In this document: piece by piece, positions 1 to 36,634 of the stretch | Numbering within the stretch: the first letter of the stretch is position 1 | How the letters are laid out: each line of letters opens with the position of its first letter | Assembly (NCBI GenBank): GCA_017404665.1 | Contig: JAFRBX010000028.1 | Coordinates: forward strand, 1-36,634 | Source: Ruminococcus sp. | GTDB taxonomy: Bacteria > Bacillota > Clostridia > Oscillospirales > Acutalibacteraceae | Reading direction: 5' to 3' | DNA: 36,634 nt | Translations under genes and position numbers: made by a program | The notes under the pieces: generated by a model | The model's database searches: none | What the model saw: only the letters and a program-made list of their open reading frames with translations | What the model was told of the DNA's origin: nothing

Positions 1-894
1 AACGGTGTTGCCCTTGGTGATCGGGAACATCGCGTCGAGATCGAGGATGTCGCCTTCATCTTCGTCGTACTCGTCGGTCAGCGCCAGAATCGCGTTGGTG
101 TAGTACTGGGTACCGTTCAGGGAACCGATACCGCCGTTCTCGTATGCGGAGGTATTCAGTGTGGTGTAAACGGTGAACTCGTCGCCAACGTTGAATTCCT
201 TGGTCTCGGACGCACCGTCCAGACCGTAGATGGTAACGATAGCTTTGTCGCCAACTACAGGAGCGTCGGTCGGCTCTGCGGGAGCGTCAGTGGGTTCTGC
301 GGGAGCGTCGGTGGGCTCGTCCGGATGCGGGCACTGAACCTCGAGGGTGCTCTTGAAGTTGGGCGCCTCGTCGGTCAGCTGTTCGCCGCTGCCGTAATAG
401 AAATACTTCGGTCTGCCGTTGACAGCCTTGTACATCTCAGTGATCTTATTAGTGATGGTAGATGTGCCGCCCGCTACAACCTCAAAGGACATGGTGATCA
501 GAACGCTGCCGTCCTCGAAAAGGAAGCCCTCATCGATATCGACGTCATTATAATAGATAGCGTTCTCTTCATCTGTGCCAAACATGACGCTGTAGAAGCT
601 CGGGCAGTTTTTCCTGCCGAGCGAACCGGTCAAAGTGAGGTTGGATTGGTCGTAATATGTCACAGCGTCGACGCCGTGGACATAACCATCGGAAGCCGTT
701 GGGATCGAGGTAACATCCATGTACGCCGTATACGTGATCGTATCGCCGACATGCACGTTCTTCGTCTGACCATCGTAAACGATGGTCGCGCTCTCAACAG
801 CTGCCGCACTTGTCGTCACGATCAGGCCCGAAAAAACGGACAGCATCAGCGCAACAACAAGCAGCAAACTAATCAGTTTACTTGTCTTAAGCAT
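1..894 (-). CDS. Secreted modular surface protein, N-terminal part (runs off the window)
   Basis: The frame is open from an ATG at 894 to the window edge (298 residues, no stop seen). An AGGAGG ribosome binding site lies 8 bases before the ATG. Residues 1-32 form a signal peptide: a Lys pair, a hydrophobic core rich in Leu/Val, and an SAAA cleavage region. Residues about 36-187 form a first domain, then a 20-residue linker at 193-212 repeats PTDAPAE, then a second domain begins at about 216. Both domains start alike, with a short strand, 'VGD', an aromatic/Thr strand and later a 'YY' pair, so they look like tandem copies of one beta-sandwich. The VGD-x-hydrophobic pattern recalls cohesin or other extracellular carbohydrate-system modules, but I cannot assign a family. 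The protein is likely exported and displayed or secreted. It has its own promoter at 954-983. Confidence 0.85.
   Translation of the reverse strand, partial: MLKTSKLISLLLVVALMLSVFSGLIVTTSAAAVESATIVYDGQTKNVHVGDTITYTAYMDVTSIPTASDGYVHGVDAVTYYDQSNLTLTGSLGRKNCPSFYSVMFGTDEENAIYYNDVDIDEGFLFEDGSVLITMSFEVVAGGTSTITNKITEMYKAVNGRPKYFYYGSGEQLTDEAPNFKSTLEVQCPHPDEPTDAPAEPTDAPAEPTDAPVVGDKAIVTIYGLDGASETKEFNVGDEFTVYTTLNTSAYENGGIGSLNGTQYYTNAILALTDEYDEDEGDILDLDAMFPITKGNTV
259..318 (-). repeat. In-gene tandem repeat encoding PTDAPAE linker
   Basis: Two and a half units of 21 bases encode Pro-Thr-Asp-Ala-Pro-Ala-Glu repeats between the two domains of the surface protein. The length of such linkers can vary by slippage. 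Linkers rich in Pro/Thr are typical of extracellular modular enzymes and scaffold proteins. Confidence 0.75.
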
Positions 895-918
895 TCGTAT
901 TTCCTCCTAACAATTAGT

Positions 919-937
919 GCGAAAAGATACTTTTCGC
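919..937. other. Perfect 8-bp hairpin in the 5' UTR of the surface-protein gene
   Basis: GCGAAAAG and CTTTTCGC flank a 3-base loop. The hairpin lies between the predicted transcription start (near 947) and the ribosome binding site at 904-909, so it would form close to the 5' end of the mRNA. It could stabilise the transcript or modulate ribosome access; the role is inference. Confidence 0.55.
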
Positions 938-953
938 CAATACTAGCAATTAC

Positions 954-983
954 ATTATATTTCAAGCGTCGAGTTATTACCAA
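954..983 (-). promoter_or_regulatory. Predicted sigma-A promoter of the surface-protein gene
   Basis: On the minus strand a perfect -10 TATAAT (954-959) follows a -35-like TTGGTA (978-983) with an 18-bp spacer. The start codon at 894 is about 55 bases downstream. A-rich DNA and phased TGTAA boxes lie immediately upstream. Confidence 0.65.
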
Positions 984-992
984 CAACAATAC

Positions 993-1049
993 TGTAACCT
1001 TTTTGCTAATTTTGTAACTATTTTTTAATTATTTGTAATTATTTTGTAA
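993..1049 (-). promoter_or_regulatory. Helically phased TGTAA (minus strand TTACA) boxes upstream of the surface-protein promoter
   Basis: TGTAA occurs at 993-997, 1013-1017, 1034-1038 and 1045-1049, so the steps are 20, 21 and 11 bp, close to two, two and one helical turns. A/T tracts lie between the boxes. The box nearest the promoter ends about 10 bp upstream of the -35. It could be a curved UP-like activating region or a cooperative regulator site. The half-site resembles the palindrome at 1213-1229. Confidence 0.5.
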
Positions 1050-1164
1050 TATTTTTGCTCATATTCAACATTTTGTCGTTTTTGCTTAATAGTTTTGTTA
1101 TCCTGAAGGAATTTTATGTGGATATTCGCACGCGAAAGAGGCAGTCGTTTTCGCTTTATAATGC

Positions 1165-1206
1165 GGATATATAGTGTTGCGGAACATAGTTTAACGCTAT
1201 ATATCC
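1165..1206. other. Long imperfect hairpin in noncoding DNA
   Basis: A 14-bp stem (GGATATATAGTGTT against AACGCTATATATCC, one G-T pair) encloses a 14-base loop. It lies 7 bp from the palindrome at 1213-1229. No T-tract follows on either strand, so it is not an obvious terminator. Confidence 0.5.
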
Positions 1207-1212
1207 TGAAAA

Positions 1213-1229
1213 GGTTACAATTTGTAACC
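1213..1229. promoter_or_regulatory. Perfect operator-like palindrome GGTTACAA-T-TTGTAACC
   Basis: This is an 8-1-8 perfect inverted repeat. Its half-site TTGTAACC matches the boxes at 992-999 (CTGTAACC) and 1011-1018 (TTTGTAAC), linking it to the regulatory region of the surface-protein gene. The shape fits a dimeric transcription factor site; the factor is unknown. Confidence 0.5.
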
Positions 1230-1551
1230 ATCCTCTGCTGCCTGCTGAAAAACTGTATGAATTTACATAATAAACAGGTTTTTTCGCGGCAGACAGCTGT
1301 TGGGTATTCTCCGCAAGGGAACCTCCCCTGCGGGCATTATCGTTATGACGGCGGGGTGTTCCTGTTTCAATCGGTTGAGATTGCCGCGGGGCGCATTCCA
1401 GATTGTCGGAACTTTGTTCCGACACGGCAAAACCACAGCGAACCCTGACGGGTTCGCGAGGATTTTAACAAAGAGCGGGCGGAAATATGCCCGTCAAAAC
1501 CACGGTTCGGATTATTACTGTCAGGCTAATTATTGCGTCCTCGCAATGACT
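1230..1551. other. Noncoding stretch with four successive hairpins, no gene
   Basis: I see no plausible gene here. Four inverted repeats follow each other. The first, at about 1310-1333 (CCGCA...TGCGG), has one mismatch. The second, at 1404-1424, is a perfect 9-bp stem TGTCGGAAC/GTTCCGACA with a TTT loop. The third, at 1439-1456, is CGAACCC/GGGTTCG. The fourth, near 1476-1497, is GGGC/GCCC. They may be decayed repeat elements or a structured 3' region of the converging noncoding space. Confidence 0.4.
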
Positions 1552-1586
1552 ATTAGAAATAGAGAAAGGCTGCGCGGTGCAGCCTT
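1552..1586 (-). terminator. Intrinsic terminator of the E2-like gene
   Basis: On the minus strand an 8-bp stem AAGGCTGC/GCAGCCTT (1566-1586) with a 5-base loop is followed by a T-rich tail, TCTCTATTTCT. It begins 13 bases after the stop codon at 1600. Confidence 0.7.
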
Positions 1587-1599
1587 CAAATACTGTATC

Positions 1600-2442
1600 T
1601 CAAATCTCGCTGACGATCTTCTCGGGCGGGAGCTCAAGCACCTCGGGATGTTCCAGATACTTTTCGAACTTGCGGAACGCGAGCCCCAGGATGTTGCCGG
1701 AAACGATGCGGTCATCCGTGACGATGCCCAGCGGCAAACAGCGCTCAAAGGTGACCTCGCCCTTTTTGCGGACGGGAACCTCGCGCAGGTTGCCCATGGC
1801 AAGGCTGATGGACACGGTGCCGAAGTTGTAGATATGGTGATGGATGGAATTCGTCTTGATGCTGGCAAGGTCGGTCAGAATGATCGAGCAGTGGAAGGGA
1901 CTGACCTCAATAATCGACTTGGGGCACCAGTTGTGCTTATCCAGCCATTTGACAAAATTGACCGCAACGCGGAGCAGCCCGGGCACGGAGCAGAGGAAAT
2001 TCGCCAGCTTATCGGTGGAGTTGACCTCATCCTCCACGCGATTCTGCTTGATATAAGCGTCGATGATATCGTTGACCTGATCGAGTGTCGCGTCCGGCGG
2101 GAACTTCATCTTGCTGATGGTGGACGCGCCGTCGATCTTGCCGCCCTTGAGCACCACCATGCCGACCGAGATCTCGTTGCGGGCATAGATGCGCTTGTTG
2201 ACCACAAAGCGGTTGAGCTGGGGGTACTCGGCAAAGGCGTGCACCATCGCCGTGAGGATCAGCGCGAGATGGGAATAGCGCTTGCCCTCCTTGCGCTTGC
2301 GGTTCAGGTACTCCTTCATCGGCGCCTCGGGAAGGTCGATCGTGATCATATTCATCGCGTCGGTGCGATCCTTCATAACATGCGCGCCTACCAGATACTC
2401 TACGCCTATTTTTTTCAGCTTTTTTCCGTCGGGTCTGCCCAT
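1600..2442 (-). CDS. Stand-alone 2-oxoacid dehydrogenase E2-like acyltransferase homologue lacking catalytic His
   Basis: The 280-residue protein resembles the catalytic domain of E2 dihydrolipoamide acyltransferases and chloramphenicol acetyltransferase. It has an N-terminal segment with 'PLNRFV'-like strand context (residues 74-80), a 'GTVSISLAMGN' stretch (208-218) and a C-terminal motif region at 243-250. There is no lipoyl or peripheral-subunit-binding domain. The motif that is DHRxxDG in active E2 reads DDRIVSG here: catalytic His is Asp244 and the following Asp is Ser248, so ordinary acyl transfer is doubtful. The ATG at 2442 is chosen because an AGAGGTT ribosome binding site precedes it by 6 bases. 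The gene is transcribed alone, from the promoter at 2490-2518 to the terminator at 1552-1586. Its function is unknown; a structural or altered-substrate role is possible. Confidence 0.8.
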   Translation of the reverse strand: MGRPDGKKLKKIGVEYLVGAHVMKDRTDAMNMITIDLPEAPMKEYLNRKRKEGKRYSHLALILTAMVHAFAEYPQLNRFVVNKRIYARNEISVGMVVLKGGKIDGASTISKMKFPPDATLDQVNDIIDAYIKQNRVEDEVNSTDKLANFLCSVPGLLRVAVNFVKWLDKHNWCPKSIIEVSPFHCSIILTDLASIKTNSIHHHIYNFGTVSISLAMGNLREVPVRKKGEVTFERCLPLGIVTDDRIVSGNILGLAFRKFEKYLEHPEVLELPPEKIVSEI

Positions 2443-2489
2443 AGTAAAAACCTCTGTCACCAGTATTCAGCATATCGCCGTTTACAGCA

Positions 2490-2518
2490 ATTTTACACGA
2501 TAATCCGACAAAATACAA
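2490..2518 (-). promoter_or_regulatory. Predicted promoter of the E2-like gene
   Basis: -35 TTGTAT (2513-2518), 17-bp spacer and -10 TAAAAT (2490-2495) on the minus strand, about 48 bases upstream of the ATG at 2442. It falls in the 91-bp gap after the exchanger gene. Confidence 0.55.
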
Positions 2519-2533
2519 GTGCAAGAGCAAAAA

Positions 2534-3451
2534 TTATGCTCCCGTCACAAATAACAGCACGGTGTAGGCGAGATAGAGCAGCAGCGCGATGACGCCCTGC
2601 ATACGGAAAAACCGCCTTTTGACGAGCGCGGGGATCAGAAGTATGAGCGTTGCCAGCAGACAAAACGGCAGATCGATCCACAGAGTGCCGCGCCCGATCG
2701 GCAGCGTACCGCCCTGCGCCAGCGCGCAAAGCGGAAGGATCAGGAGCATGTCGATGGTGTTCGCGCCGAGGATGTTGCCCGCCGTGACAGCAGGCTGACG
2801 CTTGATAACGGCGCTGACGGCGGTGACCAGCTCGGGCAGAGAGGTGCCGACCGCGACCATGGTCAGGGATACGACGCGCTCGTCGATATGCAGGACGTCC
2901 CGCGCGAGCAGCGTGCCGTTATCCACCAGCAGGCGTGAGCCGAGGATGATCCCGCCCGCTCCTGCAATGAACCACAGAATATGCGTGACGGCTGTTCTCC
3001 TGTCGGCGGGAGGAGCGGCTTCGCCGACGGTCCTTTGTGCTTTCGCGGAGCACAGGCTGTCATATATATATAGGATAAACAACAGAAAGAGCCCAAGACT
3101 GCCGAAGGGCGTCAGCACACCTGACAGACCGGAAAGCCAGAGCAGGAGAATGGCGCCGACCAGTAAAAGCGTCTTAGGCAGGAAGCGGGAACGATCGACG
3201 GATACGGGCAGAAAAATGACAGAAAGCGCTAAGATCAGCGCCGTGTTCGCGATCACGGAGCCGACGGCGTTGCCCGCCGCCATATCCGCCTGCCCCTTGA
3301 GCGCCGCCGTGACCGACACAATGATCTCGGGCAGGGTCGTCGCCGCCGATACGACCGTCGCACCGATCACAAAGGGCGGGACGCCGGATGCGGACGCCAT
3401 CCACACCGCCGCGTCCACAAAGCGGTCGCCCCCGCGGACGATCAGGAGCAA
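2534..3451 (-). CDS. Na+/Ca2+ exchanger-family (CaCA, YrbG-type) membrane protein; start uncertain
   Basis: The protein has two homologous hydrophobic halves, each with the alpha-repeat signature: 'VVSAATTLPEIIVSV' in the first half and 'VAVGTSLPELVTAV' in the second, joined by a polar loop. This is the inverted-repeat architecture of cation/Ca2+ exchangers, about 305 residues from the TTG at 3451. The family normally has about ten more residues before 'LLLIV', and the frame stays open back to a TGA at 3509-3511. That stretch has no in-frame ATG/GTG/TTG, only CTG at 3478. An ATG at 3504 is in another frame and would join the expected hydrophobic N-terminus if one base were added near 3480. 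So the start was either displaced when the repeat element at 3511 inserted, or a frameshift or assembly error is present. The function is probably proton- or sodium-coupled Ca2+ export. Confidence 0.75.
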   Translation of the reverse strand: MLLIVRGGDRFVDAAVWMASASGVPPFVIGATVVSAATTLPEIIVSVTAALKGQADMAAGNAVGSVIANTALILALSVIFLPVSVDRSRFLPKTLLLVGAILLLWLSGLSGVLTPFGSLGLFLLFILYIYDSLCSAKAQRTVGEAAPPADRRTAVTHILWFIAGAGGIILGSRLLVDNGTLLARDVLHIDERVVSLTMVAVGTSLPELVTAVSAVIKRQPAVTAGNILGANTIDMLLILPLCALAQGGTLPIGRGTLWIDLPFCLLATLILLIPALVKRRFFRMQGVIALLLYLAYTVLLFVTGA

Positions 3452-3510
3452 GCCGAGGGCAAAGAGGAGGAAGATCAGAAAGGTTGAAATAGTATCACCA
3501 GCATCAATTC

Positions 3511-3640
3511 AGATAAAAGATAATAGTGGATGGCGGGACACCCGCACCCGATTTATAGTTATTATCTCACATATTACAAATCCGAAACGCTTTTGCGTTT
3601 CCCTTCACGGTTCTCTGTTCTCTATTCTCTGTTATCTGTT
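3511..3640 (-). repeat. Heptamer-armed palindromic element, copy 1
   Basis: 130 bp. Arms are 7-bp units (AGATAAA, AGATAAT on one side; TTCTCTG, TTCTCTA, TTCTCTG, TTATCTG on the other). Internal hairpins are AAACGC-tttt-GCGTTT and GCGGG-aca-CCCGC followed by ACCCGA. Its long spacer (TTATCTCACATA) is shared with copy 2. It lies between the terminator at 3641-3675 and the exchanger gene, and its first base completes the TGA that closes the exchanger frame upstream. Confidence 0.85.
3552..3579 (-). promoter_or_regulatory. Promoter-like sequence inside repeat copy 1
   Basis: On the minus strand TTGTAA (3574-3579), a 16-bp spacer and TATAAA (3552-3557) point toward the exchanger gene. A strong terminator lies just upstream of the element, so the exchanger needs a start site in this short interval. 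This is the only candidate I see. Confidence 0.35.
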
Positions 3641-3675
3641 AAAAAAGTCTCTGACATATTTCTATGCCAAAGACT
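3641..3675 (-). terminator. Strong intrinsic terminator after queH
   Basis: The minus-strand stem has 13 bp (3646-3658 with 3663-3675, two G-U pairs) and a GAAA tetraloop, followed by six T residues (3641-3646). It starts 18 bases after the QueH stop codon. Confidence 0.85.
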
Positions 3676-3693
3676 CAAAATACATGATTTCGA

Positions 3694-4332
3694 TCACTCT
3701 TTATCGGACGCTCCCTGTATCGCGCCGCGCCGGGAATAAACACAGCCGCAATAATTTTGCCGATATAGGTCATACTGACGGCTCAGCTCGATCGAGCGCT
3801 TATAGCCCTCCTTTTTCTTAAAATCGGAGCAAAGGTAATTGACGCCTGTGTCCGCGGCGATCCTCTCCCCGATGGTATTGATCACCTCGGCGTTTTTCAG
3901 CGGGCTGATCGTCAGGGTGGTGGCAAAATAATCATAGCCGCCCGACTTGCACAGCGCGGCGGTATAGGAAAGCCGCTGATAAAAGCAGATTGAGCATCGC
4001 GCGCCGCCCTCGGGGTCATTCTCTCTTCCCTTGACCGCTTCAAAAAAATCATCGGGACGGCATTCAACCTCGACGAATCGGATGTATTCGTTCAGCCCCG
4101 CTTCCTCCACATAGCGTTTGAGCTCGCTGAAACGATAGCGGTACTCGCTCTCTTCGGTGATATTGGGGTTGTAGTAAGCGATCGTAATGTCAAAATGACG
4201 GTAGAGATACTCCAGCACATAGCTCGCGCATACGGCGCAGCAGACATGCAGCAGCAGCGAGGGGCGCTTGCCCTCGGCGGCATTGCGCTCGATCAGCGCG
4301 TCCATTTCCTTTTGGTAGTTGCGTTTGTTCAT
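3694..4332 (-). CDS. queH: Epoxyqueuosine reductase QueH
   Basis: The 212-residue protein matches the QueH (former DUF208) family, which reduces epoxyqueuosine to queuosine in tRNA anticodons. It has 'LLHVCCAVC' (Cys31, Cys32, Cys35), 'CSIC' (Cys113, Cys116) and 'YCGC' (Cys195, Cys197). In characterised QueH these cysteine clusters bind an Fe-S cluster and a second metal. The length is typical. The start overlaps the HAD gene stop by four bases (ATGA), indicating translational coupling. It is the last gene before the terminator at 3641-3675. No other queuosine gene is in the window. Confidence 0.9.
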   Translation of the reverse strand: MNKRNYQKEMDALIERNAAEGKRPSLLLHVCCAVCASYVLEYLYRHFDITIAYYNPNITEESEYRYRFSELKRYVEEAGLNEYIRFVEVECRPDDFFEAVKGRENDPEGGARCSICFYQRLSYTAALCKSGGYDYFATTLTISPLKNAEVINTIGERIAADTGVNYLCSDFKKKEGYKRSIELSRQYDLYRQNYCGCVYSRRGAIQGASDKE

Positions 4333-4985
4333 TGATGCCTCTTAATCCAATTATATAATTCTTCTGCGGAATATACAATAACGTCCGCTCCCGCGTTTTG
4401 CAGCTCTTCTGTGCCGCGGAAGCCCCAGCTCACGCCGCAGACCTTAACGCCCGCGTTATGGGCAAAGATCACATCCACGTCGCTGTCGCCGACATACAGC
4501 GTCTCGCTTTTTTTCACTCCGGACAGGGTGATCAGCTTATTGAGCGCCTCCGGGGAAGGCTTACGGGGAAAGTTATCCTGCTGTCCGTGCGCGTAAAAGA
4601 AATGATGGGACGGATAGAGCTTTGCGAGGATCTCGGGGACAAAAGTGTCAGGCTTATTGGATATAACGGCGGTTTTTATTCCGCTGTTACTGAGCTTTTG
4701 CAGGAGCTCGGAGAGACCGCCATAGGCTGCGGTATAATCCCTGCAGTGATCGGCGTAATAGCGCTGAAAGTCCGCTTTCGCCTGCGCCGCGCCCTCGGGG
4801 GAATAGGCGTCAGCCATGGTGACCCTGATCAGGTTATCTACACCGTTGCCGACAAAGCGGCGGTAGTCGTCCACGGGATAGGTCGGTAAGCTCTGCCGGG
4901 ACAGCGCGTCATTCACGGCGTTCGCGAGGTCGGCGAGCGTATCGGCAAGCGTGCCGTCAAGATCAAAAGCGACCAGCTTGATCAT
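4329..4985 (-). CDS. HAD-superfamily phosphatase, phosphoglycolate phosphatase-like
   Basis: The 218-residue protein has all HAD motifs. Motif I is 'DLDGTLADT' with nucleophile Asp8 and Asp10, followed by a helical cap, motif II 'ISNKPD', motif III Lys in 'RKPSPEAL' and motif IV 'VGDSDVDV'. The cap and length fit the Gph/PGPase subfamily, which removes phosphate from small phosphorylated metabolites. The exact substrate cannot be read from sequence. Both ends overlap neighbours by four bases (lipoprotein stop and QueH start), so it is cotranscribed and coupled with them. Confidence 0.85.
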   Translation of the reverse strand: MIKLVAFDLDGTLADTLADLANAVNDALSRQSLPTYPVDDYRRFVGNGVDNLIRVTMADAYSPEGAAQAKADFQRYYADHCRDYTAAYGGLSELLQKLSNSGIKTAVISNKPDTFVPEILAKLYPSHHFFYAHGQQDNFPRKPSPEALNKLITLSGVKKSETLYVGDSDVDVIFAHNAGVKVCGVSWGFRGTEELQNAGADVIVYSAEELYNWIKRHQ

Positions 4986-7123
4986 GCTTCTTCTCCCCCG
5001 CTTTCTTCGGATGCGGGAGCTTCGGGAGTATCAGATGCCTCAGCGGGATCGGCAGGCTCTGCGGGTTCGGATGGCTCAGACGCAATCGTTTCCGAAATAT
5101 CCTCTGCCGCAATTTCATCCGAAACAGGCGCACTTTCCCCGTAGACCCTGCGGCTCATTTCCTCAAGTTCACGGGCGCGGATATCCTGCTTCTGTTCCTC
5201 GATGCTTTGATCACGCATGCGCTGCTCGACATCCCTGTCGATCTCTTCGACATACTTTTTGTTGCGGACAAGCGCGTTCAGCTCAAAAATGCTGAAGGTT
5301 GTCGTCTGCGCCAAAAGCGTTTTCTTCTTCGGCGCCGCTTCTTCCTCGGGCTCTTCTTCCGGCTCGGCGGGTTCTTCATCTGTTTCGTAAACCGCGTCAG
5401 GATTGTTCACCGGATCGACAGCACGGCGCTTCTTGGGCTTGATCAGCTTGATCGCGATAAAGGCAGTCAGCGCCAGCAGCACCGCGCCGCTCGCCAGATA
5501 GATCACAATACTCGATATCACGGGGATGTTGCCGTGATATTGGATCACAGCGCAGCCCTTTTCCACGTTCATGGAGCCGCGGCTGTGGTCGGTGTAGGCA
5601 GTTTCGCTGCCGTCCACCGATACGGAGACGATATTTTCGCCGCCCTCGGAGCTGACGGTATAGGTCATCGGCGCCGAAGCGTTGTCGGCGTTGAGCATAT
5701 AGCCGAGGTTGACGTAGTCGGTCAGCGTGGTTTTGATGCTAAGATCAAATGCGCCCTTGCGGGTCTCATACGCCATGAAGTTGCCGCTGCCGAATACCTT
5801 GACCAGCTGCGAGGTGATTTCCTCTGTCGAGCCCTCAAAGACCACGTGACAGACAAGGCTTTCGTCAGTCTCACTCGTTTCGCTCTCAACGTCCTTTGAC
5901 GCAAAATAGCTCTGTGCGTAGGTGAGGGCATCGCTGTCGCTCTTTTCATACAGAAAATCGGTCGATCGGCGGAAGCGCTGATCACCGAGGCTTTCCAGCG
6001 CAAAGTTGACGCCCGTGATGCTGTACTGGATACCGTCGGGGATGCGCAGCCGTGCGGAACCGTTCTGCAGCTCGACGGTGTAGAGGTCGTCCTTCCATTC
6101 GCCCGCGCTCACCCAGCGGCCGTCCTCAAAGACGGAGCCTTCACCGTAGGTGGTATTCAGCGGCAGCGAATAGGTATAGTTCAGCACGGGGAAGCCGTTG
6201 TCCTCGCCGAGGAAGGAGAAGGTATCGAGGTTTTCTTCAAAGGTCAGACCCTCGGACAGGGGGGTGGATGCGTTATTGACGTCGCCGTAGGAGATCGCGA
6301 TGCTGTCGGTATCCAGCAGCTCTGCAGTCACATCGGTCATCTTCTCCAGATCCAGCTCCTCGTAGATCGCGGTATAAACCATATTGGAGCCCTCCTGCGA
6401 CCAGCCCGCGTAACGCGCGTCGGGGAGGGTGTTGGTCATAAAATACTGTTCGATCGCGTCCTGATCGGCAGAATAGGTCTCGTTGGGGATCGTAAAGGCG
6501 ATCGTGCGGCTATAGCCGCCCTCTTTGTCGTTGGTCGTCTTGACGGAAATCGACCGGATCGCGCTGCCGGTACAGTCGTTGATGCTGACTGCGGAGCCGG
6601 TCTCGTAGGTATCGGAGCCGATGCGGACGGTGTTGGCGTCATACACAAAGCGCATATCCTTGAGCGCATCCGAAGCGGCAGTTTCGCTGATCATCCACGC
6701 AATCAGCTCGCTGACGTCAAAATCCTCGTCCATGCGGGTGCCGTGGGTCAGATAAGTGTTTTTGCGGGAAAGGAATACGGTCGTATCTCTGCCGATCAGT
6801 TCGCCGACGATGGCTTCATATTGCTTTTTATTGCGGAAGCTGAGCTTCAGCTCGAAATAGTAGCCGTCCTCCTCGACGCCGACATATCGGAAATCGGCGC
6901 CGTCGACCTCGGCGGCAGGCGAATCGGCGACAAGCGTATCCTTTACAGCGTCGATATCAGCTGACAGGGGATAAACCGCCGTCACGATGCGGGCTCCGGA
7001 AAAATCCTCGCCGATCGTCATCTGAGAGCGGACGGAGACCGTCGGGCTGTCGCAGCCGGTCAGCAGTACGCCGAGTCCCGCGATGATAGTCAATATCAAA
7101 ATCATCGAAAATAGTTTTTTCAT
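4982..7123 (-). CDS. Large lipoprotein with a C-terminal membrane segment and acidic cytoplasmic tail
   Basis: The 713-residue protein starts with a lipoprotein signal peptide ending in the lipobox LTGC (Cys24). Residues about 25-530 form an extracellular region of beta-rich segments. Two segments, near 60-140 and 400-470, look like one fold used twice; this weakly resembles LppM-type lipoproteins. A 30-residue hydrophobic segment (about 532-561) is followed by a basic KPKKRR stop-transfer, then a 150-residue tail. The tail contains Glu/Pro-rich stretches, a likely coiled coil (about 610-660) and a terminal Ser/Glu/Pro/Ala-rich run. The protein would be anchored by both lipid and membrane helix, with the tail inside the cell. 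The ATG has AGAGGT five bases upstream. I do not recognise a functional family. Confidence 0.8.
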   Translation of the reverse strand: MKKLFSMILILTIIAGLGVLLTGCDSPTVSVRSQMTIGEDFSGARIVTAVYPLSADIDAVKDTLVADSPAAEVDGADFRYVGVEEDGYYFELKLSFRNKKQYEAIVGELIGRDTTVFLSRKNTYLTHGTRMDEDFDVSELIAWMISETAASDALKDMRFVYDANTVRIGSDTYETGSAVSINDCTGSAIRSISVKTTNDKEGGYSRTIAFTIPNETYSADQDAIEQYFMTNTLPDARYAGWSQEGSNMVYTAIYEELDLEKMTDVTAELLDTDSIAISYGDVNNASTPLSEGLTFEENLDTFSFLGEDNGFPVLNYTYSLPLNTTYGEGSVFEDGRWVSAGEWKDDLYTVELQNGSARLRIPDGIQYSITGVNFALESLGDQRFRRSTDFLYEKSDSDALTYAQSYFASKDVESETSETDESLVCHVVFEGSTEEITSQLVKVFGSGNFMAYETRKGAFDLSIKTTLTDYVNLGYMLNADNASAPMTYTVSSEGGENIVSVSVDGSETAYTDHSRGSMNVEKGCAVIQYHGNIPVISSIVIYLASGAVLLALTAFIAIKLIKPKKRRAVDPVNNPDAVYETDEEPAEPEEEPEEEAAPKKKTLLAQTTTFSIFELNALVRNKKYVEEIDRDVEQRMRDQSIEEQKQDIRARELEEMSRRVYGESAPVSDEIAAEDISETIASEPSEPAEPADPAEASDTPEAPASEESGGEEA

Positions 7124-7139
7124 GATTAACCTCTTTTTT

Positions 7140-7288
7140 CAGATAACAGATAATAGATAACAGATAATAGTGAATGGCGGGACACCCGCACCCGATTGAT
7201 AGTTGTTATCTCACATACTAAGGATCTAAAACGCATCGGCGTTTTCCTTCACTATTCACTATTCACTATTATCTATTCACTATTCTCA
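7140..7288 (-). repeat. Heptamer-armed palindromic element, copy 2
   Basis: 149 bp. The low-coordinate arm has CAGATAA, CAGATAA, TAGATAA, CAGATAA, TAGTGAA. The other arm has TTCACTA three times, then TTATCTA, TTCACTA, TTCTCAG. Inner hairpins are GCGGG-aca-CCCGC and AAACGC-atcg-GCGTTT. It fills the gap between the cyclase gene and the lipoprotein gene. The cyclase stop codon TGA (7286-7288) is made from the outermost arm unit. Confidence 0.85.
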
Positions 7289-7882
7289 GTATCCCTTCGG
7301 CTCACGCATCAGCACCGCACGGCAGGGAGACGCCTCGGGTCCGCTCATTTTCAGCGGAAAAGCAGCGATCGTATATTCGCCGTCCTCGACGCCCTCAAGA
7401 TACAGTCCCTCCAGCACCGGAACGCCCGCTCTGGCGAGCTCCAGATGCGGCATCAGCTCGTCAAAGGGAGGCGCGATCGACATCGCGTCGGTGCCGATCA
7501 GCAGCATGCCGCTGTCCGCGATCACGCGCGCTGCCGAAACGCTGAGGAAGGCTTTGCCGGAGCCGTGCAGGATCAAACGCTTGCTGCACAGGGGCAGCAG
7601 ATGCTCCATATCGTCGCCGGTCAGGATGCCGTCGATAGTCACGACCGTGCATTTGCCGCAGAAATGCGACAGGCGCAGCGAGCCGATATCCGCGCCGTCC
7701 TCGTCAAAATGCAGCGGTGCGTCGATATGCGTACCCGTGTGACAGCACAGGCTGACAGCGGACAGATTGTACATCGAATCATCTTTGTCGCCGATCGCTT
7801 TCAGTTGTTTGAGCTGCGGCTTGGGATCGCCGTCATACACCTTGGACGAAAAGACCTCGCGTGAAATATCATACAGCAGCAT
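7286..7882 (-). CDS. Cyclase/kynurenine formamidase-family metal hydrolase
   Basis: The 198-residue protein carries the signature HTGTHIDAPLHF at residues 48-59, the HxGTHxDxPxH metal-binding motif of the cyclase family (PF04199). Members include kynurenine formamidase, isatin hydrolase and polyketide cyclase-like enzymes. The metal ligands His48, His52 and Asp54 are present. The substrate cannot be decided; no tryptophan-degradation gene is nearby. GGGAGGA precedes the ATG by six bases. A promoter with an extended -10 lies upstream. It is the first gene of the group running to queH, though 162 bp containing repeat copy 2 separates it from the lipoprotein gene. Confidence 0.85.
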   Translation of the reverse strand: MLLYDISREVFSSKVYDGDPKPQLKQLKAIGDKDDSMYNLSAVSLCCHTGTHIDAPLHFDEDGADIGSLRLSHFCGKCTVVTIDGILTGDDMEHLLPLCSKRLILHGSGKAFLSVSAARVIADSGMLLIGTDAMSIAPPFDELMPHLELARAGVPVLEGLYLEGVEDGEYTIAAFPLKMSGPEASPCRAVLMREPKGY

Positions 7883-7952
7883 AAGCTATCCTCCCGCTTC
7901 TTCCTCAGTTCTTATTTCTTGAAACACAACATATTACTCCAGATTACACCTT

Positions 7953-7961
7953 ATTATACCA
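7953..7961 (-). promoter_or_regulatory. Extended -10 promoter of the cyclase gene
   Basis: The minus strand reads TGGTATAAT, a perfect extended -10 (TGnTATAAT), about 70 bases upstream of the ATG at 7882. No good -35 is visible, as expected for extended -10 promoters. The site follows the terminators that close the ribosomal operon. Confidence 0.6.
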
Positions 7962-8005
7962 TATATCGTCAAAAAATAAAGTATATTTTGTTAACAATAT
8001 GATCG

Positions 8006-8034
8006 AAAAAGAAAAGCCCCGCCATACGGCGAGA
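8006..8034 (-). terminator. Second intrinsic terminator after rplQ
   Basis: On the minus strand CTCGCC pairs with GGCGGG around a GTAT loop and is followed by GCTTTTCTTTTTC. The 3' half and tail (GGGGCTTTTCTTTTT) repeat those of the first terminator at 8076, so the two look like partial duplicates. Confidence 0.65.
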
Positions 8035-8075
8035 GGCACGCGTGCCTTTTTCTGTCCCGGACTTACCGGCTGCCT

Positions 8076-8110
8076 AAAAAAGAAAAGCCCCGACATGCGT
8101 GTCAGGGCTT
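8076..8110 (-). terminator. Main intrinsic terminator of the ribosomal super-operon
   Basis: An 11-bp stem (8085-8095 with 8100-8110, one G-U pair) with a four-base loop is followed on the minus strand by TTCTTTTTT. It lies about 18 bases after the rplQ stop codon. Confidence 0.85.
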
Positions 8111-8127
8111 CGCAATGACAATTGTGA

Positions 8128-8469
8128 TCAGACAAGCTCGATGATCGCCATCTCGGCAGCGTCGCCGCGACGGGGACCGATCTTGGTGATGCGGGTGTAG
8201 CCGCCGCTGCGGTCGGCGTACTTCGGCGCGATCTCCTTGAACAGCTTGGTCGCTACGTCCTCTTTGGTGACGAACGCCATGACCTGTCTCTTGTTTGCAA
8301 GCGTATCTTTCTTTGCGATCGTGATCATCTTCTCCGCCATGGAAGCGGTCTCCTTAGCGCGGGAAAGAGTGGTTTCGATCTTGCCGTTTTCGAGCAGGAA
8401 GGTAACGAGAGCTCTCAGCATCGCAAGACGCGCGTCGGTAGCTCTGCCCAGCTTTCTGGTACCCGGCAT
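8128..8469 (-). CDS. rplQ: 50S ribosomal protein L17
   Basis: The 113-residue protein has the L17 start [19 protein letters not shown] and the later '[20 protein letters not shown]' region. L17 binds 23S rRNA near the exit tunnel. It is the last gene of the alpha operon, 201 bases downstream of rpoA, and is followed by two terminators. AAGGAGTG precedes the ATG by seven bases. Confidence 0.95.
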
Positions 8470-8670
8470 TGTGTTTCACTCCTTTCGGGATCTTTCTTTA
8501 CAGTTGATCTATAAAGTTAAATAGGTTTGATTCATTTGTCACGCCTCGTTGCTCTGCGCTGATCCTCGTATAACTCCCGCTCGCCCGCCCATCTGCATGA
8601 CCTGCGGTCATTTCGACAGGCACCGGCTCACCGGTCGTTATCCGAGGGCTCCGAGCCTCGGCGCTTCTAT
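8470..8670. other. rpoA-rplQ spacer, structured, no gene
   Basis: This 201-bp gap is long for the operon. It is GC-rich with short inverted repeats (for example CACCGG/CCGGT near 8621-8636 and CCGAGG/CCTCGG near 8641-8660). No heptamer arms are visible and no terminator tail follows, so rplQ can be read through from rpoA. Confidence 0.4.
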
Positions 8671-9624
8671 TTACTCGTCCTCTTTACGAAGGCTGAAGCC
8701 CAGCGAATCGAGCTTGAAGACAACTTCCTCGAGCGACTTTCTGCCGAGGTTGCGCACCTTCATCATATCTTCCTCAGACTTGCTGATGAGATCTTCAACG
8801 GTGTTGATACCGGCACGCTTGAGGCAGTTGAACGAACGGACGGAGAGATCGAGCTCTTCGATGGTCATCTCGAGCACCTTTTCCTTGCCGGTGTCGTTCT
8901 TCTGCACCATGATCTCGTTGTTGATGCCCTTATCGGAAAGGTTCACAAAGAGATTGAGGTGTTCGGTGAGAACCTTCGCAGCCAGCGATACAGCCTCCTG
9001 CGCGTTGATGACGCCGTTGGTCCATACGCTCAGGGTCAGCTTATCGTAGTCGGTGATCTGACCGACACGGGTGTTGTCGACCGTGTAGTTCACCTTGAGG
9101 ACGGGGGTGTAGATAGAGTCGATGGGCAGTACGCCGATGACTTCGTTGCCCGCGATCAGCTTGTTCTTTTCAGCGGGGACATAACCTCTGCCCTTATCCA
9201 GCGTGATCTCCATGTTCAGGGAGGCGCCTTCGGCAAGGGTGGCGATATGCAGCTCGGGGTTGAGGATCTCGACCTCGCTGTCGCACTTGATGCTCTCGGC
9301 GGTGACCACACAGGGACCGTCCGCAGAGATCTCAACGATCTTGGGACCGTTAGAATGGAGTTTTGCTACTAAGCTCTTCATGTTCAGTACGATCTCGGTG
9401 ACGTCTTCCTTGACGCCGGGGATGGTAGAGAACTCGTGATGGATGCCGTTGATCTTGATCGATGTGACGGCGACACCCTCTAAAGACGAGAGAAGCACGC
9501 GGCGCAGAGAGTTGCCCAGCGTGTTGCCGAAGCCTCGCTCAAGAGGCTCGACCACAAATCTGCCGTACTTACCGTCCGAAGATAATTCTTCCGTGTCAAT
9601 TCTGGGTTTTTCTATCTCTATCAT
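8671..9624 (-). CDS. rpoA: RNA polymerase alpha subunit
   Basis: The 317-residue protein has both domains: an N-terminal dimerisation/assembly domain, with '[18 protein letters not shown]' near residues 26-43, and a C-terminal DNA-binding domain with '[16 protein letters not shown]' and '[12 protein letters not shown]'. It scaffolds RNA polymerase assembly and contacts UP elements and activators. AAGGAGG precedes the ATG. It lies 113 bases after rpsD in the alpha operon, its usual place. Confidence 0.97.
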
Positions 9625-9709
9625 TAGCGAATTCCTCCTTAAATTTTAGCTGCGCTGGCAGACATACCGCCTGCCGCGGTGCTCACGCCGCAAAGGGCGC
9701 GAGCGCGAT

Positions 9710-9726
9710 GCCGGAAAGAATCCGGC
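9710..9726 (-). other. Hairpin between rpsD and rpoA
   Basis: The minus strand has GCCGGA-TTCTT-TCCGGC, a 6-bp stem just after the S4 stop codon, with no T-tract. It could protect the 3' end of the rpsD message or take part in operon control. In other bacteria S4 regulates the alpha operon through an mRNA structure, but that target is normally near rpsM. Confidence 0.35.
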
Positions 9727-9737
9727 CTGCGTACAAA

Positions 9738-10337
9738 TTACTTGGAGTACAACTCGACGATGAGGTGTTCCTCAACAGGATAGTCGATATCGTCACGAGC
9801 GGGAAGAGCGATGACCCTGCCGCTGAGCTTGTCGGTCTTTTCGAGCCACTTCGGAACGAGAGCAACAGCGTCAGCTTCAGCAATTGCCTTGAAGCGGGTG
9901 GTATCCTTGGAACCGTCCGATACGGCGATCACGTCGCCGACCTTGACGATATAAGAGGGAATGTTACACTTCTTGCCGTTGACGGTGAAATGAGCGTGGT
10001 TGACCAGCTGGCGGCCCTCACGGCGGGTGGAGCACAGCCCCAGACGATAAACGACGTTATCGAGTCTGCGCTCAACGAGAGAGAGCAGGTTCTCGCCGGT
10101 CTTGCCTTCCATCTTCTCAGCCTTTTCGTAGTACATACGGAACTGCTTTTCGAGGATGCCGTAGATGAACTTGACCTTCTGCTTTTCGGTCAACTGAACA
10201 CCGTATTCGCTCTGTTTTCTTCTCATTTTGCCGCCGGGGTTACGCTTTGAGGTATTCTTCTTGGCGTAGCCCATAACAGCGGGTGAAATGCCCAGCGCTC
10301 TGCAGCGCTTTGCGATAGGCTGTTGATTTTTAGCCAT
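9738..10337 (-). CDS. rpsD: 30S ribosomal protein S4
   Basis: The 199-residue protein is an S4 primary 16S rRNA binder. It has the 'EYGVQLTEKQKVKF' region, an S4 RNA-binding domain with 'RRLDNVVYRLGLCSTRREGRQLVNHAHFTVNG' character, and a normal C-terminus. It carries only one N-terminal cysteine, so it is the zinc-free type. Its upstream neighbours rpsM and rpsK and downstream rpoA define the alpha operon. AGGAGG precedes the ATG. Confidence 0.96.
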   Translation of the reverse strand: MAKNQQPIAKRCRALGISPAVMGYAKKNTSKRNPGGKMRRKQSEYGVQLTEKQKVKFIYGILEKQFRMYYEKAEKMEGKTGENLLSLVERRLDNVVYRLGLCSTRREGRQLVNHAHFTVNGKKCNIPSYIVKVGDVIAVSDGSKDTTRFKAIAEADAVALVPKWLEKTDKLSGRVIALPARDDIDYPVEEHLIVELYSK

Positions 10338-10359
10338 ATTCTATATCCTCCTTGTTCTT

Positions 10360-10761
10360 TTATACACGTCTTCTCTTGGGAGGACGGCATCCGTTGTGCG
10401 GGATGGGAGTAACGTCTTTGATCATGGTGACCTCAAGGCCTGCGGTCTGCAGCGCGCGGATAGCCGCCTCACGACCCTGACCGGGACCCTTGACGTAGAC
10501 CTCAACGCTCTTCATGCCATGCTCCATCGCAGCCTTGGCGGCGGTCTCAGCCGCGCTCTGCGCCGCGAAGGGAGTGGACTTTCTGGAGCCGCGGAAGCCG
10601 AGCTCGCCCGCAGACGCCCAGGAGATCGCGTTGCCCTGTGTATCGGATATAGTGACGATTGTGTTGTTAAAGGTAGACTGGATATGCGCCGAGCCCTTTT
10701 CGATGTTCTTTCTCTCACGGCGGCGGCGGATAGGAGCCTTCTTACCTGTTTTAACTGCCAT
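10360..10761 (-). CDS. rpsK: 30S ribosomal protein S11
   Basis: The 133-residue protein shows the S11 core '[20 protein letters not shown]' and the C-terminal '[16 protein letters not shown]' that lines the platform and E-site region. The N-terminus is Lys/Arg-rich, as usual. The ATG follows AGGAGG by eight bases. It lies 13 bases after rpsM. Confidence 0.97.
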
Positions 10762-10774
10762 TTAATTGCCCTCC

Positions 10775-11143
10775 TTACTTCTTCTTGTTAGCCATCGTCT
10801 TGCGCGGGCCTTTACGGGTGCGAGCGTTGGTCTTGGAACGCTGACCCCTTACGGGCAGACCCTTTCTGTGGCGAACACCGCGATAGCTGCCGATTTCGAT
10901 AAGTCTCTTGATGTCGAAAGCGATATCACGGCGGAGATCACCTTCAACGCGGCAATTATGGTCGATATATTCTCTGAGTTTTGATACGTCTTCTTCGGTG
11001 AGATCGCGGACGCGTGTGTCCGGATTGACACCTGTTGCAGCAATAATGTCTGTAGCGGTTTTACGACCGATGCCGTAGATATAAGTGAGTCCGATTTCTA
11101 CTCGCTTGTCACGGGGCAAGTCGACGCCTGCTATACGAGCCAT
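10775..11143 (-). CDS. rpsM: 30S ribosomal protein S13
   Basis: The 122-residue protein begins [20 protein letters not shown] and ends with the basic tail containing '[17 protein letters not shown]', which contacts the P-site tRNA. It is the first gene of the alpha part. It is separated from rpmJ by 229 bases that contain repeat copy 3, which is unusual for these normally adjacent genes. Confidence 0.97.
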
Positions 11144-11205
11144 TTAGTGCACCTCCATTTGAAATTAAATAATAAATACATTTGTATGAAAAGTTTGTAG
11201 AAATG

Positions 11206-11357
11206 CAGATAACAGATAACAGATAATAGATAACAGATAACAGTGAAGGGAAACGCTTCGCGTTTTGAATTTGTATTACGCTTCATCTTATCATACAAAT
11301 CGGGTGAAGGCGGAGCCCTCCAGCAACTATTATCTATTCTCTTTTCTCTATTCTCTG
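11206..11357 (+). repeat. Heptamer-armed palindromic element, copy 3, inside the ribosomal operon
   Basis: 152 bp between rpsM and rpmJ. The left arm has five CAGATAA-type heptamers then CAGTGAA. The right arm has TTATCTA, TTCTCTT, TTCTCTA, TTCTCTG. The hairpin AAACGC-ttc-GCGTTT comes first and the GC hairpin second (opposite orientation to copies 1, 2, 5, 6). The spacer carries an extra perfect inverted repeat, ATTTGTAT/ATACAAAT. The end lies 15 bases from the rpmJ stop codon. Confidence 0.85.
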
Positions 11358-11372
11358 ATCGCGCAGCGAGCC

Positions 11373-11486
11373 TTAGCCCTGACGCTGCTTATGCTTGGGG
11401 TTTTCGCAGATCACCATGATCTTACCGTGTCTCTTGATGATCTTGCACTTTTCACACATTTTCTTTACTGAAGGTCTGACTTTCAT
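11373..11486 (-). CDS. rpmJ: 50S ribosomal protein L36
   Basis: This 37-residue gene is short but clear. It begins [20 protein letters not shown] and ends NPKHKQRQG. Cys11, Cys14, Cys27 and His32 form the zinc-binding site of the C+ form of L36. It lies between infA and rpsM, its standard place. The ATG is at 11486. Confidence 0.95.
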
Positions 11487-11514
11487 AATATCATTCCTTT
11501 CCTTCTGTGTAGTG

Positions 11515-11556
11515 TTATTTGGTTCTCCATGTAATGCGGCCTCTTGTCAGGTCGGA
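11515..11556 (-). pseudogene. Remnant of a second infA 3' end
   Basis: On the minus strand 13 codons encode [12 protein letters not shown] and a TAA, identical in protein to the C-terminus of the intact infA 91 bp away. The two stretches agree at 37 of 42 bases. Within the identical codons the differences are synonymous (ACC/ACA, AGA/CGT, GGC/GGA). No start or upstream part remains. This looks like the tail of another infA allele left behind by recombination or duplication. Confidence 0.75.
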
Positions 11557-11605
11557 CGCGCGCGTCTTTTCTCGCGGCGACAGACCCACTATCCGCGTTA
11601 CGGCG

Positions 11606-11824
11606 TTATTTTGTACGCCATGTAATGCGTCCTCTTGTCAGGTCGTAAGGCGACATCTCTACGGTCACCTTATCGCCCGGGAGGATGCGGATGAAGTTCA
11701 TTCTCAGCTTGCCTGAGATAACAGCCAGAATCTTGTGGCCGTTGGGGAGCTCTACGGTGAACTGTGCGTTCGGCAGAGCGTCGGTGACGATGCCCTCTAT
11801 TTCAATAACATCCTGTTTTGACAT
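11606..11824 (-). CDS. infA: Translation initiation factor IF-1
   Basis: The 72-residue S1/OB-fold protein begins [20 protein letters not shown] and ends [15 protein letters not shown], the normal full length. IF-1 occupies the ribosomal A site during initiation. AGGAGGT precedes the ATG by six bases. A remnant of a second infA end lies 50 bases downstream, suggesting this copy replaced or duplicated another. Confidence 0.97.
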
Positions 11825-11838
11825 GACTTAACCTCCTG

Positions 11839-12084
11839 TTATGCCTCGTGATTTTGAAAATTTTTCAGAAAAATCCGTAGTTGTCGGTTTGTTGTGACGC
11901 AATCGGCGGTCGTGCCGGTCATTTGCAGATGGATGACGTTCTTGCGCTTGGGGCGCTCCAGCTTACGGCTCTTGCCGTCGGCTATCAGCACCGTTCTCGC
12001 GTCGAGAACCTCTGTCACCGCAAACGCCTTTCCTTTATCGCGACCCGCCTTGGCGATGACAACAGAGCCCTTTGCGATATCCAT
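11839..12084 (-). CDS. KOW-domain RNA-binding protein (L14e-like)
   Basis: The 81-residue basic protein has an N-terminal KOW motif, 'GSVVIAKAGRDKGKAFAV', and a central 'RKLERPKRKNVIHLQMTGT' stretch. It belongs to the small L14e/KOW-like proteins encoded between map and infA in Clostridia, presumably ribosome-associated. The ATG at 12084 is chosen because GAGG lies six bases before it. A longer frame exists upstream but overlaps map. Exact function is not established. Confidence 0.85.
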   Translation of the reverse strand: MDIAKGSVVIAKAGRDKGKAFAVTEVLDARTVLIADGKSRKLERPKRKNVIHLQMTGTTADCVTTNRQLRIFLKNFQNHEA

Positions 12085-12092
12085 GACCAACC

Positions 12093-12845
12093 TCAGTTCA
12101 GTAAAGTCATGATCCGCGGGCCGTCGGGGGTGATGCACACGGTGTGCTCAAAGTGAGCGGCAAGCGAGCCGTCCAGCGTGACGGCGGTCCAGCCGTCGGA
12201 GAGCACTCTCGTTTTGTGATCACCCGCCGTTATCATCGGCTCGATTGCGATCGTCATGCCCGGCAGGAGCCGGGGGCCTCGTCCGGGTGTGCCGTAGTTG
12301 GGTACACTCGGGTCTTCATGCAGTTTCGTGCCTACGCCGTGGCCGGTAAAATTCCGTACCACCCCGTAACCACGAGCTTCGACATACCTCTGCACAGCGC
12401 TGCCGATATCGCCGACGCGATTGCCGGCAAGCGCCGCCCTGATTCCCTCATAAAGACTTTCCTCGGTCGTTTTCAGGAGCGCCTGAGCCTCCTTAGAGAT
12501 ATCGCCGCAGGGGAAGGTATAGGCGTTGTCGCCGTGATACCCGTGCATCCCCGCCATGATATCGATACTGACGATATCGCCCTGACGGAGGACCGTCTTC
12601 TTGCTCGGTATGCCATGGACTACCACACTGTTCAAGGAGATACAGGTGGAAGCCGGGTAGCCTTCGTAACCGAGGGTGGAAGGCACGCCGCCCTCACCCT
12701 CGATGAATTTACGAACAGCTGTGTCGATCTCCAATGTCGACACGCCCGGCTCGACCATCTCTCCCGCGAGCTTCAAAGCCCGCGCGGACAGTGTGCACGC
12801 GTCCTGCATTTTCTGAATTTCACGTGCGGTCTTGACTACGATCAT
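12093..12845 (-). CDS. map: Methionine aminopeptidase, type I
   Basis: The 250-residue enzyme removes the initiator Met from nascent proteins. Metal ligands are visible: Asp in 'VSIDIMAG', Asp in 'HGDNAYTF', His in 'GHGVGTKLHEDP', Glu in 'TIAIEPMI' and Glu in 'FEHTV'. 'HEDPSVPNYG' is the type I substrate-pocket region. It follows adk by six bases; the GAGG within the adk stop region is a weak ribosome binding site, so coupling to adk is likely. Confidence 0.96.
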   Translation of the reverse strand: MIVVKTAREIQKMQDACTLSARALKLAGEMVEPGVSTLEIDTAVRKFIEGEGGVPSTLGYEGYPASTCISLNSVVVHGIPSKKTVLRQGDIVSIDIMAGMHGYHGDNAYTFPCGDISKEAQALLKTTEESLYEGIRAALAGNRVGDIGSAVQRYVEARGYGVVRNFTGHGVGTKLHEDPSVPNYGTPGRGPRLLPGMTIAIEPMITAGDHKTRVLSDGWTAVTLDGSLAAHFEHTVCITPDGPRIMTLLN

Positions 12846-12851
12846 GCGTGA

Positions 12852-13484
12852 TTACGCCTCGAGCGCCTCAAAGGTGAGCTTTGTGGTCTCATCTACGGAG
12901 TTGGCGCCCTCTACGATGTAGAGCTTGCCCTGTTTCTCGTAGTAATCCTTCAAAGGCTCGGTCTCTTTATGGTAGATATCGAGACGCGCCTTGACCGTGT
13001 CGGGATGGTCGTCCTTGCGCTGAATAAGGGCGCCTGTGCAATCATCGCAAACACCCTCTACCTTGGGCTTCAAGCTCTCGGTATGATAGGGTCTGCCGCA
13101 TTTTTCACACACGCGGCGTCCGGACAGACGGTTGATGATGACATCGTCAGCCACCTCGATATCGATGACCTTGTCGATGCCGATGCCCATCTCATCCAGA
13201 GCCTCGGCCTGAGGGATGGTGCGGGGGAAGCCGTCGAGGATGAAGCCGTCCTTGCAGTCGTCTTCAACCAGTCTCTCCCTGATGATGCCGATCACGACCT
13301 CATCGGGAACAAGCTGACCCGCGTCGATGAAGGACTTCGCCTTCAAGCCCATCTCTGTACCGCTCTTCAGCGCGGCACGGATGATATTACCCGTGCTGAT
13401 CTGGGGAATATTCAAGCGCTCGCTGATAACAGCTGCCTGGGTGCCTTTGCCGGCACCGGGAGCGCCTAACAGGATCAATTTCAT
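12852..13484 (-). CDS. adk: Adenylate kinase
   Basis: The 210-residue enzyme interconverts ATP+AMP and 2 ADP. It has a P-loop 'GAPGAGKGTQ' (residues 7-16), the AMP-binding 'DGFPRT', and a lid carrying a zinc site (CEKCGRPYH and CDDC). The zinc-lid form is common in Firmicutes. It lies between secY and map, as in most Firmicutes spc operons. GAGGTG precedes the ATG by six bases. Confidence 0.97.
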   Translation of the reverse strand: MKLILLGAPGAGKGTQAAVISERLNIPQISTGNIIRAALKSGTEMGLKAKSFIDAGQLVPDEVVIGIIRERLVEDDCKDGFILDGFPRTIPQAEALDEMGIGIDKVIDIEVADDVIINRLSGRRVCEKCGRPYHTESLKPKVEGVCDDCTGALIQRKDDHPDTVKARLDIYHKETEPLKDYYEKQGKLYIVEGANSVDETTKLTFEALEA

Positions 13485-13523
13485 AATCTACACCTCATCA
13501 ATAATTACGATTGTTGGTTGCGA

Positions 13524-14879
13524 TTAATCAAGGAAGCCCTTGTAGTGGCGCATCATCATCTGAGACTCGAGCTGCTTCGCGGTATCCAGAGCGACGCCGA
13601 CGATAATGATGACGGAGGTACCGCCCATCGACAGGCCGTACAGGCCGGTAAAGTCGGAGAAGAGGATCGGCAGCAGCGCGATCACGGACAGGAACAGCGC
13701 GCCGATAAGAGTGATTCTACTGAGAATCTTTGCGATAAAGTCGGCAGTAGGTCTGCCGGGACGGATACCGGGGATGGTACCGTTGTTCTGCTTGAGGTTG
13801 TTCGCCATTTCGATCGGGTTATACTGGATGGTGGTGTAGAAATAAGCGAACGCCAGAATCAGAACGAAGTACAGCACCGCGTACAGCCAGCCGCGGGTGG
13901 AGAAAGCGTCGAAGAAGCTCTTCCAGAAGCCCTCGGTGGGGTTGGTGAACATCTGGATGGTGCTGGGAATAGAAAGGATGGACGAGGCGAAGATGATCGG
14001 CATAACGCCGCCCAGCGCTACCTTGATGGGCAGGTGGGTGCTTTGGCCGCCGTACATCTTGCGTCCGACTACACGCTTCGCGTACTGGATCGGAATACGT
14101 CTCTCCGCGTCCTGCATAAAGGTGATGAACCAGATAACAGCGAGGAAGAGGACGATCCACAGCGGTACGTAGATGTAGTACTGGGTGCTGCCCTGCGCGC
14201 CGAGACCCCAATACTGAGCGAGGAGGTTGACGGTGTAGGGCAAACGAGCGATGATGCCCGCGAACAGCAGGATGGAGATACCGTTGCCGATACCGTTCTT
14301 GTTGATCTGCTCGCCGAGCCACATGATCAGCGCGGTGCCCGCGGTAAACGCGAGGATGATGACGATCGCCGCAAACCACATCGAGAAGCCCGAGGTGTAC
14401 TTTGCGATCGGCAGGTTGGTGGGCGTCCAGCTTCCGTCGGAGGGAGCCGTGCTGTCATAGGTGTTCTTCAGGAAGAAGAAGTAGGCGGTACCTTGGATAA
14501 GACCCAAGCCTACGGTGACATAACGGGTGATGGCGGCGATCTTCTTTCTGCCCTCTTCGCCTTCCTTAGAGAGGCGTTCGAGGGGCGGGATCGCGACACA
14601 CAGCAGCTGCATGATAATGGAGCTGTTGATGTAGGGGGTGATACCCATCGCGAAGATGGTCGCGTTACTGAACGCGCCGCCGGAAAGTGTATTCAGGTAG
14701 CCGACGAGGGTATCGTCAACGCCCTGCGCGTTGCCCATAACATGAGCGAGCGCGTCCATGTTCAGGAACGGGACCGGAATAACGGAGCCGATTCTGAAGA
14801 TGATCACGATGAGGAGCGTGAAGAGAATCTTTCTGCGCAGATCCGGGATGGACCAGGCGTTCTTAATTGTTTTGAACAA
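13524..14879 (-). CDS. secY: Preprotein translocase subunit SecY
   Basis: The 451-residue protein has the expected ten hydrophobic segments and the plug/pore region of the Sec channel. It carries an extended polar loop after the fourth segment (near 'DSTAPSDGSWTPTN'). It starts with TTG at 14879, immediately after the rplO TAA. GAGGTG in the end of rplO is the ribosome binding site, six bases away, so translation is probably coupled to L15. Confidence 0.96.
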   Translation of the reverse strand: MFKTIKNAWSIPDLRRKILFTLLIVIIFRIGSVIPVPFLNMDALAHVMGNAQGVDDTLVGYLNTLSGGAFSNATIFAMGITPYINSSIIMQLLCVAIPPLERLSKEGEEGRKKIAAITRYVTVGLGLIQGTAYFFFLKNTYDSTAPSDGSWTPTNLPIAKYTSGFSMWFAAIVIILAFTAGTALIMWLGEQINKNGIGNGISILLFAGIIARLPYTVNLLAQYWGLGAQGSTQYYIYVPLWIVLFLAVIWFITFMQDAERRIPIQYAKRVVGRKMYGGQSTHLPIKVALGGVMPIIFASSILSIPSTIQMFTNPTEGFWKSFFDAFSTRGWLYAVLYFVLILAFAYFYTTIQYNPIEMANNLKQNNGTIPGIRPGRPTADFIAKILSRITLIGALFLSVIALLPILFSDFTGLYGLSMGGTSVIIIVGVALDTAKQLESQMMMRHYKGFLD

Positions 14880-15320
14880 TTAAATCACCTCAGTCTTTCC
14901 GCCGGCAGCCTCGATCTTGGCGACAGCGCCCTTAGAGAACGCGTTTGCCTTGACTGTGAGCTTTTTGGTGATGGTGCCGTTGGAAAGAATCTTTACGCTG
15001 TCAAAGGAATTTTTCACAATACCCTTTTCGGTAAGCGCAGCGATATCTACAACAGCGCCGTCCTCAAACTTGTTGAGGGTGCCGACATTGATAGCAACAA
15101 CCTTCTTTGCGAAGATGTTGTTGAAGCCACGCTTAGGGATACGTCTCTGCAGCGGCATCTGGCCGCCTTCAAAGCCTACGCGCATACCCTTACCGGCTCT
15201 TGCTTTCTGACCCTTGTGACCTTTACCGGCTGTCTTGCCCTGACCGGAGCCATGGCCTCTGCCGATTCTCTTGACTTCCTTCTTGGAGCCCTCTGCGGGG
15301 GATAATTCATGTAATTTCAT
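14880..15320 (-). CDS. rplO: 50S ribosomal protein L15
   Basis: The 146-residue protein begins [20 protein letters not shown], followed by the Gly-rich '[19 protein letters not shown]' tail that reaches into 23S rRNA and a globular C-terminus. AGGAGGT overlaps the rpmD stop. Its own end contains the ribosome binding site for secY. Confidence 0.97.
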
Positions 15321-15332
15321 ATTCGCACCTCC

Positions 15333-15503
15333 TTAGTCTTTCTCAACCACTACGAGGTGGATAATCTTCTGTACCTTACCGTTGGTAGCCGCGTTGTCGG
15401 GCTGGACGGTTTCGTCGCCGATCTTCTTGAGACCCAGCGAATAAGCGGTAGCAATCTGATCCTTCTTGGAGCCGATGAGGCTCTTAACCAATTTAATCTT
15501 CAT
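15333..15503 (-). CDS. rpmD: 50S ribosomal protein L30
   Basis: A 56-residue protein translated from the ATG at 15503. It starts MKIKLVKSLIGSKKDQIATA and continues 'LGLKKIGDETVQPDNAATNG', the conserved L30 region. It sits between rpsE and rplO, the standard order. The TAA is at 15333-15335 and overlaps the start of the L15 ribosome binding site. Confidence 0.96.
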   Translation of the reverse strand: MKIKLVKSLIGSKKDQIATAYSLGLKKIGDETVQPDNAATNGKVQKIIHLVVVEKD

Positions 15504-15515
15504 CTTGCCGCCTCC

Positions 15516-16016
15516 TTACAGAATCTCTTTCACGGACTTGCCGCGTACGCGGGCGACCTCTTCCGCAGTACGGAGAGCGCCCAGACCCTGGAGTGTCGCT
15601 CTGACGACGTTGCAGGGGTTGTTGGAGCGGAGCGCCTTTGTACGGATGTCCTTGATGCCGACAGCCTCGACAACGGCACGCACGGGACCGCCCGCGATCA
15701 CGCCGGTACCGGGAGCGGCGGGCTTCATCAGAACTCTGCCCGCGCCGTAGGCGCCGATGATCTCATGGGGGATGGTAGTGCCCTTGAGGGCAACGGTCAT
15801 CAGGTGCTTTTTAGCGTCCTCGATTCCCTTGCGGATCGCGTCGGGAACTTCACCGGCCTTGCCGATACCGAAGCCTACGATGCCCTCGCCGTTGCCGACA
15901 ACAACCAGCGCTGCGAACTTCATGACACGGCCGCCCTTAACAGTCTTGCTGACGCGGTTGATCGCGACAACGCGCTCGGTCAGCTCCAGTGTAGATGCGT
16001 CAATAATATTAGCCAA
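15516..16016 (-). CDS. rpsE: 30S ribosomal protein S5
   Basis: The 166-residue S5 has '[17 protein letters not shown]' and the loop '[20 protein letters not shown]'. It takes part in decoding accuracy and mRNA unwinding. I place the start at TTG 16016 because GGAGG lies eight bases before it. A TTG at 16031 is in frame but is itself part of that ribosome binding site. The C-terminal domain with '[21 protein letters not shown]' is complete. Confidence 0.94.
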
Positions 16017-16034
16017 AGTTGTTTCCTCCAATCC

Positions 16035-16391
16035 TTAGAAATTGAGGCCGCCCTCACGGGCGCCTTCGGCCAACGCTTGTACACGGCCGTGATAGATGTT
16101 ACCGCCTCTGTCGAAAACGACGTCGGTGATGTTCTTTTCCTTAGCGCGCTCGGCGATGAGCTTGCCGACAGCCTTGGCTGCCTCTTTGTTGCCGCCGCCC
16201 TCTATGGTCTTATCGAGAGAAGAAGCGCTGCACAGGGTAACGCCCTTGACGTCGTCGATGATCTGAGCATAGATGTTGTTAGTGGAGCGGAACACACAAA
16301 GGCGGGGACACTCGGCTGTGCCGCTTAATTTACCGCGTACTCTCTTGTGTCTTTTGACACGAGCAGCTTTCGAATCAGGTCTACTTACCAT
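16035..16391 (-). CDS. rplR: 50S ribosomal protein L18
   Basis: The 118-residue protein has '[20 protein letters not shown]' and '[19 protein letters not shown]', typical of L18, which binds 5S rRNA. AAGGAGTG precedes the ATG by eight bases. It is flanked by rplF and rpsE with 18-base gaps. Confidence 0.97.
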
Positions 16392-16409
16392 TGTATTTTC
16401 ACTCCTTTA

Positions 16410-16949
16410 TTAAGCCTTACCGGCCTTGCCTTCCTTACGGCGGATATACTCACCGGCATACTTGATGCCCTTACCCTTATAAGGCTCCGGCGGACGCTTT
16501 TCTCTTACCTCGGCAGCAAACTGACCTACCTTTTGCTTATCAATGCCGTTGATAACGATGGTGTTGGGGCTGGGGACCTCGATGGTGATGTCCTCGGTAT
16601 CCTCCATGATGACCTGGTGGCTGTAGCCGATGTTCATGACGAGCTGCTTGCCCTGCTTCTGAACACGGTAGCCTACGCCGTTGACCTCGAGCGTCTTCTT
16701 GTAGCCCTCGGTAACGCCTACGACCATGTTATGGATGATGGTACGGGTCAGGCCGTGCAGAGAGCGGTTGAGCTTCTCGTCGTTCGGACGCTTGACCTCG
16801 ATGACTGCCCCATTGATTTCGACGGTCATGTTAGGGTTGATCTTCTGGGTTAAGGTACCCTTGGGACCCTTGACCGTCATAACGCCGTTTTCGAATTTTG
16901 CTTCGACGCCGGCGGGAATATTTATAGGTTTTCTTCCAATTCGAGACAT
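16410..16949 (-). CDS. rplF: 50S ribosomal protein L6
   Basis: The 179-residue protein begins MSRIGRKPINIPAGVEAKFE and ends with 'KRPPEPYKGKGIKYAGEYIR', hallmarks of L6 near the sarcin-ricin loop. The ATG at 16949 has GAGGAGGT six bases upstream. An earlier in-frame start would overlap rpsH and is not supported. Confidence 0.97.
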   Translation of the reverse strand: MSRIGRKPINIPAGVEAKFENGVMTVKGPKGTLTQKINPNMTVEINGAVIEVKRPNDEKLNRSLHGLTRTIIHNMVVGVTEGYKKTLEVNGVGYRVQKQGKQLVMNIGYSHQVIMEDTEDITIEVPSPNTIVINGIDKQKVGQFAAEVREKRPPEPYKGKGIKYAGEYIRRKEGKAGKA

Positions 16950-16963
16950 TTTCGCACCTCCTC

Positions 16964-17362
16964 TTACCAAATGAACGCGAGAACCTCGCCGCCGACGTTC
17001 TGCTTTCTTGCTTCACGGTCGGTCATCACGCCCTTGGAGGTCGAGATGATGGCGATGCCCAGACCCTTCATGACCTTGGGCATATCCTCAACGCTGCTGT
17101 AAATGCGCAGGCCGGGCTTAGATACTCTGCGGAGTCCCTGAATGACGGGCTGCTTGCCGTCGAGGTACTTCAGAGTCACGGTGATGACGCCCTGCTTGCC
17201 GTCCTCTTCCACAGAGAACTTCTTGATATAACCCTCGTCAAGCAGGATCTGGCAGATAGCCTTCTTCATGTTGGACGCGGGGATCTGAACGGTATCGTGC
17301 TTCGCTGAGCTGGCATTACGGATTCGTGTCAGTAAATCAGCGATAGTATCAGTAATTTGCAT
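16964..17362 (-). CDS. rpsH: 30S ribosomal protein S8
   Basis: The 132-residue protein begins [20 protein letters not shown] and has the C-terminal RNA-binding segment '[20 protein letters not shown]'. S8 binds the central domain of 16S rRNA and in some bacteria represses the spc operon by binding mRNA near rplE. I did not find a clear S8-like site here by eye. Confidence 0.97.
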
Positions 17363-17380
17363 AACTTAAATCCTCCTTGC

Positions 17381-17566
17381 TTACCAGCTTGCTTTCTTGA
17401 CGCCCGGGATCTCGCCCTTGTAAGCGAGCTCACGGAAACAAATACGGCATACGCCAAACTTACGAAGGTAGGCGTGTGGTCTACCGCATATCTTACAACG
17501 TGAATATTCGCGAGTAGAGAACTTCTGCTTTCTCTGCTGCTTATTTTTCATAGCAGTCTTTGCCAC
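17381..17566 (-). CDS. rpsN: 30S ribosomal protein S14, zinc-binding short form
   Basis: The 61-residue protein has the zinc knuckle C-x2-C...C-x2-C ('[15 protein letters not shown]', 'CRIC') and the C-terminus '[11 protein letters not shown]', so it is the C+ type. It starts with GTG at 17566, seven bases after AAGGAGG. An internal ATG five codons later lacks its own ribosome binding site. Confidence 0.95.
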
Positions 17567-17578
17567 AACAATCCCTCC

Positions 17579-18118
17579 TTACTTCTCGAACGGAGCGCCC
17601 ATCAGTCTGAGCAGCTCGCGCGCTTCTTCATCATTTGTCGCGGTGGTAACGAAAACGATATCCATACCGCGTACCTTGTCGATCTTATCATAGTCGATCT
17701 CCGGGAAGATCAGCTGTTCCTTCAGACCCAGCGCATAGTTGCCGCGGCCGTCGAAGGAGTTGGGGTTGATGCCGCGGAAGTCGCGTACGCGGGGGAGAGC
17801 CACGTTGAAGAGTCTGTCAAGGAACTCATACATACGCTCGCCGCGGAGGGTGACCTTCGCGCCGATGGGCATGCCTTCACGCAGCTTGAAGTTCGCTACA
17901 CTCTTTCTCGCCTTGCAGATGTGCGCCTTCTGACCGGTGATCTGAGCAAGATCGGACAGGATAGCGTCCATCGCCTTGGCGTTGTCCTTGACCTCGCCGG
18001 CGCCTACGTTAACTACGATCTTGTCGAGCTTGGGGATCTGCATCACGCTCTTGTAAGAGAACTTCTTCATCAGAGCAGGTGCAACTTCCTCAGTGTAAAA
18101 CTTCTTAAGTCTTGCCAT
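17579..18118 (-). CDS. rplE: 50S ribosomal protein L5
   Basis: The 179-residue protein has '[20 protein letters not shown]' and '[20 protein letters not shown]', the conserved L5 segments that contact 5S rRNA and P-site tRNA. Length is typical. It lies 13 bases after rplX, with AGGAGG before the ATG. Confidence 0.97.
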
Positions 18119-18131
18119 TTCTTAGTCCTCC

Positions 18132-18449
18132 TTACAGTGCTTCGCCGCACTTGACGCAGATGCGGCTCTTGGTGCCGTCCTCATAGATCTTGTGACCTAC
18201 TCTGGTCGGCTGCTTGCAGCGGGGGCAGACGATCTGTACCTTGGACGCGTACATAGCGCCCTCAGCCTTGATGATGCCGCCGGGCTCGCCCATACGGCGG
18301 GGCTTGATGTGCTTAGAGACGATATTGATCTTCTCAACGATGACCTTGCCCTCTTTGGGGGATACCGCGAGCACCTTGCCCTTCTTGCCCTTGTCCTTGC
18401 CGCTTAAAACTACGACGGTGTCACCGGTTTTTACATGAACTTTATTCAT
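18132..18449 (-). CDS. rplX: 50S ribosomal protein L24, Cys-containing form
   Basis: The 105-residue protein starts with the KOW region 'KTGDTVVVLSGKDKGKKGKV'. Its C-terminal part has CPRC and CVKC pairs (C-x2-C...C-x2-C), a likely zinc ribbon that many bacterial L24 proteins lack. L24 starts 50S assembly. GGAGGTG precedes the ATG. Confidence 0.96.
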   Translation of the reverse strand: MNKVHVKTGDTVVVLSGKDKGKKGKVLAVSPKEGKVIVEKINIVSKHIKPRRMGEPGGIIKAEGAMYASKVQIVCPRCKQPTRVGHKIYEDGTKSRICVKCGEAL

Positions 18450-18463
18450 TTATGACACCTCCA

Positions 18464-18832
18464 TTACAATACTTCCGGAGCAAGGGACAGGATCTTCATG
18501 TAATCCTTGTCGCGAAGCTCTCTTGCTACCGGTCCGAAGATACGGGTACCGCGCGGGTTCTTATCTTCTTTGATGATGACGGCTGCGTTCTCGTCGAAGC
18601 GGATGTAGGTGCCGTCCTCGCGGCGAACGCCCTTAGCGGAACGAACGACCACGGCGCGGACGACGTCGCCCTTCTTGACTACGCCGCCGGGCGCAGCCTT
18701 CTTGACGGATGCAACGATAACGTCGCCGATGTTGGCATATCTTCTCCTGGTACCGCCGAGTACACGAATGCACATAAGTTCCTTTGCACCGGTGTTGTCG
18801 GCGACCTTGAGATAAGTTTGCTGTTGAATCAT
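18464..18832 (-). CDS. rplN: 50S ribosomal protein L14
   Basis: The 122-residue protein begins [20 protein letters not shown] and has '[20 protein letters not shown]' at its end, the invariant L14 pattern. It bridges the subunits. The order rpsQ-rplN-rplX is canonical. Confidence 0.98.
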
Positions 18833-18854
18833 GTGTTAATCTCCTCTCAAGAAC

Positions 18855-19112
18855 TTATTTCGCTTTTTCGATGATCTCGACGAGTCTCCATCTCTTGTCC
18901 TTGGACAGGGGACGGGTCTCCATGATCTTGACGCGGTCACCCACACGAGCCTCATTCTTTTCATCGTGAGCCTTCACGCGGATGGTGCGCTTGATAACCT
19001 TGTTGTAAAGCTTGTGCTTTACGCTGTCCTCGATCGCTACGACGATGGTCTTATCCATCTTGTCGGATGCGACGCGACCGACGAGAGTCTTTCTCATATT
19101 TCTATCGCTCAT
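18855..19112 (-). CDS. rpsQ: 30S ribosomal protein S17
   Basis: The 85-residue OB-fold protein has '[20 protein letters not shown]' and '[20 protein letters not shown]', typical of S17, a primary 16S rRNA binder. GGAGGT precedes the ATG. It lies 11 bases after rpmC. Confidence 0.97.
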
Positions 19113-19123
19113 GATTTACCTCC

Positions 19124-19318
19124 TTATGCTTCGTCGCGGAGCTCACGCATAACGGTGGAAACGCGCGCGATATCTCTCTTGACCGCAGTAATACGCATCG
19201 GGTTCTCGAGCTGGTTGATGGCAAGCTGGAAGCGAAGATTGAAGAGCTCCTCCTTGAGGTCCTTCAGTTTCTGCTCAAGCTCGCTGGGCGTAAATTCTCT
19301 TAATTCCTTAGCAGTCAT
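19124..19318 (-). CDS. rpmC: 50S ribosomal protein L29
   Basis: The 64-residue, mostly helical protein begins [20 protein letters not shown] and contains the conserved '[19 protein letters not shown]'. L29 is at the tunnel exit where SRP and trigger factor dock. The ATG at 19318 follows GAGGAGG by seven bases. It starts two bases after the rplP stop. Confidence 0.96.
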
Positions 19319-19320
19319 GC

Positions 19321-19737
19321 TTAAGCCTCCTCTTCCTTCTTGATGAACTTGCACTTGATCGGCAGCTTGGCGGCCGCTAAGCGCATAGCCTCTCTGGCTG
19401 TCTCCTCCGGTACGCCGGCGATCTCGAACATGACTCTGTCGGGCTTGACGACAGCTACCCAGTACTCGGGCGAGCCTTTACCGGAACCCATTCGGGTCTC
19501 AGCGGGCTTTGCTGTGACCGGCTTATCGGGGAAGATCTTGATCCAAACCTTACCGAATCTCTTGCAGTAACGGGTCATGGCGACACGGGCTGCTTCGATC
19601 TGGTTTGAGGTGATCCATGCAGGCTCTAATGCCTGGAGACCGTACTCGCCGTAGGTAACCTTGTTGCCTCTGTAGGCGCGGCCGGTCATTCTGCCTCTGT
19701 GAACTCTTCTGTACTTCACACGCTTAGGCATCAGCAT
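19321..19737 (-). CDS. rplP: 50S ribosomal protein L16
   Basis: The 138-residue protein begins [20 protein letters not shown] and has '[20 protein letters not shown]', the standard L16 features near the A site. Its ATG shares one base with the rpsC TAA (TAATG), showing tight translational coupling. Confidence 0.97.
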
Positions 19738-20486
19738 TATTTTCTGCCCCCTTCCCTATTATCTCTGCGCGGTCTTCTGTCACCGCGGTTATGATCGCGA
19801 TCGCGTCTGTCAGAGCGTCTCTCGCGGCGCTCACGGCGCTGCTCGGAGCCCGCGTTGTCGCGCAGGACCTCGCCGCGGTACAGCCATACCTTGACGCCGA
19901 TCTTACCGTAGGTGGTAGTCGCCTCGGCAAAGCCGTAGTCGATGTCAGCGCGCAGGGTCTGCAGCGGGATGGTGCCCTCGTGGTACTGCTCGGATCTGGC
20001 GATCTCGGCGCCGCCCAGACGACCGGAGCACTGTGTCTTGATACCCTTGGCGCCCAGGCGCATCGCTCTGCCGATACTCTGCTTCATCGCGCGGCGGAAG
20101 GAGATTCTTCTTTCGAGCTGAGAAGCGATGGACTCGGCTACGAGCTGAGCGTTGAGGTCGGGGTTCTTGACTTCGATGATGTTGATGGCAACGGGCTTGC
20201 CCAGCTTCTTCTCGCACTGCTGACGGAGCTTTTCGATCTCCGTGCCGCCCTTGCCGATGATCAGACCGGGCTTAGCGCAGTGGATGTGGATGCGGACTCT
20301 CTTGCCGTCTCTTTCGATTTCGATCTTGGGAACGCCTGCGGCTGCGAGCTGCTTCTTCAGATCGCGGCGGAGGTGATAGTCCTCAACCAGCGTATCGCCG
20401 AAGTGCTTCTTGTCGGCAAACCAGCGGGAATCCCAATCCTTGATGATACCTACACGCAAACCGTGCGGATTAACTTTCTGGCCCAT
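19737..20486 (-). CDS. rpsC: 30S ribosomal protein S3 with Arg-rich C-terminal extension
   Basis: The 249-residue protein begins [20 protein letters not shown]. It has the KH domain loop '[15 protein letters not shown]', then the C-terminal domain ending '[10 protein letters not shown]'. A further 40 or so residues are almost all Arg, Asp, Glu, Asn and Gly, longer than the usual S3 tail. The tail would be disordered at the mRNA entry region. The stop overlaps the rplP start. Confidence 0.96.
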
Positions 20487-20498
20487 AACTCTACCTCC

Positions 20499-20834
20499 TT
20501 ATTCTCTTTCCTTGAGCACCAGGGTGATGTGCGAGGTCTTCTTGTCGATGCGGAAGGCTCTGCCCTGTGCGCGGGGACGGATACGCTTGAGTGTGGGGCC
20601 CTGACTTGCGTGGCACTCAGCCACATACAGACTTGCCACATCCATGTCGTGGTTATTCTCGGCATTTGCTACGGCGGACTTGAGCAGCTTTAAGAGCGGC
20701 TCGCAGGCGGCCTTGGGAGTCTGCTCAAGAATAGCCTTCGCAAGCTTGACGTCCTTGCCTCTGATCAGGTTAAGGACAACGGAAACCTTGCGAGGCGAGA
20801 TGCGAACATATTTTAAATATGCCTTACTTTCCAT
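20499..20834 (-). CDS. rplV: 50S ribosomal protein L22
   Basis: The 111-residue protein has '[20 protein letters not shown]' and the tunnel-lining hairpin around '[18 protein letters not shown]'. I use the ATG at 20834, ten bases after AAGGAG. A GTG three codons earlier is only one base from that site. It lies between rpsS and rpsC. Confidence 0.96.
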
Positions 20835-20854
20835 TCTCTGCACTCTCCTTTGCC

Positions 20855-21127
20855 TTACTTACTTGTCTTGGAACCGGCATGACCGCGGAAGGTGCGGGTC
20901 GGGGCGAACTCGCCGAGCTTGTGACCGACCATATCCTCGGTGACGTATACCGGAACGTGCTTTCTGCCGTCGTGAACAGCAAATGTGTGACCTACAAATT
21001 CAGGGAAGATGGTTGAGGATCTGGACCATGTCTTTAAGATTCTCTTCTCGCCCTTTTCGTTCATTTCCTGAACTCTTTTGAGCAGCACCGGCTGAACAAA
21101 AGGTCCTTTTTTCGTACTTCTACTCAT
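20855..21127 (-). CDS. rpsS: 30S ribosomal protein S19
   Basis: The 90-residue protein begins [20 protein letters not shown] and has '[20 protein letters not shown]', the typical S19 sequence in the head of the small subunit. The ribosome binding site is GGAAGGAA. Confidence 0.97.
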
Positions 21128-21151
21128 AAGTTAAGTTCCTTCCTTTCCGCC

Positions 21152-21985
21152 TTACTTGCTGTTTCTGCGTCTTACGATGAGCTTATCGGACGCCTTGTTG
21201 GACTTTCTGGTCTTATAACCGAGCGCCGGCTTACCCCACGGGGTAACAGGGCCGGGACGGCCTACGGGGGATTTACCCTCACCGCCGCCGTGCGGGTGGT
21301 CATTCGGGTTCATGACGGAACCGCGGACGGTCGGGCGGATACCCATGTTTCTCTTGCGGCCGGCTTTACCGATCTTGACGTTCTCGTGGTCGATGTTGCC
21401 GACCTGACCGATGGTAGCCATGCAGGTCTCGGGCACGTTTCTGAGCTCGCCGGAGGGCAGTCTCAGGAGGGCGTAGCCGTTCTCCTTAGCCATGAGCTGA
21501 GCCATGTTGCCTGCGGCGCGGGCGAGCTGAGCGCCTCTGCCGGGGTAAAGCTCAACGTTGTGGACGAAGGTACCGGTGGGGATGTTCTTCAGGGGCAGCG
21601 CGTTGCCGGGCTTGATATCCGCGGTCTCGCCTGCTACTACCTTGTAGCCTACCTTCAGACCCTGGGGCGCGATGATGTACGCCTTTTCGCCGTCCTCATA
21701 CTCGACCAGCGCGATGAACGCGGAGCGGTTGGGATCGTACTCGATGGTCTTAACGGTGCCTTCTACGTCAAATTTCTGTCTCTTGAAATCAATAATACGG
21801 TATTTTCTCCTGTTGCCGCCGCCTCTGTGACGAACCGTGATGCGGCCGTAGCTGTTGCGGCCGCTGTGCTTCTTCAGAGGTTCGAGCAAGCTCTTTTCGG
21901 GAGCGACCTTGGAAAGCCCGGAGTAATCCGTAACCGACATGTTGCGTCTAGCGTTGGTTGTCGGCTTATAAACCTTAATAGCCAT
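21152..21985 (-). CDS. rplB: 50S ribosomal protein L2
   Basis: The 277-residue protein has '[20 protein letters not shown]', '[20 protein letters not shown]' and the C-terminal '[20 protein letters not shown]' containing the conserved peptidyl-transferase-region histidine. GAGGAG lies eleven bases before the ATG. The gene is separated from rplW by 206 bases holding a truncated repeat element. Confidence 0.97.
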
Positions 21986-22110
21986 GTTATTTCACTCTCC
22001 TCATGATGGCTTTGCGGGATGATGGCGCATCCCATACATTCATGCCTGTGTGTAAATGTAAAGATGAATTTCTGTTTCGCTGCTCACTTCTGTGATATCT
22101 GAAATACCAA

Positions 22111-22168
22111 TCGGGTGCGGGCAGCGCCCGCCCATAACTGTTATCTGTTATCTGATATCTGTTAACTG
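22111..22168 (+). repeat. Heptamer-armed palindromic element, copy 4 (truncated), inside the ribosomal operon
   Basis: Only the GC hairpin (TCGGGTGCGGGCAGCGCCCGCC in two parts: stem GCGGGC/GCCCGC) and one arm remain. The arm units are TTATCTG, TTATCTG, ATATCTG and TTAACTG. The AAACGC hairpin and the other arm are missing or decayed beyond recognition upstream. It sits in the 206-bp gap between rplW and rplB, 23 bases from the rplW stop codon. Confidence 0.75.
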
Positions 22169-22191
22169 TGAGCGAAGCGAACCCACAGGCT

Positions 22192-22482
22192 TTACATCAT
22201 GCCTTCAAAAAACTCGATCGGTTTGCTGTTGGCAGTTAACTGTACGTAGGCCTTCTTCCAGCTGCGGGTGTAGCCCTCAAAGCGGCCCTGTCTCTTCATA
22301 CGACCGCGGACGTGAACGGTGTTCACCTTTACGACCTTGACCTTGAAGAGCTCTTCTACAGCTCTGGCAACGTCTATCTTGGTAGCGTTCTTTGCTACCT
22401 CAAAGACATACTTCTTGTTGGTGATGTCCTGCATCGACTTCTCAGTGATGATGGGGCGGATGATGATATCTTGAGCAATCAT
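22192..22482 (-). CDS. rplW: 50S ribosomal protein L23
   Basis: The 96-residue protein has '[13 protein letters not shown]' at the start and '[20 protein letters not shown]' in the middle, typical of L23 at the tunnel exit (trigger factor and SRP dock). The ATG overlaps the rplD stop by four bases, with its AGGAGGT site inside rplD. Confidence 0.97.
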
Positions 22483-23102
22483 GCGTATACCTCCTCGATC
22501 TTAGTGAGCGCGTCCTTCGCGATAATCAGCTTATCGGCGTTTAAGATGTCGTAGACGTTCAGCTCGTTGACCTGAGCAGTCTTGACGCCCGGGATGTTGC
22601 GGGCGGACTTGATGACCTTCTCGTCAACCTCGGGCAGGACGATCAGCGCCTTTTTCTCGGAGCCTACCGCCTTGAGAGCGGCAGCCATTTTGGCGGTCTT
22701 GATCTCGTCGAGCGCGATCTTGTCGATCACGATGATCTCGTCAGCCTGCGCCTTCGCGGAGAAAGCGGACTTCATCGCGAGTCTGCGAACCTTCTTGTTC
22801 ACAGAGAAGCGGTAATCTCTGGGCTTGGGAGCAAATACTACGCCGCCGTGGTACCACTGGGGTGCGCGGGTCGAGCCCTGACGGGCGCGGCCTGTGCCCT
22901 TCTGTCTCCAGGGCTTCTTGCCGCCGCCGGAAACTTCACTACGGGTGAGAGCGGACTGGGTGCCCTGACGCTGGCTGGCAAGGTAGCTGACCACCATCAT
23001 GTGCATAACAGCCGCGTTCGGCTCGATGCCGAAAATCGAATCTGCAAGGTCTACGGCAGAAACCTTCTTGCCCTGCATATCAACAACCTGTACATTAGGC
23101 AT
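22479..23102 (-). CDS. rplD: 50S ribosomal protein L4
   Basis: The 207-residue protein has the extended loop '[20 protein letters not shown]', which reaches the exit tunnel. In several bacteria L4 also regulates the S10 operon by binding its leader; a structured leader is present upstream of rpsJ here. It starts 16 bases after rplC. Confidence 0.97.
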
Positions 23103-23118
23103 ATGATTTCCTCCTTCC

Positions 23119-23751
23119 TTAAGCCTTTACGCTGTCTTTGATGACAACGTAGCCGCCGTTGGCGCCGGGGATGGCGCCCTTGATGGCGATGAGGTTATCC
23201 TCAGCGTCGATCTTGACGACAGCGAGGTTCTGAACGGTGACGCGCTCTGCGCCCAGGTGACCTGCCATCTTCTTGCCCTTCCATACTCTGGAGGGAGAGG
23301 AGCAGGCGCCCATGGAGCCGCCGTGACGCGCGACGGGACCGGAGCCGTGGGTTTCCTTAAGTCTGCCGAAGTTCCAGCGCTTGATAACGCCGGCGTAGCC
23401 TTTACCCTTGCTCTTGCCGGTGACGTCGACCTTGTCGCCGATCTCGAATAAATCTGCCTTGATGACCTGACCCAGCTCATACTGGGAGCAGTCGTCGAAT
23501 CTGAATTCCTTCAGGATTCGCTTGGGGGCTACGTCAGCCTTCTTGAAATGACCCTGCAGGGGCTTTGTGACGTGCTTTGGCTTGATGTCGCCGAAGCCCA
23601 TCTGGATGGCTGTGTAGCCGTCGGTCTCGACGGTCTTGACCTGTGATACGACACAGGGACCCGCCTCGACTACGGTGACGGGAACTACTTTTCCCTTCTC
23701 GTCGAAGATCTGTGTCATACCGATCTTCTTGCCGATTAATGCTTTCTGCAT
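23119..23751 (-). CDS. rplC: 50S ribosomal protein L3
   Basis: The 210-residue protein begins [20 protein letters not shown] and carries '[20 protein letters not shown]', the conserved loop near the peptidyl transferase centre. AGGAGG lies nine bases before the ATG. A 104-base gap with a hairpin separates it from rpsJ. Confidence 0.97.
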
Positions 23752-23778
23752 TCTTTATATCCTCCTTTTAGGTTATTG

Positions 23779-23794
23779 GTCGGCTCTCGCCGAC
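23779..23794 (-). other. Tetraloop hairpin between rpsJ and rplC
   Basis: The minus strand has GTCGGC-GAGA-GCCGAC, a perfect 6-bp stem with a GNRA tetraloop, just upstream of the rplC ribosome binding site. It is a possible protein-binding or stability element in a spacer that is longer than most in this operon. Confidence 0.4.
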
Positions 23795-23855
23795 ATGACC
23801 CTGTCTGCGTGGTAGGTTGAGATAATCTTATTATAAATAGGTTGGGTTAAACCGA

Positions 23856-24167
23856 TTATAATTTAATTTCAATCTCAACGCCGGCAGGGAGCTCTAAGCT
23901 CATAAGAGCCTCGACTGTCTTGTTGGACGGTCTTAAGATGTCGATCAGGCGCTTGTGGGTGCGCATCTCGAACTGTTCGCGGCTGTCCTTATACTTGTGA
24001 ACAGCGCGCAGGATGGTGACGACCTGCTTCTCTGTGGGGAGCGGGACGGGACCCGAGATCCTCGCGCCGGTGCGCTTCGCAGTAGCGACGATTCTCTCTG
24101 CGGACTGGTCGACCAGCTGGTGATCGTAGCCCTTTAATCTGATTCTGATTTTTTCCTTGACTGCCAT
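23856..24167 (-). CDS. rpsJ: 30S ribosomal protein S10
   Basis: The 103-residue protein contains '[20 protein letters not shown]' and '[20 protein letters not shown]', and ends with the usual beta strand. S10 also acts in transcription antitermination as NusE. The ATG at 24167 follows AGGAGG by seven bases. It is the first gene of the super-operon, preceded by a leader of about 270 nt. Confidence 0.97.
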
Positions 24168-24220
24168 ATCTTCGCCTCCTAATAAATTGGTTGGGCGCGA
24201 CATTTCGCCTGAACTTTTCA

Positions 24221-24238
24221 AACACCCGTCCGGGTGTT
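24221..24238 (-). other. Hairpin in the rpsJ leader, just before the gene
   Basis: AACACCCG pairs perfectly with CGGGTGTT across a 2-base loop, about 55 bases upstream of the rpsJ ATG. It is not followed by a T-tract and is one of three stacked leader structures. Confidence 0.5.
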
Positions 24239-24253
24239 CCTACCCCATCCGTT

Positions 24254-24285
24254 AAAAAAGCCGATAGCCGCAAAGCGGCAACCGG
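24254..24285 (-). terminator. Terminator-like structure in the rpsJ leader
   Basis: On the minus strand CCG..GCCGC pairs with GCGGC..CGG around a TTT loop, with a three-base internal mismatch region, followed by CTTTTTT. It lies between the promoter at 24447 and rpsJ, so it would have to be overcome or regulated for the operon to be expressed. This is consistent with attenuation. Confidence 0.6.
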
Positions 24286-24377
24286 AAGCACAGTGGCGCA
24301 GTTATGACATAGCAACCCCAATGTCACAAAAAGCTCAAACTATTCTTTCGCCCGGTTTAAAATCGGACATACTCCAC

Positions 24378-24401
24378 GGAAAAACCAACGCTTTCGCGTT
24401 G
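24378..24401 (-). terminator. First terminator-like hairpin of the rpsJ leader
   Basis: CAACGC-GAAA-GCGTTG (GNRA loop) on the minus strand is followed by GTTTTTCC. It begins about 40 bases after the predicted transcription start. The short stem suggests a weak terminator or pause site. Confidence 0.5.
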
Positions 24402-24446
24402 CAACCTCCCGCTTCATCGCATATCTTGTGCAGTCACGCAAGGGTT

Positions 24447-24475
24447 ATTATAGTATATATGCCCTGAAAAAGCAA
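24447..24475 (-). promoter_or_regulatory. rpsJ: Predicted promoter of the S10 super-operon
   Basis: -35 TTGCTT (24470-24475), 17-bp spacer and perfect -10 TATAAT (24447-24452) on the minus strand, with A/T-rich DNA upstream. The predicted start near 24440 gives a leader of about 270 nt before rpsJ. Confidence 0.7.
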
Positions 24476-24485
24476 CAAAACTGCA

Positions 24486-24730
24486 ATATTTTTCCGTATA
24501 GAAATTTCGTAGAATTTTTCAGTGTATTTTTGTGCATCTTGCACAACAGCTCAATATCTTGTGCCGACAGTCTCACTCAACCACAAGAGCCTTTACAGCG
24601 CCGTGTCTCAAAAGCATTTGCAGATTTGCTGCATAATACTATGCAACTTTTCATCTGATACCGGCATAGGTGAAGGGGGCTTTCTGCCGGGCGGACAGCT
24701 GCGAAAAACACCGTAATACGCGATAAAGGC
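24486..24730. other. Intergenic DNA upstream of the S10 promoter, no gene
   Basis: About 245 bases with no convincing reading frame. A short palindrome TGCATA-GTAT-TATGCA lies near 24631-24646 and the rest is A/T-rich toward the promoter, where it may serve as an UP element. Nothing else stands out. Confidence 0.4.
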
Positions 24731-24764
24731 GGAGAAAAGGGCGGCGCTCCATAGAAACGCCGCC
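24731..24764 (-). terminator. Probable terminator of the purine operon
   Basis: The minus strand has GGCGGCG and CGCCGCC around an 11-base loop (24740-24764), followed by CTTTTCTCC. It is 200 bases beyond the purL stop codon and is the best terminator candidate between purL and the S10 promoter. Confidence 0.6.
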
Positions 24765-24820
24765 TCTCAAAACAACCCAAAACAACCAAATGCATACAAA
24801 AGCAAGCGAAACAACCCAAA

Positions 24821-24880
24821 CAGAAACAGAAACAGAAGCAGAGACAGAAACAGAAACAGATACAGATACAGAAACAGATG
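24821..24880. repeat. Hexanucleotide microsatellite (CAGAAA/CAGATA)
   Basis: Ten consecutive 6-bp units. Five read CAGAAA, two CAGATA, and single units CAGAAG, CAGAGA and CAGATG. On the minus strand this gives a TTTCTG/TATCTG pyrimidine-rich array in the 3' region of the purine operon. Frames through it encode only Ser-Val or Cys-Phe runs and are not genes. Confidence 0.9.
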
Positions 24881-24882
24881 CC

Positions 24883-24916
24883 AAAGCGCAGGGCGCTTTT
24901 GTCAGGCAAGCCTGAC
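24883..24916. other. Two adjacent hairpins after purL
   Basis: AAAGCGC-AGG-GCGCTTT (24884-24900 region) is followed directly by the palindrome GTCAGGC-AA-GCCTGAC (24901-24916). They lie 50 bases after the purL stop, between it and the microsatellite, and may stop exonucleases at the 3' end of the mRNA. Confidence 0.45.
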
Positions 24917-24963
24917 GAGATATATATGCTCTTGTCTGATCGCTATGCTCTTGTGTTTGGTTA

Positions 24964-27900
24964 TCAGCCCTTGAAATACTTGACAGCCGCCTCGAACATG
25001 CGGATATCGTAGTTACCGGGGACGTTCTTGTACAGGAAGCTGCCTTTGCGTTCACTGTGGCCCATCTTGCCGAAGACTCTGCCGTCGGGCGAGGTGATGC
25101 CCTCGATCGCGTAAACAGAGTTGTTCGGGTTGAAGTGTACGTCGCCGGTCGCATTGCCCTGCAGATCGACGTACTGGGTCGCAATTTGACCGTTTTCAGC
25201 AAGTTTCTTGATCAGTTCTTCGCTTGCGAGGAATCGTCCTTCACCGTGGGAGATCGGGACGCTGTAGACGTCGCCGACGTTAGTCAGACTCAGCCACGGG
25301 CTCATATTCGACGCTATGCGCGTATGTACGATCCTGCTTTGATGCCGCGCGATCGTATTATAGGTCAGGGTCGGGCAGCTCTCGTCGGTATCGATGATCC
25401 TGCCGTAGGGCACCAACCCTAGTTTTATCAAGGCTTGGAAGCCGTTGCAGATGCCGCACATCAGACCGCCGCGGTTGTCGAGCAGGTCGGTGACGCCCTC
25501 CTTGACCGCCGCGTTGCGGAAGAAGGCGGTGATGAACTTTGCGGAGCCGTCGGGCTCGTCGCCGCCCGAGAAGCCGCCGGGGATGAATACCATCTGGGCA
25601 GTCTTTAACTCACGGGCGAATTTTTCTACGCTTTCCTGAATACCGGCAGAGCTGAGGTTATTGATGACGATGATCTCGGGATCGGCGCCCGCGTCAGCCA
25701 TCGCCTTGGCGGAGTCATACTCGCAGTTGGTACCCGGGAAAGCGGGGATCAGAACCTTGGGTTTAGCCGGCGCGCCGGTTTTTCTTCTCTGCCCCTCATG
25801 AGAAGCAGATGAATTATCGTAGGAGAAGGTTTCTACGGGAGCCTTGGTATCAGGGATATTGCAGGAGTACACGCCCTCTAATTTATCTTCATATACATTT
25901 AATATATCATTTTCGGAAACGCTCTCGCCGCCATAGGTGAACATGCCGTCGTCGGTGACGGTACCGATCAGCGTACCATCTATTTCTGCGTTCGTCTCCA
26001 GCAGGAAGGAGCCGTAGCAGTAGCCGAAGAGCTTTTCGACAGGGATATCGGCGTTGAAGTCAAAGCCGAAGCCGTTGCCGAACGCGGACTTCATCACCGC
26101 CTCGGCGATACCGCCGATCGTGGGCGTATACGCCGCGCATACCTTGCCCGCGCGCATGAGGTCGGTGACCTTGTTGTACAGGGCGATCAGGCTCTTTGTG
26201 ACAGGCAGACCGTTTTCGTCAACCTCGGGAGACAGCCAATACACCTTGTGACCTGCCGCCTTGAACTCGGGAGAAATGATGTTTGGCGCCTTGTCGGTGG
26301 TGACGGCAAAGGAAACCAGCGTCGGGGGAACGTCTAAATCCTCGAAGCTGCCGGACATGCTGTCCTTGCCGCCGATGGAGCCGATACCGAGGTCCATCTG
26401 CGCCTTGAACGCGCCGAGCAGTGCCGCGAGCGGCTTGCCCCAGCGCTTGCCGTCGGCGCCGGGCTTTTCGAAGTATTCTTGGAACGTGAGATATACATCC
26501 TCAAAGGATGCGCCGGTCGCGATCAGCTTGCTGACCGATTCCACGACTGCCAGATACGCGCCGTGGTAAGGGCTTTTCTCGGTGATCAGCGGGTTATAGC
26601 CCCACGCCATCAGGGAAACGGTGTCGGTATGCTTCTTCTCGACAGATACCTTCTGTACCATCGCTTGAATCGGCGTGAGCTGATATTTGCCGCCGAAGGG
26701 CATCAGCACGGTACCCGCACCGATGGTGGAGTCGAAGCGCTCGGACAAACCGCGCTTTGAGCAAATATTGAGGTCGGACGCGAGGTCACGCATATTCTCG
26801 GCAAAAGTGCCGCTGATATCTTTATCAAAATTCTCGGGTTTGGCAGGGGTGATGTCGATGTGCTTCTCCGCGCCGTTAGAGTTCAGAAATTCGCGGGAGA
26901 TATCGACGATCTTGCTGCCGTTCCACGTCATGGTGAGGCGGGGTTCTGCCTTGACGACCGCTACGGGGCAGGCGTTGAGGTTCTCTTCCTTTGCAAGCGC
27001 TAAGAACGCGTCCACGTTCTCAGGCTCTACGACGACCGCCATACGCTCCTGTGACTCGGAGATCGCAAGCTCGGTGCCGTCGAGACCCTCATACTTCTTC
27101 GGTACGGCGTTGAGGTCGATATCGAGACCGTCAGCCAGCTCGCCGATCGCGACGGAGACGCCGCCCGCGCCGAAGTCGTTACAGCGTTTGATCATGCGGG
27201 TCGCCTGCTTGTTGCGGAACAGTCTCTGCAGTTTGCGCTCCTCGGGCGCGTTGCCCTTCTGGACCTCCGCGCCGCAGGTCTCGACCGAATGGGCGTTGTG
27301 CGCCTTGGACGAGCCTGTCGCGCCGCCGATACCGTCGCGTCCTGTCGCGCCGCCTAAGAGGATGACGACGTCGCCGGGAGCGGGGACTTCACGCCGGACG
27401 TTCTCTGCGGGAGCCGCGGCGATAACCGCGCCGATCTCCATGCGCTTCGCGGCATAGCCGGGATGATAAATTTCGTCAACGATACCGGTCGAAAGCCCTA
27501 TCTGGTTGCCGTAGGAGCTGTAGCCCGCGGCGGCAGTAGTGACGATCTTACGCTGGGGCAGCTTGCCCTCGATGGTCTCGGATACGGGGACGGTGGGATC
27601 AGCCGCGCCTGTCACGCGCATCGCGCCGTAGACATACGCTCTGCCTGACAGCGGGTCTCGGATCGCGCCGCCGATACAGGTCGCCGCGCCGCCGAACGGC
27701 TCGATCTCGGTCGGGTGGTTATGGGTCTCGTTCTTGAACAGCAGGAGCCACGGCTCAGACTTGCCGTCGACCTCAACGTCCATCTTGACGGTGCAGGCGT
27801 TGATCTCCTCGCTCTCGTCGAGCTTATCGAGCTTGCCGTCCTTTTTCAGCTGACGGACAGCAATGGTCGCGAGATCCATCAGGCAGATCGGCTTGGTTCG

Positions 27901-28671
27901 GCCTAAGCCCTTGCGAACGGAAATATACTCGTCATATGCCGCCTGCAGCAGCGCGTCCTCGAACTTCACACTGTCGATGGTGGTCAGGAAGGTGGTGTGG
28001 CGGCAGTGATCCGACCAGTAGGTGTCGATCATGCGGATCTCGGTGATGGTGGGATCGCGGTGCTCCGACTGAAAATACTGCTGACAGAACGCGATATCGT
28101 CCGCGTCCATCGCAAGACCGTATTCCGCGACGAAATCCTCCAGACCCTTTCTGTCGAGGGCGTTGAAGCCCTCTAAGGTCTTGACGGTGGTCGGGATCTC
28201 ATATTGTACCGCGAGAGTCTCGGGCTTCGTGAGAGCCGCTTCACGCGCCTCGACGGGGTTAATGACATATTTTTTGATCTCGGCGATCTCGCTGTCGGTC
28301 AGGTCGCCGTACAGGATGTAGACCTTTGCCGAGCGGATGATCGGGCGGTCGCCCTGCGAGATGATCTGGATGCACTGGGCGGCGGAATCCGCGCGCTGGT
28401 CAAACTGACCGGGCAAAAACTCCACCGCAAAAACGCGCGCGTTTTTTTCTATCTCTATCTCAGGCACTGCGATATCGAGCTGCGGCTCCGAGAATACCGC
28501 CTTCACCGCGTAGTTGAACAGCTCCTCGCTGATATCCTCGGCGTCGTAGCGGTTGATGACGCGCACGTCGCGAAGCGATTTGATCGACAGCAGCTCGTTG
28601 ATCTCGGACAGCAGGGCTTTCGCCTCGTTCTGCAGTCCCTCTCGTTTTTCTACATAGATTCTGTATACCAT
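24964..28671 (-). CDS. purL: Phosphoribosylformylglycinamidine synthase, single-chain
   Basis: The 1235-residue enzyme converts FGAR, ATP and glutamine to FGAM. It is the large one-chain Clostridia/Streptococcus type. It has an N-terminal PurS-like part (about 1-160), two AIR-synthase-like ATP-binding halves with 'TYWSDHCRHTTF', 'TETHNHPT'-type (here NETHNHPTEIEPFGGAAT) and 'GGKDSMSGSF', and a C-terminal glutaminase from about residue 971. The nucleophile is Cys1075 in GICNGFQ, with His1142 and Glu1144 in 'SHGEG'. GGAGGT lies six bases before the ATG. It is the last gene of the purine cluster, separated from purD by 376 repeat-rich bases. Confidence 0.96.
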   Translation of the reverse strand: MVYRIYVEKREGLQNEAKALLSEINELLSIKSLRDVRVINRYDAEDISEELFNYAVKAVFSEPQLDIAVPEIEIEKNARVFAVEFLPGQFDQRADSAAQCIQIISQGDRPIIRSAKVYILYGDLTDSEIAEIKKYVINPVEAREAALTKPETLAVQYEIPTTVKTLEGFNALDRKGLEDFVAEYGLAMDADDIAFCQQYFQSEHRDPTITEIRMIDTYWSDHCRHTTFLTTIDSVKFEDALLQAAYDEYISVRKGLGRTKPICLMDLATIAVRQLKKDGKLDKLDESEEINACTVKMDVEVDGKSEPWLLLFKNETHNHPTEIEPFGGAATCIGGAIRDPLSGRAYVYGAMRVTGAADPTVPVSETIEGKLPQRKIVTTAAAGYSSYGNQIGLSTGIVDEIYHPGYAAKRMEIGAVIAAAPAENVRREVPAPGDVVILLGGATGRDGIGGATGSSKAHNAHSVETCGAEVQKGNAPEERKLQRLFRNKQATRMIKRCNDFGAGGVSVAIGELADGLDIDLNAVPKKYEGLDGTELAISESQERMAVVVEPENVDAFLALAKEENLNACPVAVVKAEPRLTMTWNGSKIVDISREFLNSNGAEKHIDITPAKPENFDKDISGTFAENMRDLASDLNICSKRGLSERFDSTIGAGTVLMPFGGKYQLTPIQAMVQKVSVEKKHTDTVSLMAWGYNPLITEKSPYHGAYLAVVESVSKLIATGASFEDVYLTFQEYFEKPGADGKRWGKPLAALLGAFKAQMDLGIGSIGGKDSMSGSFEDLDVPPTLVSFAVTTDKAPNIISPEFKAAGHKVYWLSPEVDENGLPVTKSLIALYNKVTDLMRAGKVCAAYTPTIGGIAEAVMKSAFGNGFGFDFNADIPVEKLFGYCYGSFLLETNAEIDGTLIGTVTDDGMFTYGGESVSENDILNVYEDKLEGVYSCNIPDTKAPVETFSYDNSSASHEGQRRKTGAPAKPKVLIPAFPGTNCEYDSAKAMADAGADPEIIVINNLSSAGIQESVEKFARELKTAQMVFIPGGFSGGDEPDGSAKFITAFFRNAAVKEGVTDLLDNRGGLMCGICNGFQALIKLGLVPYGRIIDTDESCPTLTYNTIARHQSRIVHTRIASNMSPWLSLTNVGDVYSVPISHGEGRFLASEELIKKLAENGQIATQYVDLQGNATGDVHFNPNNSVYAIEGITSPDGRVFGKMGHSERKGSFLYKNVPGNYDIRMFEAAVKYFKG

Positions 28672-28685
28672 TTATTTACCTCCAA

Positions 28686-29038
28686 CGTTTACACCGCCCC
28701 TTCTGACGGACACGCGTGTCACGGGGGATGCGTACCTTTACGACCCCCTCTGACGAGGGGGTACGCGAACAGTCGCTCAGACAGAGAATACCTTTTTGCT
28801 CGCGGGGGAGAGATAACGCAGCACTACTGTTTCAATCCGTTTTATGACTCAAGCCGTCGCGGAAATGTCATTACATGCGGTATTGAATCAAACGTTTCAA
28901 CCCTATTATATCGTTTCGTTATCTCTCCCCTGCCGATTTAGCCGACATTCTTTATCAAACGCTTCATTCGGCTGCCCCCTCGTCAGAGGAGGCTGATTCA
29001 CTTCTCGTTTCTCGGTGCGGGAGGGTCAAGACCCTCCC
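28686..29038. repeat. GC-rich repeat complex between purD and purL
   Basis: The 376-bp gap has no gene. Its outer parts carry CCCCTCTGACGAGG-type sequence, near 28692, 28743-28763 (perfect hairpin CCCCCTC-TGAC-GAGGGGG) and inverted at 28974-28993. Nested inside is a 17-bp inverted repeat (28802-28818 with 28917-28933, one mismatch) around a 98-base loop. At 29019-29038 GGGAGGGTC and GACCCTCCC form a perfect hairpin ten bases after the purD stop. The related motif ACCGCCCC-TCTGACG recurs at 36418. It looks like a MITE or nested small repeats. Confidence 0.65.
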
Positions 29039-29047
29039 CCTACACGA

Positions 29048-30313
<1,266 letters not shown>

Positions 30314-30345
30314 GTCATATCTCCTTATCAAAACACTTTTTAGGG

Positions 30346-30470
30346 AGATAACAGATAATAGATAACAGATAACAGTGAAGGGCGGGACACCCGCACCCGA
30401 ATCATATTATCATCTAAAACGCGAAGCGTTTCCCGAAACTGTTATCTGTTCTCTTTTCTCTGTTCTCTGA
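30346..30470 (-). repeat. Heptamer-armed palindromic element, copy 5
   Basis: 125 bp filling the purH-purD gap. Arm units are GAGATAA, CAGATAA, TAGATAA, CAGATAA, CAGTGAA on one side and TTATCTG, TTCTCTT, TTCTCTG, TTCTCTG on the other. Hairpins are GCGGG-aca-CCCGC and AAACGC-gaa-GCGTTT, with a short spacer. It ends one base from the purH stop codon. Confidence 0.85.
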
Positions 30471-30471
30471 T

Positions 30472-31656
30472 TTAATGGTGGAACAATCTCATACCGGTGA
30501 ACGCCATCGCGATGCCGTGCTTGTCGCAGCACTCGATGACCAGATCGTCACGGATGGAGCCGCCGGGCTCGGCGATGTACTTGACGCCGCTCTTGAAGGC
30601 TCTGTCGATGTTGTCGGCAAACGGGAAGAACGCGTCTGAGCCGAGCGATACGCCGTCGATGGTGTCGAGATAGGCGCGCTGCTCCTCGTCGGTGAAGGGA
30701 GCGGGCTGCTCGGTGAAGTACCTCTGCCAGCTGCCGTCGGCGGTGACGTCCTCTTCGTTCTTGTTGATATAGCCGTCGATGACGTTGTCGCGCTCGGGGC
30801 GCTTGAGGTCGTCGCGGAACGGCAGGCTGAGCACCTTGTCGCTCTGACGGAGGAACCATGTATCGGCCTTACTTCCGGCAAGACGGGTGCAGTGGATGCG
30901 GCTCTGCTGACCCGCGCCGACGCCGATCGCCTGACCGTCCACCGCGTAGCAGACGGAATTACTCTGGGTATATTTTAATGTGATCAGCGAGACGATCAGG
31001 TCGCGCACCGCAGACTCGGGGAGCTCCTTGTTCGCGGTGACGACGTTCGTCAGCAGTTCGCGGTTGATTTCAAAATTGTTGCGCCCCTGCTCAAAGGTGA
31101 CGCCGTAGACCTGCTTGTGCTCGACGGGATCGGGCACATAGTCAGGGTCGATCTTGACGATGTTGTAGTTGCCCTTGCGCTTGGACTTGAGGATTTCAAG
31201 AGCCTCGGGCTCGTAACCGGGAGCGATCACGCCGTCGGATACCTCGCGCTTGATCATCAGCGCGGTGGTGACGTCGCAGACGTCGGACAGCGCGACCCAG
31301 TCGCCGAAGGAGCACATGCGGTCGGTGCCGCGGGCACGGGCGTAGGCGCAGGCGAGCGGGCTGTCGTCCAGCCCCTCAATATCGTCGACGAAGCAGGCTT
31401 TCTTGAGCTTGTCGGACAGCGGGATACCGACAGCCGCCGAGGTGGGGCTGACGTGCTTGAACGAGGTGACAGCGGGGAGTCCCAGCGCTTCTTTCAGCTC
31501 CTTGACGAGCTGCCACGAGTTGAAGGCGTCGAGGAAGTTGATGTAGCCCGGTCTGCCGGAAAGGATCTCGATGGGCAGATCGGAACCGTCGTGCATAAAG
31601 ATTTTCGCGGGCTTCTGGTTAGGGTTACAGCCGTATTTTAACTCAAATTCTTTCAT
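30472..31656 (-). CDS. purH: AICAR transformylase, stand-alone (PurH formyltransferase part only)
   Basis: The 394-residue protein corresponds to the AICAR formyltransferase domain of PurH and catalyses AICAR to FAICAR with 10-formyl-THF. The catalytic Lys-His pair is 'SFKHVSPTSAA' (Lys67, His68). 'GVGAGQQSRIHCTRL' and the C-terminal 'AMAFTGMRLFHH' are family marks. The N-terminal IMP cyclohydrolase domain of ordinary bifunctional PurH is absent; that step is probably done by the adjacent PurO-like protein. I place the start at ATG 31656, seven bases after AGGAG; the ATG just before it is only four bases away. Confidence 0.9.
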   Translation of the reverse strand: MKEFELKYGCNPNQKPAKIFMHDGSDLPIEILSGRPGYINFLDAFNSWQLVKELKEALGLPAVTSFKHVSPTSAAVGIPLSDKLKKACFVDDIEGLDDSPLACAYARARGTDRMCSFGDWVALSDVCDVTTALMIKREVSDGVIAPGYEPEALEILKSKRKGNYNIVKIDPDYVPDPVEHKQVYGVTFEQGRNNFEINRELLTNVVTANKELPESAVRDLIVSLITLKYTQSNSVCYAVDGQAIGVGAGQQSRIHCTRLAGSKADTWFLRQSDKVLSLPFRDDLKRPERDNVIDGYINKNEEDVTADGSWQRYFTEQPAPFTDEEQRAYLDTIDGVSLGSDAFFPFADNIDRAFKSGVKYIAEPGGSIRDDLVIECCDKHGIAMAFTGMRLFHH

Positions 31657-31678
31657 CATATAACTCCTTTCATAACAG

Positions 31679-31818
31679 GCCCCCTTTCCTAAGGGGGCTG
31701 CCGCGTCAGCGGCTGGGGGTTGAAGCGCATTATAATAGATAACTCTTTCATGAAGAGATATGGATCTCACGTGACAACCCTCCGGCTCTTCGAGCCACCT
31801 CCCTTAGGAAAGGGAGGC
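31679..31818. repeat. MITE-like element with long imperfect terminal inverted repeats
   Basis: 140 bp between purO and purH. Each end carries CCCTTTCCTAAGGG-type sequence followed by a second small hairpin (GCCGC-GTCA-GCGGC on one side, GGCTC-TTC-GAGCC on the other) and GGGTTG. The ends are about 45-bp imperfect inverted repeats with mutually compensated stems. The interior is A/T-rich. The element stops two bases from the purO stop codon. Confidence 0.75.
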
Positions 31819-31820
31819 TA

Positions 31821-32540
31821 TTACACGTTCTTATTGATCAGACGGTTTTCTTCTTCGCCTGTTTCAAGATCGATGTATCTGACATACAAAGAGATCTTGT
31901 TGTTCTCATCGAGGGCGTTCCACAGCTTGTCGGTGAAAGCGTCGATATCATCGTCGATCTTAACACGCTCGGGCTCGCCTTGGAAGGTCGGGATCGGGTT
32001 GCCGTCGCAGACGTAGGTGTGGATGAAGTGACCCAGTCCCGCCTTGGACGGATAATCAAAGCCATAGCGCGCGCAGTCGCTCCCCTCCGGGTCGATCGAC
32101 TTGAGGATCGACATGCGGTAGGTGAAATCGCCGTCCTCAAAGGTCAGCATGCCGCTGATGCGGGGGGTCAGGTTGGGCGCGTCGGGCTCGAACTCACGCG
32201 CCGCCAGCGCGCGGTTGAAGGTCAGACCCTTCTGCAGGCCCTCATAGACGGTATCGGTCTGGTCGCCGTTGGTGACGATCAGGTTGTTTTCATACTCGCG
32301 GATCGCCGCGTAGATGATCAGCGACGGATCCTCGACCTTGGACGCGTCAAAGGGCTCGGTGAACACCGCGCCGTCGCGCTCAACAAAAACTCTGTTTCTC
32401 GAATTGGCGCTTCTGCCCATGATGAAATAGGCTGCCGCCGCTTTGGTGCCGTCGGGCGTTTTGCCAATGATGATACCTCTGCCCGGATAGGTGTTGCCGT
32501 CGAGCAGCTCTGCGACGTCGTTGATCTTATAGATGTTCAT
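31821..32540 (-). CDS. purO: PurO-type IMP cyclohydrolase
   Basis: The 239-residue protein resembles archaeal-type IMP cyclohydrolase PurO (Ntn-hydrolase-like fold), not the PurH N-terminal domain. It has the N-terminal 'YPGRGIIIGKTPDGTKAAAA', then 'FIMGRSANSRNRVF' and 'NLTPRISGML'. It would close the ring of FAICAR to give IMP. Its place next to the stand-alone AICAR transformylase supports this. I choose the ATG at 32540, six bases after GGGGA; an ATG two codons earlier touches the ribosome binding site. Confidence 0.85.
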   Translation of the reverse strand: MNIYKINDVAELLDGNTYPGRGIIIGKTPDGTKAAAAYFIMGRSANSRNRVFVERDGAVFTEPFDASKVEDPSLIIYAAIREYENNLIVTNGDQTDTVYEGLQKGLTFNRALAAREFEPDAPNLTPRISGMLTFEDGDFTYRMSILKSIDPEGSDCARYGFDYPSKAGLGHFIHTYVCDGNPIPTFQGEPERVKIDDDIDAFTDKLWNALDENNKISLYVRYIDLETGEEENRLINKNV

Positions 32541-32560
32541 ATACATTCCCCTTTATATTT

Positions 32561-32679
32561 AGATAATAGAGAACAGAGAATAGTTGATGGAGGGCTTTGC
32601 CCTCACCCAATACCTATTATCAATCAAAACGCGAAGCGTTTCCCTTCACTATTATCTTTTATCTATTATCTGTTATCTG
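32561..32679 (-). repeat. Heptamer-armed palindromic element, copy 6
   Basis: 119 bp between purN and purO. Arm units are AGATAAT, AGAGAAC, AGAGAAT on one side and TTCACTA, TTATCTT, TTATCTA, TTATCTG, TTATCTG on the other. The GC hairpin has changed to GAGGGC-aaa-GCCCTC (minus strand), with both sides altered together. The other is AAACGC-gaa-GCGTTT. The outermost unit encodes the last Arg codon and the TAA of purN. Confidence 0.85.
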
Positions 32680-33278
32680 GAAATGATTTCATAGGAAATC
32701 ATTTCCACCGCCTGCGGCAGGATGATCCACTCCGCCTGCTCCATCACGCGCCTTTGGAGTATTGCGGGCGTATCGCCGTCGAGTACCTCGACCGCCTTCT
32801 GGGCGATGATCTCTCCCCCGTCGGGGATCTCATTGACGAAGTGCACCGTCGCGCCGGTGACCTTCACGCCTTTTTTGAGAGCCGCTTCATGCACCTTCAA
32901 TCCATAGTAGCCCTGTCCGCAGAAGGACGGGATCAGGGACGGGTGGATGTTGATGATGCGGTGATCGTAACGCGAGGTGAATCGCTCTGACAAAATCGAC
33001 ATGAAGCCCGCGAGGACGATCAGGTCGATCTTGTTCTGATCGAGCGCGTCGATCAAGGCGTTTTCAAACGCTTCCTGCGATTTTAATTCTTTCTTAGAAA
33101 TATACTGCGCTCTGATGCCTGCCTTTTCGGCACGGGTCAAGGCGTAAGCGTTCTGGTTGTTGGAGATCACGAGAACGATCTCGCCGCTATGGATCACGCC
33201 GCTGCTTTCAGCGTCGATCAGGGCTTGAAGATTCGTGCCGCCGCCCGAAACGAGGACGGCTATCCTTGCTTTCAGCAT
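32673..33278 (-). CDS. purN: Phosphoribosylglycinamide formyltransferase
   Basis: The 201-residue enzyme formylates GAR using 10-formyl-THF. It begins with '[18 protein letters not shown]' and has the catalytic Asn and His in '[12 protein letters not shown]' and Asp in 'IPDGGEII'. It overlaps purM by seven bases (ATGCTGA). Its final codon and stop (AGA TAA) lie within the arm of repeat copy 6, so the C-terminus was probably reshaped by that insertion. Confidence 0.96.
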
Positions 33279-34321
33279 AACTCGATTTTCTCCTCGCCCT
33301 GCGCCTTGACGATCTCGCCGATGACGTAGGAGTCCTCGCCCTCGGCTTTGAGGATCGAAAGCGCCTCGTCAGCCTGAGCGGCGGGTACCACGATACTCAT
33401 ACCCACGCCCATGTTGAAGGTGTTGAACATGTCGTGCTCACTGATACCGCCCTTTTCCTGAATGAGTTGGAAGATCGGCAGGATGCGCACATCCTCTTTA
33501 TTAATTCTCGCACATAAGCCATCCGGTATCGAACGCGGGATGTTCTCATAGAAGCCGCCGCCGGTGATGTGGGAGATACCCTTGACCGTGACCCTTTCGA
33601 GCAGGGCTAAAACGGGCTTGACGTAGATCTTGGTCGGGGTGAGCAATGTCTCGCCGACGCTCCTGCCGCCGAGTGCCTCTACAGGCGTTTTGATGTCGGC
33701 GTTCTCGACGTCAAAGACCTTGCGCACCAGCGAGAAGCCGTTAGAATGTACGCCCGAGGACGGCAGGGCGATCACAACGTCGCCTGCTTCCATCGTCTTG
33801 TTGTCGATGATCCTGTCCTTATCGACCACGCCGGTGCTGTAGCCCGCGAGGTCGTACTCGTCCTCGGGATAGAAGCCGGGCATTTCGGCAGTCTCGCCGC
33901 CGATCAATGCGGCACCCGACTGCACACAGCCGTCGGCAACGCCCTTGACGATATCCGCGATACGTTCGGGCACGTTCTTGCCGCAGGCGATATAGTCGAG
34001 GAACAGCAGGGGCTTTGCACCGACGCAGACGATGTCGTTGACGCACATCGCCACACAGTCGATACCGACCGTATCGTGCTTATCCATTAAAAACGCTAAT
34101 TTCAGCTTGGTGCCGACGCCGTCGGTGCCGCTGACCAGTACAGGCTTTTGGATACCCGTCAGGTCAAGCTCAAAGAGCCCGCCGAAGCCGCCCACGTCGG
34201 AGCATACGCCCGCGGTCGCGGTGCGCGCGACGTGCTGTTTCATCAGCTCGACTGCCTTGTAGCCCGCGGTGATATCCACGCCTGCCGCGGCGTAAGCGTC
34301 GGATTTAGAATTGTTGATCAT
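33272..34321 (-). CDS. purM: Phosphoribosylformylglycinamidine cyclo-ligase
   Basis: The 349-residue enzyme makes AIR from FGAM. Marks are '[20 protein letters not shown]', '[14 protein letters not shown]' and '[11 protein letters not shown]'. The ATG at 34321 is supported by AGAGGAG eight bases upstream, which overlaps the purF stop codon. An upstream in-frame start lacks a ribosome binding site. It overlaps purN at its end. Confidence 0.96.
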
Positions 34322-34326
34322 ATTGA

Positions 34327-35751
34327 TTACTCCTCTCCGTCCCAGCAGTAGGTGCACAGCTCGCATTTGGGGAGCCCGATCGCCTCCACGATGCCGTCGA
34401 GGGACTGAAAATCAAGCGAGTCGAATTTCAGCTTCTCGCAAATGGTTTTTCGCAGGTTTTTGCCGCGGACGGTAGAACCGTCGGCGTATTCTTTGATATG
34501 ATTGAAGCCCTCTTCGCCCTCGAGCTCAAGGATGACCCTGCGTGCGATCAGATCCATGTCAGAGGTGTTGCGCGAAAAGTTGAGGAACTTGCAGCCGTAC
34601 ATGATCGGCGGACAGGCGGAGCGCATATGCACGCTCTTTGCGCCGTTTTCATACAGGAATTCGACCGTCTCCCTGAGCTGGGTGCCGCGGACGATGGAGT
34701 CGTCCACAAAGAGCAGATCCTTGTCGGTGATCAGATCGTAGACGGGGATCTGCTTCATCTTGGCGATCTTATTGCGGTCGTTTTGGTTGGTCGGCATGAA
34801 GGAGCGCGACCAGGTGGGCGTGTACTTGATGAACGCGCGGGCAAAATGCCTGCCGCTCTCGTTGGCGTAGCCGATCGCGTGAGGCGTACCCGAATCCGGC
34901 ACGCCGCCGACGTAATCAACGTTGATATCGCCGAGGTTTTCTCTATCATGCTGCGCCATGATCGCGCCGTTGCGGTAGCGCATCACCTCGACGTTCACGC
35001 CCTCGTAGGTCGAGGTCGGATAGCCGTAGTAGCTCCAGAGGAAGGAGCAGATGCGCTTTTTCTTGCCGGGTTTAGAGAGCTGCTTGCGATAGGTGGGGGT
35101 CAGCAGCACGATCTCACCGGGGCCGAGCTCCGGGTCGTCCTCGTAGCCGAGCTTCTGGTAGGCGTAGCTCTCAAAGGAAACGGCATAGCCGTACTCGCTC
35201 CTGCCGATGCAGACGGGCAGGCGTCCGACCTTGTCGCGCGCGGCGATCAGCGAGCCGTCCTCCAAGAGGATCAGGATGTTCTGGGTGCCGTCGATGATGC
35301 TCTGGGCAAACTTGATACCCTCGGCAAAGCTCGATTGTGTATCGATCAGCGCGGCGAGCAGCTCGGTGGTGTTCACCCTGCCGCCGGTCATCGCGTCGAA
35401 GTGACCGTAGCTGTGCTTTAAGTGCTTCTCGATCAGCTCGTCAGCGTTGTTGATGATGCCGACGTTGCAGATCGCGTAGGTGCCCAGATGCGAGCGGATC
35501 AGCATCGGCTGGGGATCGGTGTCGGATATACAGCCGATCGCCGAGGTGCCCTGCATCTCGTCAAAAATATGCTCGAACTTCGTGCGGAAGGGAGCGTTCT
35601 CTATATTATGTATCTTGCGCTGCAGACCGATCTCGGGATCGTAGGCGGCAAGACCGCCGCGCCGCGTGCCGAGATGGGAATGGTAGTCAACGCCGAAAAA
35701 CACATCCATCATACAATCCTCGGTGGATGTGATGCCGAAAAATCCTCCCAT
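34327..35751 (-). CDS. purF: Amidophosphoribosyltransferase family protein lacking the catalytic Cys
   Basis: The 474-residue protein has a PurF-type phosphoribosyltransferase domain. The PRPP loop '[13 protein letters not shown]' is at residues 348-360, with '[14 protein letters not shown]' and '[16 protein letters not shown]'. Cys235, Cys387, Cys463 and Cys466 are placed like the 4Fe-4S ligands of Bacillus PurF. The N-terminus reads MGGFFGI where active enzymes have Cys directly after Met. The glutamine-site region 'GHxRYST' is 'GCISDT' here. So the glutaminase half looks inactive and ammonia may be the nitrogen source. The start is firm: GGAGGT nine bases before the ATG. It lies in the purine operon between purE and purM. 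Confidence 0.9.
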
Positions 35752-35771
35752 AATTCATATACCTCCAAATT

Positions 35772-35894
35772 CAGAGAAAGAGAAAAGAGAATAGATAACA
35801 GTTATGGGAAACGCTTCGCGTTTTTGATCTGTATTAATCGGGTGCGGGCAGCGCCCGCCATTCACTGTTATCTGTTATCTATTATCTGTTATCT
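35772..35894 (+). repeat. Heptamer-armed palindromic element, copy 7
   Basis: 123 bp between purE and purF. Arm units of GAGAAAA, GAGAATA, GATAACA type on one side and TTATCTG, TTATCTA, TTATCTG on the other. The AAACGC-ttc-GCGTTT hairpin precedes TCGGGT and GCGGGC-agc-GCCCGC, so the orientation matches copies 3 and 4. It ends three bases from the purE stop codon. Confidence 0.85.
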
Positions 35895-35897
35895 TTA

Positions 35898-36386
35898 TTA
35901 CAGCCTCTCCAAAATGCCTGCGTCTTTCTCTAAGACAACAACCGCATCGGACGCGCGCTTCGCGTCGAGCTTGGCGGCAAGCTCTGCGTCCTCTACGGCG
36001 ATGATCTGCGCCGCTAAGAGCGCCGCGTTTGCCGCGCCGTTGAGGGCGACGGTCGCGACCGGGATACCCGTGGGCATCTGCACCGTGGACAAGAGCGCGT
36101 CCAGACCGTCCAGCATGCCGCCCTTGCAGGGGATACCGATGACGGGCAGGGTGGTGTTCGCGGCGATGGCTCCCGCCAAATGCGCCGCCATGCCTGCCGC
36201 GGCGATCAGCACGCCGAAGCCGCGCGCGCGGGCGTTTTTCGCGAATTCAGAAGCCTCGACGGGCGTTCTGTGTGCGGAATAGACGTGTACTTCAAACGGG
36301 ATATCGAGGGATGTCAGCATGTCTGTCGCCTTTTTGACGATCGGCAGATCGCTGTCCGAGCCCATGATGATTCCGACTTTTTTCAT
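35898..36386 (-). CDS. purE: N5-carboxyaminoimidazole ribonucleotide mutase
   Basis: The 162-residue protein begins 'KVGIIMGSDSDLPIVKKATD' and has 'VYSAHRTP' with the catalytic His, marking class I PurE, which converts N5-CAIR to CAIR. Its partner PurK is not in the window. GGAGG precedes the ATG. It is the first gene of the purine cluster seen here; its promoter is probably at 36598-36626. Confidence 0.95.
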   Translation of the reverse strand: MKKVGIIMGSDSDLPIVKKATDMLTSLDIPFEVHVYSAHRTPVEASEFAKNARARGFGVLIAAAGMAAHLAGAIAANTTLPVIGIPCKGGMLDGLDALLSTVQMPTGIPVATVALNGAANAALLAAQIIAVEDAELAAKLDAKRASDAVVVLEKDAGILERL

Positions 36387-36417
36387 AATTACCTCCGTAT
36401 TATCGCAGAAACGTTGA

Positions 36418-36545
36418 TACCGCCCCCTCTGACGAGGTACCCCCGTTGAGGCAATGTCGTCAACTTAAGAAATTGCAGCACTAAGTCTCCCCTGCGTAAG
36501 GTACCCCCGTTGGGGGAATGTCCGCAGGACAAGGGGGGAGCCGTC
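36418..36545. repeat. GC-rich repeats in the purE leader
   Basis: A 23-bp direct repeat starting GGTACCCCCGTTG lies at 36436-36458 and 36500-36522 (21 of 23 bases the same). The second copy sits in the loop region of a larger hairpin (CTCCCC...GGGGAG, about 36487-36542). The ACCGCCCC-TCTGACG end at 36418 matches the repeat complex upstream of purL. No gene is credible here. Confidence 0.6.
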
Positions 36546-36597
36546 TCCGGCGAGGAAAGATACAGAGGGGTCGCCCCGGCTGAAACGAAAGACATAG

Positions 36598-36626
36598 ATG
36601 ATATTGATTCGTTTCTACCATGTCGA
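36598..36626 (-). promoter_or_regulatory. purE: Candidate promoter of the purine operon
   Basis: -35 TCGACA (36621-36626), 17-bp spacer and -10 TATCAT (36598-36603) on the minus strand. It would give a leader of about 200 nt containing the GC-rich repeats. No purine riboswitch core is visible in that leader. The upstream region is cut by the window edge. Confidence 0.4.
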
Positions 36627-36634
36627 CCCTCCCG

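What the first reader, a model, noticed from the sequence alone, without database searches (positions are those of the whole stretch)
3511..35894. A seven-copy dispersed element with 7-bp repeat arms and two internal hairpins
Seven copies (3511-3640, 7140-7288, 11206-11357, 22111-22168 truncated, 30346-30470, 32561-32679, 35772-35894) share one plan: arm of heptamers, hairpin AAACGC-n-GCGTTT, variable spacer, TCGGGT plus a GC-rich hairpin, arm of complementary heptamers. The arms are built from interchangeable 7-bp units (TTATCTG, TTATCTA, TTCTCTG, TTCTCTA, TTCACTA), so opposite arms pair over long stretches. Density is about one per 5 kb. Copies 1, 2, 5, 6 have one orientation and 3, 4, 7 the other. 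Heptamer-armed modular elements are not a bacterial repeat class I recognise. The nearest analogy I know is the heptanucleotide STRR repeats of cyanobacteria, which lack this architecture.
Basis: seen in the sequence. Interest (0 to 1): 0.85.

Follow-up and report, generated by a model that had tools for sequence, protein, structure and literature searches.

The report
Mobile elements with seven-base repeat arms
A gut-type bacterium's genome is dotted with short hairpin elements whose ends are seven-base repeats, and the same kind of ends flank the genes of a little-understood small protein (S23) in many bacterial groups, which suggests an overlooked class of mobile DNA and a common source for several unexplained seven-base repeats.

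Summary
In detail: six full copies and one half copy, with inward-facing arrays of TTMWCTR heptamers and two swappable hairpin modules. The family is genome-wide (169 three-heptamer hits against 2 for the control pattern).

The likely autonomous partner is not a transposase. The genome's only PF05635 match (S23, "23S rRNA intervening-sequence protein", Avd-like) lies inside a 492-bp element with the same arms and modules. This generalises: of 72 S23 loci from several phyla, 36 have period-7 arrays on both sides and 44 on at least one; 3 of 138 control sides do. Heptamers differ between loci but are inverted-matched within a locus (6.3/7 against 4.0/7 between loci).

Elements turn over at fixed sites. 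Sibling species keep hairpin cores but carry other heptamers. In Microcystis the S23 cassette alternates with other cargo at two sites. Nostoc and Anabaena plasmids show occupied and empty cas1-cas2 sites.

Best reading: non-autonomous members of an S23-associated, heptamer-armed mobile class that also covers at least one 23S IVS and probably cyanobacterial STRR/TAACTGA repeats. The mechanism (S23-assisted annealing at heptamers) is inferred. Ten searches of an open-access library showed no paper making this link.

The parts
3511..3640 (+). Copy 1: left heptamer arm (irregular), GGCGGGacaCCCGCACCCGA module, spacer, AAACGC..GCGTTT hairpin (3585-3600), right heptamer arm (3611-3638). Between the ORFs 2534-3451 and 3694-4332.
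   Evidence: fold z -4.15
7140..7288 (+). Copy 2: left arm 7140-7174, GCGGG and AAACGC (7229-7244) modules, right arm 7248-7282 rich in TTCACTA. The arm adjoins the stop codon of the ORF 7286-7882.
   Evidence: fold z -6.40
11206..11357 (-). Copy 3, inside the ribosomal-protein operon, upstream of the 10775-11143 ORF (read as rpsM) and next to the gene read as rpmJ (names recalled from sequence). Arm 11206-11247, AAACGC hairpin 11251-11265, TCGGGT module, arm 11325-11357.
   Evidence: fold z -4.11; orthologous site compared
22111..22168 (-). Copy 4: half element, TCGGGTGCGGGcagcGCCCGCC module and one heptamer arm only; in the ribosomal-protein operon between ORFs 21152-21985 and 22192-22482.
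30346..30469 (+). Copy 5: both arms, GCGGG and AAACGC (30417-30431) modules; between the ORFs 29048-30331 and 30472-31770 (read as purine-synthesis genes).
   Evidence: fold z -7.64; orthologous sites
32560..32679 (+). Copy 6: both arms, GGAGGGcttt module and AAACGC (32627-32641) module; after the ORF 31821-32546, its right arm overlapping the last 7 bases of the ORF 32673-33278.
   Evidence: fold z -4.50; orthologous sites
35772..35894 (-). Copy 7: both arms, AAACGC hairpin (35809-35823) and TCGGGTGCGGGC module; between the ORFs 34327-35751 and 35898-36386 (read as purine-synthesis genes).
   Evidence: fold z -4.55; orthologous sites

Best explanation
The seven copies are non-autonomous members of a class of mobile element whose full form encodes an S23/IVP four-helix-bundle protein instead of a transposase. 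Shown here: the genome's single S23 match sits in a 492-bp element with the same heptamer arms and hairpin modules; S23 genes in several phyla sit between inverted heptamer arrays in about half of the loci sampled; heptamers differ between loci but match (inverted) within a locus; elements are present, absent or replaced at orthologous sites; S23 cassettes alternate with other cargo between matching arrays. Inferred mechanism: S23 (a homologue of the retroelement helper Avd) binds the heptamer hairpin as single-stranded DNA or RNA and promotes annealing of an element's arms to matching heptamers, or to short host matches. This lets S23 or non-coding cassettes move between arrays and lets arms be rewritten to the resident S23's heptamer. 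In transcripts the paired arms form a long stem. By analogy with 23S rRNA intervening sequences, which RNase III removes, this may make insertion inside operons tolerable.
For: Genome-wide family: 169 hits against 2 control. S23 identity: PF05635 3e-22, TIGR02436 3.4e-26. The genome has one PF05635 match, inside heptamer arms. Period-7 score >=15 of 21 in S23 flanks: 36 of 72 loci both sides and 44 of 72 at least one side (80 of 144 sides), against 3 of the 138 control sides 600-1100 bp away that have sequence; 24 of 31 loci, 30 from relatives plus the own one, both sides; 12 of 19 further loci. Inverted matching within a locus 6.32/7 against 4.03 between loci and 3.71 direct (65 of 111 loci that passed the cut). 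Common heptamer signature NNARTKN, 5.03 bits against 3.94 +/- 0.09 for letter-shuffled heptamers. Heptamer tracks S23 protein relatedness: Mantel r 0.38, 0 of 5000 permutations; in 33 loci under 60% identity r 0.25, 8 of 5000. Same cores with other heptamers at orthologous sites. Site heptamers fit the same genome's S23 heptamers better than shuffled genomes: 5.85 against 5.18, 9 of 10000, own genome left out. Microcystis: S23 cassette at site A in 6 of 12 genomes and at site B in 8 of 12, other cargo or other heptamers elsewhere. Site A copies are 99.4-100% identical though their flanks average 97.0%. Occupied (2) and empty (2) alleles at cas1-cas2 in Nostoc and Anabaena plasmids.
Against: Of the 72 named loci, 28 lack an array on either side and 36 lack one on at least one side by my test; some have other unit lengths or hairpin arrays. 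Some genomes have many arrays without a matching S23 among the loci I read: G023 for TTMWCTR; G012 and G057 for TYAGTGR. Six of 13 orthologous-site heptamers match no S23 of their genome at more than 5 of 7 positions. No transposition was observed, and S23 binding to heptamers is untested. No target-site duplication was apparent at the few junctions read, and in one Nostoc plasmid comparison the element stands in place of about 197 bp of host DNA rather than being a clean insertion. The adenine-mutagenesis signature expected of an Avd/reverse-transcriptase route was not found.
Confidence: 0.62

Rival explanations
1. MITE-like elements: the copies are internally deleted relatives of a classical transposon with terminal inverted repeats, mobilised by a transposase elsewhere; heptamers are just expanded ends.
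For: Inverted arms, short length, intergenic dispersal and patchy distribution (22 of 118 genomes have a TTMWCTR x3 match, from 1 to 169 hits) fit a MITE.
Against: The longest element found in the fetched stretches encodes S23, not a transposase; the other listed elements hold no ORF above 96 codons between their arms (those ORFs were not searched). Arms of one element are not more alike than arms of different elements. At orthologous sites the arms change sequence while cores persist. No fixed end sequence: heptamers differ between loci.
Confidence: 0.1
2. REP/RAYT or IS200/IS605-type hairpin elements: subterminal hairpins processed by a Y1 tyrosine transposase.
For: Two subterminal hairpins; own genome has 2 Y1_Tnp matches, and 11 of 15 genomes have at least one.
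Against: No Y1_Tnp match in 4 of 15 element-bearing genomes (G015, G043, G049, G057; drafts, 78-99% complete). The two hairpin modules face each other in inverted orientation and are swapped freely. The surroundings of the Y1 genes were not examined.
Confidence: 0.05
3. Reverse-transcriptase-based mobility: S23 acts like Avd with a cellular reverse transcriptase (DGR-like or retron-like), and arms are copied from an RNA template.
For: PF05635 resembles Avd (passages of PMC10053308). RVT_1 is present in 12 of 15 genomes, one match in the own genome.
Against: No RVT_1 match in G023, G043 and G049, which carry the elements (95%, 78% and 87% complete drafts). Variation in heptamers is not adenine-centred: on the upstream-arm strand variant rates are A 6.5%, T 10.7%, G 12.6%, C 15.1%.
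Confidence: 0.12
4. No mobility: heptamer arrays arise by slippage and are kept as RNA processing or regulatory stems; S23 genes are passive passengers or relics in them.
For: Heptamer arrays vary in length between close genomes. PMC4679880 cites polymerase slippage for heptanucleotide arrays and proposes translational regulation for TAACTGA repeats (abstract and passages).
Against: Slippage does not explain inverted pairing of two arms, the shared NNARTKN signature, empty sites, or 96-99% identical S23 cassettes at two unrelated Microcystis sites.
Confidence: 0.11

Closest known systems
Intervening sequences (IVS) of 23S rRNA genes encoding S23p/IVP, e.g. that of Coxiella burnetii (PMC4990558, passages read)
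   Same: Same protein family; terminal inverted repeats forming a long stem; that paper reports three tandem heptamers GACAGAT upstream of the S23p start codon and an RNase III cut at the start of the first repeat. The heptamer is one base from the window family's AACAGAT.
   Different: IVSs lie in rRNA genes; the window elements lie between protein genes, are many, mostly lack the gene, and have swappable hairpin modules.
Cyanobacterial STRR heptanucleotide repeats (recalled: Mazel 1990; Vioque 1997, only its reference seen) and trnL-intron P6b heptamer stems (PMC4476775, passages)
   Same: Tandem heptamers, dispersed, including inside structured RNA genes as complementary stems; the cyanobacterial S23 genes read here have such arrays as arms.
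   Different: Described as repeats whose origin is not known; no link to S23 in the passages I read.
TAACTGA direct repeats of Beggiatoaceae, Cyanobacteria and Bacteroidetes (PMC4679880, abstract and passages)
   Same: Same heptamer (TAACTGA/CTGATAA) as an arm of the Microcystis S23 element; found in ribosomal-protein operons, as in the window; the author suggests a repeat-binding protein might be the mobile element.
   Different: Reported mainly as direct repeats upstream of start codons; S23 is not mentioned (0 occurrences).
GGGAATC/GGGGATT heptamers of Xanthomonas and Nostoc (PMC4692102, passages)
   Same: Heptamers, 70 and 75 convergent inverted pairs in two Xanthomonas genomes; Xanthomonas also has an S23 protein of solved structure (2GSC, XCC0516).
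   Different: Read there as quadruplex-forming repeats; GGGAATC does not fit the NNARTKN rule; no Xanthomonas genome was examined here.
Small dispersed repeats (SDR) of Nostoc (recalled: Elhai 2008; not held)
   Same: Small hairpin modules often embedded in tandem heptamers (recalled).
   Different: Recalled only, not tested; no S23 link known to me.

Membership tests
23S rRNA IVS with S23p | Encodes a PF05635/TIGR02436 protein in the full-length form | tested here: met
   Own-genome 492-bp element; the window copies themselves carry no gene
23S rRNA IVS with S23p | Terminal complementary arms forming a stem | tested here: met
23S rRNA IVS with S23p | Located inside an rRNA gene | tested here: not met
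   Window copies lie between protein genes; no rRNA at gathering threshold in the window or in the 20 S23 loci scanned. So filed as related to, not as, IVS
23S rRNA IVS with S23p | Excised by RNase III | not testable with these tools
   Needs RNA experiments
MITE of a DDE or Y1 transposon | Longer relative encoding a transposase with the same ends | tested here: not met
   Among the fetched own-genome stretches only: the longest relative encodes S23 and the others hold no ORF above 96 codons
MITE of a DDE or Y1 transposon | Fixed terminal sequence and target-site duplication | tested here: inconclusive
   Heptamers differ by lineage, so no fixed ends; duplications could not be judged at single-base level in the few diverged junctions read
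REP/BIME with RAYT | Y1 (RAYT) gene in the genome with matching flanking hairpins | tested here: inconclusive
   Y1_Tnp in 11 of 15 element-bearing genomes; flanks of those genes not compared with the modules
Cyanobacterial STRR | Dispersed tandem heptanucleotides | tested here: met
   but that is one feature, and the window genome is not a cyanobacterium
Diversity-generating retroelement (Avd) | Reverse transcriptase with template/variable repeats next to the Avd-like gene, adenine-specific variation | tested here: not met
   No adenine bias; 3 of 15 genomes without an RVT_1 match; the 492-bp own element has no room for an RT. Neighbours of other S23 genes were not scanned for RT

The most novel reading that the evidence does not exclude
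S23/IVP proteins define a multi-phylum class of transposase-free mobile elements with tandem-heptamer inverted arms. Each lineage's S23 specifies, or co-evolves with, its own heptamer within an NNARTKN code. Arms are rewritten to that heptamer while cores persist, and cargo cassettes are exchanged between matching arrays. 23S rRNA IVSs, cyanobacterial STRRs, TAACTGA repeats and trnL P6b stems are all products of this one class.
Probability: 0.5. Interest if true: 0.95.

Novelty: categorically new. Interest (0 to 1): 0.9.

Why it matters
Heptanucleotide arrays have been reported in cyanobacteria, Beggiatoaceae, Xanthomonas and elsewhere; two of the papers I read in part call their origin or spread unknown, and a third reads them as quadruplex repeats. 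S23p of rRNA intervening sequences has no known function. Linking the two gives S23 a testable role, gives the repeats a source, and proposes a way of moving DNA that uses no known transposase. It also offers a reason why such arrays sit inside essential operons and structured RNAs. Each part can be tested at the bench with one small protein and short oligonucleotides.

Tried and rejected
Adenine-specific mutagenesis (DGR-like) as the source of heptamer variants: the own-genome unit TTMWCTR looked suggestive, because each variable position includes A, but 130 arms (two from each of 65 loci) show no adenine excess. Dropped.

Transmission of identical arms at insertion (ordinary TIRs): arms of one element are if anything less alike than arms of different elements.

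Viral vehicles: only 1 S23 relative among 69 pattern stretches in viral contigs (a peptide-pattern scan) and 2 of 50,697 phage records, so phage empty sites could not be used.

23S rRNA context for S23 genes without heptamer arms: 19 of the 30 named loci with no array on either side, plus L148 (array on one side), were scanned; no rRNA, but tRNA genes upstream in six.

Exact target rule: the Microcystis sites have no arm-free allele. The rpsM-rpmJ, purine-operon and cas1-cas2 sites have empty alleles but flanks too diverged for single-base junctions. A short match of host sequence to the arm at cas1-cas2 (TACTTCAC) is noted, not proven.

The period-7 cut-off of 15/21 was chosen, then applied unchanged. 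One search counted 144 control sides, of which 6 had no sequence; the recount is 3 of 138. At that cut-off the best of seven other periods also passes on 22 of 144 S23 flank sides, against 80 for period 7. The 65 loci are those that passed the cut; 46 of 111 were left out. In one search the shuffled null used 15 restarts against 60 for the real set, which favours the real set a little. In one search the reversed control pattern also hits (9 in G005, 11 in G038, 1-3 in five others, 2 in the own genome), so small counts there mean little; it hits 1 in G043 and 2 in G097. Heptamers were read by eye; arrays of G036 (rpsM-rpmJ and copy 7 sites) and G023 (copy 5 and 6 sites) were left out as degenerate or one-armed, and not all S23 genes of each genome had been read. 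Draft genomes may miss genes.
Full report
Observation. I read all seven places in the window. Copies 1, 2, 5 and 6 read left arm, GCGGG-type module (GAGGGC type in copy 6), spacer, AAACGC..GCGTTT module, right arm; copies 3 and 7 read the other way, and copy 4 is a half element in that second orientation. The arms are inward-facing runs of TTMWCTR heptamers. Three heptamers in a row occur 169 times in the 2.47-Mb draft genome, against 2 for the pattern read backwards. A single-copy query finds 100 matching segments. The six fuller copies fold with z-scores of -4.1 to -7.6. Rfam has no match for them at gathering thresholds; the only window match is an S10-Clostridia leader.

Anatomy in the genome. 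In the window plus 44 fetched stretches I list 58 arm groups, 50 with both arms detected. Inner modules are interchangeable: GCGGG/CCCGC, AAACGC/GCGTTT, AAGCC/GGCTT, AATCC/GGATT, GAGGGC/GCCCTC and CTCGC/GCTCG types all occur next to the same arms, and several elements hold a third interior hairpin around GTGCACGTT (by eye). Of 500 heptamer units, the commonest are TTATCTG 147, TTATCTA 100, TTCTCTG 50, TTCTCTA 39 and TTCACTG 39.

The gene-bearing element. The longest element, in G000:C5 (L070:1573-2064, 492 bp), has the same arms and modules and an intact 119-residue ORF. Pfam calls it 23S_rRNA_IVP (3e-22) and NCBIfam calls it TIGR02436 four helix bundle protein (3.4e-26). It is the only PF05635 match in the genome. 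The other listed elements hold no ORF above 96 codons between their arms; those ORFs were not searched. By sequence the S23 alignment matches two solved structures, 2RLD and 2GSC. Passages of PMC10053308 note that PF05635 resembles Avd, the helper of diversity-generating retroelements.

The link is general. PF05635 occurs in 72 of 118 genomes searched (own genome included; 70 over the family cut-off). In 31 loci (30 fetched from relatives plus the own one), 24 have period-7 arrays on both sides of the gene; of 56 control windows with sequence, one (L123 upstream) does. In a named sample of 80 loci from one genome-contig scan, 72 have full flanks. Of these, 36 have arrays on both sides and 44 on at least one at score 15 of 21, against 3 of 138 control sides; the best of seven other periods reaches that score on 22 of 144 flank sides. 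Loci with an array on at least one side include Bacillota, Bacteroidota, Cyanobacteria, Verrucomicrobiota, Fusobacteriota and Ignavibacteria, going by the record titles. Four Nostoc and Planktothrix plasmid loci, 4 of the 21 plasmid records with a match, were read by eye and all four have heptamer arrays. In 19 further loci, 12 have arrays on both sides. Loci without arms occur in each of these three scored sets: 30 of the 80 named loci have no array on either side.

Heptamer rules. Among the 65 of 111 loci that passed the cut, upstream and reverse-complemented downstream heptamers match at 6.32 of 7 positions, against 4.03 between loci and 3.71 without reversal. After choosing the best rotation, heptamers of 33 loci under 60% protein identity share NNARTKN (A 98%, A/G 99%, T 86%, G/T 94%; 5.03 bits against 3.94 +/- 0.09 for letter-shuffled heptamers). 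The published Coxiella IVS heptamer GACAGAT fits the looser form NNARWKN, as does the window family (and inspection). The cyanobacterial array AATCCCC (L222) does not fit. Heptamer likeness rises with S23 protein identity: Mantel r 0.38, 0 of 5000; in the set below 60% identity r 0.25, 8 of 5000.

Turnover at fixed sites. At the rpsM-rpmJ site (copy 3) the own genome and G049 have TTATCTG arms, G017 and G012 have TCAGTGG arms, G062 GATTGAT, G023 CTTCACT, G054 TTCATTA on one side with the TCGGGTG module, G036 only a short stretch, and G033 is empty with a 33-bp spacer (nine of the 50 relatives with a match were read). At the copy 7 site G062 keeps the same two modules in the same order as the own genome but with GTGAGGA arms; G012 has the two modules the other way round with GGTGAAC arms; G049 and G017 have CAGAGAA arms with one module changed; G036 has a degenerate array; G023 and G054 have no heptamer element. 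At the copy 5 site G049 has GTGAATG arms, G023 a one-sided array, G054 a clean empty allele, and G017, G036 and G062 other sequence. At the copy 6 site G012 has ACTGAAA arms, G062 CTCCTCA arms, G054 none. GTGAGGA is the heptamer of an S23 gene in G062 (L135). Over 13 site arrays outside the own genome, site heptamers fit the same genome's S23 heptamers better than shuffled genomes (5.85 against 5.18, 9 of 10000), though six of the 13 score 5 or less.

Genome-wide arrays and S23. TYAGTGR arrays occur in all 7 of the 118 genomes in which I read an S23 gene with such arms (G015, G017, G033, G043, G045, G060, G096) and in 10 of the other 111. In G045 the hits are the element's own arms, and in G060 they may be, so 5 of 7 are clearly beyond that. 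Not every S23 locus of the 118 was read. Against the link, G012 (136 hits) and G057 (99) have no matching S23 among the loci I read, and G023 has 74 TTMWCTR hits without one.

Movement. In 12 Microcystis genomes, site A holds the S23 cassette in 6. The others hold different cargo within the same arms (4), heptamers only (1) or another heptamer (1). Site B holds it in 8; G122, G124 and G127 hold a small element with other heptamers plus a remnant of the first array, and G118 is rearranged. Site A copies are 99.4-100% identical while their flanks average 97.0% (95.5-97.8%). Site B copies are 95.2-100% identical with a right-flank average of 96.7%. A and B copies fall on two sides of a small unrooted tree (support 0.93). 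This suggests that the cassette reached A after the site's lineages had split; recombination between strains could also even out the A copies. In Nostoc and Anabaena plasmids the S23 element sits between cas2 and cas1 in two records, while two others have the genes abutting. On a second Nostoc plasmid family an S23 element with AATTCGT arms stands where five related plasmid loci have other sequence, 197 bp in the closest.

Mechanism. Shown: arms, modules, S23 linkage, turnover, cassette alternation. Inferred: S23 recognises the heptamer hairpin and promotes annealing between arrays or to short host matches; paired arms in RNA make insertions in operons tolerable. A reverse-transcriptase route is weakened by the lack of an RVT_1 match in 3 of 15 draft genomes and the lack of adenine bias. 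A Y1 route is weakened by its absence in 4 of 15. Neither is excluded.

Literature. Ten searches of the open-access library were used. No listed paper states a general link of S23/IVP with heptamer arms, as far as titles, listed abstracts and the passages I read show. The nearest is PMC4990558, which reports heptamers in the Coxiella IVS (passages). PMC4679880 finds no evident mechanism for the spread of TAACTGA repeats (abstract and passages). PMC4476775 says the origins of the trnL repeat classes are not known (passages). PMC4692102 reports inverted GGGAATC pairs in Xanthomonas (passages). PMC11270868 reports IVP genes in insertions of CPR rRNA genes and has no match for 'heptamer' (passages). 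The library omits most subscription papers and preprints, so an earlier report elsewhere is possible.

Verdict. The finding is real and larger than stated. I rate the class as categorically new because, in the literature I could search, no described element combines tandem-heptamer inverted arms of lineage-specific sequence, swappable hairpin cores and an S23 gene in place of a transposase. Its separate pieces have been described before.

Noticed in passing
window 24348-24425 (minus): S10-Clostridia ribosomal-protein leader above Rfam's gathering score; suggests the genome is a Clostridia relative.
   Followed up: no
L156, L170, L173, L175, L185, L207: S23 genes without heptamer arms, mostly from Clostridia-type records, lie about 260-910 bases downstream of tRNA genes (20 loci scanned); possibly a second lifestyle of the family.
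   Followed up: partly
L127 and L138 around S23; similar in L184: Instead of heptamers, arrays of AGCTAAAT-like units separated by small hairpins flank the S23 gene: a different style of arm.
   Followed up: no
L164, L188, L213: S23 flanks where another period (4-6 or 8-11) scores higher than 7: the unit length may vary by lineage.
   Followed up: no
G000 C13, C28, C39, C43, C53, C64, C72, C73: The own genome also has 10 TYAGTGR array hits, a second heptamer family without a matching S23 gene in it.
   Followed up: no
window 11358-11376 and 22169-22186: A small GCGAGC..GCGAGC-like palindrome abuts copies 3 and 4, and similar ones stand beside the element at the rpsM-rpmJ site in several sibling species.
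   Followed up: no
Viral contigs and phage collections: S23 relatives look very rare in viruses: 1 locus in the viral contigs pattern scan, 2 of 50,697 phage records.
   Followed up: partly
window 24813-24887: Run of AACAGA-type 6/12-base tandem repeats overlapped by mechanical ORFs on the minus strand (family D11); unrelated period.
   Followed up: no
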